Assembly: GCF_028583425.1 (NCBI RefSeq)
Contig: NC_072801.1
Location: 16,016,001-16,080,000 of the forward strand
Reading direction: 5' to 3'
Source: Eublepharis macularius
Lineage: Eukaryota; Chordata; Lepidosauria; Squamata; Eublepharidae
Length of the DNA: 64,000 nt
Position 1 is the stretch's first letter, and the number at the start of each line of letters is the position of its first letter. Of the stretch, positions 1 through 64,000 are shown in pieces. The notes under the pieces were generated by a model. That model searched no databases, had not been told where the DNA came from, and was given only the letters and a program-made list of their open reading frames with translations. Position numbers and translations under genes: made by a program.

Positions 1-86
1 GGGGATGCTTTAGGCTGATCCTGCACTGGGCAGGGGGTTGGACTAGATGGCCTGTATGGCCCCTTCCAACTCTAGGATTCTATGAC
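1..86 (+). mobile_element. CR1 LINE 3' tail
   Basis: The stretch with GGGGGTTGGACTAGATGGCC followed by CCCTTCCAACTCTAGGATTCTATGA is the diagnostic 3' end of CR1 non-LTR retrotransposons of birds and reptiles. The body lies outside the window. The element sits in intergenic DNA and is a 5'-truncated fossil. Confidence 0.8.
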
Positions 87-1904
87 TGCCGCTAGAGGCA
101 GATGCTTTGGAAAAGGCATTGATCACCTTGTGACTCTCCATAGCCTCTTCTGGTCTGAGAGCCTCTTTCCTTCCCTGAGGCAGTGATACGGAGTGGTTGG
201 AAGGCCCCTGGGCTGTGAATTCTCAAAGGAACATAGCAACCACATAGAAAGGTAGCCCAGGAAGGAGTCTCTACATACAAATTCACCAACAATTCACAAC
301 CAATGGCAACCGCCGCTTGGGATTTTCAAGGCAAGTGAGAAAAAGACGTGGTTTGCCTTCCTTTGCAGAATCCTCCTTGGTGGTCTCAGAAAGGTGGTTT
401 GTTGTTGTTTTTTACTCCTGGAGTGATTTAGAACATTCACAACTGGCATTCCTTGCTTTGCAGTCAACTTCCAGATTCTGTCTTCTGAAAGTGTAAACTG
501 GGCCTTTCTGTCCAAAGTGGGGAATCAGGAACCTCGCATCTTTCATGTTTAGATAGGCAAGGAGGAGACCCAACCACTCAGCAGCTTTTGGAACTGATCA
601 GCTGGCAAGCGGGCTGGTGTAAAATAGAAAGGGACATCTGGTACCTGGCTACAGCCTCTCCCCCTTTTTTAGCCTTGGCACCCTCAGCTGTAACAGAAAA
701 CCTCTGGCAGGACTCACAACCTGCATTCCAACCCTAGTCAGACCATGCATCAGAAGATGCTTAGACCACCAGCCAAGCCTTCTTCTTTTCCTGATTGGCT
801 CGCTCCTGCCATGTTCTAAACCCTGTGAAGTGATGCCCTGTTTTAGCAGTCCCTCTCCTCTATTGGTTAAAGAGAGGGGTGGGTCAGTGAATTCTAAGTG
901 GTCCTTTGGCTGTTAGCTCATATGGGTGTGAAGGTGGCACAGATGCCCAGAGGGAAAAGAGCCTTTAGAAGGGAAATCTTACGGGGCACAGCTTCTGAGG
1001 AGGGGCTGATGTCAAACTCCCTGGTCTTCGAACATCCATCGGGACCAGCCAAGAGAGAAAAATTCAACCCTACAGGTATTGTCATGATACCGCTTTGTTT
1101 TGCAAATGTTGGGGAGGGTGAAACCCACAAACCATTTTAAAATACTTTTAATTAATTCTGTATTACATTATTTTTTTAAAAAAACCTGTAGAACCAAACC
1201 TCAATGGCTACTTTTCCTTTTAATATAGAACTATCCTCATATAGATGAAGATTTTCCAGGCACAGTTACTTAACTCTTAGAAGTGTTATTTCCATGAATG
1301 GTATCATATTTTGTCTTTAGGGAGCTATTTTGAAAAATAGCTCCCTATTTTGCTATTTTGAAAAATAGCTCCCTAATAGCTATTTTGAAAAAGCAAATCA
1401 ATACACTTTTCTAAGGAACATGTGGCGATTTTGAATTATGTTTGAGTGTTACTACTTTACCCTGAAAAGGCGTACAGATAATTGGAGCAAGGACAAAAAT
1501 GCAAGTGTATTTATGAGAATTCGAAAAGGAAGCTTCTTTGATTATCTTTAGAATGCTTGCATATATTAACAAAATGAAATTAGAGAACAGATCTCTTAGG
1601 TTGTGTGGTGCCCTGGAATGAGATTTAAGGTGGAGAGGACCTTTATAAAATCCTCACTTAAACGTTCAGATATTAGTTACTGGGCTGATTTGATTATCAA
1701 TTCGTTTTTAATATTTTTTCTTGTGTTTTTTCTTTTGAAAAGGAAAGGCAGGATATAAGTATAATCAATAGGCTCCGGTGCCACCTGTTAAATTAACCTT
1801 CCCATCATCTGGACTCTGGAAGGGATTCTGAAAAGTGTGCAGCATCCGTTGCTACCTTTTGGCAGCGTCTTGGACTCCGCCGTCCTTGGTGCCCAGGTTC
1901 CAAC
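87..1904. other. Intergenic, little recognised
   Basis: No convincing gene or classified repeat was seen. Short ORFs here have no recognisable domains. Positions 1320-1395 contain repeated A/T-rich fold-back units, listed separately. The last 100 bases upstream of 1905 are probably the 5' untranslated region of the following gene; no TATA box was identified. Confidence 0.4.
1320..1395. repeat. Tandem A/T-rich fold-back units
   Basis: The unit AGCTATTTTGAAAAATAGCT is itself an inverted repeat and occurs about three times in slightly altered form. It could extrude as small hairpins or derive from a small MITE; no target duplication was found. Confidence 0.6.
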
Positions 1905-2189
1905 ATGGAAGCAGAAGTGTGGGTGGTCTATTTATGCCTGTTCTTGGTGGTGCTTGTCTATTTTTTAATGAAGAAGAAGCCAGATGAAGAAATCAAGAGT
2001 GAAAAAGATACTGAAATTTCCCCGGCATCAAGCTCCTACTGTGCTGGCAGTGTCGGAAGACGACTGGAGTGCACCGAGGAAGAGCTGGAGCAGTCCCTGG
2101 AACGCCTGGTTGGGATCTTATCCAACCCTGATGCCCGGAAGAGGGAAGCGCACACTGAACATATCCAGCACAGAGAACCATCAGGAAAG
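1905..2189 (+). CDS. Small gene, exon 1 (start and membrane anchor)
   Basis: ATG at 1905 has a fair context (CAACATGG). The exon encodes 95 residues with the hydrophobic N-terminus and the acidic helix. It ends at AAG followed by GTACCT, an acceptable donor. An unspliced read-through would continue to a TGA at 2325-2327. Confidence 0.6.
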
Positions 2190-3240
2190 GTACCTTCCCA
2201 GGCTCCTCTGAACCAGAGCAACGTTCAGGTACTCAGTAAAGGCCAAAAAGTATTGGAGTCAGCACAGCCTGGTGCCTCCTTGGCTGTATATCCTGAAATG
2301 GATATACAGGGCATAGTGCAGGGATGAGTGGAATAGACACCCCCTGTATCTGTTTCAGTATGACCCATGTAATTCCACCAGGGGAAGGGGGAGAACAGGG
2401 AACCACGAGGTTGCTGATTACAGATAAATCACCCTTTAAAACTAGTTTAACTGCTAATTGTTAATGATGCCTTTTCCTTTGCTAAAGGAAGAAATGGATA
2501 AGTTATTAAGAAGAATCAGTATGGTGTAGTACTTAAGAGCGACCAGACTGGACTGAGTTCCATTCCATGCTCTGACACTCATGAAACGTCTGTTCGGACC
2601 AGCTGCGTTTTTCTCTGTCTCATCCTAACCGACCTCGCAGGGTTGTTGCGAGGATGAAACTCAGGAGAACCAAGTATGCTGCCCTGAGGAAGGGGCAAAA
2701 TAAAAACGTCGTAGGTGATTGACAGGGTTGAGAATCAGCTTCCCCTCCCCAGTAGGAACATACACAAATTTGAACGGAGGGGGATGATTGGGGCAGCTTT
2801 GAGTGAGTGAATGAATGAGCCGTGAATGTGTTACTCAGTAGAGCCACCACATGACATTCTGTGTAGAAACAGTACTGAGGGGGATGCTCCATACAGCAGG
2901 GTGTGTTTCACATGCCTGATGCTGCTGATCGGATAACTCATGAACCTGAGTCTGGGAAAGATACGGGCATCCCAGCACAACAGCCCAGCAAGGTAAGCCC
3001 TGATCTTTCAAAAGTGCAAATGCAGTGTGGAAGGTGATGTAATTCTCTCTTTTTGGCAAGCACCCCATTTGCCCCCCAACGCCCACCCCTGCCGTGAGGC
3101 ACCAGCAGAGTCCTGCCTTTGACTGTGTGAAGGTGGACCAGGTTGCTGAGGCTGCGCCTGCCCTGCTTGGTTCTGAATCACAGCCTGGCGAAACAAGAAG
3201 CGTAGGCTTACTCCCCTGTAATGGAAGTAAGCCTACGTAG
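1905..3240 (+). CDS. Small predicted membrane-anchored protein, three-exon model
   Basis: I do not recognise the family. The model joins 1905-2189, 2897-2992 and 3109-3240, all phase 0, giving 170 residues and a TAG stop at 3238-3240. Residues 1-24 form a hydrophobic helix (MEAEVWVVYLCLFLVVLVYF) followed at once by KKKPDEEIK, a signal anchor with the positive side inward, so the bulk is predicted cytosolic. Residues about 50-70 (CTEEELEQSLERLVGIL) look like an amphipathic helix; the rest is polar and probably disordered. HREPSGK in exon 1 and THEPESGK in exon 2 are similar, hinting at a short repeat. The alternative is no splicing: the first exon stays open to 2327 and would give 140 residues. 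The last exon also contains a GTAAGC that could serve as a further donor at 3227, so the 3' end is uncertain. The gene is intergenic to the large gene downstream and on the same strand. Confidence 0.5.
2515..2710 (+). mobile_element. tRNA-derived SINE
   Basis: TATGGTGTAGTACTTAAGAG resembles an A box region, and the 3' half has the GGGTTGTTGCGAGGATGAAA motif shared by many copies in this window. It lies within the first intron of the small gene model. Diverged, 3' end degraded. Confidence 0.6.
2897..2992 (+). CDS. Small gene, predicted exon 2
   Basis: 96 nt, phase 0 on both sides, 32 residues. The acceptor is ATACAG and the donor GTAAGC is strong. The peptide (THEPESGK, PAQQPSK) resembles the end of exon 1 in composition. 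Predicted from splice signals and open frame only; a transcript would decide. Confidence 0.4.
3109..3240 (+). CDS. Small gene, predicted last exon
   Basis: Follows an acceptor ending CACCAGCAG and reads 43 residues in phase 0 to TAG. The 3' part includes a short direct repeat (GTAGGCTTACTCC twice), which could be a local duplication. Lower confidence than exon 1. Confidence 0.35.
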   Translation, partial: SPAFDCVKVDQVAEAAPALLGSESQPGETRSVGLLPCNGSKPT

Positions 3241-4197
3241 GCTTACTCCACTGGATGATCTTTCCTTCCAGTCCATCTTGAACCATAGAGACGTGACCTC
3301 TTTCAGACCCAAACGCCACACTCAGAACAAGTGTGTGGCTCAGTCATTGGGGTCTTCAGAATGAAAGTGGTTAGAAGTGTATGTTGGAATGCTCTCCTGG
3401 ATGTATTTTTTAAAAAAAACACCTACCTACCTGTCCTGGGAATTACCTGGAAGTGCCAGGCATTGCAGCATTAGCAAAGATAAAGAAGTACCACCTTATT
3501 GGCCGTCTGAATGGGAGGCCACTGGGTGTAAATTCAGTGACGTCCTTCTCTGGGCTCGAGCTCATGCAAGTAGAAGGGATGCCAAACTATTATAGGAACC
3601 TGTTGTGTTATATATAGTGCAGCAAAAAATTCTTACGCAAGCTCTCTCTGATAATCTGATTAAACAAATGAAGGTTTATTTAAGAGCCTAGGACCTAGCA
3701 GGGCACTCCTAAGAGCACTTTCCTGGGAGTAAACGTCCTCAAATAAAAGGGGACTTCCCATCAGGGTTCTCTTTGAAGAATGGGTGTCTTTCTCAGGCAC
3801 GTAAGGTAAATCGACATTGTTGGTCATGTTAGAAAGTAAGGCTACCTAATCTGTAGTCTCCTCTCTCCCAGTGACTCAGCTGAACCAAAGTGATTCAGAA
3901 AATAACCTTTGTGTGGGGGGAAAAAAATCTGTGTTTAAATCAAATAATGATGAGGGTTTCAACATCTGCTGCACGTGGTTCTAATAGCTAGCGAGTGCAC
4001 GCTTCATTGCAAAATGTCTGCAAACTGGGAGGAATATATATATATATTTAATCATTGGCAGCGGGGAGGTTGAACATTCAGTCGAGACGCCGAGTTCAGA
4101 TCTTAACACTGGTGGGAATTCTTTAAGAACTCTTTAGAAATGTGGGGAACAGGGTGATAATATGAATCTACCTTACAGGGCTGTTTTAAGAATTGCT
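3241..4197. other. Intergenic, no gene seen
   Basis: Includes a short TA run near 4033-4049 and SINE-like remnants (CTACCTTACAGGGCTGTTTT near 4170). Nothing else could be assigned. Confidence 0.4.
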
Positions 4198-4488
4198 AAG
4201 GGTTTTTTTCCTGGGAAAAGAGGTGGTGGAACTCAGAACCGCACAGTGATGTCACGTTGGGTCATCTGGAACAAGATTTAAAGTTTAAATCGCCCTCAGC
4301 GAAAATGGTCACATGGCCGGTGGCCCCGCCTCCTGATCTCCAGACAGAAGGAAGTTCAGATTGTGGCACGGAGGGCAATCTAAACTCCCCTCTGTCTGGA
4401 GATTGGGGGCGGGGCCACCGGCCATGTGACCATTTTCAAGAGGTGCCGGAACTCCGTTCCACCGCGTTCCAGCTGGAAAAAAGCCCTG
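4198..4488. mobile_element. Palindromic hAT-type MITE, family A
   Basis: Two arms in opposite orientation each carry TCTCCAGACAGA, the GTGGCCCCGCC block and GGTCACATGG, ending in a run of A then AGCCCTG. The left terminus has decayed (GGGTTTTTTTCC). Target duplication is not clear in this copy. Family assignment comes from better-preserved copies in the window with 8-bp duplications. Confidence 0.75.
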
Positions 4489-4914
4489 CTCTTGAGCATG
4501 ATGTAAATGTTGGTCTTCGAACCCTTTTTTCAAGACCAGTTAAAGCCAATGCGAGCCGCTCGTGTGCGAGCTCTGCATTTCTCATTGAGTCTGACTCAGT
4601 TGAGTTTTCTGCTTGGGTGGGTGGGGTCTTCTGGATGCCTCCCAGGCTTCCGGGAATCCGCTTCTGTCTCCAGCTGTTTCTGTTTTGGGTCCTGCGAATC
4701 TTAACACTCTTTTCCTCCAACCATGACCTCACTTGTCAGATGATACATTCATGGGGTGGGAGGAAGAAGTGGCAGAGGAGCGTTTGCCAAAATCAACTCC
4801 TTGCCCACAAAGGAATTTCAGAAACAGAACGTCAGTTTTCCTCGGCTCGTTTTAAGAAACCTATGTTAAGAGTTCTTCTGTTTAGGATGCTGCTGGGACC
4901 ATGGACTTAGCAGC

Positions 4915-5540
4915 AAGGGAGAGTAACACAGTGATATTAAAATCTATATAGCAACAACAGCCACGTATATGCCTAACTAACAACTCCAGTAGTTCATTTA
5001 TTTACACATTCATTTATACACAAATCACACAGTAAAAAACTACTTATACATATAATTCTTCGCCTCACACATGGAAAACCATTAACACAATTGCTAAAAA
5101 CGGGTACCATAAGATAATAAAGTGCTGGCGCTACAAAATGCTATACAAATTCATTGCACATACAATCCATAAAGTGCAAATGCATAGTAACGACCCAGCA
5201 TAATCTCCAATTGCAGGTCCCAAATAGCAACAGTCCAGCTGGTGACTGAAAATTACAATAAAAAATGGAGACAATCCTTCTTGTATGTTAATTCCAAATG
5301 GCTGTGTAAAGTAGAGTCCAATAGGAAATTGTATAGTCCTGCTACCGGTTATCTAGATCCTTATGTGACCCGTTTTATATAATCTTTACCAAAGAGTACA
5401 CACTCAGTGAATCCCTCATAGAACTTTTTCATAAGTGCTTATTCACGAATCCATTCAATAATCACTATGGACCACAGACTAGCATCGTTTCATCTTTGCA
5501 AAATCTGCTCAGCACCATATACAGAATGCTTACAAAAGGC
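4915..5540. other. A/T-rich unclassified stretch
   Basis: A/T-rich sequence without an open frame of note. It may be an old retroelement untranslated region in reverse orientation, but no termini or target duplication could be identified. Confidence 0.3.
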
Positions 5541-5998
5541 CTTAAAAGCATGGGCTGGTTTTATTTTTCTCCCCTCCCCCGCATTTTTAACATTCCACCT
5601 TCATAAGAGTTTGAGATAACTAGATGCAGAGGCACACTGGTATCATTTTCTTTGGTGTGGGCAATGTTACCCGTTTGAAGGGTGGTACATTTGAAAGGCT
5701 CTGCTCCTCCTAAAAAGGGACAATTGGATCTCATGGAAGCTAAACCCTGATTCCACATCTGATAATCAGACTGCGTTTTTAATTTGGGTGTTTTTGTCTC
5801 TCTACCTTCTATGCAAGCTGTTGTGCCTACTCTCTCCAGATACTTGATGGAACTGTAGATTTCTGTGGGCTAAAGGGAATATTGAACGCTCTATTTCCAT
5901 AGGACCCTGGAGGACTGTGCAGTTTACCTCATACAGCATAGAATTACAATTAGTCCTTTCCCAGAATATTGGCCTACCGTGTTGTGATCTGATCTGAT

Positions 5999-6229
5999 TA
6001 GGTTTGCCAGCCTCCAGGTAGTGGCTGGAGATCTCCCGGAATTACAACTGGTCTCCAGGCCATAGAGATCAGTTCACCTGGAGAAAATGGCTACTTTGGG
6101 GGGTGGACTCTATGGAATTATGCCATGCCAAGGTCTTTTCCCTCCCCAAACCCCACTTTCTCCAGGTTTCTCCAGGTTTTACCCCCCAGATCTCCAGGAA
6201 TTTCCCAACTTGGAGCTGGATGTGTTCTA
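5999..6229. mobile_element. hAT-type MITE, TAGGGTTGCCA-like family
   Basis: Starts TAGGTTTGCCAGCCTCCAGG and ends TTCTA, flanked by an 8-bp target duplication GATCTGAT (5991-5998 and 6230-6237). Eight-base duplications with TA-type ends are characteristic of hAT transposons. No transposase is present. The internal CTGGAGATCTCC and GAGATCAGTTCACCTGGAG motifs recur near 9040 and 25200. Confidence 0.75.
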
Positions 6230-6275
6230 GATCTGATGTGTTCAGCATGGTGCTCCATAAGAAGGTTGAACTAAG

Positions 6276-6513
6276 AGAGCCAGTTTGGTGTAGTGGTTAA
6301 GAGCACAGGACTCTAATCTGGAGAGCCGGGTTTGATTCTCCACGAAGCCAGCTGGGTGACCTTGGGCGAGTCATAGTTCTCTGGAGCTCTCTCAGCCCCA
6401 CCCACATCACAGGGTGTTTGTTGTGGGGGTAATAATAACACTTTGTAAACCGCTCTGAGTGGGCATTAAGTTGTCCTGAAGGGCGGTATATAAATCGAAT
6501 GTTGTTGTTGTTA
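6276..6513 (+). mobile_element. tRNA-derived SINE, well preserved
   Basis: Begins GAGAGCCAGTTTGGTGTAGT with an A box, followed by a B box (GGTTTGATTCTCC), a conserved body with GGGCATTAAGTTGTCCTGAA, and a GTT microsatellite tail. The same family occurs at 37839. Confidence 0.85.
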
Positions 6514-7496
6514 ATGTCATTGCTATGTCTCTGGCTCCCGAAAGCCTTCTGGAAGTAGTGTCTGTATTTTTGCTCTATTTTTTTTTTAATATTGCCCCAA
6601 GTTTTAACTTCTGCTCCCCACCCTCACCCTTCCAATGATGACACTTGGGTTGATGGAAGTTCGCTGCGGTTTGGTGTGATGTCTGAACTGGCAAACAATA
6701 ACCGTAGTTTGTGATGGGTCAGCAAACCAGCACTGAAAACCAGTTTGCCAACGAGGGGTTTGGATGAACTGTTTTTCAGGAAGTTACTGAAATTGTTTTG
6801 TTCCTCTGTACTGTTGTGGATGCGATAGGACTTTTTCACGTTACTGATTATTGGTTATTGGTCTCTGAGTATCAATTTTGTATTTTTGCTGAGGCTTTGT
6901 TGTGTCTTCCTGGTTGATTTTTGCTGCATTTGTTTTATGCTTGGAAATCTTGCTCAGGGAGCAAACTTGGGGCTACGCTGGAGACAGGAATTCCTGACAC
7001 TTAATTTTTGTTTTATTGACAAGTGGACACAACAAGCTGTGATCAGGACTGAAAGTGTGGAAGGGAAGGTAGTAGCTTAACCCTCTTCCCTGCAGCCCTG
7101 GATTTCCACACTGGTGGATAGCTGGGCATGAAGAGGGTCTGTTTGGGTAGAAAAATAGGAAACGACCAAGATTAAGCACCCCCACTCACACTTGGCTTCT
7201 TTTCTCATTTATATGGGTGTGTGTTTGTGTATTAGGAGGCTGTCAACATGTAATTCCTGTCCAATGGCTAGTTTGGTCTTGATAAGAAAGGCAGGATCTA
7301 ACCACCGCCACCCTGATGTTACAATAAAAGCCAGTACACTGCAGTGTCTTCCTGCGGGGTGGAAAGTTCCCTGAGAACCCCCAGTCCCATGTGAATGGAA
7401 CCTATGGTGACGCTTCTCCCCTTCCAGCATGTAGCATGAACATGTTAGCCAATAGCACAGTGACAGGACAGATCTGCAACGCAAGAGATTCCTTGT
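6514..7496. other. Intergenic, nothing assigned
   Basis: No gene or classified repeat. Positions about 6670-6760 contain AACCGTAGTTTG and AAACCAGTTTGCC half-palindromes that may be a degraded MITE. Confidence 0.35.
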
Positions 7497-7504
7497 CATA
7501 AAAG

Positions 7505-7761
7505 CAGGGCTTTTTTTCAGGGGGAACGTGGGGGAATGGAGTTCCGGAACCTCTTCAAAATGGTCACATGGCTGGTGGCCCCGCCCCCTGATCTCCAGAC
7601 AGAGGGGAGCTTAGATGGCCCTCCGTGCCGCTCAGTGGTGCAGAGGGCAATCTCAACTCCCCTCTGTCTGGAGATCAGGGGGCGGGGCCACCAGCCATGT
7701 GGCCATTTTCTCCAAGGGCAACCCACTGAGTTTCACCACCTCTTTCCCCAGAAAAGCCCTA
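7505..7761. mobile_element. Palindromic hAT-type MITE, family A
   Basis: CAGGGCTTTTTTTCAG at the left and AAAAGCCCTA at the right, with an 8-bp target duplication CATAAAAG (7497-7504 and 7762-7769). The arms are inverted copies containing TCTCCAGACAGAGGGGAG. Non-coding. Confidence 0.9.
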
Positions 7762-7783
7762 CATAAAAGTAATACAAGAAAGA

Positions 7784-8015
7784 GGCCTGAAAGAGAGAGA
7801 AATTATGGTGTAGTTAGACGAGGTACTGGGGAGACTCGGGTTCAAATCCCATGCGCAGCCTCGTAGCTTTCTGGGTGATCTTAGGCCAAAGCATCTTCTC
7901 TCAACCTTAAATTAATTCAGTGGCTGGTTGCTTGGATAAAATGCAGGAGAGGAGAATTTGGTGTGCCACCCCAAGCTCCTGGGGAGGAAGGCAGGATAAA
8001 AAAGTGAGTGAAAGT
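7784..8015 (+). mobile_element. tRNA-derived SINE, diverged
   Basis: A-box-like GGTGTAGTTAGACGAGG, B-box-like GGGTTCAAATCCC, and a 3' half with GGAGGAAGGCAGGATAAAA. It lies just downstream of the MITE. Confidence 0.65.
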
Positions 8016-8287
8016 ATATGTTTAAAAAACTCTTTCTAAACAATACAGCCGTCCACAAGGTGTCTTTAAATTGCTGCTGCTGAATCTCAAAAGCTCATTC
8101 TCTACCCTGGGATGCTGAAGAAGTTGTATAAAACCTCCTGCTGAATCTTTTTCCTTCTTTCTGTCAAGGAGAAAGCTTCTCACCCTGGAAGTCATGAGAA
8201 TCTCGTCGATGAGATCGGTGAGCTACCATCCTGTTTTCCTAAAATCTTGTACAGGGCAGTATACGTGGATTTGTGTCCCAGTACTTT

Positions 8288-8405
8288 AATTGACTGGAGG
8301 TAAAAGTAAAGGTAGTCCCCCATGCATGCACCAAGTCATACTGACCCGTGGGGGACATTTAATCATGACGTTTTTTTGGCAGAGTTGTTGGCCGAAACAC
8401 TTGAC
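8288..8405 (+). repeat. Unclassified interspersed repeat fragment
   Basis: The AAAGTAAAGGTAGTCCCCCA and GACCCGTGGGGGACATT motifs match a repeat common in squamate DNA whose class I cannot name with certainty. Confidence 0.45.
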
Positions 8406-8603
8406 GAATTCCTCTCTGTTAATGTCTCTTAGGGGAGCTGAATGTGGTCACTTCGCAGTTTGGTGTCCATGTGACCTCATCCCCTCTACTTTTTCCTTTT
8501 CCCGGGCACTGCCCCAAATTTTTTATAGGACTCTGGGTATTTATCATGGGAGTTGGGGAGAAACAGGTTCTATAATTCTTAAAGGAGGAAGCACATATGA
8601 GAA

Positions 8604-8704
8604 GCAAGTGAAAATAAACAGCAGTCTTGTGTTTCCTTAAAGACAAACAGGTTTTTTTATTCCAGGCTAAGTTTTTGCAGACTAAAGCTCCATTAATCAG
8701 ATGT
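8604..8704 (-). mobile_element. Penelope-like element tail, diverged
   Basis: Read on the minus strand it gives CATCTGAT, then a stem, then AATAAA and CCTGTTTGTCTTTAAGG, the order seen in the better tails at 58.9 and 61.7 kb. Degraded. Confidence 0.5.
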
Positions 8705-9091
8705 ACCTAGTGGGTCCTGGCTTGACACATGGTTAAGGGGGGGAAAGTTTTAATAGTAAGGCAAAAGAGCCATGAAATCAGAAGTAAAAGGTGAGATGTA
8801 ATTAGGCAAAACTGAAATGTAAGGAAGAAAAATACGGATTACAATAGCTGTTGGCGATAATGCCATTTCCCTTGTCAACATCTTCAGCGGCTGAGGAATA
8901 GCGTGGCTGCTGACTGTGGCTTGGGCAAGACCTGAAGAGTTGAGGGAACAGTTTGGGGAGGGGAGGGAGGTCAGCAGGGAGGTGATTCCACAGATTCTGC
9001 TCTCTGACGCTGCCGTGTCCTCCTGGGGAACCCATCTTTGTGGCCGGGAGATCAGTTGTAACTCCAGGAGAACTGCAGATTCCCAGCTTCG

Positions 9092-9184
9092 GCTTAGCAG
9101 CCCTACTGAAGAATTTCAAGTCCTTGTGAACCCCCAACAAAGGATTTCACAAGGACTTGAAATTCTTCAGTAGGGCTGCTAAGC
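9092..9184. repeat. Perfect 39-bp inverted repeat hairpin
   Basis: Arms 9092-9130 and 9146-9184 are exact reverse complements separated by 15 bases. It directly abuts a degraded hAT-type fragment (9035-9090). The exactness implies a very recent origin, for example template switching. Confidence 0.9.
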
Positions 9185-9751
9185 TAAGGTAGATGGTGTC
9201 AGACTTCTTAATTCTAGTTTAGCACTTTCGGCTCTTTGGCTGGAGGATGTTGAGTTGGAAAGAAAGGAAACAGAAATGCAGAAAGAGCTGATGTTGATCT
9301 TCATTCTGAGCAGCTTCCGCACAACCAGTCAAAGTGCTCTTGATCACATCACGGTGGCTAAAGCACGTCTGTGTACAACATTTAACTCAGACATACAATG
9401 AACACATCTTGGCCTTGTACATGTAAACTTCCCCGGAAGCTGGAATTGCATGAGTACACAGCAATTGCAAGCAAGCCCGGAAAACCCACAACAACCAAGC
9501 CCACTCTATTTAACATACACTTGCCGTTCTTTGTGTTCCTTGCATGCTTTGCAGAACAAGCTGTGCAAGAGACTGTGGACGCAAATGTGCACGTGAGAAG
9601 GCGTCAGGCCCAGCCTGCTTCCAGAGTCCGCCGGGAGGCTCAGTGGTAAAGACAAAAACTGATTGGGGGTGGGTGGGGATTGGGCCATAATTTGGGAGAG
9701 GCGCTTGGGTGATTGAGATGCCAAGGGAGCAAGAGATTCCAGTGAATCTCA

Positions 9752-9969
9752 TAGATCCCGAGAAGTTAGCCATGTTAGTCTGTCGTTGCGAAATAGTAGA
9801 GTCCAGTAGCACCTTTAAGACTAATCAACTTTATTGTAGTATAAGCTTTCAAGAATCACAAGTCTCTTCGTCAGATGCATCTGACAAAGAGATCTGTGGT
9901 TCTCAAAAGCTTATGCTACAGTAAAGTTGTTTAGTCTTAAAGGTGCTACTGGGCTCTACTATTTCGCAA
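9752..9969. mobile_element. Penelope-like dumbbell: inverted head plus tail
   Basis: An inverted copy of the tail is followed by a direct copy, meeting near GTCAGATGCATCTGAC. Flanked by TGAATCTCA (9743-9751 and 9970-9978), a 9-bp target duplication. Short non-coding copy. Confidence 0.75.
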
Positions 9970-9978
9970 TGAATCTCA

Positions 9979-12824
9979 GTGCTTCTGGGCAGCATTCAGA
10001 ATGGAACTTCTGCATTTCATTTTGTGATCGGGTGTGCTAACTTTCCCCACATCAGAAGCGTGGCTTGTCTGACCAGAAATTCAGACATTCTGCTTCATAA
10101 CACTCAAAGAAGCATAAAGTGCAGAAAGGGCATATGCTTTACAAAGGATAATGATTCATTACTGGCAAGGTAAGATCAACTTTGTGAGTCTTTTTCTGTA
10201 CTCTTCCACTTCAGGCTACAATATGCACATGTTTGGTCTGTCATTTATTTAAGAAAACCAACAACTCTGTGCATGTAGAAAAACCCCTGTATCAGGGAGA
10301 AATGTTCATCTCAGCAGGGATTCCCCACCCCAAGCATTATGTCAGCAAGGACTTTTTTCCCCTTCCCCAAACAGTACTAAAGCTGCCCAGGCCAGAAAAA
10401 GTTTTTCCGCTTGGTTCTACTGAATGTACAAAATTAACCATAGTTTTTTGCCAATGTTTAAAGAAACATTCATGGGAAAGAGAAGTGCCTTTTTGGGGGG
10501 TCCCAGTATGACTAAGACATTGGGTAGCCAATTCCTGTGCCAAAACTGGTTTTGAATTGTTCCGTGGGAGAAGATTTATATTGATTGACACACATGCACC
10601 ACTTTTGTGAGCTCTGAGAAGTCCAAGGACAGTACAGGAGAGTTATCTGTTTGCATAATCTACCTATCTGTATTGTCACACTAACCCTGTGAGGTGGGTT
10701 ACTGGCCGGCTGACACTCACCCAGTGTGGCAGAGTAGGGATTCACACCTAAGTCTTCCAGTTACTCGTGCTACATTCCAGCCACTACACCACGCTGGCAT
10801 TCTTACTGCACTTGCCTCCCCCCCTTTCTTCCCTCATGAAACTTAAGGAAGGGTAGCTGGGGGGCCTCTTGCCTCCCATCCAGGCTTTGACCCTACCCAG
10901 ACCTGCTTGGCTTGAGCAAGGTTCTTACGTCAGATTTTCAGACAGCTGCTTTTTCATCCCCCTCTCCCAAATCTGCACGTCAGCCATCTTTAACTCCCAT
11001 TACACTCTCCTCCTCTGTCTCTCTCCAAATCCAAATTGCAAAACTCCTGTAGTAAACGAGGGTGCAACCTTCCGAAAATGTGATGGCTATTACAACAAAA
11101 GCTGGTCGAGGGATTCCCAGCTATCAAGGAACTTTACTGTTGCTTTTTCTTAGATCCATTCCTCAGTCGCTCATGCACAGAAATCAAGATGGCTTCTCCC
11201 ACTGGTGATAATACAGCCAGAAGCTTAATGGTGGAGTCTCCACCTGGCAGCTTTTTAAAACCTCCATCTTTGAAGGACAGTTCTACCAGCGCAGTTTTTA
11301 AAGCAAAAGTTGTATTTCTGGACTTGCACCCCTGCAGGCAACTTGCTTGCTGACAAAAATAAATCGGTTGCATCACAAATGACAAAAGTTTCCCACTTGA
11401 GATATAAAGACACTGTCAAAATCCTCTGTTGCTAGTTTGAGTGATGGATAAATTGTGAGTACTATGCTGGGTCTGATGTATGAGTTCTGTGTTGGTTCTG
11501 ATGTGTTAATATTGGAACAGGAAATTACTATTAATTTTCTATTTCTTGCTATGAATTTTATTATTATTACATATTTTAATATTTTATGGGTTTTAACTGG
11601 TATTGAGATTGTTGTTTTTCTCTTGGTGTTTGCTAAATCTATGAACAGATGCGATAAAGTTTATGATGATAATGAACTGCTCGTGTAGTAAAAACCTGTT
11701 GTTTTTCCTCCCTTTCCTGTAGGACTGAACTATCTGAAAAATTCTAAGAAGGTCATAAGGTGAATATACGCCGGTCCTTTATTTGATATTGCCTGAGGCG
11801 TGACTTCATTGTTCACTACGAACATGTGCATGCAAGAACTGAGTGGCAGAAAAACCCTGCTTTTAATTTTAACTGCGATTTGTGAATCTAAGATGCAGCT
11901 TACGAGCGATTGCCCAAATCCTGGTTTGCCACAGCAATGACTGGTTTGTTGCTTTTGATCTTACCAGGCATCTCTGTAGCTGAATGTGTCAGCCAGGGAA
12001 CAAACATGGACGAAGCCAGGATGTCTAGATTTGTGTGTCATGCAAAACTTTAGTTGACTTACTTGGGTTTCTTAACCAACTCCTAACTGTGCTCTAAGAT
12101 TCTTGTTCGATAGATCCTAACCAATCATAGTAATCTGGACAGCTTGCATTCAGACAGTCATGCTAACTACTGTTAGTTTAATTAACATGCTGTCTGAACT
12201 GACCTACTAGCTCAGAAGCATCCGCGTTCATATTAACATGCAAAGCCTGCTGGTCCATCTAGTTCAGTATTATCTTCTCTGACTGGCAGTCAGTCAAACA
12301 CTTCCTCCCCTTTCCACTCAACTGGATAGTTAAATGACTTCTACAGTTTGTTGTAGAATCTGAACCAAACTGTTTATTTCAGTGCTAGTTTGGAGGGGAG
12401 AAAACAAAACATCGTTCATGATTTGGACATAATACCAAACTTTTTTTATTATTGTGAGAATGGAAGTTTTGTCAAGTTGTGTACAAGGGGATGGGGGAGG
12501 GAATGCCTGAGGTGGAGAATGTCCACCCCTGAATCGGTATTGAACTAAATGGCAAACTTTGACTTGTTAGGTCAGAGCCCATTAGAAGCACCGCAGAAGC
12601 TTATGTAATATATTTTTTCTAATACCATATATACAAAAAATTCAGTTCCTCTGTTGGAATGGTAAAGAGCTTCTTGTGGGGAAAGGCAGGGTAAAAAACA
12701 TAGTAGACATTTTGTTGTGTGTTTGTCCATTAGTACCGGGTCTGCTATCCTACGTGGTTTGTGGATTTTTTAAATAGAAAATATTCATTCTAGTTTTGAA
12801 AAATTATTTTCTTACAGCTATTTC
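9979..12824. other. Intergenic, mostly unrecognised
   Basis: Contains a minus-oriented SINE fragment near 10660-10800 (CCCTGTGAGGTGGGTTACTG and CCAGCCACTACACCACGCTGG). The remainder, including the A/T-rich 11440-11700 and 12400-12800, shows no gene or classified repeat. Confidence 0.4.
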
Positions 12825-13030
12825 ACACTATACTGCTTTGGGAGCATCTGCTTATTTTATTTTTTAGCTCTTGCACACTGCTTTGGAAGCATTGGTTTCT
12901 TAATTTCTTTTAGAGCTACTGTACACAGCTTTGGGCATCAGCTTCTTCTTACTTTCTTTTCACCCTGCTTTAGGAGCATCAGCAATGTATTTTCTTTCTC
13001 AAGCTAATGCATGCTGCTTTGGGAGGATCA
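12825..13030. repeat. Diverged tandem repeat, about 50-bp unit
   Basis: Four to five degraded units, each with a variant of CACACTGCTTTGGGAGCATC followed by a T-rich segment with TTTCTTTT. Units differ by substitutions and small length changes. Confidence 0.7.
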
Positions 13031-14000
13031 CCTTCAAAGTGGTATAAAGGATATCATAGATACATAAAACTGTTCTCATTTCTCTCTCATAGTTTCAAGT
13101 GCCGATGGGTGTAATAGCCGCTTCAGACATTTTGTACCTTTGGCTGAAGAGAAGAGGTTCCCGCTGCAGCTGTGCTCCATTGAAGGTTTTGTGGGAATTT
13201 GAGTAAAGGCAAATGCCATTCTCTGTGAAGCTGGGGCAGCCGCATTCGCTGCTGCTTGCATACATTTACCCCTCTGTGTTTTCACAGCTGCAGCTTTAAA
13301 CCCACTTCCATCTTCGTTGACAGCAGCCCTTCTATGGAGCCTCTCCATACACAAAAGTTCCTGCTGTGTCCATCCGCCTGCTTGTTGCAGAATTCCTGGG
13401 GAAGGGAAAAACAATCCTTAGAAGTCAGCAAATCACAAAACAGCCATCCTGCTGCCATGTTTCCTGTCCCCTGGTTAGAGTGATAAGCCCCCATTGTATG
13501 GCTCCCTTTTGCTCTGCAAGGCGATGGGGGGGCTTATCAACCCCATTTCCTTCCTCTGCTGATAAAAAGACTGTAGCAAGCAAAGAACTTTGCTCTTTGT
13601 GTGAGTTGCTTTGGCCTTTTTTGGCAGCGAGAGGTGACAGAGCCCTCAGATCTTGGGGTTCTGGTAATAATAATAACTACACTTTTATAAGGCTCTTCTA
13701 GACAGATGAGTGCCCCAATCAGAGTAGTGTACAAGGTTCAGTACTATTATCATCCCACAATACAGCTGGGGAGCTGGGGCTGAGAGGCGTGGCTGACTCA
13801 AGGCCACCTACTGAGCTCATGGCAGTGGTGGGATCTGAAGGTTTCCAACCAGGTTTTGATTCTGCCCTGTTTGTATTAAGCCCTGGTTGTTGGAAGTTGA
13901 GTTCTATCTGCTGCATTCCCTTTCTTCCTGGTCCCCCCACTTCCGCCGAGCAGTAGGAGTGGAATTTAGGGTAGGCCTGACCTACCTACTTAGTTTAAAG

Positions 14001-14445
14001 CAGGACTCATTTCGAGGGGGAACGCACAGGAACGCAGTTCCGGCAGTTCCCCAAAGAGGTCACATGTCAGGAGGCCCCGCCCACCTGACTCTCAGCCATT
14101 TTGGGCCCATTTCAGCCTGGATTGGGGCCGAAACGGCCTGGATCGGGCCTCTGACGGGTGGTGGATCACTCTCCCGCTCATCAGCAGCCCGATCCTGACC
14201 ATTTTGGGCCCCTTTTCAGCTATTTTCAGCCCCTTTTTACCATTTTGGGCCCAATTTCAGCCCTGAATGGCCAGGATCAGTCCAAAACAGCCAGAATAGG
14301 TGGTCAGGGGGTGTGGCAGATGCAAATCAGTTATACTAATGACACACTTCCAGTGATGGCAGGAGGCGTGGCATAGGCTAATGAGTTATGCTAATGAGTT
14401 ATGCTAATGAGTTCCTCCAGCTCTTTTTCTACTGAATGACCCCTG
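14001..14445. mobile_element. hAT-type MITE, family B
   Basis: Starts CAGGACTCATTTCGAGGGGG and ends AATGACCCCTG, flanked by the 8-bp duplication GTTTAAAG (13993-14000 and 14446-14453). The body has repeated CATTTTGGGCCC blocks and a GCTAATGAGTTATGCTAATG run. Not a full palindrome. Two more copies lie at 20570 and 36517. Confidence 0.85.
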
Positions 14446-14892
14446 GTTTAAAGTGTTGGTCCAGACTTTCTAGACATGTTGGGGATCTTATGTAACCTTT
14501 TGTGTGTGTGTGTTTGTGTGTTAAGTTTTCAGAATTTAACTTTTCACTTGTGTGAGGTTGACAGAAAGCAATAGAAATATTTAGAAAACTGCCTTTCTGG
14601 GTTTTATTTTTTTTTAAAAAAAATTAATCCAGAGATAACATCCACACATCATTAAATAGAGTTGTTGGCTCTGCATGTATTTCTAGTTTTGTGCTTGTGA
14701 CATGTTGAATACAGATAGTGGTAGATTCCTATCATCTGGTGGTAGGGCAGGAACTTCTTCTTGGGTTAGAAATTCACCCCAAGTAGTGAAAAGTCTCAAG
14801 GTTTACAGAGTTTGGTTTCGTCTGAATGAGAGACCAGCAGAGACTGAGGAAGTCTTCCTAACATTTGCTTTATTTACAAATATGCATGCACA

Positions 14893-15095
14893 CGAGCTCA
14901 TGAAGGTGCCTCATACCAGATCAGAGCCTGGGTCCAGCAAGGTGCGTATTGTCTACTCAGACGGGCAATGGTTCCCCAAGATCTCGGGCAGAGGTCTTTC
15001 CCATCTCTCACTACCTGATTCTTTTAGCTGGAGATGCCGGGGATGGAACCTGGAGCCTTCTACATGCCAAGCTAGTATCCTACCTCCAAGCCAAA
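14893..15095 (-). mobile_element. Reptile-type tRNA-derived SINE
   Basis: On the minus strand the order is TTGGCATGTAGAAGGCTCCA, then a B-box-like segment, CATCTCCAGCTAAAAG and the CTGAGTAGACAATA motif, as in Sauria-like SINEs. Confidence 0.7.
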
Positions 15096-15218
15096 GCCCC
15101 TCCCCAGAACATAGCAGAGGGAAATGCACTCCTACGGAAGCCCATCACACAGCCTCTACTCCTGCTCCAGATTCCTAGAGGAGAGTGTGCATTAATGGAT
15201 CTAAGAGATGTAGGTGGG

Positions 15219-15544
15219 CAGGGCTTTTTTTCTGGGAAAAGAGGTGGTAGAACTCATTGGTGGAACTCAGGACTACACAATGACGTCACTTTGGGTCAGC
15301 TGGAACAAGGGGAGAGTTTTTTAAAGTTTAAATCGCCCTTGGCAAAAATGGTCACATGGCCTGTGGCCCTGCCCCCTGATCTCCAGACAGAGGGGAGTTT
15401 AGATTGCCCTCCGCGCAGTAGTGCGGAGGGCAATCTAAACCCCCCTCTGTCTGGAGATCAGGGGGCGAGGCCACCAGCCATGTGACCATTTTCAAGAGGT
15501 GCCGGAACGCCATTCCACCGCATTCCCAGTGATAAAAAGCCCTG
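15219..15544. mobile_element. Palindromic hAT-type MITE, family A, longer variant
   Basis: CAGGGCTTTTTTTCTGGG to AAAAAGCCCTG with the exact 8-bp duplication TAGGTGGG (15211-15218 and 15545-15552). This variant includes the extra left block with ACAATGACGTCACTTTGGG, as do the copies at 4198 and 17801. Confidence 0.9.
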
Positions 15545-16001
15545 TAGGTGGGGATTTTATGACGGCTTTTAAGAAGAAGAATATTGCATCAGTTTCTGTA
15601 ATAGTGTAAATAACAATAATAACAACATACAGGAGTGACCTGTCATAGCACGGATGGAGAGCTCATGGGTGCTATGGTTGCTGTAGGGCTCAATAGAGAC
15701 CTGTTATTTGTGCCTGCCCACAGGTGCATGCAGTGTGCTGGATCATTACTGGATCAGGAAGTCTGCACACATCTGTGTCCCCATCCAGCCCTTCTTGACC
15801 AAGTTACTTGAGCCCTGAGCATCAGCAGTTTGGATGAGCTGGTGCAGGGGGAGCTGGATGGGGTCATGAAGATGAGCACAGACCTCCTAATTCCTGTGCA
15901 ATTGTGTGCTTGTGAGGTCGGGGGACTCGTGAATGATGCAGGGGCACCAGGGCTGCACTAAGACAGGTGGTGTCCTGTGTTTTTAAAATATCTTGCAATT
16001 C

Positions 16002-16593
16002 TCCATATTGTTGGAGGAAATGTAGAATAAAAGGAACTCCCTATCACATCTGGTGGGAATGCCCGGTAATTCAAGTCTTTTGGAAGAAAATTTATGAGGA
16101 GATTGTAAAGATTTTTATGGTTTCTTTTCCTTATAACATTAAAGTGATGTTATTTGATATTTGGAATGATTGTAGATTGACTAAAGAATATATAACTTTG
16201 ATTTCAATATTGTTGGCAGCTGCAAGGTTATTAATAGCTAAACATTGGAAATCGGATACACCACCAACAAAAATGCAATGGTATAATAAAATATGGGAGA
16301 TGTATGTAATGAGTAGAATAACCAACAATTCCTTTTTTGAGGAAAATATCGTAAATATGTGGAAAGCTAGTCATGAAGAGGGGTGAAATATGGTATTAGA
16401 ATATCTAAAATGTAATAATATTATCCCAGATAGGAAGGATTATGATGTATTTTTGAATTAATTGAACTTAAAAATTTGTTATTCCCCCTTTGATTTTTTT
16501 TTTAATTTTAATTTTTTTAAGTTATTATGGGTATTGGAGTATTGTGCATTTTGTGTGTTTTGTTTTGGTGAATCAATAAAAGTTTTTTAAAAG
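16002..16593 (+). mobile_element. L1 LINE 3' fragment (ORF2 C-terminus plus 3' UTR)
   Basis: An open frame ending in TGA at 16384-16386 encodes an L1-type ORF2 C-terminus: YHIWWECP near the start and LLAAARLLIAKHWK in the middle, the conserved HxWWxCP and AR.LIAK.WK motifs. The fragment ends in AATCAATAAAAG and an A-rich tail. Flanking TATCTTGCAATTC and TATCTTGTAATTC (15989-16001, 16594-16606) form a 13-bp target duplication with one mismatch, so this is a 5'-truncated insertion made by L1 machinery. Confidence 0.85.
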
Positions 16594-16606
16594 TATCTTG
16601 TAATTC

Positions 16607-17800
16607 CACAAGAAAGAATCTGTCAGACTGGAAACAGATTGTGTTTACATAATAAACATTATTTTCCTCCTTCGGAAGGTAAGGACTCGGTGGATCTCAT
16701 TCTGTTTTTTTTTTTTATTTGGTGCCTAGTGACCATAGCCAACATTATTATTTTCAAACATGAATCAGTCCTCAGAGGAAAGCACGCTGAGAGGAAAGGC
16801 ATAAAGGAGGAGAGTGGGAGAGGGCCAGTTCCTGGATATTGTGGTTAACAGAGGAGCGTGTATAATTGCGGAAATCACTCTTGGGAAGTAGAGTGGGGAA
16901 TCATCTTGACTTGTGAGTAGAGCTGACCACAAATCGCAGACTTTTGTCCTCAGGATTAGAACCTTTGCAGATTGTCATATCAGCACGATGTTGCTTTTCT
17001 GTTTGAAGATATTGTGCGCCCTTTAGTGCTGAAATTTAGATAGCTATTGCAATATTAATTAGTTTGGGGCTGGGAGAATCTTCAAAACCTGGAAACTTCC
17101 ATACCTCCTTTGTCAGTCAACAAAGGACATATGGTTTGGATCCTACCAGCTTTTCTGTTCTATCTTGCCCAATTCCTCTCGTTACTACAGGGCCCATCCT
17201 GTGAGGCTTTTACCCACCCGGTCCCATGATCCCTGGAACAGCTTTTTTTGTGTGGGGACCTGCCCCCTTTCAAAAGTGAAAAAGCTGATAGCGCCCAACC
17301 GATTCTTACCCTGACCTTCAGAACTAAGATGGCAGCCACCATCTACTGGACTTCATGAGATCACATAACCTTCAATACCGAGCTTTTCTACATGTGGTTC
17401 ACTAGCAAAATACCTAGTTCACAAGAAAAGTTGTGGCCCCAAAGAGTGACGATAGGAGGGCTGCCCATTTTGGAACGGGCATCGCTGAGCTAAGCCTTCA
17501 ACGGATGGTTCTCAACAGAATATACCTCCTTATCACCACCAGCTGAAACCATCTGCTGATTCTATATTGAGAGAGAATAGCCTGCTCTGCATTTTCCCCT
17601 GCTCCTTTTGCAACCCTGTCTGCCAGATAGACGTTCAGGATGCGCCAGCTGCTTGCATTAAAATTAAGAAACTGGTCACTGTTGAAAGATTGGTAGAGGG
17701 GAGGATCTGTTTTAAAAAGAGAGGCCGTTGCAGCCTAAAATACATCTCAACCAATTAATATCCATTGCCTATAGTGAGCTGCAGATGCTACAGTGGTAAG
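16607..17800. other. Intergenic, nothing assigned
   Basis: No gene, RNA or classified repeat could be supported here. Confidence 0.35.
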
Positions 17801-18662
17801 CAGGGCTTTTTTTCTGGAAAAAGAGGTGGTGGAACTCAGGACCAGGGCCGGCGTCCAGAGTTTCTGGCACCTGCGGCCACTTGCACATGTGCACGCAGAG
17901 CACGCGCGCACGCCACGGACTGCGTGATGACGTCATCATGCAATGACGACATCACGCAGCGCAGGATGGCTGGGGAGGTGCACGGAAGCTGCTCCATGCT
18001 CCACACGCCAGCCCAGCAACAGCCTGACGGCTTCTACGCCCAGCTGGGGTGTGTGGGGGCAGAGGAGAGTGCAGTGGAGCTGGCATGGCTGGCTGCAGCT
18101 GCTGCTGCAGCCAGCCTGCTGCCGCCGCTACCACATACTCCAGCCAGGGGCAGAAGCTGCAAGCTGCTGGGGTGACATGCAGAGGCTGCTCCGTGCTCCG
18201 CACGCCACCCCAGCAGCAGCTCGCGGCTTCTGCGCCCAGCTGTGGTGGTGTGTGTGGTGGTAGTGGTGGCGTGTGGTGGTGGCGGCAGCACGGGGCTGGC
18301 TGGCTGCAGCATCAGCTGCAGCCCAGTCACACCAGCTCCACTGTGCGCGTCTCCACCCCCGACACCCCCTCCGGCGCCTCTCCAGTGCCCTTGCACCCGA
18401 GGCCACCACCTACCTGGCCTCAATGGGCGCGCTGGGCCTGCTCAGGACCACACAATGACGTCACTTTGGGTCAGCTGGAACAAGGGGGGAGTTTTTAAAA
18501 GTTTAAATGACCCTCAGTGAAAATGGTCACATGGCCGGTGGCCCCGACCCCGGATCTCCAGACAGAGGGGAGTTTAGATTGCCCTCCGCGCCAACCCATA
18601 TGACAATTTTCAAGAGGTGCCGGAACTCCATTCCACTGCATTCCAGCTGAAAAAAAGCCCTG
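17801..18662. mobile_element. Palindromic hAT-type MITE, family A, split by another hAT element
   Basis: CAGGGCTTTTTTTCTGG to AAAAAAGCCCTG with the 8-bp duplication GTGGTAAG (17793-17800, 18663-18670). The body is interrupted at 17843-18440 by a second element. Removing the insert leaves a copy closely like 15219-15544. Confidence 0.9.
17843..18440. mobile_element. GC-rich hAT-type element, family C, nested
   Basis: Starts CAGGGCCGGCGTCC and ends GCTGGGCCTG, flanked by the 8-bp duplication CTCAGGAC (17835-17842, 18441-18448), which is itself family A sequence. GC-rich, with GATGACGTCATCATG (17926-17940), many CAG/CTG runs and CGC steps. The long ORFs on both strands are compositional. A relative lies at 31729. 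Confidence 0.88.
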
Positions 18663-18670
18663 GTGGTAAG

Positions 18671-20027
18671 ACTCTAGAGGTGATGGTCCAACAGAAGCAG
18701 ATCATCGAGGACCCATCGAGGCATCTTTGTTTTCACCCTGGATTTCATTTCTGTGCTAAAAAATACTCTAATCCGGGGCTGATCATGAGATGAGTTCCTC
18801 CTTCCAACCAATCTGCAAAATGTCCTCTAGTAGCCTCTACTGACAGATGCTGCAATTTCTTCATACAGCTAGCAGGAAGTTTATTCTGTACAGCAACTAT
18901 TTTTTTTAGTGCCTCTGACCAAGTGGCCTCAAGCCCACAAACGTTACCGTAAAGTTGCTTGTTTGGAAGTTGCCTTGAGACTTTCCGTTCCCCAGGATTT
19001 TTTGTCCTGCTTAAGTAAGAGGGTTTTGAAGTATGCCAAGTTAATTCTGCTAGCTTCCAGTAACGGTGGGGGGAATAAACGCTGGAAGGTTATGGTAGCA
19101 AGAATCCAGAATCTATCCAAGACTAACACGTATCTGCACAAATAGCAAGTTTTGAAGGGATGGGGTTGCGTTGCGCATCCCATACCCCCCAGGGTGCGGC
19201 AGTGGCTTGAGTGCTAGACTAGAATCTGGGAGATCCAGATTCGGATCCTTGTTCTGCCATGAAACATTCCTGGGCGACCCTGGGCCAGTTATTCTCAATC
19301 TAGCCTATTTCACACAGTTGTTAAGTGGACAGAATCTGAGTGGGGGAGACGAAGTATGCCACACTTTGGACCTTGGAGAAACAGTGCGGTAAAAATTACT
19401 TACGTTTCATAGATGAACAGGGTGATGTGTTTGTAACAAACACCCCAAGTTTTCATGCCAAGAATCATAACACGGGTGCCCCCACCCATCCATCATGCTT
19501 TAGGATCTTCTCAAACTGCTGGTTCCATGTACATTGCAACAGCTTCTTCATGCACTGGTTTTAAGCCAAGACCGTTTTTGTGGTTTGGGTTAAAGATACG
19601 TTTGAAGTGAGGGGGGGACATAACTAGCCTGTGATGCATTGGGAACTGTTCAAAACAGAACTCTGCAGCCTGTGGGGTGTGAAATGCCAGCTTGTGTCCG
19701 GCCAAATTTGGTCCCTAGTGCCACATCCGACATACCCCTTGGAGCTCCATGAATGGATTTTCCTGGCACTTTGTAATGGGAAATGGCAGATATACGGTCC
19801 AATTTGGAGCAGAGCAGATTTAACCCTACCCTTCCAAGGGGTTTATCCTTTCCCTTCAGTTTTGCTGATCAAAACCACCCCTATCCCATGCTGTGGTTAG
19901 CACTCGAGTAGGAGAAAAGACAGATACTCTCCACATGTCCTTTTCTCTCTTCCAAGACTAACAACAGTCCAAGAATAGGAGGGGTTGCTTTAGATCAATT
20001 AAACTGCATCATATAACTGCATCAAGG
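18671..20027. other. Intergenic with one SINE
   Basis: A diverged tRNA-derived SINE occupies about 19190-19392 (CTGGGAGATCCAGATTCGGA B-box region, TTCTGCCATGAAACATTCCT). Nothing else was recognised. Confidence 0.45.
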
Positions 20028-20178
20028 TTGATTCCGCACACATTGGATAATGCACTTTTAATGCACTTTATCGCTCGTTTAAGGTGGATTTTTTGTTCCA
20101 CACACGAAAAAATCCATTCCAAATGATCTATAAAGAGGATTGGAAGTGCATTATCCAACATGTGCAGAATCAGCAGAG
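20028..20178. mobile_element. Palindromic MITE, TTCCGCACAC family
   Basis: The left arm has GATTCCGCACACATTGGATA and ATGCACTTT; the right arm has the inverse (AGTGCATTATCCAACATGTG). A/T-rich centre. A second, more diverged copy lies at 34752. Superfamily not certain. Confidence 0.65.
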
Positions 20179-20569
20179 AAATCATTCTGTGTTCTCCTGG
20201 AATTTAATATTGGGCAGAATTCAGCAGCATGAGAATCTCAGCTTTTTTAAAAAGCCCTCATGGAGACTACAAGCTTTAAAACTTGTGTGTGATGGCTCGT
20301 GACAGCTCAGATTTGAGTACCAAGTTGCTTTCCAGTCCCTTGCAAAATATATAAATTGCTTACTGCTGTAATTGTTATGTTACTTTTCATTTCCCAGACC
20401 AGGAAAAGACCCACAGAGATGATAAGCAGCAGATGCTAGATGTGCCTTCCATAACTTCTCATCATCCAATCCTCTGTGGCCAGGAAAAGGGGTGTGTGGA
20501 AAGAGGTAGTCTCAGAGCTGAAAAGTGCCTGCCGCTCTTCTTCCCTCACATCTGGGGAAGGAGGGCATC

Positions 20570-20992
20570 CAGGGCTCATTTTGAGGGGGAACACACAGGA
20601 ACACAGTTCCAGGAGTTCCCCAAAGAGGTCAAATGTCAGGTGGCCCTGCCCACCTGACTCTCAACCATTTTGGGCCTGTTTCGGCCTGGATTGGGGCCAA
20701 AGGCCTGGATCGAGCCTCTGGATCACTCTCCTGCTCATGAGCGGCCCGATCCTGACCATTTGGGGCCCCTTTTCACCCATTTTCAGCCCCTTTATGCCAT
20801 TTTGGGCCCAATTTCGGCCCTGAATAGCCAGGATTGGGTCCAAAACAGCCAGAATAGGTGATGTCAGGGGGTGTGGTATATGCAAATCAGTTATACTAAT
20901 GACACACTTCCGGTGATGGCAAGAGGCGTGGCATATGCTAATGAGTTATGCTAAAGAGTTCCTCCAGCTCTTTTTCTACGACATGACCCCTG
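20570..20992. mobile_element. hAT-type MITE, family B
   Basis: CAGGGCTCATTTTGAGGGGG to ACATGACCCCTG with exact 8-bp duplication AGGGCATC (20562-20569, 20993-21000). Same internal CATTTTGGGCC blocks as the copy at 14001. Confidence 0.88.
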
Positions 20993-21163
20993 AGGGCATC
21001 CATGAGACTTTGTGCTCTTGTTACTATGCTGCAGTTCAGCCCATAGATGAATGCCATGAGTTGACTTTTTATACTTGCTATCGCCGCAAGGAGGTGTGGT
21101 GGCCCCTAGGACAGCAGACAAAACCACGGTGAATCACTGGATAATAGCTATGATGGCTAAATG

Positions 21164-21412
21164 TAGGGCTTTTTTTCAGCTGGAACGTGGTGGAACGGAG
21201 TTCCGGAACCTTTGAAAACGGTCACATGGCTGGTGGCCCCACCCCCGATCTCCAGACAGAGGGGAGTTTCGATTGCCCTCCGTGCCGCCAAGCAGCAATC
21301 TCAACTCCCCTCTGTCTGGAGATCAGGGGGCGGGGCCACCAGCCATGTGACCATTTTCTCCGAGGGCAACCCACTGAGTTCCACCGCCTCTTTTCCCAGA
21401 AAAAAAGCCCAG
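21164..21412. mobile_element. Palindromic hAT-type MITE, family A
   Basis: TAGGGCTTTTTTTCAGCTGG to AAAAAAGCCCAG with exact 8-bp duplication GCTAAATG (21156-21163, 21413-21420). Confidence 0.9.
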
Positions 21413-21420
21413 GCTAAATG

Positions 21421-22947
21421 GAACCTCCATGTCCAGAAACAGTATGCCCCTGGACAATTATTGTGGAGGGCTCATTGACAGAAGAAAAATTTCTCTTTGC
21501 CTTGCCTGTGGGTCTCTCCAAGAAACTAGAGGCTGGGCCTCTGGCCTGATCCAGCAAGACACTTCGTATGTATGTAGGTAGACAGACTGAGGAGGATTTT
21601 GGTCCTTTGGCTGACTAAGGAATTACAGAGCAAGTTATGAGGATAGAATTACTAGTAATGAGCACAAGATGCTAGAAAACCAGGGATAGATTCTGGACAG
21701 TTTACAGAAGCTGACAGGATTATGACACACGGAATTAAGCCTGTCACCACACCCTGAACCTGGTCTTGCGCAAGAGTGTTGTCGCACCCTTATAATTGAG
21801 CAGACTTCCCCATCAAAAAACTGGCTTACCACATTTTGTAACGGAGTTTTGAAAAGAGGCTGGGTGGGGTGACAGAGGGAAGAAACATTCTGAATTACAG
21901 CAATTCAATTTAACCCATGTTAGAAGGGTGCCAGATTTCTTTCCATCCTGTGGGTTGGTTTGCTCACGGAAGTCTTGTGGGGGGCTTAGATTTGGATCGA
22001 GGAGATCCAAGCTCAAAGGGCCCCTCAGATACGAAGCTCCGTCAGGTAACCTTGGGGCCAGTCCCTCTCAGCCAAACCTACCTTACAGGGTTGTTGTGAA
22101 GATACAGTGATGTTAGAATAGCTACAATCCATGAAAATGCAGCAAGAAAAACAGGATGTCGTTGTTAAGATGATCTGGACCAATCCATTGTTCGTTGCCC
22201 TGAGGCTCTGGAGATTGGGAGGGGCTGGGTTAATTATTTTTCTGAGCACGTCCAGCAATAAAGTCTTCTTCAAACGCAGACCACCAATATGTGTGCATAG
22301 CTGGCAAATTGTGCTGCTGTGTTTGCCGTATGTACATCAAGCTGTATATAAAGCACTGTAGGTGCCAGCTGGCTTTAAACTATTTTTAAACATTCCAAAA
22401 TGAAACACTCCTGGGAGCCTAAAATCTTTGTCTGTAGAGGGGGGTGCCTGTTGTGCCTTTGTGTGATTTGCTGCTTTAGTTTTGCTTCCCTCTAACCAAG
22501 CTCCAGTCGGGGCAGGTAATTGTGCTATATGTGAGATGTAGACCGTCAGTCCTGAGGCAGATACATAGGGAAATTACCTAAGCTGGGAACAGGCACATCC
22601 TAATGACTCATACAGAGACACAAGACTGCCTGGCTGTTGGCTTTGCCGAAGGGGGCAGCTGTCATGGCCAATCTACTCAACTATCCGTTCAACAGCTGAA
22701 GCAAATATTACAACTAGTTTTATCTTGACTTTCCATGCTGACGATGCTGACCTGCATGGCCGTTTTAAAATCCCATTTTTGGGCAGGAAAGTACACGAGT
22801 GCCTATGGTTGCCCTGCTCGACCAATTGTGTGCCTATCAGTGCCTGTGATATTGTCAATTAATCCCTCCCATACAACGTCCTGTGATTAGAATGAACTCG
22901 TTTTGATTTACACAAAGTGACCGTGCACACGTGAAGCATTTCACACA
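21421..22947. other. Intergenic, little recognised
   Basis: Old SINE or LINE remnants at 21525-21570 (CTGGCCTGATCCAGCAAGAC) and 22065-22110 (CTACCTTACAGGGTTGTTGT). No gene seen. Confidence 0.4.
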
Positions 22948-23238
22948 GAGCCAAGCTACAAGTGACGAATGACACTTGCCTGGCAAGTGAACAGACTCAC
23001 GTGTATTCCTTCCTATTCACTTGCCATTCACTTGTGCTCCACTTGATCAAATGGAGCGCAAGTGAAAGGCAAGTGAACAGGAAGGAATACACGCGAGTCT
23101 GTTCACTTGCCAGGCAACTGTCATTCATCACTTGTAGCTTGGCTACGTGATCAAGTGGAGCGCAAGTGAACAGGAAGGAATACACACGAGTCTGTTCACT
23201 TGCCAGGCAAGTGTCATTCGTCACTTGCAGCTTGACTC
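22948..23238. mobile_element. Palindromic MITE, GRGCCAAGC family, extended copy
   Basis: One full palindrome (GAGCCAAGCTACAAGTGACG to CTTGTAGCTTGGCT) plus an extra right half. Outer flanks are ACA on both sides, a 3-bp target duplication. The internal TGTATTCC and GTTCACTTGC motifs repeat in each arm. Confidence 0.8.
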
Positions 23239-23400
23239 ACAGACCGGGATGCGCAAAGCGGGTGTCGAAGTTGTGTAATGGATCGCAATATTTTTTGGGG
23301 GGGAAGTAGGGCATTCCAAAAGCGAACTGGTGGGCATTGTATGGTTTAAGCCTGTCCCTGAACGTGCCAAAAGAGCCTTGAAAGAAACAGCGCTCTCTGT

Positions 23401-23594
23401 GAGCCAAGCGACAAATGACGCTTGAAAGGCAAGTGAAGAGACTCCCGTGTATTCCTCCCTGTTCACTTGCGCTCCACTTGCACTCCACTACCTGATCAAG
23501 TGGAGTGCAAGTGGAGCGCAAGTGAACAGGGAGGAATACACGGGAGTCTCTTCACTTGCCGTTCAAGCGTCATTCGGCACTTGTAGCTTGGCCC
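23401..23594. mobile_element. Palindromic MITE, GRGCCAAGC family
   Basis: GAGCCAAGCGACAAATGACG to TTGTAGCTTGGCCC with inner inverted TGCACTCCACT segments. It borders the CpG island on its upstream side. Target duplication unclear. Confidence 0.75.
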
Positions 23595-23639
23595 TATGTG
23601 TTGGTTTTGCCTTGCTTGCGCCTCCCCAAATGGCTCACC

Positions 23640-24270
23640 CTTCCTTTAATAGCCCGGCCCCGCCATCTGGAGCGCATTAGGCGGCCCAGCGCATCCCCGA
23701 AGGGCATTTCCCCTCCTCCGCCGCGATTCCCTTCCTCTCCGCCGAACTCCCGCTGGATCGGCAAGCCCGTTCTGGAGCGGCCAAGAACACGCGGCTCCAA
23801 AGGGCGCTCGAAAGAGGGGGGCGATCCCCGCCGTTGCTTCGCTTGCAGGCGAACGGAAAGAGGCGCTGGGCGAAGCGGGGAAGGAAGCCGCAGGCGAAGC
23901 GAGTCCCCATTCACGCCCGTCCGGGAGCGGCAGCAGCAGCAGCGGCAGCAGCGGCGGCCGGCCGGCCACCCGCCTTCGCTTTCCTGCCGCTTCTTCTGCA
24001 GACGCCTTTTGTCCTCCAGACCCTGCGGCGTTTCCTCTTTCCAGAGCAGGGAGCCGCCCGGGGCTGCGCCGCGTCCCGGAGCCCCGAGAGCGGGGCTGCT
24101 TCGCGGCGAGGTGGGGCCTGCTGCCCGCTGAGGTCGGGGCGTGCGGAAGGGAAGGGCGCGCTCGATGCGCCGGGCGGGGGTCCGCGTTGCCGCGGGAAGA
24201 TCCGTGGTAGGAGCGCTTCTGCTTCGGGAGAGACGCGGGTTGCTTGAAGACCTCGAAGCGGAGTGAGTCC
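23640..24270 (+). promoter_or_regulatory. CpG island, likely promoter and first non-coding exon
   Basis: G+C-rich with frequent CG dinucleotides against an A/T-leaning background, and free of MITEs although flanked on both sides by them. It contains a GCAGCAGCAGCGGCAGCAGC run at 23928-23951 and several GGGGCGG-type boxes. AAGCGGA followed by GTGAGT (donor at 24262) is a good splice donor 2 kb before the first coding exon of the large gene, so a 5' non-coding exon may end here. The ORFs of 190-230 codons on both strands are due to low stop density and alanine/proline/arginine-rich composition. Whether it also drives a divergent transcript cannot be told. Confidence 0.65.
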
Positions 24271-24473
24271 GGTGCTTGGAAAAGGGGAAGTGGGAAAAGT
24301 TTGAAACTGCCGCTCACTCCGGAGCAGGCTGCCTCCATTCATTCCCTGGCTGGTGGTTCCTTCAGCTGCTTTGCCCCCTCTTGCCCTCCCCAAGCCCTGG
24401 TGGGCGAAGGGGGAAATGAAGCTCTTGCTCCCCCCAAAACGTGTCCAAAGAGGCAATCCATCAGTCACTGGAA

Positions 24474-24713
24474 GCCATGCTACAAGTGAAGAATGACACT
24501 TGAACGGCAACTGAACGGACTTAGAGCCATGCTACAAGTGACGAATTACACTTGAACGGCAAGTGAACAGACTCACGTGTATTCCTCCCTGTTCACTTGC
24601 CCTCCACTTGCATTCCACTTGATCACATATGGAGGGCAAGAGAACAGGGAGGAATACACGCGAGTCTGTTCACTTGCCGTTCAAGTGTAATTCGTCACTT
24701 GTAGCTTGGCCCT
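24474..24713. mobile_element. Palindromic MITE, GRGCCAAGC family, with extra half
   Basis: Contains two left ends (near 24474 and 24523: AGCCATGCTACAAGTGA) and one right end (CACTTGTAGCTTGGCCC). Looks like an insertion next to or inside an older copy. Confidence 0.7.
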
Positions 24714-25059
24714 CAGAGCAAAGTCCCACCACCCCAGTTGGTCCAGTGCTTCAGAGCAAGACCCCTGCCATGTTTGCACCCAAAACTGGAGCAGGATACT
24801 AATATTTAGCCCCCCTCCATACTTTCAATCCTGCCCTTTCTCCAAGAGATTCAGGTTGGTGTTGTCGGTTCTCTCTTCCTCACAACAACCCTGTGGATTA
24901 GTTTAAACTGAGAGAGAGACTGTCACGCACAAAGCTTCATGGCTGAGTGAGAATTGGAGTTTAGGCCTGCCGGCGGGTTAGATCTGACAATCTCCCCTCT
25001 AGGTCACACTCTGGCTATCTTGGACAGTTTTCAAGAACAATCTTGTAAGGTTGGATCAG

Positions 25060-25300
25060 TGTTATCGTTCCCGGGGTATAGATTGGTGGAGTTCCCAGGG
25101 ATGGCTTGGGAAATTCCTGGAGATTTGTGGGTGGAGCCTCTGGCGGTAGGGGTTTATGGAGGGGAGGGGCTTCAGCGGGGTATAATGCCCTAGAATCCAC
25201 GCTCCAAAGCAACCATTTTCTCCAGGAGAGCTGATCGCTGTAGTCTGGAAATCCGTTGTAATTCTGGGGGGTCTCTAAGACCCACCTGGAGGCTGCCAGC
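25060..25300. mobile_element. hAT-type repeat fragment with TGGCAACC-like terminus
   Basis: Minus-oriented block with ATTTTCTCCAGGAGAGCTGAT and CACCTGGAGGCTGCCAGCACTA at its end, the inverse of the family at 5999. The left boundary is unclear. Confidence 0.5.
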
Positions 25301-26243
25301 ACTATCTTGGATGCGGTACTGAGGGCTGAACACCTGCACAGTTGCGTCCATGCTCGGATTCCTAATGTGTAATTTTCCAGAAAAATGACTGGGGGAGAGA
25401 TGCATCAGGGCCTTGTCTTTCCTGTGCATCTTCTGTTGTCGAAAAGCGTACTTCTAGCTCTACTTTTAGTCTCTGCAGGGAGAAACAAGCCCCCGTTTTT
25501 TATCTTGGCTAGTTCCAACACTCGACAGAGCTAGAAGCAGCCTGGAGAGTAATTTTGATCAGAGAAATCAGGGAGGAGTTAACCCCCTTTCCCAGCGCTG
25601 CGACTTCAGGCCACATCCCTCCCCCCACAGCTGCTTTTGGGGGCTAAATAGCAGGCCAGGTTCCCAGTGTTCCATAGGGCTTGACCTCGAGACCAACATT
25701 GCTAAAGAGGCGCAACATAATCATGCTTTAGGGGTGTGAATCGGTGCTTTGACTGGGGGTGGGATCCAAGAAGAGGCAGCGTGCAACAGCCACAGTTCAG
25801 TGCCCCATTCAAATCATACATGCTCTGAAAATAACAAGAAGGACCCCCTCGGTATCTTCTGCACTCCAGATAAATGCTGAATTAACGTGTTCAAGTCTTA
25901 ATTGTTGATTTCACATCTCTCTTATATCAGTAGCGTTCGTTGTATTGGGACACTTACTTCACAATGTTTGCTTTTGTTATTTGTTTCTGTCCCAAGGCCA
26001 AGACCTGGGCAAGTCCTATCTGCTGTTGCTGCCTTGGCTCCTTCATATGTCTTATTCCAGCAGATTTACTTCCCTTTCTCGGGCCAAATACATCGGCATC
26101 CTCTGTTGGATGTGACAAGGACGTAGGATTCCTGAACTGAGTCCCTATCTAACCCTGAGCTCTTCTGCCCCATCCTACGTGGTTCACTGTGTGAGCTGGA
26201 TCTTATCGTTCAGCTCCTAAGGAAGCTGTTAGCCTCTCAGATC

Positions 26244-27117
26244 ATGGGTTCCCTTCAGCTAACGACAGTTCTGTTGTTGGTGTCTGTGTCGCTATGTGAG
26301 GTGGCCTCTCAGAACTTCATCAAGAATCCCAAGGAAAAGATGGAACATTTGCTCCTGATCAACGAGGTCAATGCAGATAATCCAGGGGACGACACCACCG
26401 AGTATGTGGAATTGTATCACACCAGTGGCCGGCGGGCCTCACTTGATGGCTACTTCTTGGTTTTCTACAATGGCAATGGCAACTCAGCCTACAGAGTGAA
26501 GGACCTCAAGGGCTTTTCCACTGACAGCCAAGGGTTCTTCCTCATTGGGTCCTCTGCAGTCACACCGCGACCATCGGTGATCCTACAAAAGAACACAATC
26601 CAGAATGGGCCAGATGCAATTGCTGTGTATTTTGGGAAGGGGTCCTTTTATGAAGGCATGATGGTCACCAATAAAGACTTGGTGGATGCCTTGGTCCATA
26701 AGTCGAAAATCAGCGACAAGGCAGATGATTTGGTCCGTATTCTGACTCCTGGCACAGAGCCTTTCTTGGAGGACCCGCTGTTCAGGACTGCAGATGAGTC
26801 ACTGGAGAGATGCCAAGGGGCAGATGCACGTTGGTTTTTCCAAGTGGCTATGCCAACCCCTGGTTCAGATAACCATTGTGTGCCTTTTGCGCAGCTGAAT
26901 GCAACCACAGCATTGATCAGTGAGGTCAATGTGGCGTCTTCCCCTGGGGAGTTTGAGTTTGTGGAACTACAAGGCCCTTCATCTACTGATCTCAAGGACC
27001 TGGTGATGGTGCTGATCGAAGGCAGCACCGGGAAGATCTACTTTGTCATGGAGGTGTCTGGCAGAACGTCTCCCGATGGGCTGCTTCTCATTGGTCCGGG
27101 CCAAGCCGGAACCCAAG
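26244..27117 (+). CDS. LTD gene, coding exon 1
   Basis: Encodes residues 1-291 and ends in phase 1 at CAAG followed by GTAGGG. MGSLQLTTVLLLVSVSLCEV is a clear signal peptide. LTD1 shows LLINEVN, TEYVELY, LDGYFLVFYNG, GFFLIG, NTIQNGPDAIAVY and LVDALVHKS, the strand order of lamin-tail domains, closing with C190 and C212. LTD2 starts at ALISEVN and continues into the next exon. The CpG island upstream suggests that a 5' non-coding exon precedes this; TTATCGTTCAG at about 26203-26213 could be the acceptor. Confidence 0.9.
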
Positions 27118-30100
27118 GTAGGGCTAAGCCGCTGTCCATGGTCCCGGGTCAGAAGAGACAGTGTTGTGGTTAGCATGTTGGGGCTACTGCTCCGAAGATT
27201 CAGGTTTGAATCTCGACTCAGCCAAGAGTGTGCCTCATGAACTTGAGCCAGTGACTGTCTCTTGGCCTGATTTATCTTGCAGGATGGTTGTAAGGGTAAA
27301 ATGGCAGCGGAAAGAGGAAAACTATGTAAGGCACAGTGAGTGCCTTGGAGGAAGGTAGGTTTAAAAAAAACAGAACGAGTGGATTGACTGGTGGCTTCTC
27401 ATGAGCAGGGTTCCCAGGAGCAGCACATCTGCATCTCATGGACAGGAACTGCATTAATGGCAGATCAGTCCGTCCATAGCTATAGCTATGGTGAGTAAAG
27501 GGAACTTCCACATCTGGAGGCACTAAATGTCTCTATACCCGTGCTAGGAGACATTCAGTTGTGTCCCGCCTCTGAATGCGGAGGATCCATTTAACTAGCT
27601 AGGCCAAGAGCTTCTGTAGACGTATCCTCCAGGGATTTTTCTAATTATTTCCCCTCTTTTAAAGAAAGCTGAGCAGCACAGAGGGCAATATAAACTCCCC
27701 TCTGTCTGGTGATCAGGGGGCGGGGCCACCGGCCATGTGACCATTTTCAAGAGGTTCCACCGCGTCCCAGCTGAAAAAAAGCCCTGGTGTAAACAAAGTA
27801 AATAGGATGGGACTTTTCCAAGCTGCCAGAGATTTTCAGATGTACGCATTTGTATCAGATGAGTCCTTTTGAGAAGCTCCAACCCCAGATTCTGTATTCG
27901 AGGCAGACCAAACTAGAAGGACAGTAAATGGGACTGAGCTTGATAAAAGTGATGCTTTTTTTGGACTTGGGTCTCAGTTCTTGCCAACGTTAGGAAAAAA
28001 ACCCTCAGACATGCTTTGCCGTATGGCACGTGGAGGAGCAGTCGAAGCAGTACCCGATAAAGGTATGGATTAGTGCACATAATTTCCTTTGAAACAACCA
28101 GGCAGACATGACCTTTGGTAGTTGCTTCCGAGCCAGTCTAAGCAGGGTTGTGCGTATTCCGTTAAGTCTCCAAAGTACCGCACCGAGGTTGGGGCCTAAA
28201 GAATCAGGAGGGCTTTCCAGGCTGAACACGTCGAGTTCCTTCAGTCTGTCCTCATACAATTAAGGCAGTCTAAACAGCGCAGCCGAAAAAGGGAGGGGAA
28301 CAGCTGAATCTGCAGCTTTTATAAATGATGCAGACGTTTGTAATTTACATAATTCTGTATTTTGAACTGTCGCTTACGTAATTCGTTCTGCAAGTCGGTG
28401 TGGGGGGGGAGTCATCTTGGAGCAGGATACTGAAGGTTATCTGTTCCAACCACTAGGCAACATATTTGGCAATGTTTGTGGCTTCTCAGATTTCGTCAGG
28501 CATGGCCCGTGCACTTTCACAAGCGCAAGATTGAGAAATGTGCATGAAATAAATAACCGCATTCTACGTTCAGATCGAATCGCAGCATACGGGCGGTTCT
28601 GCTGGTCAAACATGAGCTGGATGGCCAGTTAGAACTGTGAGAGAGCTATTTTGTGATTCGGCCTCTGCTTGGGTATGCTGAAAGGAACACTGAGGGCCAA
28701 GCTACAAGTGACGCCTGACACAGGTTGGACACTTGTCAGCTTCCCTCAAGTGTTGATGGGAAATGTAGGCATTTTGGTCTTGCGGCTTGGCTCTCCGACT
28801 GCTGTCCAATGGACTTTTCAACTGTCACTTGTCCAACATTCCGCCAAGCTGCCTACATTTCCCATCAAGACTTGAGGGAAGCTGACAAGTGTCCAACCTG
28901 TGTCATTCGTCACTTGTAGTTTGTGGCAAGGCAGACACAAATTTCATTGTGTTAAGAAGTTAAGGCCTCACCTCAAATGGGACCAGCTTCAGAAGAACTC
29001 TGCTTAGCTCTTCTTTTGCTTCTCATCCCCTTCTTCTTGTGTGAAGGTAGCTTGAAACCATGATTAAAAGCAAATCTGAAAGTGTTTCTGCATAAGGGTC
29101 TGTAGGTTAGAGAACCTTGCCTTTATTTTTTTTTCCAGCTCGCTGATGGAACAAAAGTTCCTCCTATCACAATGTGCAATTTGCTGAGCACTTTGGAGCT
29201 GCATCCCAAATATCACAGTTGATCAGTCACTTGGAGTGTGAGCAATTGGTATTCTTAACCAAGTCTTTGAATAGTTATGATGGGTAACCTAGCTCCAGAT
29301 TTTCGTAGCTCCCGCGCAGCAGACTCTTTACCCATACACTTTTTGCATCAGCTCAAAAAATCCCAGAGGTGTGAATAATAATAATAATCTTAAAACAGCT
29401 GAACAGTTAACACCTCTTCATCTGCATCAACATGAAGGAGCTATTGTGGTGTGAAATGAGTTTTTCCCACACTGCATTAGTGTTAATTAAAGCTGCATCA
29501 AATACCTCAAACAGGCAAGGTTTGTTTTTCATGTTAAATTGGGTTGTGCTTGTTGACACCAATGCACTATCAGTAAATTAAATTTTGAAAGACAAGGGGA
29601 AGTTAAAAGAACACACAGAATAATTGGCTCCCTTATTATAAAGATCTGTAAAGAAAAGCATGGATGAAGTATAAACTTTTACTGATTTACAAAAAGTTAT
29701 GTATGCAGGGCTTTTTTTCAGCTGGAACACAGTGGGATGGAGTTCCGGAACCTCTTGAAAATGGTCACATGGCTGGTGGCCCCGCCCCCTGATCTCCAGA
29801 CAGAGGGGAGTGTAGATTGCCCTACACACCATGCGGAGGGCGGAGGGCAATCCAAACTCCCCTGTGTCTGGAGATCAGGGGGCAGGGCCACCAGCCATGT
29901 GACCATTTTCTCTGAGGGCAACCCACTGAGTTCCACCACCTCTTTTCCCAGAAAAAAAGCCCTGTATGTATATATGGTTTTCCTGAGTTAGCTATACCTG
30001 CCCATGTATGTGTGTTATGTGCTGTCAAGTTGCCTCCAACCTATGGGGACCTTATGAATGAAAGACCTCCAAAACATCCTTTCATTAACAATAGCCTTGC

Positions 30101-33100
30101 TCAGATCTTGCAAATTGGAAGGTGTGTCCTCCTTTATTGAGTCAAGACATCTCATTTTAGGTCTTTCTTTTTTCCTACTGTCTTCCACTTTTCCTAGCAT
30201 TATAGGGACAAGTAATTTCAGGTCTGATGAAGAGAGCTGTGGCTCTCGAAAGCTTATGCTACGATGAAGTTGGTTCATCTTAAAGGTGCTACTGGACTCT
30301 TTGTAATTCCAGGTGTTTCCTACTTTCTTGACAATTTAACTGATATCACTAGCCTAGTTCAAACATTAAATCCACATCTTCCAAACTGTAGTTTTGAGGT
30401 TGGAGAATAGGCAACATGCTCCAGTGTTCCCTCTTTTGGTTTATGATAACCATGGTTATCATAACTATATGATAACCATGGTTATCATAATGATACTAGG
30501 ATATTTGAATTGGGCAAATGGTGGTTATCTGAAACCAAAAAAGAGAGGGAAGGATTTTGTGAACCTGTGGTGTGTTCTTACCATAGTCTGGTGAGAGGTT
30601 CAAATCAGTCATCTAAGCTTATCAGTAATCTCCAAGCCACAATGCGTTTGGTTTGCCAGCCATGATGGGAGTTTCGTGAAAAGACAGCTGCCTGACTTGA
30701 TTGCAATAACACACAATGGCAGGGCTTTTTTTCTGGGAAAAGAGGTGGTGGAACTCAGTGGGTTGCCCTCAGAGAAAATGGTCACATGGCTGGTGGCCCC
30801 GCCCCCTGATCTCCAGACAGTGGGGAGTTTAGCTTGCCCTCGGTGAGGACGGCAATCTAAACTCCCCTCTGTCTGGAGATCAGGGGGCGGGGCCACCAGC
30901 CATGTGACCATTTTCAAGAGGTTCCGGAACTCTGTTCCCCCGCGTTCCCCCTGAAAAAAAGCCCTGCACAATGGTTAGATCTATTTGCCTGTCTGATTTT
31001 ATTTGCTCTCCCTTCAAGGAGTTCAGGGTGGCATATATGATTGTCTTTGTTTTATCCTCATAAACCTTTCAGATCTGTTAGGCTGAGAGAGAGAGGGACT
31101 GGCGAAAGATAAGCTTCATGGCAGTGCAGGGATTTAAACCTGGATCTTCCCTAGTCCTAGTCTGGAACTCTAACCATTACATGATGCTGGTTCTTAGCCA
31201 GAAAATGGAATCTGCCTGTATGCAGGGAGGAGGACGGGTCACCCATGCCCATAGTCCACGCCCTGTCCTCCAAATCATTGTTTGGAGGATCAGCTGATTT
31301 GAGGTACTGAGAAACTGTGACCTCGTCATGTTGATAACAACCCATTGATAGGATCCTTATCCTCAAGCAAAAAAGAGAAAGAGATGTGTGGATAAGCCCT
31401 TGATCCTGTTAGGGTAGATTGACTTTTGAGTTGCTTCTTGGGTGAGTCACCACCACATCAGAGACTGAGAATCAGTTCAAAGGTTGATGTTTTAAGATTA
31501 CCAAGAAAATGAAAATGAGTGTCTTATGGTGCTTTAGATGTATTGCCTTTTTTGCAGCATAAGCTTCTGCAGACTAGACCATGCTTTTCATGAGGCTGAG
31601 GTGTTCAAGAAGAACATGGAGACCTATTCATAACAGCAGAGCCGGTGTCAAGGGTCAGAACAGCCCACTGTTGCGCAGACATGCTTGGTCCATGTGCTTC
31701 CACCAAGAATGGGAGATTGCCCCAGAGGCAGGGCCAGCTCCAGTGTTGTCGGCACCTGAGGCAGCTTAATGCTGCCTCTGTGTGTGTGCGCATGCGCGCG
31801 TGTGATGATGTCACTGAGTGTGACGTCATCACGCAGGGGCTGGCACGTGCACGGGGAGCCTTCCAGCCCTCCCATTCAGTTGCTCTGCGGGACAGGCGTA
31901 GCCAGCCACCCTGGCCGCCGGCTGGGCCTGGCCAACAGAGTAAGTGAATGGGAGGCTGCCTGCTTAGCTGCCCCACGCTGCCACTGCCAGCATGCGCTCC
32001 TGACCGGCGGCGGCAGCAGCTCCATGGTGTGCGCCCCTGCCCCCAGGTCAGCGCCCCTCCGGCGCCTTAGCGCCTGAGGCGGCCACCTCACTAGCCTCAA
32101 TGAACGGGCCAGCCCTACCCAGAGGCCCTGTAGCACTCCAGGATCCTGTGAGGGAGTAATCTCCTACTTGCTGCAGGAAGTGGTGCCTGGCAGAGGGAGA
32201 AGAGACTAAGGGCCAAACTACAAGTGACGTCTTACACAGGTTGGACACTAGTCGGCTTCCCTCAAGTTTTGATGGGAAATGTAGGCATCCTGGTCTTGCA
32301 GCTGTAATGGAGAGCCAAGCTGTAAAACCAGGATGCTTACATTTCCCATCAAAACTTGAGGGAAGCCAACTAGTGTCCAACCTGTGTAAGACGTCACTTG
32401 TAGTTTGGCTCTAAGGGCCAAGCTACAAGTGATGGATTACACTTGAACGGCAAGTAAACAGACTCACGTGTATTCCTCCCTGTTCACTTGCACTCCATTT
32501 GCATTCCACTCGATCACGTAGTGATTCACGTAGAAACCAACAATACCCTGAATTTGCCATACTCTGAAAATCTTGTTGGTCTTTAAGGTGCCACTGGACT
32601 CAACTCCTGCTTGTCAGAAAGCTTTCCCTTTCTGCTGATATACAAGTCATTTGCCCCCTTAAACATTCTGTGTTTTGTTTCTCTTCACTGGACTACAGTT
32701 GACCTGCCGTTCCCACCAAACTCCAGCGTCCCCCTCCTCAAAGCAGGCCTGAATGCTGTTGCCCTGTACACAGGGGTCAGCAGCAGCTTTGCCCTGGGGT
32801 CTGTCGCCTCAGCCTCAAACCTCCTGGATGCTTTGGTTTACACGACAGTGGAAGGCTCGAGTTCGAAACTGCGGGATATTTTGACCCCTGGGAAGCCCGT
32901 CTTCTATGGGAGAGAACGGTGAGGAAGCAGTGTGGGGAACATGCCGTAGGAGGGAAGTCCTGTTTATGCAATGCTCTGTTCTAAAGCTGCAACGGGAATG
33001 TATTCAAATGAGAGTAACTTGCACAGCATATTAATTTTTATAATATTTCCATCGCACTTTGGCGCATGCAAAGCCCTTCACAGATATGGCCTCAGGACTT

Positions 33101-36100
33101 GCTACAACAACGCTGTAAGTTTCTGCTTTCAGATATTAGCAACTCTCAGCCAAGCTACAAGGACGAATTACACGAGGAGGAGCCACAGTGAAGGGAGTTG
33201 CAATGTTAGCGGGAAGCTGAGTTTTAAAAGAGATCAGAAGGCTTTGTCAATTTCCCCTCTCTACAGAGCCAGGGAGATCCCTGCTCAGAGGGTTTGTTAA
33301 TTTCCTCTTTGCCTCCAGAAGGCTCTGTCAGTTTCACCTCCCCTTCTAAGAGGGGAAGAGGAAATAAACAAACCCTCTGAGCAGGGATCCCCCTGGCTCT
33401 GTAGAGAGGGGAAACTGACAATGCCTTCCCATCCCTTTTAAAACTCAGCTTCCCAGCTAACATTGCGACTCCCTTCACGTGCTCCTCCTCGTGTAATTCG
33501 TCTCTTGTAGCTTAGCTCTGTCTTTCAGCTTCTTAACCAATACTTTAGGGTTAATACTGCCTTGCTTTACAGGCGTGTGATCTACACTGCTCAGGAAAAA
33601 ATAATATATGAAGACCAGGTTGCATTCTAGTTATCATCTTCTTGTTCTTGGAGGCCTTTGAAGAATTCCCGGAATGTTTCTCTAGCATAGATTGCTTCTG
33701 CCTACTTTTTGGGCTCAGTTCCAAGTGCTAGGCCGTTTTCACACTGCTTACTGGCCACGGAACATTGTGCCAAGTTCCCGGTACGACAGCATCTTCCTGG
33801 CACAATTTCACGTGAGAATTGTTCTCGCGCAAAATTGTGCCAGGAAGACGCTGTCATTCCTGGAGCTTGGCATAACGTTCCGTGGCCAGTAAGCAGTGTG
33901 AAAACGGCCCTAGTGATTGTTTACCTTTACAGCCCTTCTTCCTCAAGAATCTCTTCATCCTGTCAGGTCATCCGGAAGGCTTTGCTCTGCCTCCCATCCT
34001 TTTCCATGGGTCAAGACAGACAAAGACACAGAGAGGCCTAAGAGCCAAGCTACAAGTGACGAATGACACTTGAACGGCAAGTGAACAGACTCACGTGTAT
34101 TCCTCCCTGTTCACTTGTGCTCCACTTGTGCTCCACTTGATCGTCAAGTGGAGTGCCAGTGGAGGACAAGTGAACCGGGAGGAATACATGTGAGTCTGTT
34201 CACTTGCCGTTCAAGTGTCATTCGTCACTTGTAGCTTGGCCCTAAGACTGGATCCCAGAATTGCCAACTTGTACTTTAGAAATGGCTGGAAATCTGGGGG
34301 TGGTACTTGGTGAGGGCTAAACTGTAGCCGCTAAAGTGTAAGACCAAAATTCTACTTTCTTACTATTTCTTCTATTTTACTTTGTTTCTCTCCCCCACTC
34401 CCCGGGTTAATCGCCAGCAGATCCCAGCAGGGTAATACATCTATGAGCAGGTGTGCCTGCTGCTCCACTACTCGCGATCCCTCCATCTACACACTTGGAA
34501 AGCCCACGCCGCGGAGCTTCAACGATTGCCCCAAGAAGCGTTTCAGTCAAGAAATTTCCTTGTGTCTTCAAGCTGCAGGTGGGTGCTATGAAGTCTGACA
34601 GCATGAGCTTTGTGTGGTTAAACAGCATGTAGCCACTCCGAACCAATACAAAAAAGGTGAGCAGAGGGACTGATTTTTATTTGTAAGCAAAAGGGCCCAG
34701 CAGGTGAGGTGTTTGGAATCTTGCCCTTGCTTGCAGTTTACCTCTCATGGGCTGCTTCCACACACGTTGAATAATCCACTTTCAATACTCTTTAGTGAAC
34801 ATTTGAAACTGATTTTCCATGTGTGGAACAAAAAATCCACTTCTAAAGGATTGCAAAAGTGCATTGAAAGTGCATTAGTCAACGCGTGTTGAATTATTCA
34901 ACGTGGAAATGGCCATGGTTTCATGCCTCAAGTTATTTCTCCTTAGCCTTCCTTGGATGCCAGAAATTACTTCAGGTAGGAGAAAAGTGCTGGGGAGGGG
35001 GGGATGAGGGAAGAATTGTGACTGCTTACCTGCCAGCTTTTTTGGCTTTTAAGTTCTTCCCCTCCACTCCTCTTCATAGTGAGCCTGTAGGTGAGTGGCA
35101 GAGACTCTGCTTTGCATACAGAAAGTCCCGGGTTCAATTCCTGACATTGGAGATAATGTGATGGGCAAGTCCTTCACCTGAGACCTCAGAAAGCTGTTGC
35201 CGTTTAGGGCAGACAGTACTGACTTTGATAGACCAACGGTCTGATTCCGTATAAGATGGCTTCACATGATTGTTTAAGCACAAAGCTGCCCTTGGCTAAA
35301 GTGTAATGTGGCTATTGGAGGTCTGCTAGGTTTTATGGGCATACCAAGAAGACAGCTGTGAGATCAAAACATTAATTATACAACCCAAGGTGCAAAACAT
35401 TGAATGGCCCAAAGAATCCTGCGGCAAGACTTAGATTTGAAAAACAGGAGTCTCCGTTTCTGTGCTTGCACTGGAAAGGCCACACAAGAACACATGCAAC
35501 TGCCCAACCGAACAAAAGAATATTGGAAAGTCCCAGGGCTTTTTTTCAGGGGGAACGTGGTGGAACGGAGTTCCGGAACCTTTTGAAAATGGTCACATGG
35601 CTGGCGGCCCCGCCCCCTGATCTCCAGACAGAGGGGAGTTGAGATTGCCCTCCGCGCCGCTCCAGCGGCGCGGAGGGCAATCTCAACTCCCCTCTGTCTG
35701 GAGATCAGGGGGCAGGGCCGCCAGCCATGTGGCCATTTTCTCCGAGGGCAACCCACTGAGTTCCACCACCTCTTTTCCCAGAAAAAAAGCCCTGGAAAGT
35801 CCCAAACATTTATTTATTAATATATTTATTAATTCCTTTGTTTAATCATTGTCTTCCTCCACCATATCCACTGCTCAAAATTAGCTTCCTGTTAATCAAG
35901 GTTAAAAAACAGGGAAGTACAACAAGTCTAACAACAAGCTTTAAAAAATCCACATGGCCTGTAAAAACAGCTTGTATCTGGAAGAACCCTACCTTAGGCA
36001 GTGCTGCAGGCCCTTAAGCCAGTAACCGTAAAAGCCCGCAAAAGATGCCTTTTGTACATATCCTGGCTGCTATTTGCTGGCAAGAAGGCCAGCGGCCCCA

Positions 36101-39100
36101 CGGGGCAACCTGGCAAATCAGAAACACAACCAGTGGTCCCTGTTGGCATCCCCGAAGTGGTGCATGAGGCGGCTCACACTCGATGTCTTGTTCTGCCAGG
36201 TTGCCCGCAAGAATCCCCGGAGCAACACAACATAGTGACCGCTTTGGCCCAAGCCCTGGATAAGCGGAGCGGCAGTGGAGTGTCTCCGGTTCATTTCAGA
36301 GGTAAGGTGGGCGCTTTGTTCAGTTTCATGCTTCCGACCACTGCATTTGAGACAAATGATGCCCCCTTAAAATGGGCAGGAAATGAGAAAGGGGGCGCAT
36401 GCTCGAATGAAGAGTCGTGTCAAATATTTGTCGGTATCACCTTTGTGCTGGAGGATATCGCTGTAACACATTTTTATTGTTCCAGAGGCTCTTCTGCATG
36501 TTTCCTACATGGGAACCAGGGCTCATTTCGAGGGGGAACGCACAGGAACGCAGTTCCAGCAGTTCCCCAAAGAGGTCACATGTCAGGTGGCCCCGCCCAC
36601 CTGACTCTCAGCCATTTTGGGCCCGTTTCAGCCTGGATTGGGGCTGAAACGGCCCGGATTGGGCCTCTGACAGGTGGTGGATCACTCTCTCACTCACCAG
36701 CGGCCCGATCCTGACCATTTCGTGCCCCTTTTCTGCCATTTTCAGCCCCTTTTGCCATTTTGGGTCCAATTTCGGCCCTGAATGTCCAGGATTGGGTCCA
36801 AAACAGCCAGGCTAGGTGACGCCAGAGGGTGTGGCATATGCAAATCAGTTATGCTAATGACACACTTCCGGTGATGGCAAGGGGTGTGGCATATGCTAAT
36901 GAGTTGTGCTAATGAGTTATGCTAAAGAGTTCCTCCAGCTCTTTTTCTACGAAATGACCCCTGGTGGGAACAATCTCTGTGTAGGACAACACATGCATTA
37001 TAATGCCAGAAATGAGATGCAAGTGTACCGTTTAACCAGTTTCTCGCCGTCCCAACTGCACCGGTCGATTTCTGTTTGCATTGTGAAGGCGTGAACTGAT
37101 TCCACGTACTTCATTCTGGAGACAGGCAACATGCATCCCCCACGTGCTCCACTGGTGAAAAGCAGATAGACTGCTCTTGGTCCAGGAAGTTCTACGTGGA
37201 CAATTGGCAATGACTGAGCTAGCATTGTGATTGGTTAGCTAATCAAAATGACTGTCTCTTAGAATTTTATGCCACCCTCCTTCCAAGGGGCTCAGGAGGG
37301 TGTACATGGTTCTCTCCCCCTTTTTATCTTCACAGCAACACAATGAGTTCGCTTAGAGAGAGAGAGAGAGAGAATGATAGGCTCACATCTCATTGGCAAA
37401 GTGGGGATTTGAACCTGGGTTTCCCCAACCCTACTCTGATGCTCTAACCGCTACACTGCATTGGCTGTCAGGTCAGCCCATCGCTTGAATTGCTGAGGCT
37501 GTCACGGCAGTAAGTGCCTGGGACACCAGTCCTGGCGTGAACGTCTAGTGTTGTAAGGAAGCATAATGGCTGGAACTTGGGTGCCCCACAGCTGCTGCAG
37601 GCAATACAGAAAGAGAGCAAGGAGGGGAGCAATAAAGGCTACTGACTAGGAGAGTCATTGTGGTTTAGTCGACTAGGATTAGGGAGATGGTTGAGATCCC
37701 TATTTTACCACGGAAGATCATTGGGTGACCGTAAGGCCATTCACACTCTCTCAGCCTGGCCTACCTCACAGTTTGTGTTGTTTAAAATGGGTAATGCGGG
37801 AGGGCCATGTCACTCTGAAATCCTTGGGGGTAAATCCTGGGAGCCAGTTTGGTGTAGTGGTTAAGAGCGCGGGACCTTAATCTGGAGATCCGGGTTTGAT
37901 TCCCCACTCCTCCACTTGAAGCCAGCTGGGTGACCTTGGGCTAGTCACAGCTCTCTGGAGATCTCTCAGCCCCACCCACCTCACAGGGTGTGTTGTTGTT
38001 GTGGGGATAATAATGGCATACTTTGTAAAACCACTCTGAGTGGGCATTAAGTTGTCCTGAAGGGTGGTATATAAATCAAAGGTTGTTGTTGTTGTTGTTA
38101 TAAGGGAGGAGAAAAGTGGGTAGACAGATAGCTAAAGTCTGGGAAGGCCAGGGTGGAGAAACTCGGAGGGCTTGTGTGGCCTACTGAGCAACTGCGTTTC
38201 AGAAAGCATTGCGAATGTACAGTTGAAACATCTATTTTTTCTTACATTTATTCATTCAAAGATTTATACCCTGCTTTTGCAAACTGTTGTTCGTCCAAAG
38301 TGGCTCCTTATCCAAAACGCTCTCTCTTCCCTTCTCTTCAGACGTGACTGTAGCTTGCCAGGGCTCAGACCTGATGTTCACTGCTCTCCTGATGGCCAGA
38401 TCAGCGGAGCAACTCACTGCTCTGCTACGGGACTTCTCTCTCTTCTCGGAGAGCAAGGAGGTGGTTGACTTTGGGGAATGGAACAGCACGGCAGCGACGG
38501 CGTGTGCGAGAGATGCCAACGTGACAGAAACGCCTCTAGGTAGTCATGGGTGGGGCCAGGCTCAAGGGGAGATGGACAGGCTCCTTATGGTGGGGTGATA
38601 TGGAATTGATACAGCCCAAAGTTGTCAAGGGTCAGCTGGCAGTGTGTGATGCACTCACAAGGGACTGCTGGCTGAAAGGGGGATGTAGTTTCCAGGCAGT
38701 GGCAGAGGGGTGAGGAAGCCAAGACTTATTTCTGCATTGCACTGTGGATAACAGAGGCTGTGCATGAACAGAGCCTGAATATGCTGGACTTGCACTGAAT
38801 CGCTTTAATGGGCCACAGGGAACGATCCTGGCCCGTTGAACTGTTCTGTTAGAATGGCGTGTCTGAAATCTGGAGCTGACTTGGCTTTCGCATCACTGAT
38901 CCATTTTTAACTGAAGATGCTGGGAGTGAATCTGGGACCTTCTGCATGCTACGCAGATGCTCAACCACTGAGCAACGGTCTCTTCACATACCTTATATTT
39001 GGTCTAAGGCAACCTTGGTGTTTTCATGTACTCAAAATTTTAATGTCCGCTCCAGGTGAAAACTCCCTGTGCATAAAGGTAGTGTGTGACATGGGTCGTT

Positions 39101-42100
39101 TTCACACTGCTTACCGGCCACGGAACATTGCACCACCCTCCCAAAATGACAGCATCTTCCTGCTGCACGAGATTCTCATGCGAAATCACGCCAGGAAGAC
39201 ACTGTCATTCTGGGAGCTTGGCGCTATGTTCCGTGGCTGGTAAGCAGTGTGAAAACGGCCATGGAGAAAGGTTGTATCCTAGCCCTTCACGTGCTATGAT
39301 AGAGCCAAAACACGTTAAGAAATACCTAGGTTCAGCAAGTGTTCTCTTACCTCAAGGTTTGCCGGGATCTGTAGGCGTCCTGGAAGCTTAAAGTTTAGCA
39401 TTTACAGAGCAGCAGAGAGGGAAATACAGGCGCCTGTATTTCCCTTCCCCTTCCTGCTGCTCTGTAAATGCTAAACTTTAAGCTTCCAGGACGCCTACAG
39501 ATCCCGGCAAACCTTGAGGTAAGAGAACACGTGCTGAACCTAGGTATTTCTTAACGTGTGTTTTGGCTCATAGTTTTCCATTTGTGGGGAACTGTTCTTG
39601 CAGGGGGACTTTGAAAAAAGTCACCCTTCCCCTGCGGTCTGAAGTCAGTTCTGTCAACTCAGCATTCTGGCCGCCTCCTTCCGTTGTGTATCTAGACCAA
39701 GCACCAAACTAAATAGAAAGTGGAACTAGACAAGGCAACTCCATTTTCCTCTAAGGAGCTGTCGAGAAATTTCTACATACTTGGTTGAGGAACATCACCC
39801 AGTTCCCCATTGCACGCACACGGCTATTGGCCATAACATGACATCTTTGCTTTCTTTAATGAGAATCTCAAATCCTCACCGATGACCGAGATTGAGCATT
39901 GCATAATAAGTTTGGTGTCCTGGTCTTTAAAGGAGCAACGTCGGAGAAGCCGGGAGCAACCAAAGAGCCTCAAACCCCACAGGCCGAGCTGCTTATCAAT
40001 GAGGTGAATCCAGACAACCCCGGAGCACGAGAAGATACTGAATACATCGAACTCTTCTACCCTGGATTAGCGCCCTTTGACCTCCGTGGCTACTGGCTTG
40101 TCCTGTACAACGGCAAGAACAACTTAGCTTACAAGGTGGTGAACCTTACGGGCCACCGTACAGATGAGCACGGCTACTTCCTAGTGGGTAGTGATGGGGT
40201 GATCCCTAAACCCTTGATTGTTCTGCCCCCCAATACTATCCAGAATGGAGTGGATGCTGTAGCTCTCTACCACAGCACCACAGCGACTTACCAAATTAAC
40301 ATGGCCTTGACCAGTGAGGGACTGGTGGATGCTGTGGTGTACAAGTCCCGGGGCTCGGAAAAGGCCGACAAGCTGCTTGCAGTTCTTGCCCCAGGCCAAA
40401 GTGTCCTGTACGAAGATGACTCCCACAGTCACCTAGACGAATCTCTGAGTCGGTGTCACAGTCTGAAGCCTAGAAACCACAGAAGTTTCCAGGTAATTAC
40501 TGCGAGATCCGCTTTGGCTCTGAGGCCCTCAGCCTTCTGTGTTGCGTATGCTTGTAGCCAAACCCTCTTTACTGCATATAAGGCTCACTGTCACACAGAC
40601 AAATAAACCTGCCTTATGCTGAGTCAGATCCTTGATCTGTTAGGGTCAGTATTGCCTACGCAGAGCCAAGCTACAAGTGACGCCTGACACAGGTTGGACA
40701 CTTGTCAGCTTCCCTCAAGTTTTGATGGGAAATGTAGGCAGCTCGGCAGAATGTTGGACAGCAGTTGGAGAGCCAAGCTGCAAGACCAGGACACCTACAT
40801 TTCCCATCAAAACTTGAGGGAAGCTGACAAGTGTCTAACCTGTGTCAGGCGTCACTTGTAGCTTGGCTCTCAGACTAGCAGCCTTCAAGCTTTAAGCAGA
40901 TGTAACAGGCTCTCTTGCCTGTGTCTTAACTAAGCTTCCATACTCCAAATAAAAGATTTATCTTTTCTTTTGGGTAGTGTTCAGCAATTAGTTCAGGACC
41001 TGTCAAGCAACATTGTTCTTAGAACCATTTGCTTATCAGTACATTTATTTGCAAAAGGTTCTTTATTACTTAGCTGTTTCTAATCAAAGTACTCAGACAC
41101 CTATTAGAGTTTATTTCTTTTATCGAAAATGCATTCTATTTTTTTTAATGAAGCAAGTAGTTAAAAAAATATGATTATTAATGTAAGTCCTACAAAAATA
41201 GAACACAGAAAGGCAATCAGAATTAAATTTGCTAACATTTCCTAACTCTTAAGTTTAAAAATAATCAAAGTTCTTATGAAATGCATTAAGATTTTCATAG
41301 CCAGCATTGCAAAGATAAGCATCTCACCTAATCTTCATGAGATCTCTTCCAATCAGAACTCTAACTCATTATCTAGATTCGCAGGTTTTATAGGTTATCA
41401 TATGCAAATATCTGAGATCTTGTCACATGATAGCATAAGCAAACTATGATTGGTTTAATGCTTCATTGTATATTCATAATTTCTATTGTATAACCTTCTA
41501 ATTAGCCAAAAAATGACATTATATCTAACTTGCAAAACAAAGCCATAAATCTGTGAGAAATGACAGGAAGAGTTAAGATACTAGATTGCTATTGGTCCAG
41601 TCTCTGATAAAGAAACATTAATCTAGATGCAGTGCACTATTTTTAATTAGCTGTCAAAAGATTAAAGAGCACCTGTTTTAGTTACCTAACACTCTAAAAA
41701 AATGCATAGACGGTTCATGAAAAGTTTAAAAATTCACCCAGAATACAAGCCATTACTATGTATTATCTTAGTATTGATTAGTATAATGTGCTTTAATCTA
41801 TATTATTGCAACACAGAGGCCTTTCCTGTCACCTATTATCTGATCCTTTCGTTAGAGATGCTGGGGACTGAGGGCCAAGCTAGAAGTGACGAATTACACT
41901 TGAATGGCAAGTGAACAGACTGACACGTATTCCTCCCTGTTCACTTGCACTCCACTTGAGTGGAGCCCACAACTTGAGTGGAGTGCAAGTGAACAGGGAG
42001 GAATACATGTCAGTCTGTTCACTTGCCATTCAAGTGTAATTCATCATTTCTGGCTTGGCCCTGAGCCTTCTGTCTGGGTAGCAGATGCGCTGCCACTGAA

Positions 42101-45100
42101 CTACAACCTCCACCCCAGTATTACGGATTTGCTGAAGGTTTTTTTTCCACCTGCCACATTTGTTTGCTCTGGTAACAAGGGGAAAAATTCCACTGTGATT
42201 GTCTAACTACAAGCAATGAGAGACTTAATTATGCAGTATCTCATTCGCAAACGTCAGTTCAAAGGCAAAAGTATACACTTATGAATACTTATCTAATTGC
42301 TCAAAAGTCTCCATAACCTGGTGGTCTTAATGAGGAATGGAGAATTAACGCTAAGGAATACGCCTTCGGCACTCTGGAGTCTTGATATGAACTGCAGCAC
42401 TAGTGCTGCCAGACCCCCGGTGGCCAGCGGGGGGGCGCTCACCTTCCATACGCACCCCCCTGCGGTGCTGTGCGCCCCTGCGCACAGCAGTCCCAGGATC
42501 AGGCCTGTTTTGGCCTAGATTGGGGCCCCTGTGGAGCGCAGGAGCGTTCCTGCGCTCCGCATGGGCCCACAATGGGCCCAATCCACGCCCGTTTTGGCAC
42601 AACGGGCCCGATCAGCACCCAAATGGGGGCTGCGTGATGACGTCACTCCCAGAAGTGACGTCATCACACTTGCAGAAGCGCATGCTTGCGCTTCGTGCGT
42701 GCGCACACAAGCTCCTACAAGGTAAGAGCCAGGCCCCAGTCTCCCGCTGGGAGATCGAGGTGGCCTGGCAACCCTATGCAGCACCCTCTTGATAAAGGGC
42801 TTGAAACAAAGGAGCAAGCCAGCTCTGCATTTGGCAGATCTGTGGGACTATATGTCCTCTCCTGGAAAAGCAAGTGAAAAGCAAGAAGGAATAAACCATA
42901 ACAATATTGACTATTTATGGACTTACATATGATGTTTACAATGGACTGTGTGAATTGATTATCAGTGGTCTTACTATATGGTGGTTTGAATGTGCTATAC
43001 CAGGTCTATATGAATAATGTCTTTTATATATATTTAATCTCTTATTGCCTACTTATGTATTTATTAATATATTTATTCACTGAGCACTTTCAGTTGTCAC
43101 TTTAAGAGAATTCGTGGAGGTTAACTGTTTTGGAAACTTTTGAGCAGTTAGATAAATATTAATAATTGTATACTTTTGCCTTTGAACTGTGGTTTGTGAA
43201 TGAGATACTGTGTAATTAAGTCTCCCATTGCTTTAGTTAGACAATTCTGCTGGGGGAAGGGGAGAATTTGGGGACAGTGTGACACTCTAGGATACCTCAC
43301 CCAGTCTTTGTGATTTTTACTATACAGACTAGGGGAAATGCCCAGAGTATCGCTATGTACTGGCCATTTTTCCTTCTGCAACTCAGTTGCTTGTGGGTAG
43401 GAAATTGGGGCTGGGTGCTAGTAATTCCCCACTCTGGGTGAGTAAATGGGAGGTCTGCTCCCTGCCCTGTTTTAGGCCTACCAGGGGCAGTTTTTTGGCC
43501 TCTTTTTGAAACAGGACATTTGACTAGGATGTTGGTTGGACCCAACAAGTCTATTCATATGTAGGTGTTTGTTCTTTCAGTTAAAATGAAAATTATTGTC
43601 TTTATATTATCAACAAAATATTGCAGCTACAGGGTATGAAATGGCACATTGTACACAGCATAGTGTCTTAGCATTCATGCATGTGCTTTTAGATGTAGGT
43701 ATGCTAGTGACTAGAGATGGGCATGAACCGAAATATGAACCAAAATTAAGCACGAATCAGACTGGTTCATGGTTCACAAACCAGCGGTTCATCGGATCCC
43801 ATTTCTGATGAACCGCCACGAACTTTAGGCTGGTTCGTTTGGTTCGTTTTTTGGTTCATCACTGCAGACAGCCTGGTGCGAATCAATCAGTTTCCTAGGC
43901 AACAGGGGATGGACTTCCTGCAGACCTTCTGCTGACCTGGAAGTGAACTTCTGCTGGCCCAGAAGTGACCTTCTACTGACCCAGAAGTGATGATTTTCTG
44001 ACCTGGATGTGACGCTTTCACGAACCAAATGAGCCAGTTCGTGAACCAGGGGCTGGTTCGTGAAAGTTCATGGTTTGTGAAATTTGATGAACCATGAACC
44101 ACATGGTTCGTTTTTTCCCCAGTTTGTGCCCATCTCTACTAGTGACAAGATGCATCTCCTGCCTGCTTAGAGAATTAACTTCTAGAGAAGCTGGGAAGAG
44201 AAGAAACACAGCTCTAGCAAAAAGGGGGGAGCCCCAAGGGCTTTCCCAGTAGAGACTGAATAGAGGCTGTTGCCTGACAGACTAGAATCAAAACCAGATG
44301 TCCTTCTCCTTTGCATAGTGGGGACAGGATTGGGCAATTTCCAGCAGAGAAGCAACAGGTGTCAAAGCTTAGCCCTTCACTTGCCCACCAAATTTCCCTT
44401 ACCCAATTTCTCCTGAGCAGCTCCTTCCTTCTTGGAGGGTGTAAGGTAATGGTTAAACTTCTCCACTGGAAATTACGTTCCAAACCCCATATGAACCACA
44501 AAGGAATAGTGGCTGCCTGGCAACGGAGGCGTAACTTGCAATCCCTCCTTCCTTGTGACTTCTTCCTTGTTTTTTGTTGTGCATCTCTTTCCCTTCAGGG
44601 TTCTGTGTGGCCATTTACTTATTTATTTTTTCCATCACAGCCCCCCCCCCCGAAGGAATAAACACACATCCAAGACGGGCAGCTTCCTAGATTTTTGCAA
44701 CTGTCAGTTGAATTATGAAAATCAAAATTGTCTATGTGCATCTGCTTTGGGTGTCATCTTCATTCAAATCCTTACAGGGTGTGGGGGAGGGGGGACTGGA
44801 CAGCTGCAGCTCTGTTTGTTTAACTCTGGCATGCAAAGCAAGGGTAAATTGGAAGCCTGAGATGAATTGTGGGGAGATAAACAGTGAGGAAATATTATCT
44901 CGCCCTGACAACAGAAATATCTCCAGGATACAATTAGCTCTTTGTGGCTTGAGCAGAGGGTTCCCCTCTTTCTGTTTTCCTTATTGTCTCCCCTTTAATG
45001 GACGTTGAACTGTCCTCTGCACTTCATGGCTGCTGAAGGGCTACTGAGCATGCTCTGTCCTCAGCAGACCATAGAGTTGTTACGAGGATTAAATGGAAAA

Positions 45101-48100
45101 GTGGAGAACTATGTATGCTGCCCGGAATTACTTGGAAAGGATCAGGATAAAAATATGGTGGATAGATGAGCCTAGAAGGCATTTTATCACTTTAGTCCAG
45201 GGCTTTTTTTCAGCAGGAACGTGGTGGAACGGAGTTCCGGAACCTCTTGAAAATGGTCACATGGCTGGTGGCCCCACCCCCTAATCTCCAGACAGAGGGG
45301 AGTTGAGATTGCCCTCGGCGCCGTAAATGCTGCTGAGAGCCAAGCTACAAGTGATGCCTTACACAGGTTGGACACTTGTCAGCTTCCCTCAAGTTTTGAT
45401 GGGAAATGTAGGCGTCCTGGTTTTACAGCTTGGCTCTCCATTACAGCTGCAAGACCAGGATGCCTACATTTCCCATCAAAACTTGAGAGAAGCTGACAAG
45501 TGTCCAACCTGTGTCAGGCGTCACTTGTAGCTTGGCTCTGACTCTCTTTCCAACCCAAGAGAAAATGGGAAATCTTTAAGGATTTTTGCTACTGTAGACT
45601 AACACTGCTAACTCCTCTGGATCTACGACCCTGGAAATTTTAATCAGCTAAGCATCTGCCTTTTCTTCTGAACAAGGCAAGGTGATTGGTGTAATAGATT
45701 TGCCAGACTTGGAACTGGAAAGCCTAGGTTGAAAATCTTACTCATCCTTGACATTTACTGGCTGATTTTGGCTGTAAGGAGAAGACAAATGTCGTATGAT
45801 CTCCACGGAGGAAGGGTGGAATAAAAATGGAATACAGATAGTAAAGATTTCTATATGTGTTTGTGTTTCAGGTGACAGCAATCACGCCCTTCCAGGAGAA
45901 CGCCTGCCTGCCTCTGGGCTCAAATTCGACTGAGGAAGTGGCTCACAACCATTCTGTTTTAATCAATGAAGTCGGCTTGGGTAACAGTTCCATCCTCTAC
46001 CAGTTCTTTGAGCTGAAAGGGATACCTGGCACTAGCTTGAAAGGATATTCTTTGGCGTTCTTCTCTGGCTGGGATCACAAGCCATACATGAGCATCCCCC
46101 TGCAAGGCACATTTGGAAGCAGTGGTCTGTTTGTCATCCTTCCAGAACGACAGGCCAGGCCTGGGAAAGCTCATGGTACGTTGTTGCGCACACACATTTT
46201 GCACTGGTGTCTCACGTTGAGTATCATTGGCCCCCTTTGTGTGCATAGCCATTTCTTGTAGTTTGATCCTCCCCAGCCATGGAGCATGTGTGAATAGCGC
46301 AGCCAGGCAGGTAAGACTGATCTTTCACACCTAATTAGCATTCTTCCTTCTGGTGTGGGATACGTGTGGATTGCATGGGGGGAACCTGCATTGTTGGCTC
46401 TCTGGAGCGCAGAAGGGGCAAAATGGTTTGGGGTAGAGAGCCCCTGATGAGGTAGAAAGTCCTAGGATTGTGAAATAGTAAAGAGTCCAGTAGCACCTTT
46501 AAGACTAACCAACTTATTTGTAGCATAAGCTTTCGAGAACCACAGCTCTCTTCGTCAGATGCATCGACGCATCTGACAAAGAGAGCTGTGGTTCTCTTAA
46601 GCTTATGCTACAAATAAGTTGGTTAGTCTTAAAGGTGCTACTGGACTCTTTACTATTTTGCAACTACAGATTAACACAGCTAACTCCTCTGGATCTAGGA
46701 TTAGTGGACAAACAAGACTGTGCCAATCTGACCTTTCACCTTTGGGACGGTGGCTTACAGTCTCACATAGGAAGTGTATTTGATGCCCAGTAAATTGACA
46801 TTCATAGTGATTAACACATTTATCATTGTTCAATACTGCATACTGAGTTATATAATACTTCTATGATGTTAGGATTCAGTTTACTTAAATTCAGGAAAGG
46901 ATGTTATTTACCAACAGCATTTGGGAGAACGGTGCATCGGCAGAGCTCTAAAGCTCAGGTTACCTCTCTATATCTTGGTTGGCCCTAGCCCTGTGGTCAC
47001 ATTTTTTCACCTGCATTCCCCTACAGCATGGATTATGCCACATGGAAGCATCTCTCATTGTGCAAAAAGCCAATATGGAGATGGAGTTGGCACGGTAGAG
47101 GTTGGTACACTAAGGGACTAGAAACTACCTTGAACTGGGGTAGAACTTCTCTATACTTGCCTGTGTTCATCAGGGGGCATTTAGTGGCCGTAGAGGGAGA
47201 TATCTTTTTGTTTTTCCAGGACTGTTTGCTAACTTGGGCCAAATTATGGTGAATCTTGCCACTTTTCTCTAAACCAAATTTAAATTCTCTTGAACGTTTC
47301 CCCATCCCTTTAAAAGGAATTGCTGGTTTGGATTAGCTGCTGCTGGTGGTAAACAAAAAATGATGTGTCTTGAACTAAGAGTGTTTGTATATAAAGCAAT
47401 CTAAAATAAAATAAAATTCCTTGGGACAACGGGGTTTTGTATTGATTCACTTGAAGAGATAGTATGTATCTTAGTCTTTCTTTATCCTACTTTCTTTTAG
47501 GTACCATGCCAATAAATTTCTTTTTATTCAGCTTTTTAACTAGAAGTTTGATCCTTTAATTTTTTTTTTACAATCTGCTTTTAACCAGAGGACTGTTAAG
47601 AGGATCATTTAGGCAGCCAAATTGATTATGCTTCTGGGGTATCATTGGCAGCTTTTAATAGTGGCTGATTTTAATTATTTTGTAGGATTTTAGCTTTAAT
47701 GTCATGAGCTGCCTTGAGCAGAACTCTTAAGAAATTAGATTGTCTGACTAGGGTCTGGGAGACCCTGGTTCGAATCCCCACTCTGCCATGGAAGCTTGCA
47801 GGGTGTCCCTGGGCCAGTTGCATACTCTAAGCCGAGCCTACCCTACCTCTAAGGGTTGTTGTGAGGATAAAATTCAGGAAGGGAAATTGATGTAAGTTGC
47901 TTAGCATTCCCTTTGGAGAGAAAGGTGGAGTATAAATGATGTAAGTAAATAAACAGTTTAAGAAATGGGCTGTCTTGTAGAAACTTTAAATACTGAACAA
48001 TTATTATGCAGCTCTTCTCCTCCTGGGCCTTGGTCATCGGGAGGGGGCTGGAGCTGAGGTACAGTTGAGGTTCATAAGGTATGACTGGGTAGAGGGAGGG

Positions 48101-51100
48101 AAACTTTTCTCCCTTCCTTGTAACGAGGAATGAATGACCAAGTGATTGGCCAAAGGCAGGGCTTTTTTTCTGGGAAAAGAGGTGGTGGAACTCAGTGGTA
48201 GAACTCATGACTGCACAATGTCATCACTGGGTCAGCTGGAACAAGGGGGGAGTTTTTTAAAGTTTAAATTGCCCTTGGCGAAAATGGTCACATGGACAGT
48301 GGCCCCGTCCCCTGATCTCCAGACAGAGGGGAGTTTAGATTGTCCTCCGCGCCGCTCAGTGGGCAATCTCAACTCCCCTCTGTCTGGAGATCAGGGGGCG
48401 GGGCCACTGGTCATGTGACCATTTTCAAGAGGTGCCGGAACTCCGTTCCACTGCCTTCCCGCTGAAAAAAAGCCCTGGCATAGGTCAGTCTAAGTTTCAT
48501 ACTTCTCAACAGCTGATGCTTTCCTCCATGACTTAACGATTTATGCTTTGAAACTCCTTTGTCCTATCAAGAAACTTCACAGCATGTCCCAATGAAATTC
48601 ATGCTCTGCCTTCCTCCTACACGTTGCTTGCCTTTCCCACCATGTTATCCCGTTTATCTTTCCAGACCAGCTGATTGCACCCTATGTTTGGAGCAAACTT
48701 TCTGCACAGCAGGAATTTCAGGCTGTTGTAGTGACCAGCCGTGTGCCGCAAGTCCATAATGGCACTTTAATGACCGGGGAGAACATAGAAGACGCAGTGG
48801 CTTTTACACTAGAGGCCAATGCCAGCCCAGGACATCTGGGATTTCTGGGACCAATCCATGTCATTTCTAAGAGAGGAGAAAGGTAAGGGGGCTTATGACT
48901 TGGAATGCAGCCAAGGTCCTCGGCTTTGTTGGAGGATTACAATTACATACACCCTGCTATTGACTTGTTGGTGCTGCTGATTTGGTAGTGCTGGTTGCTT
49001 GGATTTTCCTTCTAGTGTCCAGCAAATAGGGGTGTGGCTTCCATGGGTCTGAGGGTCAAATCACATGACACAAAATACATTTGAATTACACTCGAATTAC
49101 ATCCAAATACACTCGAATTACAAAATACACTCGAATTACCTGTGTAGTTAGAGTATATTTTGTCTTGTGTGGTGAGACCCTGATTGGAGGGGAAGTAGGG
49201 TGGGATTTAACTGCTGAAAAGGGGCTGTGAAATCCTGTTTGCCTGAAGACCAGAGTCAGCCGTGCTACTGTCAGGAACAAAAAAGTGTTGGTACATGTAA
49301 CAAATATTCGTTAGCAGATTTTCTTTTAAGAATTCACCAGACCTCTCAACTAGATCACAATCTTCTATAGCCAATAACAATTTAAAATTAACCTGATGAG
49401 TTAATTTCTTTAGTGTTTTCTTTAGTGTTCCTGTGCAAGATCTGTTGGAAATCCCTCCCCCCACAATTTTTGCATTGAAAATGTTTGCTAGTGAATATCG
49501 TGTGCTTCCACTATTAATATTGTTACCTGAATTGGTCTCTTTGCAAATAAGAGAATTGTAGGGGGGGGGGATTAGAGGCAAGGAAGATGGCTATACGAGA
49601 GGGGTAATGATGAGGGTTTTTTTGCCAGTTTTTATGGAGTCCCTTCCCCAAGATAGCAGATGAGTTCAAAGAGCAATCTTTTATTGAAGAGAAAAAACAC
49701 ACGCACACACAGGAGTAAATAATAAAAATGGTTGCACACACACAGAGTCCTAGGAAGCTAGCCAGAAGTTGGAATAGAACGAGGGAGAGGAAGTATATCT
49801 ACCTATCCTGAAGAGTAGTCCAATCCACGGAGGAAGAGAGTAGCTTCAAATGTCCAGTGTCCTTGGCCAGGAGAGCAAGAGGCTTGAACAACCTCAAGGG
49901 GACAGCACTTCGGATCCAATAAGCGTGCTCAGTTTGAATGGGTCAAGGGTCCCTATTCTTATAGGGCAAAACATGCCTGAGGCAGGAGAGCCCTTCCAAC
50001 CATTGGAACAAAAGACTCCAATGGTCAGTTCCTGGGAATAACAAAGGTTTGATTACCTTGATTGCTTGCTGCTGGGGTGTGTAAAAGAGAATGCAAAGTT
50101 TCTCCTGGAACTGCACAAAAGGGCAGTTTGTTAATGGGTTCCATCAGAGCTGAGTTGATGAATTTAGTTGGGGAATGTACCTTTCCCAGGAATTAATTAT
50201 AAAACCTTATGAGTGCTAATTGATTTCTCCTCAATCATGGGTTGGGGAGCTCATCACAAAAGGAGGGGAAGGAATGTGCTAAGTGGGAAGATGCTATGAG
50301 ACCTTTCTTGCTCCAGCTCCACCCAGAGCTGAGAGGACTGTAAACGAATCACCGCTGGTCATTCTCCATTCATGCCTTCATCTCTGAGGCGGGACTCAGC
50401 AACTGCTAGCTGGAATTCCCCTGTTTGCAAACCAAGCTGCATTTAATCTAGGGGCCTTGTGATTTTATATCACAGGTAACTATATTTAAATAGCTATTAA
50501 ACATGGTGGAGGCCAGGCCGACTGCTTACAATTTAAGGCTTGCTATTTCTTTGACAGGCCAGTATCCTTGAGCCGCTGTTCGTATTGTAGCACAACCTTT
50601 GCCGTCTCAGAAACCACCCCTGGCTTGGAGAACAGCTGCCCCCAGGAGTCTCTTTCTATGGTTTTTGAAATATGCCTGCAGACACCCAGTAAGAGAATCT
50701 CCCTCCATGACAATGGAAAGAAGGTTTAGAATGGACTTAAGCAGAGGCTTATCTTCCCTCCCAAAAATGGATAAAATGTGACAAATCTATTGACACCTAG
50801 TTTCCTGCTTTATATTTTTTAAAATGTGCTTCTAAACTCTCAACCCTCAGAAAACTAACAGAAATCTACCCAAGGTCTTTTGTTAACATGCTAGTTTTGT
50901 ACATGGTAGGAACACAAGTTTGAATTTTGGCCCATGTAAAAAACTTTTTGGAAAATCACACAGGGGATGCTCTTTGGTTCACAACTGTCACATTTAAATT
51001 GGGTCTGAATCCCGATTTAGACTAACAACATTTAAACTAACATTTAATTGTAGACTAATAGCATTTAATATGTGCTGTCATGAGTCGTATTGAAATAAAC

Positions 51101-54100
51101 GTTGTTAGCCTTGATGCTACTAGACTTACTTTATTTTGCTATGACAGACTAACATAGCTGTGGGTGTTGTGCCATCAAGTCATTTCTGACTTATGGTGAC
51201 CCTATGAATTCATGGCCCTGACCAGAATGGCCCAGGCTAGCCCAACCTCATCAGATCTCGGAAGCCCTGGGGGACCACCAAGGACGTTCAGGATCGCTAT
51301 GCAGAGGCCGCAAAGGCAAACTGCCCCTGTTCGTCTCTGCCTTGAAAACCCTATGGTGTCGCCATAAGTCATCTGAGACTTGACAGCACTTTCCACCGTG
51401 AATTAATTACCCTCAAAACTTCCTATAATCGACACTAACATGGCTCCTGCTTTGTAATAATCATGGAAGACTTGGCCCTTTTACCATCCCAGTCAATTGC
51501 ATATGTCTGACTCCTTGTCCACCTGCTAGATTGCTCCATGTGGTCTCAGAACCCCTCGATGCTGGCTCGTTTCCAAAGGGCACTGGCGGACTCCATGGAG
51601 GAGAATTGTTCCTGTGGCATCTCTCCATGTTATTTGCAAGGTTTGTATGAAACTCACCTATAAAGCCAACCTACGAAATTTGCATCTGCACCAGGCAGCG
51701 ACGTTCTCATGATGCTACCTTATATGCAATCAGATCATTGGCTTGTCAAACTGAGGGCCAAACTACAAGTGATGAATGACACTTGAACGGAAAGTGTATT
51801 CTTCCCTGTTCACTTGCCCTCCACTTGCTCTCCACTCGATCCACTTGCCATTCAAGTGTCATTTGTCGCTTGTAGCTTGGCCCTGAGTCTGGTGTATTCT
51901 GATTGGCAGCAGCTCTCAAGGAATCTCAGAGGGGGATATTTCATATCACTGGGTACCTGATCCTTGGGGATTCATCTTGGGGCCTTCTGCATACCAAGCT
52001 GAGCTTGGCCTCTTCCCTGTCTCGAGAAGTATTCTTGCACAGAAAGTGCTACATCCCACAATACCTTTACCTTTAAGGTAGCAATCTTCCACCACAATCC
52101 TATGCAGTTACTCCAGTGACAGTCAAAACCTATTAAAATCAGACAGCCTTGCCCTGATGTAACTCTGAAACAGCCTGCAGTTAAGTGTGTTTACTTGGGA
52201 GATTGGACTAAATGAATGTTTGCTGCCATCCATCTGTTGTGGGCAATGATAGAAGTTTGAAGCTATAATGTCTTCGGCCTGTTCTTTTTTTATTCTGGGT
52301 TCAATTTTTATTCTCCCTCTTTCTTTTCTAATATTTTCTGTTTTCTTTGTTTCTATTTTTCCTGCTGGCCCTCTAAACATCTTATCTTTTTGTAGGGTTT
52401 AATTTCACCTGTTTCAGCTCTGTTCTGAAGCTCTCCGGTCAGTTGTGGGCCAGGTCTTCCGAGCAGCTCCAGCTCCTGTCTAAGTGGCAGGCTGACTTCT
52501 CCAGAAGCCCGCACCCTTTCCTTGTGGATGGGAGGCTGCTCAAACCAAATAGATCGTGCTCAGAGTCGGGAAGGACACTGAAGTTTGAAGGTGAGCAAAT
52601 GAAAAAATTCCCGGAAGAGCAGAGGAGTTGGAATGATGTTGTGTTGAACCCCTATATTTGATTATATGGGTAATATGTTGCATGGTTTAAAGGGAGCGAT
52701 GTCTTTTCCCCCCAACCGTTGTTTGGAACCTACCAGCCATTAATGAAAGGACTGTCTTATCTGAAGAATGGCTCAGTGGCAGTGCGAGGTATCGGTTTTT
52801 ACATACAAAACTCTTCATGGCCTTGGCCTGACATACCTGTGGGACCGCCTTCCTCCCTACGTCCCTCCATGGCAGCTTTGCTCATCTGAACAGGGTCTCT
52901 TGCAGGTGCAAGCCTGCACATGGGCGAAATCAACAGCGGCCCATACATGGGCTTTCCCCTACCCTGTGGAACGACCTACCTGGGGAGGTCAGAGAGCTCC
53001 CACGCTCTTGGCTTTCCACAAGCAATGCAAAACCAAATTATTCAAAAAGGCTTTTTACTCAGATAGGAGGGCGGTATTGTAGGCAGGGGGTCTCAGATGC
53101 TTCGCTAATGAGTTAGGGACCATAGACTTCATCACTATGTTGCCTTACATATTATCTGTTGCTTTAAATATGTACTCCTATGTACTACTTGTGCTTCATG
53201 TTGTCTAATGTCAGTCCTAGAATTATGTTCTGTTTCAGCAATTCTTCAGTCCCATATTGGATCCTTGCTAATGCTATGTCTTTGTAAACTTGCATTCATT
53301 TACTCTATGACATTGTTTATGGAAATGTCCTTGACACTGTGTGGAAATGTTCTTGATACTGACTGTACTAATCTCACACTATGTAATCCGCCTTGAGTCT
53401 CAGTGAGATAGGTGGACTATAAATGAAATAAATAAATAAAACACTGAAGGTCCCAGGTTCAATCCCCAACCTCTCCAGTTAAAAGGACTAATAGGTGATG
53501 CGAAAGGCCTCTGCATGAGACCCTGGACAGCAGCTGCCAGTCTGAGTAGACAATACTGAACTTGACGGACTCATTCAGTTTAAGACGGCTTCACGTGTGC
53601 TACGTGTCCATGCGCTGGAAACCATATAACCAAATAACACTACTGTTGCTTCATGGTCAAATGAAACGGAGCTTGTGTGCGTCAGATCGTTCTTAATGGG
53701 CAGTAGGAAGCAAGGCATGTTAAAAGAGAAATTCTGGAGAATATAGGGCTTTATTTTCACACTGCAATCCAATTTGAAGGGGGGGGGGAAATGCTGTATG
53801 TGAAAACACTTCCGCTCTTTCTTTTCCCCTAGAGGTTTGGCCCGCATGCCCCCCAAATACACATCCCATCCTTGGCTACTGCATCTTTCTCAAGAAAAGT
53901 CATCTGTGCTATCCATTTCATTTTCCCAGGAGGCTGGGGTTTGTGATAAACACTCCATAACATGTTCGAAGACAACTGTTGTTTTAAGACTTCACCAACC
54001 AAAACATCACAAATTAGCGAGAAGCTTTTATATTCCATAGAAGTCTTCAACAGGCTGAATGTTAGGTACAAACGAAAAAACAGCGAGGGAAGGAAAAAAG

Positions 54101-55715
54101 ATTTTTTAGAGCTCAGTGGAGAAAGCCCCTTGTCTCCAGCACGTCAACATGGAATTCAGGATATGAGGAGACAGAATTGGATTTGGTGGGAGGAGATCCT
54201 TATCCAACCTTGAAACGGTGGGGGGGGGGGCCGCACCGGCAGCCAGAAGGAGAGGGTGAGGGTGAAGTACGGGAATTGTCCCTCACCTCTGTTGCCTCTT
54301 CCTCTATTTGAGGTTATGTCACAGCCCCGCCCCCAGATGCCTCATTATTTGGTGAAGTTTCTTTCACAATGTAGAAACCACCAGCCTCTTCCCAAACTTT
54401 GCATCTCTGCAGTTGTTTTTAATTATAAATACACTGGAGGAATTAGGTGGGTCAAGGCAGGCTATATGAAGATCCACACTAAATACAAGATAGGGGGGAA
54501 GCTTGAAGTTAGAACAGCAAGCAGCAGCAACCTGTCACACGCTGACCCCCCGCCATATACTTGTACATTGGGAAGGGTTTTCATTGTGAACTGCTGGGAG
54601 AATCAAATCTGGCTTAAAAGGGGGGTATTAGTGCATCCAAATGAATAATTGCTAGACTTTGGCAGGAGTGACCCTGTTCATACAGAAGATATCTTGCAGG
54701 TTGTAGGAAGTCAAGGCAGACAGACGATTAATGCTAATTTCTTCCTTAATTTTTTTTTTTGGCAGCTTCATTCCGGACTTGGGAAATTGCACTTGTTATC
54801 CTAGGATCTGTTTTGCTTTTCCTGCTGTTAACCGGTATAGCATTGTATTACATCAAAAGGTAAGGGTTGGTGCCTCTTCTCCCCCGTTCTGCATTCTGCT
54901 TTGTATCATTTTGGCTGCTGATATTAGACAAGGCAAAGGACAGGGGGAACGGTCCCAAACTCCAAAGCAAAGGCACACTAAGGACACGCCAAAAGACCGC
55001 TGCTGCAATCCAAAGCTTTATTCATAAATGCTGAGGGTCAAAATCAAAAGGATGGGGGAGCGCCCACTCTCTCCGGCTGCTCCCGGCAGGAGATTGGCAA
55101 CAGGTTTGCCTGGCTAAATTGTCCCGTTTCGCAAAGCTCACAGCTTCATCAAAAGCCACAAATGAATTCTTAGTGTAAAGCGTATTCCTTTACTACAAAG
55201 TAACCTGCTGGACAAGAGTCAAGTTTCTTCTTAGTTTTAGTTCAACAATATTTCCTCTCTTGTCCTTTTGATTTTGACCCTCGGCATTTATGAATAAAGC
55301 TTTGGATTGCAGCAGCGGTCTTTTGGCGTGTCCTTAGTGTGCCTTTGCTTTGCTGATATTAGACTACTTAAGGTAGAAAACAAAAACAAAAAAGTTAAGT
55401 ACATTTGCCTGCTTTTGGTAAATGTTACAGAATTTCTGGCTTCAGAAATGCAGAAAGGCAGACTAGAAATGAAGCTAATTAATAGTAATAATGTCACATA
55501 AAAATAATTCTTACAGAATTTCTTGTTTCAGAAATATAAAGTTGTGGCATAAAGTGAATCTAGCATAGATACCCTTGTGATACAGTCACTCCCTGCTGGG
55601 CACACCAGCAAAAGCTATGCGGCCACCTTGAACTCCTTTTCTCTTTTCCAGACGGCCTCAGAATTACACCACCATTGAGATGAATGACCGCTGCGAGATA
55701 ATGGAGGGCATTTGA
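26244..55715 (+). CDS. Four-LTD type I membrane protein (unnamed), 13 coding exons
   Basis: I reconstruct exons 26244-27117, 32699-32918, 34421-34578, 36200-36301, 38342-38539, 39933-40492, 45872-46175, 48666-48882, 50558-50688, 51530-51640, 52396-52590, 54766-54859 and 55652-55715. All introns are GT-AG and the frame is continuous: 3228 nt, 1075 residues. Residues 1-23 are a signal peptide. Four lamin-tail-like domains follow: about 36-212 (LLINEVN 37-43), 223-400 (ALISEVN 223-229), 537-715 (LLINEVN 537-543) and 733-900 (VLINEV). Each pair is followed by a Cys-bearing linker and a helical module (about 401-517 and 901-1023). The transmembrane helix is 1031-1053 and the tail 1054-1075 carries YTTI (1060-1063). 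Many N-glycosylation sequons lie on the outer part. LTDs are known in lamins and in secreted bacterial proteins. Here the function is inferred only as cell-surface adhesion or recognition. I do not recognise a named orthologue. Confidence 0.85.
27165..27365 (+). mobile_element. tRNA-derived SINE in intron 1
   Basis: GTTGTGGTTAGCATGTTGGG with B-box-like AGGTTTGAATCTCGACTC, and a 3' half with GGATGGTTGTAAGGGTAAAA. It starts only 47 bases after exon 1. Confidence 0.6.
27668..27786. mobile_element. hAT-type MITE family A, right half only
   Basis: Carries AGAGGGCAATATAAACTCCC through TGAAAAAAAGCCCTG. The left arm is absent, so this is a deletion derivative in intron 1. Confidence 0.75.
27787..28693. 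other. Intron 1 segment without recognised features
   Basis: No exon-like frame with splice signals and no classified repeat was found. Confidence 0.35.
28694..28927. mobile_element. Palindromic MITE, GRGCCAAGC family, subfamily 2
   Basis: GGGCCAAGCTACAAGTGACG followed by CCTGACACAGGTTGGACAC, with the inverse at the right (GTGTCCAACCTGTGTCATTC). The right terminus has decayed. Left flank TGA. Confidence 0.75.
28928..29705. other. Intron 1 segment without recognised features
   Basis: Only a short AAT run near 29377. Nothing supportable. Confidence 0.35.
29706..29964. mobile_element. Palindromic hAT-type MITE, family A
   Basis: CAGGGCTTTTTTTCAGCTGG to AAAAAAAGCCCTG, flanked by TATGTATG and TATGTATA (8-bp duplication with one mismatch). 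Confidence 0.88.
30012..30200 (+). repeat. Unclassified interspersed repeat
   Basis: GTGCTGTCAAGTTGCCTCCA, ATCCTTTCATTAACAATAGC and TTGAGTCAAGACATCTCATT are motifs of a widespread amniote repeat whose class I cannot name. Directly followed by a Penelope-like tail. Confidence 0.5.
30218..30310 (+). mobile_element. Penelope-like tail with hammerhead-like core
   Basis: CTGATGA at 30224-30230, a 5-bp stem GAGAG/CTCTC, GAAA at 30248-30251, then GCTTATGCTAC and TTAAAGGTGCTACTGGACTC. No coding part. Confidence 0.75.
30435..30495. repeat. Two adjacent perfect palindromes
   Basis: 30441-30464 (24 bp) and 30468-30489 (22 bp) share the core ATGATAACCATGGTTATCAT. They sit in the centre of a larger imperfect inverted repeat from about 30390 to 30600, likely a MITE. 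Confidence 0.85.
30720..30966. mobile_element. Palindromic hAT-type MITE, family A
   Basis: CAGGGCTTTTTTTCTGGG to GAAAAAAAGCCCTG with exact 8-bp duplication CACAATGG (30712-30719, 30967-30974). Confidence 0.92.
31005..31195 (-). mobile_element. tRNA-derived SINE, minus strand
   Basis: Reads on the minus strand as the same family as 47737: B-box region near 31130-31150 (GGGATTTAAACCTGGATC in plus), followed toward lower coordinates by the GGCTGAGAGAGAGAGGGACT inverse. Confidence 0.6.
31496..31580 (-). mobile_element. Penelope-like tail, diverged
   Basis: Minus-strand reading gives CTGCAGAAGCTTATGCTGC then AAAAGGCAATACATCTAAAG, a decayed tail. Confidence 0.4.
31729..32117. mobile_element. GC-rich hAT-type element, family C
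   Basis: CAGGGCCAGCTCC to GGGCCAGCCCTA with exact 8-bp duplication CCCAGAGG (31721-31728, 32118-32125). Contains GTGACGTCATCACGC and shares the GGCACCTGAGGC and GCGCCTGAGGCGGCC motifs with 17843. No transposase. Confidence 0.9.
32210..32411. mobile_element. Palindromic MITE, GRGCCAAGC family, subfamily 2
   Basis: GGGCCAAACTACAAGTGACG to TTGTAGTTTGGCTC with 3-bp duplication TAA on both sides. Confidence 0.85.
32415..32522. mobile_element. GRGCCAAGC family subfamily 1, left half
   Basis: Begins GGGCCAAGCTACAAGTGATG right after the TAA of the preceding element and stops after GATCACGTAGTGATTCACGT. The right arm is lost. Confidence 0.65.
32567..32612 (-). mobile_element. Penelope-like tail remnant
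   Basis: TTGTTGGTCTTTAAGGTGCCACTGGACTC is the end block of the Penelope-like tails, about 85 bases before exon 2. Reads in the plus sense; only the last block survives. Confidence 0.5.
32699..32918 (+). CDS. LTD gene, coding exon 2
   Basis: Residues 292-365 approx., phase 1 in and phase 2 out, between GACTACAG and GTGAGG. It completes the core of LTD2: GLNAVALYTG aligns with GPDAIAVYFG of LTD1, and NLLDALVYTT and DILTPGKPVFYGRER align with DLVDALVHKS and RILTPGTEPF. NSS is a glycosylation sequon. Confidence 0.9.
33148..33519. mobile_element. Large palindromic MITE, GCCAAGCTACAAG terminus, subfamily 3
   Basis: Arms of about 170 bases: AGCCAAGCTACAAGGACGAA on the left and TTCGTCTCTTGTAGCTTAGC on the right, with internal inverted AACCCTCTGAGCAGGGATCC segments. 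Only the outer 20 bases match the other subfamilies. Confidence 0.75.
33731..33909. mobile_element. Palindromic MITE, GGCCGTTTTCACAC family
   Basis: GGCCGTTTTCACACTGCTTA to AGTGTGAAAACGGCC with 3-bp duplication CTA. Inner arms carry TGGCCACGGAAC. Termini and duplication length fit PIF/Harbinger-type MITEs. Confidence 0.8.
34042..34242. mobile_element. Palindromic MITE, GRGCCAAGC family, subfamily 1
   Basis: GAGCCAAGCTACAAGTGACG to CACTTGTAGCTTGGCC(C) with TAA on both sides. Nearly complete palindrome with a short centre. Confidence 0.85.
34421..34578 (+). CDS. LTD gene, coding exon 3
   Basis: Phase 2 in, phase 1 out. The acceptor CGCCAGCAG precedes ATCCCAGCAG; this choice, not the next CAG ten bases on, keeps the frame. 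It encodes SRCACCSTT, KPTPRSFNDC and CPKKRF, homologous to SLERC and MPTPGSDNHC of LTD1 and to SRCSYCSTT and TPGLENSCPQES of exon 9. A long pyrimidine tract precedes it and GTGGGT follows. Confidence 0.88.
34752..34912. mobile_element. Palindromic MITE, TTCCGCACAC-like family
   Basis: GCTTCCACACACGTTGAATA on the left and CAACGCGTGTTGAATTATTC on the right, with ATCCACTTTCAATAC and GCATTGAAAGTGC in the arms. Diverged from the copy at 20028. Confidence 0.6.
35083..35275 (+). mobile_element. Sauria-like SINE
   Basis: GTGAGTGGCAGAGACTCTGC A-box region, GGGTTCAATTCCTGAC B box, and the GGGCAGACAGTACTGACTTT and GGTCTGATTCCGTATAAGAT motifs typical of squamate tRNA-SINEs. Confidence 0.75.
35534..35794. 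mobile_element. Palindromic hAT-type MITE, family A, near-perfect
   Basis: CAGGGCTTTTTTTCAGGGGG to GAAAAAAAGCCCTG with exact 8-bp duplication GAAAGTCC (35526-35533, 35795-35802). The centre GCGCCGCTCCAGCGGCGC is a perfect short hairpin, so this may be among the youngest copies. Confidence 0.93.
36200..36301 (+). CDS. LTD gene, coding exon 4
   Basis: 102 nt, phase 1 to phase 1, between CTTGTTCTGCCAG and GTAAGG. It encodes CPQESPEQHNIVTALAQALD, the start of the first helical module; the homologous exon 10 encodes CSMWSQNPSMLARFQRALAD. An open frame extends upstream past the acceptor, but only this acceptor joins exon 3 in frame. Confidence 0.85.
36517..36963. mobile_element. hAT-type MITE, family B
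   Basis: CAGGGCTCATTTCGAGGGGG to AAATGACCCCTG, flanked by ATGGGAAC and GTGGGAAC (8 bp, one mismatch). In intron 4. Confidence 0.85.
37262..37475 (-). mobile_element. tRNA-derived SINE, minus strand
   Basis: GGATTTGAACCTGGGTTTCC is the B box in inverse and GCTCTAACCGCTACACTGCA the A-box region in inverse. A GA microsatellite lies at 37356-37372. Confidence 0.7.
37645..37835 (+). mobile_element. tRNA-derived SINE, diverged
   Basis: AGTCATTGTGGTTTAGTCGA and GGTTGAGATCCCTATTTTAC mark the tRNA-like part; CTCAGCCTGGCCTACCTCAC is the shared body. Abuts the next SINE. Confidence 0.6.
37839..38102 (+). mobile_element. tRNA-derived SINE, well preserved
   Basis: GGGAGCCAGTTTGGTGTAGT, B box GGGTTTGATTCCCC, GGGCATTAAGTTGTCCTGAA and a (GTT)n tail. 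Same family as 6276. Confidence 0.85.
38342..38539 (+). CDS. LTD gene, coding exon 5
   Basis: 198 nt, phase 1 to phase 1, after TTCTCTTCAG and before GTAGTC. It encodes the rest of helical module 1: DVTVACQG, MARSAEQLTALLRDFSLF and two sequons (NST, NVT). Exon 11 is its counterpart (FTCFSS, ARSSEQLQLLSKWQADF); the ARS.EQL..L motif is the best anchor. Confidence 0.9.
38865..38985 (-). mobile_element. Sauria-like SINE fragment, minus strand
   Basis: TCTGGGACCTTCTGCATGCT and GCTCAACCACTGAGCAACGG are the inverse of the B- and A-box ends. Confidence 0.55.
39094..39260. mobile_element. Palindromic MITE, GGCCGTTTTCACAC family
   Basis: GGTCGTTTTCACACTGCTTA to AGTGTGAAAACGGCC with 3-bp duplication ATG. 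Second copy of the family at 33731. Confidence 0.8.
39302..39569. mobile_element. Long near-perfect palindrome, GAGCCAAAAC terminus
   Basis: Arms of roughly 130 bases with few mismatches, from GAGCCAAAACACGTTAAGAA to TTAACGTGTGTTTTGGCTC, flanked by ATA. The centre is GCGCCTGTATTTCCC against GGGAAATACAGGCG. Confidence 0.85.
39933..40492 (+). CDS. LTD gene, coding exon 6 (LTD3)
   Basis: 560 nt, phase 1 in and phase 0 out (TTTCCAG then GTAATT). A complete LTD3: LLINEVNPDNPG, TEYIELFYPG, LRGYWLVLYNGKN, GYFLVGSDG, NTIQNGVDAVALY, LVDAVVYKSRGSEKADKLL and SLSRCHS. It is the closest match to LTD1 in the protein, spaced 500 residues from it. The acceptor TGGTCTTTAAAG is weak in pyrimidines but is the only in-frame choice near the open frame. 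Confidence 0.9.
40595..40930 (-). mobile_element. Sauria-like SINE, minus strand, split by a MITE
   Basis: CCTTATGCTGAGTCAGATCC and AGGGTCAGTATTGCCTACGC belong to the inverse SINE 3' part, interrupted at 40663-40869 by a palindromic MITE. The upstream half (near 40880) is poorly preserved. Confidence 0.5.
40663..40869. mobile_element. Palindromic MITE, GRGCCAAGC family, subfamily 2
   Basis: GAGCCAAGCTACAAGTGACG with CCTGACACAGG to CGTCACTTGTAGCTTGGCTC. Inserted in the SINE. Confidence 0.85.
40931..41850. other. A/T-rich intron 6 segment
   Basis: A/T-rich, no exon-like frame, no termini or target duplication recognised. Confidence 0.35.
41872..42061. mobile_element. Palindromic MITE, GRGCCAAGC family, subfamily 1
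   Basis: GGGCCAAGCTAGAAGTGACG to ATTTCTGGCTTGGCC(C), flanked by TGA on both sides. It lies within a minus-strand SINE (41850-41871 and 42065-42115). Confidence 0.85.
42401..42776. mobile_element. hAT-type element, TAG...TGGCAACCCTA family, GC-rich
   Basis: TAGTGCTGCCAGACCCCC to GGTGGCCTGGCAACCCTA with exact 8-bp duplication TGCAGCAC (42393-42400, 42777-42784). Contains two inverted TGACGTCA-type sites around 42638-42670. Related at its ends to 5999. Confidence 0.88.
43712..44138. mobile_element. hAT-type MITE, TAGAGATGGGC family
   Basis: TAGAGATGGGCATGAACC to TTTGTGCCCATCTCTA with exact 8-bp duplication CTAGTGAC (43704-43711, 44139-44146). Filled with GGTTCGTTT and GAACCA repeats in both orientations and an internal short tandem of AGAAGTGA. 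Confidence 0.9.
44147..45197. other. Intron 6 segment, little recognised
   Basis: A SINE 3' remnant lies near 45060-45160 (GAGTTGTTACGAGGATTAAA). A C run is at 44641-44652. Otherwise nothing assigned. Confidence 0.35.
45198..45323. mobile_element. hAT-type MITE family A, left half only
   Basis: CAGGGCTTTTTTTCAGCAGG through GAGTTGAGATTGCCCTCGGC, then breaks off just before a GRGCCAAGC element. The right arm is absent. Confidence 0.8.
45337..45538. mobile_element. Palindromic MITE, GRGCCAAGC family, subfamily 2
   Basis: GAGCCAAGCTACAAGTGATG to CACTTGTAGCTTGGCTC with TGA duplicated at both ends. It sits at the break of the preceding hAT half-element. Confidence 0.88.
45680..45838 (+). mobile_element. 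tRNA-derived SINE, diverged
   Basis: GGTGATTGGTGTAATAGATT A-box region, AGGTTGAAAATCTTACTC B-box remnant, GGAGGAAGGGTGGAATAAAA at the 3' end, ending 33 bases before exon 7. Confidence 0.5.
45872..46175 (+). CDS. LTD gene, coding exon 7 (start of LTD4)
   Basis: 304 nt, phase 0 in and phase 1 out, after TGTTTGTGTTTCAG and before GTACGT. SVLINEVGLGNSS, QFFELKG, LKGYSLAFFSGWDHKPY and GLFVILPE match LTD strands; C716 closes LTD3. Sequons NST, NHS and NSS. In the first cassette this region is fused to LTD1 in exon 1, so the phase 0 intron before it is unique to the second cassette or was lost from the first. Confidence 0.9.
46470..46694. mobile_element. Penelope-like dumbbell: inverted head plus tail
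   Basis: An inverted tail copy meets a direct copy at CAGATGCATCGACGCATCTG. Flanks CTAGGATT (46462-46469, 46695-46702) are an 8-bp duplication. Ends ACACAGCTAACTCCTCTGGAT. Confidence 0.75.
46703..47736. other. Intron 7 segment without recognised features
   Basis: No exon-like frame with splice signals, no classified repeat. Confidence 0.35.
47737..47960 (+). mobile_element. tRNA-derived SINE
   Basis: GTCTGGGAGACCCTGGTTCG with B box GGTTCGAATCCCC, GGGTTGTTGTGAGGATAAAA in the body, tail GATGTAAGTAAATAAA. Confidence 0.75.
48157..48477. mobile_element. Palindromic hAT-type MITE, family A, longer variant
   Basis: CAGGGCTTTTTTTCTGGG to GAAAAAAAGCCCTG with the extra left block (ATGTCATCACTGGGTCAGCT). 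Target duplication poorly preserved. Confidence 0.88.
48666..48882 (+). CDS. LTD gene, coding exon 8 (end of LTD4)
   Basis: 217 nt, phase 1 in, phase 2 out, after CTTTCCAG and before GTAAGG. Counterpart of exon 2 (220 nt, same phases). NIEDAVAFTLEANASPG takes the place of GLNAVALYTG; the domain is more diverged than LTD2. Sequons NGT and NAS. Confidence 0.85.
49050..49185. mobile_element. Small palindromic repeat with ACTCGAATTAC tandem
   Basis: TCAAATCACATGACACAAAA on the left and TTTTGTCTTGTGTGGTGAGA on the right form inverted ends around three or four TACACTCGAATTAC units. Superfamily unknown. Confidence 0.55.
49608..50474 (-). mobile_element. Solo LTR (fossil)
   Basis: An 867-bp unit with TG...CA ends, flanked by the 5-bp duplication GGTAA (49603-49607, 50475-50479). 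Read on the minus strand an AATAAA signal lies toward its 3' end. Internal genes are absent, the usual outcome of LTR recombination. The 5-bp duplication fits Gypsy-type or class III-like retroviral elements; the exact family is not known. Located in intron 8, opposite to the host gene. Confidence 0.75.
50558..50688 (+). CDS. LTD gene, coding exon 9
   Basis: 131 nt, phase 2 in, phase 1 out, between TTTCTTTGACAG and GTAAGA. SRCSYCSTT, TPGLENSCPQES and EICLQTP match exon 3 (SRCACCSTT, TPRSFNDCPKK and SLCLQAA), including all Cys positions. Confidence 0.88.
51075..51150 (+). mobile_element. Penelope-like tail remnant
   Basis: AATAAACGTTGTTAGCCTTGATGCTACTAGACTTAC and GACAGACTAACATAGCTG follow the tail order; heavily diverged. 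Confidence 0.45.
51218..51400 (+). mobile_element. 5S rRNA-derived SINE
   Basis: GCCCAACCTCATCAGATCTC followed by GGAAGCCCTGGGGGACCACC resembles the 5S rRNA promoter part; the rest (GTCTCTGCCTTGAAAACCCT, AGTCATCTGAGACTTGACAG) matches the body of the better copy at 62244. In intron 9. It is preceded by a CATCAAGTCATTTCTGACTT repeat remnant. Confidence 0.7.
51530..51640 (+). CDS. LTD gene, coding exon 10
   Basis: 111 nt, phase 1 to phase 1, after CCACCTGCTAG and before GTTTGT. It encodes NCSMWSQNPSMLARFQRALA and ENCSCGISPCYLQ. Counterpart of exon 4 but with three additional Cys, which may form local disulfides. Confidence 0.85.
51755..51883. mobile_element. Palindromic MITE, GRGCCAAGC family, shortened
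   Basis: GGGCCAAACTACAAGTGATG to GCTTGTAGCTTGGCCC with TGA at both ends; the centre is deleted relative to other copies. Confidence 0.8.
52396..52590 (+). CDS. LTD gene, coding exon 11
   Basis: 195 nt, phase 1 to phase 1, after TTTTTGTAG and before GTGAGC. Helical module 2: FNFTCFSSVLKLSGQL, ARSSEQLQLLSKWQADFSR and PNRSCSESGR. Counterpart of exon 5. Sequons NFT and NRS. Confidence 0.88.
52763..53440 (+). mobile_element. CR1/L2-type LINE 3' fragment
   Basis: The peptide FTYKTLHGLGLTYLWDRLPPY and LLAFHKQCKTKLFKKAF is the conserved C-terminal part of ORF2 of this LINE clade. The fragment ends CCGCCTTGAGTCTCAGTGAG, then GGACTATAAATGAAATAAAT and an AAAT microsatellite. 5'-truncated, in intron 11. 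Confidence 0.75.
53441..53600 (+). mobile_element. Sauria-like SINE, 5'-truncated
   Basis: GGTCCCAGGTTCAATCCCCA (B box), ACCTCTCCAGTTAAAAGGAC, GAGACCCTGGACAGCAGCTG, GAGTAGACAATACTGAACTT. Typical squamate SINE body, joined to the LINE tail. Confidence 0.75.
54766..54859 (+). CDS. LTD gene, coding exon 12 (transmembrane)
   Basis: 94 nt, phase 1 in, phase 2 out, after a T-rich tract ending GGCAG and before GTAAGG. ASFRTWE then a 23-residue hydrophobic helix (IALVILGSVLLFLLLTGIAL and YYI), then K and R as the cytoplasmic stop-transfer side. Confidence 0.92.
54930..55350. mobile_element. Retroposed unit with 90-bp inverted repeats and 14-bp target duplication
   Basis: Flanked by TGCTGATATTAGAC (54916-54929, 55351-55364). 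Arms about 54964-55053 and 55260-55350 are inverse copies containing AATAAAGCTTTGGATTGCAG. The middle, read on the minus strand, has TTGATGAAGCTGTGAGC followed by GCGAAAC, like the hammerhead-type core of Penelope-like tails. In intron 12. Confidence 0.75.
55652..55715 (+). CDS. LTD gene, last coding exon 13
   Basis: Phase 2 in, after TCTCTTTTCCAG. Encodes RRPQNYTTIEMNDRCEIMEG and I, then TGA at 55713-55715. Tail of 22 residues with YTTI, a YxxPhi-type endocytic sorting signal in form, and one Cys. Confidence 0.92.
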
Positions 55716-56215
55716 CACTGCCTAGAACCCACATTGGCCAGGAAAAGACTTTTCAGGCACTGAAACAAAACAGCAGTCACCTGTGCTTGCCTGGCATTTG
55801 CACAAATGCGCCAAGAATGCAACAGTGTACATTTTTTTAAAAACTTAGAATTTTTTTTTACACTTCTGACTTTGGGATGTGTGAAATTGGTTCATTTCCA
55901 TGCAAGTTCCTGCTTTTCCTTCCCAGTGCTGTCGAATATTCATGGAAAGCCTGCAAGTGTCTTGAATAGTGCTGCTTTTCTGAGAAGTTTGTAATGATAC
56001 ATGGTTCTTGAGTGTCCCATCCCTCAAACAAGTGGTTGTACAAACTGATGCTTGTTACACAACAGTGAGTGGGCTCATGTATGCTGAACAGCTGTGGAGG
56101 GATAATGCCGAACCTCCTGAGAATTCTGCCATGCTCCCATGTACTTGTATTTCCCACATTGCCATGAAGTCACTGAGTGATCCTGGCCTGGTCACTCTCG
56201 TTCTCAGTGTCACCA
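55716..56215 (+). other. Probable 3' UTR and downstream flank of the LTD gene
   Basis: No AATAAA occurs soon after the stop. The first clear ones on this strand are near 56653 and 56893, so the untranslated region may run through the MITE at 56216. A SINE piece begins near 56165. Confidence 0.45.
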
Positions 56216-56557
56216 ACAGGGCTTTTTTTCAGCTGGAACGTGGGGGAATGGAGTTTCGGAACCTCTTGAAAATGGTCACATGGGCTGGTGACCCCGCCCC
56301 CTGATCTCCAGACAGAGGGGAGTTGAGATTGAGAAAATGGAGTTGAGAAAATGGGAGTTGAGAAAATGGTCGCATGGGCTGGTGGCTCCGCCCCGATCTC
56401 CAGACAGAGGGGAGTTGAGATTGCCATGTGGTGCAGAGGGCAATCTCAACTCCCCTCTGTCTGGAGATCAGGGGGCAGGACCACCTGCCCATGCGACCAT
56501 TTTCTCCGAGGGCAACCCATTGAGTTCCACCACCTCTTTCCCCAGAAAAAAGCCCTG
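56216..56557. mobile_element. Palindromic hAT-type MITE, family A, with internal duplication
   Basis: CAGGGCTTTTTTTCAGCTGG to AAAAAAGCCCTG with exact 8-bp duplication GTCACCAA (56208-56215, 56558-56565). The left arm segment GGAGTTGAGAAAATGG is repeated, lengthening the copy by about 90 bases. Inserted in a SINE (56165-56215 and 56566-56660). Confidence 0.9.
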
Positions 56558-57380
56558 GTCACCAACTTTATAGGGTTGTTGTGAGGATAAAAACGGGGAA
56601 TGATGTACACCGCCCTGAACTCCTTGGAGGACAGTTGGAATAAAAGAAAGAATAAACGGTGTAGATCTGACTGTGTTTCAAAGCAGAGCACCATGAATCT
56701 GTGCCATGCCACTGTAAATGGGTAACGTGTCTTGGTGGTCTACACAGGCTTTGCATAGTTTTTGGGCTGCTGCTGTTTGTGCTTTTCATGAGTGGTAGAT
56801 GTTGTGTTTCCTTTCCAAAGCAAACGTCCAAATTCAAAGGTTGGGTGGAGCTGAGAAGGGAAAAGGGAAAGATCCAGGTAAAGGGAGAGGGGAAATAAAC
56901 CTTGCCGTTCCCAAATATGTCCGTGTGATAAAAACAAATGGTGGTTACGGAAAAAAGGTTTTAAAACATCTTTAATTTTCCTTGCTCTTGAAGAGGATTA
57001 TATAAACAAAGGGAGTACCAGGTAAGTTTAATGCTATATGTATAGCTTGTTCTACATGACTGTCTCACACTTTGCCCTACAAATTGAGGATCAGAGATAC
57101 GAACAAAAATGTGATACAATTAATTTTAGAACTTTGCTTTATTATAATTATTACAATTGTTTGTTTTTCTTCATTATGTTTTGGTTTGGTTTCCTTGGCT
57201 TTCGACAGGAAACATGCTTTCAGCTCTTAACTTTGTGACACTCCTTGCAAAAGGGTGCCACATCACAGTATATAGTAGCAAGGAAACAGGCCACGGTGCT
57301 GCTGCTTATACAGAAAAAAAGAAAACCCTCCCTAAGCCTCTGAGACAGCACAATGACTGGTGGAAAAGTATAAATACTTA

Positions 57381-57515
57381 CCCTCCATGCATCTGATGAA
57401 GAGAACTGTGATTCTCAAAAGCTTTTGCTACAGTAAAGTTGGTTAGTCTTAAAGGTGCTACTGGACTCTTTTCTATTTTGTTACTACAGACTAACACGGC
57501 TAACTCCTCTGGAAC
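57381..57515 (+). mobile_element. Penelope-like tail
   Basis: CTGATGA at 57393-57399, stem GAGAA/TTCTC, then CAAAA in place of GAAA, GCTTTTGCTAC, TTGGTTAGTCTTAAAGGTGC and ACTAACACGGCTAACTCCTC. Confidence 0.75.
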
Positions 57516-57879
57516 TATGCATATAAACACTGCTCAGGACCATCTAATTCAGAAGACATGTCTGTTAACTCTTCTCGGTGGAAGATCCTCATGTCAGATT
57601 AATCTGAGTTGTCATCCCCCAGCTACTAAAAACAATCTGGTTCAATATACTGAATATATTAAAGAACAGAGGGCATTGGGCTCAGATTTTGTTTAATTAC
57701 ATATCCAAAACATGACATCTCTACTGAGGAGTAATGTCTGGATTAAATCCTCCTGGCTGTTACCTATACCTGTTCGAGGCGGTGGCCTACCTTACCCAGT
57801 TGTTAGTGTTCAAAGTGCTTCGGCCACTTGGAATGTGCTATGCAAATAGCAGTTGTCATCCCACTTCCTATACAATGAG

Positions 57880-58136
57880 CAGGGCTTTTTTTCAGCTGGA
57901 ATGTGGTGGAACGGAGTTCCGGAACCTCTTGAAAACGGTCACATGGCTGGTGGCCCCGCCCCCTGATCTCCAGACAGAGGGGAGTTGAGATTGCCCTCCG
58001 CACCATGCAGTGTAGAGGGCAATCTAAACTCCCCTCTGTCTGGCGATCAGGGGGCGGGGCCACCGGCCATGTGACCATTTTCTCCAAGGGCAACCCACTG
58101 AGTTCCACCACCTCTTTTCCTAGGAAAAAAGCCTTG
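57880..58136. mobile_element. Palindromic hAT-type MITE, family A
   Basis: CAGGGCTTTTTTTCAGCTGG to AAAAAAGCCTTG, flanked by ACAATGAG and ACAATAAG (8 bp, one mismatch). Confidence 0.9.
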
Positions 58137-58209
58137 ACAATAAGAATAACGTCACAGAGCTTTGCCAAGTGCCTCTGCAGTTCATGGCCTTGTACTCTTA
58201 GGACTAGCT

Positions 58210-59035
58210 TCCTTTGGGGATTATAACTACAATTGCAGGCACAGGCAAGCGTGCAGCATCATTAAAAGAAATGCCCAAACCAGCACTTCGTATTATCTTT
58301 TTAATTAAAAATGCCCCTACCTTTTGGTGGCATTGTCTACTGCCCTCTACGGTACCAGACCCTGCAACAGACCCAGATGCCAACTCTGCCCTCATATCTA
58401 CCCAGGAAATATGATTACAAGACCCAATGGTGTCCACTACACTATCTCTGGCTCTTACAGCTGCTCTTCCTCCAACGTGATATATGCCCTCATGTGCCAA
58501 CAATGTCCTTCTGCTCTGTACATTGGACAAACCAGCCAACCTCTACGCGAAAGAATAAATGGACACAGATCTGACATTAGAAATGGAAACATCCAGAAAC
58601 CAGTGGGAGAACACTTCAGTCTACCAGGACATTCCATCAAAGACTTAAAGGTTGCTGTAGTTCAACAGAAACCTTTCAAAAACCAAATCCAACGGGAGCC
58701 TGCTGAATTGGAATTCATATGTAAATTTGACTCAGTCAGACTTGGATTGAATAGAGACTATAAATGGTTATCTCATTATCAGAAGTAACTGATTTCATTA
58801 ACAGAAGTAAACTGATCTCATTATCAGAAGTACACTGATTTGCATCTATTTCCCCCTCTCCTCCCCACCTATATATCTCTGGCCAGTTTCTTCTTACCCT
58901 CCATGCATCTGACGAAGAGAGCTGTGGTTCTCGAAAGCTTATGCTACAGTAAAGTTGGTTAGTCTTAAAGGTGCTACTGGACTCTTTACTATTTTGCTAC
59001 TACAGACTAACACGGCTAAGTTCTCTGGATCTATG
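58210..59035 (+). mobile_element. Penelope-like element, 5'-truncated, with GIY-YIG ORF and tail
   Basis: The frame ending at TAA 58786-58788 encodes a Cys-rich lead (CNRPRCQLCP, CSSSNVIYALMCQQC), then ALYIGQTSQPLRERINGHRS and PVGEHFSLPGHS, the GIY-YIG endonuclease domain of Penelope-like retroelements preceded by its zinc-finger-like Cys cluster. The reverse transcriptase part is missing. The tail at 58900-59030 has CTGACGA, a GAGAG/TTCTC stem and GAAA. Left edge approximate. Confidence 0.82.
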
Positions 59036-59329
59036 CCCTCTACTGGCCACTCTATTACAGCTCCTGCTGCTGAAAAGCTGTATTTGAATTACTAGGAACT
59101 TCACCCTTAGGTGTCTTTGTTCACTATTCCCTCCCTGATTTGTCACAATGCCGGCTTTTTAAAAATTATTATTATTACAATTTTATTAATTAATACAATT
59201 AATACAATATTATTATTACACGTTTTATGGAGAAAGAAGCATGGTGGGTGGGTGGTGGGTGGGAGGTGAACAAGGAATGAAACTGAGCGACGGTATTGCT
59301 GTAGCAGGAAAGTAATATCAGTTGTTCGC

Positions 59330-59440
59330 TGCCAGCCTAGTCTGCCTTGCAAGGTTGTTGTGAGGATAAATGGAGGAGGAGAGAACTATTGACGTTATAA
59401 TTATTCTTTGGAGGAAGGTGGGCTGAAAATAGGATAGGAT
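59330..59440 (+). mobile_element. tRNA-derived SINE 3' half
   Basis: AGTCTGCCTTGCAAGGTTGT, TGTGAGGATAAATGGAGGAG, CTTTGGAGGAAGGTGGGCTG. The tRNA-like part is lost. Confidence 0.5.
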
Positions 59441-60979
59441 AGATACTTAAAACTCCGACCTTTGTAGGATTTTAGTCTGTCTGTTATTTCTCATTAAGAG
59501 GCCGTGGAGCTGAGGAATGTTCTAAGACATCTCTCCAGTCAACTTACTTCTGAAACTGATTTTTCCATGCTTTTGATGATGTTGTGGTTCCTCCAACGCA
59601 CACTTTTAAAATTGGAGATACACTTCACATTTAGGTTCCTAGAGCCCGAGTAAATAATATTAATCAGCTCTCAGCCAAAACAACATACATTGCCCTTGCA
59701 ACCACAGGATAGGTAGTGCCATCAGTACAGCTTCCTGGCACTCTCCATTCCTCTTTGCCTGATCAGTTAGCTTTCTTAGCAAGGGAGACACTTCTGCGTT
59801 CCTCTGCATTAGTCCGCTATGGAGCAGGGGGGATCTATGGGGATCCTCATTCGCTCCCTCTGGATAATGCTTCTGCCTGTGTATTCTTAGGTGGTAGGTG
59901 AGGAAACAGATACACTGACAAGTGCAAAGCAATAGCTGCCTCACAGGTGGAAATTTTCCATTTTTCATAGCCTGCCTCAATGCTCATTCTAGTATGCCTG
60001 ATCCATAGTTTGGGGGAAATGCTTGCACTCCACCTCTCCTTGCCCTCAGTCATTGCCTTCACAGCAAGGGTAGAAGCTGTTGGCACTATCATAATATTTA
60101 TTATCAAGTGCCTTCAAGAATCTAGGCATGGGATGAAAACTAACACTCCATGTCTCATTTTGCGGCATCCCAGGTTTGGCAACGAACGTCTGAGTGATGG
60201 TGAGGACCGAGGATTTGTGCTGGGGGATCCCGAATGAAAGTCCCATGTATTCCACAGGCAGCACCTTCATTAACAGTGGCTGCCGCACAGGGTGCCTGGA
60301 AGAAGGCTGTGACAACCAGGAAGACACTTTTGCGCATTCCTCTGCTTGTCCCTCCTTGGTCAGATCAGCTCCATCTTGAAGAGGCTGAAATTCAGCAGAG
60401 AAGACGACGGGTCCTTCAGGCGGTTGTATGGTGGATGGGTTTGGTTCCCAGGCACTGCCTCTTGGCTAATGGTGGAGTTGAGCTACTGCAGTACATCAGC
60501 ACTTCTTGCTGGGTCTGCTGCCACTGCCACAGCTTGGATTTTGGTGCGCTGGGTCTGACAGACAGGAAAGTGTTATGTGTGTCGGCTGGTCTGGGGTGAC
60601 ATGGATTGAGGACCCCTGATGACATTGTAACACATGAAACAAGCAAACTTCAGCCTGGCTGCTTGTTGGGTTCTCAGAAGGATTGAGTTCTGACACCTCT
60701 GGATCCATGTACAGAAGGAAAAAGATTCAGTGGAAGTTCATTTTGGTCTTTGGTCTTTGACCTGTCCTTCACTTACCTGTTGGACTTTTACTTGGAGCAC
60801 CACGAATCCACACACCTATAAGAGAACAGAACATACAGCCCGTTGTGTTGTTGGACTTTTGGTTATCTCTTGCCTGGCCATTGCCAATAGTGGTACAGAG
60901 TACTATTTCTAGCATGTATTTTTGTACAAAAGTATTTGTGTATGAATGTATTTTTGTATAGCAGTTGGAATAAGACATT
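59441..60979. other. Flanking region, no gene established
   Basis: Contains two loosely similar segments (near 59785-59815 and 60320-60350: AGACACTT.TGCG..TTCCTCTGC). Several 60-120 codon ORFs on both strands lack recognised domains. May be a decayed transposon. Confidence 0.3.
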
Positions 60980-61312
60980 AATATTGTTTATTGTTTGATT
61001 CTGCACTTGTACACTTTACACAAATATATTTAATAGAAGGCATTAATTAATTTGTTAACTTTCAGTGAGTATTCTATTCCCTGGATTGTGGTTTTCCACT
61101 TTTTGTTTCAGCCACTGGCACTCCAGCATCATGTGCATAACTTGTGCAAGTTTCTGGATCTCTGCATGCATGGTGTCTAGTTTTTCTGAGGGACTGGGGG
61201 CCAGTGGTGGGGACTGAGGAAGCCGCCATCTGGCCTCCCCATGGAGAGATTGGATGGGTTGGAGAGTAGGTGCGGTTCGACCAGGAAGTCTGTGTACTGG
61301 CATCTTTGGCCT
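60980..61312 (-). CDS. Possible terminal exon of an unidentified minus-strand transcript
   Basis: On the minus strand, CTTGGCTTCTCCTTCCAG at about 61330-61313 is a fair acceptor. It is followed by an open frame (KMPVHRLPGRTAPT, SPSEKLDTMHAEIQKLAQVM) to a stop at 61055, and AATAAA near 60990. The second half is a likely amphipathic helix. No partner exon was found, no family is recognised, and it may belong to a transposon. Confidence 0.2.
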
Positions 61313-61339
61313 GGAAGGAGAAGCCAAGAAAGAAACAGT

Positions 61340-61835
61340 AGGTTATCACAGGTAACTGATTTCCTTTACAGAAGCAGGATCAAGGGGAGTCCAGTGGCAC
61401 CTGGTGTGGGCTTTCGAGGATCACAGTTCTCTTCGTCAGAAGCATCTGGCGGGGAGAGCTGTGATTCTCGAAGGCTTGTGCTGCAGTGGAATTGGTTGGT
61501 CTTGGAGGTGCTACTGGACTCTTTTTGGTTTTGCTACTACAGACTAACACGGCTAACTCCTCTGAACCTTTACAGAAGCAAACTGATCTCCATATCAGAA
61601 GGAGCTGTTTGCATCTCCATATCAGAAGGAGTTGTTTGCATCTACTCCGCCCTCCCCTCTCCTCCTCTATATCTGACCAGTTTCTTTTGGCCCTCCATGC
61701 ATCTGATGAAGAGAACTGTGATTCTCGAAAGCTTATGCTACAATAAAATTGGTTAGTCTTAAAGGTGCTACTGGACTCTTTTTGATTTTGCTACTACAGA
61801 CTAACACGGCTAACTCCTCTGGATCTATGACCGCA
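61340..61835 (+). mobile_element. Penelope-like 3' end, host of a nested copy
   Basis: Parts at 61350-61376 and 61569-61835 share the 3' UTR of the element at 58.8 kb (AACTGATCTCCATATCAGAA, CAGTTTCTTTTGGCCCTCCA). The tail has CTGATGA 61703-61709, stem 61711-61715/61722-61726, GAAA 61727-61730 and GCTTATGCTA to 61740. Confidence 0.78.
61377..61568. mobile_element. Nested Penelope-like dumbbell
   Basis: Flanked by the 12-bp duplication TTTACAGAAGCA (61365-61376, 61569-61580). A short inverted head (GAGTCCAGTGGCACC) is followed by a direct tail ending GGCTAACTCCTCTGAACC. Confidence 0.82.
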
Positions 61836-62243
61836 GGTTCAGAAAGACGGTTATTATTCTGCAGCTGGAGAATCCATTGTGGTTCTGGAAGGGGGCTGGG
61901 TAGCTTTTCTGGACTCCAGGAGTCATCAGGCTTTTGTTTTAGGAAGGAACAGACTTGTCCAATCATTACACTCCAAGGAGAATTGTCAACCTAGTACGAG
62001 TCTTGGATTTTTGTACTTTTGCCTTCAATGTGGGGAAAGCAAAGTGGGCAGTAGTGCATTTATTGAAATGCAGTGTCTTCCTAGATCTACTCCTCACCTG
62101 CCGTCCTAAAAGATAGTTTGGATAGCAAGAAAGTACATTACAAATTTAAGAGTTTTACATATGGTCATAAAAGATAAAGCAGAAGTGGGTATTTATATCA
62201 GTTATATGCTTGACCGGTCCTGCTTGGTCATCTCCCGCCTCCT

Positions 62244-62462
62244 TTCTAGCAGTCTGAATAGCCCAGCTTAGCCCAATCTTGCCAGAGCTTGGAAGCTAAG
62301 CAGGGTCAGCTATGGATAGTACTTGGATGGGAGACCAAAAAGGGAAGCCCGGGGTTGCTATACAGAGGAAGACAATGGGAAGCCACCTCTGCTTATCTCT
62401 TGCCTTGAAAATCCCATAGTCCTCGGGTTGCCATGAGTTGGCTGTGACTTGACAGCACACAA
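62244..62462 (+). mobile_element. 5S rRNA-derived SINE, well preserved
   Basis: GCCCAATCTTGCCAGAGCTT, GGAAGCTAAGCAGGGTCAGC and TAGTACTTGGATGGGAGACC match the internal promoter region of vertebrate 5S rRNA. The unrelated body has GCCACCTCTGCTTATCTCTT, and the end is GCTGTGACTTGACAGCACAC. Not a functional 5S gene: the first part of the rRNA is diverged and the end is replaced. Confidence 0.85.
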
Positions 62463-62779
62463 TTAATAGTATTATTATTATTTGCTAGCTTCCCTGCAGC
62501 CCACTGCGTGCTAAATTACAAAGGAAGAATGCCTACCACAGTTCCTTGAAGGCCTGCTAATCTGCGTTTAAAGGATTCAGGCTAAGAAATGAGAATGTGC
62601 TCTGCTGGAACAGTCCAAAGCCCACCTATTCCTGCCATCCTTTGCAAGAATTCTAGAAAATGGAAAGTTCAGAAAGCTCCACCAGGCACTAGCTAGAGGC
62701 CAATCAGTTGTTTGCACTCTACCCTCTACCTGTCCCAGATCTCAGGACAGACAAAGGCGAGTGCTTCTTCCATTTGAAA

Positions 62780-62915
62780 CAGTAGACTTGGCTGCCACAG
62801 GATGTGGCCATGGTTAGCTGGCTTTAAATGGGAATTAGACAAACAGAGGAAAGGGAATTTAGGCTTGGCAGGGGCATCTGGTTTTGGCCACTAGACTAGA
62901 TGGGTCTTTGGTTTT
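62780..62915 (+). repeat. LINE-like 3' remnant
   Basis: TTGGCTGCCACAGGATGTGGC, GGGAATTAGACAAACAGAGG and CCACTAGACTAGATGGGTC are motifs of a common amniote repeat, probably CR1-related. Confidence 0.45.
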
Positions 62916-63197
62916 GCCCCCACCCCAATGGCTGCTTTTATGTTTTTACGACTGTACATTTTTTATTCAGATGAAATTTGTTACCATAAAATGTGCGTGG
63001 GGGTGTGTGTCCCACCTTGCATCATCAATAAACAATGTAGGGTTTCTCTCCACTGTAAGAAGCTTGAAAGGGGTATGAGCAACACCTGAACATTCCCAAG
63101 CAAATGGCTTCCAGTAGACATCAATTTTACATTTTTAAATTCCACTCCACTTCCACTGTGACCCAGCATGGGCCCGCCCAGGCCAAACCCTTTTGGT

Positions 63198-64000
63198 TCT
63201 TTTTTTTTTTTGAAAAAATTTTTATTGGGTTAGAATCCGTTATTTTTACATTTACATTCAATTTTCCCCAAATTTTTCATTTCTAACCCCCTCCCTTTCC
63301 CCCCCTTTTGTTGACTTCCAACAGTTTTCCAACCCTTTGTCCCTTTTCCCTTACTTCTATTAAATTTCTCTATCTAAAACAAATACATATTCTCCATTAT
63401 ACTAAGCAGTACATCCTTAACTACTTTTCTTATTGTATACCCAAACTGTAAGTCTTTGTTTCCATCTTGGATAAACAATTTATCCCATTTTCCAATTTTG
63501 AATATTTCTATATATCATAAACCTATATATCATAAACCATAAAAATCTTACACATTTAAATCAAACAATTTGACTTATTCTCTATGTATTACTCATTCTA
63601 TCTTTTTATGGTAATTCTATATAACTCTCGTCACATAGTCAATCAATTTGACTTGTCTATACATTCAGTTTGGTGCATTATACAAATCTTATCAAAGAAA
63701 GAAAATATTGTTGATTACTCAATCCGTATATTTAATCCTTATCCTTAATTATTTTCTATCAATATTCTATTTATTAACCAATATATATCTATATATATAT
63801 CAATCTGTTAATCTAACTGCTTATAAATTCACATTTATCTCTTCCCCCCCCGGTAAAGTCACCCCCTCTACATTTTATTATACTTCAGTAGTTCTCAAAC
63901 TGCCACAGTTTTCCTCCCACCTCCCATTTCTTCTCCAGATATTGTTTCAGCTTCTCCCAATCTGTGTTAAACTGCCCTGAGTCCAGATTTCTCAGTTTTC
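63198..64000 (-). mobile_element. L1 LINE 3' end, minus strand, runs off window
   Basis: On the minus strand the last part of ORF2 is read from 63999 down to a stop at 63887-63885: LRNLDSGQFNTDWEKLKQYL then EKKWEVGGKLWQFENY. A 3' UTR of about 690 bases follows, ending in AATAAAAATTTTTTC and an A run (the T run at 63200-63211). The tail peptide and layout fit reptile L1. The rest lies beyond 64000. Confidence 0.75.

Follow-up and report, generated by a model that had tools for sequence, protein, structure and literature searches.

A putative Eublepharis macularius membrane protein with four lamin tail domains of the secreted bacterial type

Nuclear lamins are intracellular proteins that combine a coiled-coil rod with one lamin tail domain (LTD). 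LTDs are also found in many secreted bacterial proteins, where their role is called unsettled in the accessible parts of the literature. As far as the available text of the respective papers goes, they were proposed to give secreted DNases additional DNA-binding parts that help hold DNA (PMC4486849), and external LTDs were predicted to bind extracellular DNA or polysaccharide (PMC12419801). The accessible portions of two experimental reports describe what happens upon removal of the domain: Xds lacking its LTD retains comparable nuclease activity, with a slight reduction in one of the assays, and its membrane association is unchanged (PMC6746945), and ExeM without its LTD clears DNA in vivo nearly as the wild-type does and degrades it slowly in vitro (PMC6085458). 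Judged by title, none of the papers surveyed on the "lamin tail domain" (outside subscription journals) deals with a vertebrate cell-surface LTD protein. Two leads from this literature were set aside, since the "LTD domain" of a catshark protein is SMP-LTD, a different thing, and a mussel shell lead concerns filament proteins. A vertebrate transmembrane protein composed of four bacterial-type LTDs was not found in the literature searched, relative to which such an array, putatively present in the gene described here, is new, the LTD family itself being already known.

The window analysed here is a 64,000-nucleotide stretch of the Eublepharis macularius genome. Reading exons directly from the raw sequence, we obtained a plus-strand gene of 13 coding exons, which runs from the ATG at 26244 to the final base of the stop codon at 55715 (about 16042244 to 16071715 on the 81-Mb contig). 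All 12 introns are GT-AG, all junctions are in phase, and the 3228 coding bases (stop included) contain no internal stop and encode 1075 residues. This rebuild arrived at the same span, protein length and number of coding introns as the initial annotation of the locus. The start codon has an A at position -3 and a G at +4, and upstream of it no further in-frame ATG occurs before the nearest in-frame stop is reached. Base composition marks a CpG island some 2 kb ahead of the start codon (23301-24600, no strand assigned): nine 500-base windows starting at 23301-24101 have a GC content of 0.57-0.72 and a CpG observed/expected ratio of 0.75-1.04. The island likely belongs to the LTD-array gene as its promoter region. 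The gene is real and intact, and it probably has a database entry as an uncharacterised protein. Its introns contain many short dispersed repeat families (27684-51895), possibly SINEs; among them, a 127-base unit occurs five times, and two units of 107 and 108 bases, which neighbour each other, occur four times each.

The encoded protein consists of two tandem blocks, each made of two LTD units (A and B) and a further module (L). Behind the signal peptide follow A1 (residues 33-217), B1 (218-417), L1 (418-523), a spacer, A2 (533-719), B2 (725-921), L2 (922-1027), a transmembrane helix and a 22-residue tail (KRRPQNYTTIEMNDRCEIMEGI). Exon 1 (26244-27117) covers the stretch from the start through A1 into the first half of B1, whose second half is encoded by exon 2 (32699-32918) and whose Cys-rich C-terminal part (SMSRCACC...TPRSFNDC) by exon 3 (34421-34578). 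The phase 1-1 exon 4 (36200-36301) specifies the first part of L1, and exon 5 (38342-38539) its second part plus spacer. In the other block, exon 6 (39933-40492) comprises spacer and most of A2 (from residue 533 on), and exon 7 (45872-46175) by the gene model the end of A2 and the first half of B2. The second half of B2 lies in exon 8 (48666-48882), the counterpart of exon 2; its Cys-rich C-terminal part (VSLSRCSYC...TPGLENSC) in exon 9 (50558-50688), the counterpart of exon 3; and L2 in exons 10 (51530-51640) and 11 (52396-52590), the counterparts of exons 4 and 5. Exon 12 (54766-54859) carries the transmembrane helix predicted from hydropathy (about residues 1031-1053), and exon 13 (55652-55715), again by the gene model, the cytoplasmic tail with the tetrapeptide YTTI and the stop codon. 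The motif positions of the initial annotation, which had placed LLINEVN-type unit starts at residues 37, 223, 537 and 733, are exact for the first and third, and for the other two shift to LISEVN at 224 and LINEVGL at 734.

That the blocks arose from one another is indicated by both protein sequence and gene structure. A1 and A2 are 47% identical, and in all six pairs of A and B units none of 500 shuffles reached the alignment score (z of 75 for A1-A2, 30 for A2-B1, 25 for B1-B2, 22 for A1-B1, 14 for A1-B2 and 8.6 for A2-B2). L1 and L2 are likewise related (z 14, 0/500 shuffles). Between L modules and LTD units no relation was seen in the two pairs compared, A1-L1 and B1-L2, whose scores were reached by 197 and 475 of 500 shuffles, respectively. 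Besides, five introns occupy matching places in the same phases in both halves. One is inside B (phase 1), one at the end of B, ahead of exons 3 and 9 (phase 2), and the three around L are all of phase 1. Only the phase-0 intron near the A2/B2 border (exon 6/7) is absent from the first half, in which exon 1 is continuous. The simplest history would start from an ancestral gene of the order A-B-L-transmembrane, followed by a tandem duplication of its A-B-L part.

Since both blocks are complete repeats, one might ask whether two genes were joined in our model, namely one for a secreted A1-B1-L1 protein and a separate one for an A2-B2-L2 membrane protein. The acceptor of exon 6 is indeed weak (score 1.8), and the intron after this exon has one marginal CpG-rich window (42301; GC 0.60, observed/expected 0.62), which, being located after exon 6, cannot be the promoter of a gene beginning there. 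However, there is a splice donor and no stop codon at the end of exon 5, exon 6 carries on in phase, the second block does not start with a signal peptide but with polar residues (GATSEKPGATKEP), and the clear CpG island lies upstream of exon 1. We therefore consider two joined genes highly improbable. There is also only a very slim chance that the locus represents a recent pseudogene or an unexpressed relic. While unit B2 is degenerate and the most diverged of the four by sequence, thirteen exons without stop or frameshift and 12 canonical junctions argue against decay. Moreover, A1 and A2 differ at 0.45, 0.33 and 0.69 of first, second and third codon positions (183 codons), and this concentration at third positions is the pattern of a constrained protein, although it speaks for past rather than present constraint. 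The NG86 estimate of dN between the two units is 0.54; as dS is saturated, no dN/dS is given.

The hydropathy profile of the protein would be consistent with a signal peptide and a single transmembrane helix in a type I layout, values above 1.6 being confined to 19-residue windows starting at residues 2-4 and 1025-1036 (the latter reaching up to 2.77). Together with the short tail, the peaks at both ends agree with the topology given in the initial annotation. The protein contains 15 N-glycosylation sequons and, outside the tail, 23 cysteines, one of which is inside the signal peptide. It is from these sequence features, i.e. hydrophobic ends, sequons and cysteines, that we infer a location at the cell surface. 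All four units end in RC...N-x-C, and this conserved cysteine pair (RC...TPxxxNxC) probably forms a disulphide in each of them. Taking these features together, the gene very probably encodes an intact single-pass type I membrane glycoprotein with two A-B-L blocks. The connecting segments, previously described as Cys-containing linkers, do harbour cysteines and in addition include module L as a second duplicated element. This cysteine-bearing, unclassified module (exons 4-5 and 10-11) has the motif ARSxEQLxxL in common between its copies, and L2 lies just outside the membrane. It reminds us of SEA-like juxtamembrane modules, a likeness that we treat as an assumption; searches of L1 and L2 against Pfam returned no family up to E 10, SEA included.

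The assignment of the units to the LTD family rests on Pfam for A1 and A2 and on more distant comparisons for B1 and B2. The Pfam LTD model (PF00932) matched two stretches of the protein, with 62.3 bits (E 6.6e-17) for the whole sequence and the best match at residues 531-632 in A2. When searched by exon, exons 1 (35.7 bits; A1, residues 37-104) and 6 (35.3 bits) passed the cut-off of 34.3, and a 135-residue cut of A1 alone stayed just under it (31.4 bits). B1 and B2 alone gave no Pfam LTD match. Their membership is supported by their homology to the A units and by a profile of bacterial LTDs described below, so that the four LTD units proposed in the initial annotation hold up. No other Pfam family was found above its own cut-off in the 1075-residue protein. 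PDB sequences contained no relatives of the whole protein up to E 10, and a profile of the four units retrieved from them only chance-level matches (three sequences, E 0.44 to 1.5). Consistent with the earlier treatment of the protein as unnamed, no named receptor family matched in Pfam, NCBIfam or the PDB sequences. In a PF00932 search of the source genome, with four candidates scored, only exons 1 and 6 of the present gene were found; because the same search missed the lamins, it leaves room for paralogues.

Across bacterial and archaeal genomes, relatives of A1 and A2 were found at one locus, in a protein with fn3 domains from a Bacteroidales metagenome-assembled genome (L003). Aligned end-to-end, the LTD of this protein is 39, 39, 36 and 31% identical to A1, A2, B1 and B2, and none of 1000 shuffles reached any of these scores. 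Among the 149 genomes related to that of L003 (itself included), 14 matched A1 at E values up to 1e-4, the best being 1.5e-29. Eight of the 16 matched places correspond to "long" LTDs of ~180 residues, which have in common, with variants, an IQNGxDAVALY core and an SLxR...TPGxxN tail. A profile built from these eight (L003, L005 and L007-L012, chosen by eye from the 16, with the other eight, shorter or weaker, left outside) assigned 126.9 bits to A1, 122.1 to A2, 69.1 to B1 and 16.0 to B2, compared with 6.2 as the highest value among 1000 shuffled units. A1, A2 and B1 matched over their whole length, whereas in B2 (E 4.8e-4) the profile aligned only roughly the first 65 residues. With the same profile we scored seven short LTDs, L015 and L019 being outside this set: six of them, including one from an ExeM, obtained 24-36 bits and the intermediate L014 obtained 72. 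When the profile of the four units was compared with the L003 domain by hhalign, the probability was 99.8%. A tree of 19 rows united the four vertebrate units in one group (support 92/95, not starred), which is drawn among the bacterial long LTDs and separate from the short LTDs. This tree omits L015 (no tblastn match), L019 (same result as L014) and L004 and L006 (same place as L003), and it has its weak points, with three of 16 inner branches starred, the long L008 drawn weakly beside short LTDs, and a B2 branch of 3.1. By sequence, then, we assign the four units to the ~180-residue LTDs of secreted bacterial proteins and not to the lamin type.

Some Pfam results for the bacterial relatives tell against this assignment. 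hmmscan did not list an LTD in L003 up to E 1, and a six-frame search reached 29.4 bits, under the cut-off; in four of the five bacterial proteins scanned (all but L009) an LTD was recorded, each time below the cut-off. These five proteins (L003, L005, L007, L009 and L011) also have fn3 or HYDIN-type Ig-like domains, with a cadherin-like domain in L011 and a secretion-sorting tail in L005. Adjoining the fn3-LTD protein at L003 is a sulfatase-like ORF (44-1366, recognised by eye), which would fit polysaccharide handling. One member of the profile, L012, is unlike the other bacterial rows in being a 308-residue ORF with a lone long LTD, four cysteines and a long branch; it could be a eukaryotic contaminant of the bacterial genome, in which case it would hint at other eukaryotic long LTDs. 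Phages yielded no relatives of A2 at E 0.01, and relatives of A1 were present in two plasmid records.

LTDs of animals being best known from lamins, and the units bearing the same Pfam family name, another conceivable source would be the animal's own lamins, with LTDs acquired through exon shuffling and moved to the extracellular side. Yet, the hhalign probability that reached 99.8% for L003 dropped to 0.1% for the LTD of lamin A, and with the long-LTD profile the lamin A tail scored 0.4 bits, below its own best shuffle (3.8). Furthermore, the units carry the SLxR...TPGxxN tail of the bacterial domains. A match to the Filament family (coiled-coil rod) was absent from the 1075-residue protein up to E 10. 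With lamin A as the animal LTD compared, an origin from lamins strikes us as extremely improbable.

As to what the protein might do, we found no enzyme domain in it with Pfam or NCBIfam, which makes binding its likely job. Four beta-sandwich LTD units would together form a multivalent ectodomain, which may bind an extracellular polymer or surface ligand, be it nucleic acid, polysaccharide or glycoprotein. The YTTI motif of the tail, which we take to be a YxxPhi-type sorting signal, would suit uptake from the surface, and clathrin-dependent internalisation of the bound ligand would follow. It is the lack of an enzyme domain together with this motif that makes us favour a recognition and uptake receptor, even though the mechanism itself is put forward tentatively. 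Several points tell against it. YTTI amounts to four residues within a tail of 22 and may occur there by chance; no ligand for a bacterial LTD was found in the accessible text of the literature searched; and removing the domain changed little for Xds (PMC6746945) and gave mixed results for ExeM (PMC6085458). Besides, given how far B2 has diverged, not every unit need be functional.

Alternatively, the protein could mediate cell-cell or cell-matrix adhesion, its LTD array making protein-protein contacts in the manner of an Ig or fn3 ectodomain and uptake being incidental. Those bacterial relatives that were scanned resemble adhesins in combining several domains, among them fn3, Ig-like or cadherin-like ones, and the repetition of two blocks, the sequons and the many cysteines would fit adhesion ectodomains as well. 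On the other hand, a cytoskeletal-linker motif was not recognisable by eye in the short tail, and we know of no partner. With respect to mechanism we give adhesion the same, tentative weight as recognition and uptake. Our best explanation overall, a type I membrane glycoprotein of the above anatomy acting as a recognition and uptake receptor, has in our estimate a probability of about 0.5.

The genomic surroundings allow the locus to be placed relative to the human genome. In 130 kb of flanking sequence, exon-like stretches were compared with PDB sequences and Pfam, which identified V-ATPase subunit c (E 1.1e-39) and AMDHD2, the N-acetylglucosamine-6-phosphate deacetylase (E 2e-75), upstream and IFT140 (E 5e-53; IFT140 propeller model) downstream. 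The LTD-array gene sits between AMDHD2 and IFT140, and a DUF4615 exon (36.2 bits) lies between AMDHD2 and the window. By eye, we further recognised what we take to be RNPS1 (about 16.091 Mb) and TMEM204 (about 16.149 Mb), whose exons had no passing match in Pfam. In human, these flanking genes lie in 16p13.3, a region in which, to our knowledge, no human LTD gene is known. Towards the margins of the window, the three plus-strand frames of 1-5200 and the three minus-strand frames of 59300-64000 gave no Pfam family up to 0.01. A plus-strand ORF at 58309-58788 encodes an endonuclease domain of the GIY-YIG family (25.7 bits against a Pfam cut-off of 22.6, E 1.4e-5) and is, we assume, most likely a remnant of a Penelope-like retroelement. 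Also on the plus strand, a 149-residue ORF (15937-16386) resembles by eye the C-terminal end of a LINE reverse transcriptase, and in a 176-residue ORF (1797-2327) a hydrophobic stretch (MEAEVWVVYLCLFLVVLVYFLMKKK) comes after an ATG, the rest being polar. The latter ORF might represent exon 1 of a gene for a small membrane protein; its 140 residues from the ATG on had no Pfam match up to E 1.

From these observations one may speculate, at what we regard as rather long odds, that vertebrates possess a second, non-lamin line of LTDs, which has the secreted bacterial form and makes up a four-unit surface receptor whose ligands are extracellular polymers, for instance DNA or polysaccharide. Some vertebrates would have retained this line, and the corresponding 16p13.3 block of humans would lack it. 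Whichever function applies, an ectodomain consisting mostly of LTDs in a vertebrate would be a clean system for learning whether these domains act in recognition, and the protein may thereby help reveal what LTDs do outside cells. It also raises the question of whether these LTDs were inherited from long ago and lost elsewhere or were acquired by transfer. Since the vertebrate line is far closer to Bacteroidota than to lamin A, the term "lamin tail domain" is misleading for part of the family.

How, then, does the protein compare with the LTD carriers described so far? With the nuclear lamins it shares the Pfam family name, yet there is no detectable sequence similarity between its units and the LTD of lamin A/C (PDB 1ifr). 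The ExeM/NucH/Xds nucleases resemble it in having an extracellular LTD, and the LTD of the Loktanella ExeM is 34.8% identical to A1 over 58% of this unit (E 5e-8). However, LTDs of the ExeM type are short (36 bits with the long-LTD profile for Loktanella), the NCBIfam ExeM model, with its cut-off of 1300 bits, gave the vertebrate protein a weak 18.9 bits (E 3.1e-4), and no nuclease (EEP) domain was detected in it, with no Exo_endo_phos match up to E 10; among the bacterial proteins scanned, the nuclease was found in an ExeM (L021), accompanied by a short LTD. A further case is the CotH proteins of the ichthyosporean Creolimax, which, according to the accessible part of the report, are holozoan, secreted and equipped with an N-terminal LTD (PMC4739763), though they differ by their CotH domain and are likened here by description only. 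The nearest counterparts are the long LTDs of bacteria, which correspond to the vertebrate units over the whole ~180 residues, including IQNGxDAVALY and SLxR...TPGxxN. In all five of the eight that were scanned, they are part of multi-domain proteins that also have fn3 or Ig-like domains, and among the matches listed (stretches of mostly ~3.5 kb) there is one per genome, as opposed to four in the single vertebrate protein. Six of the eight bacterial units have no cysteine at all and L005 has a single one in the corresponding part, so that the RC...N-x-C pair, found in none of the eight, sets apart the vertebrate units, all four of which carry it.
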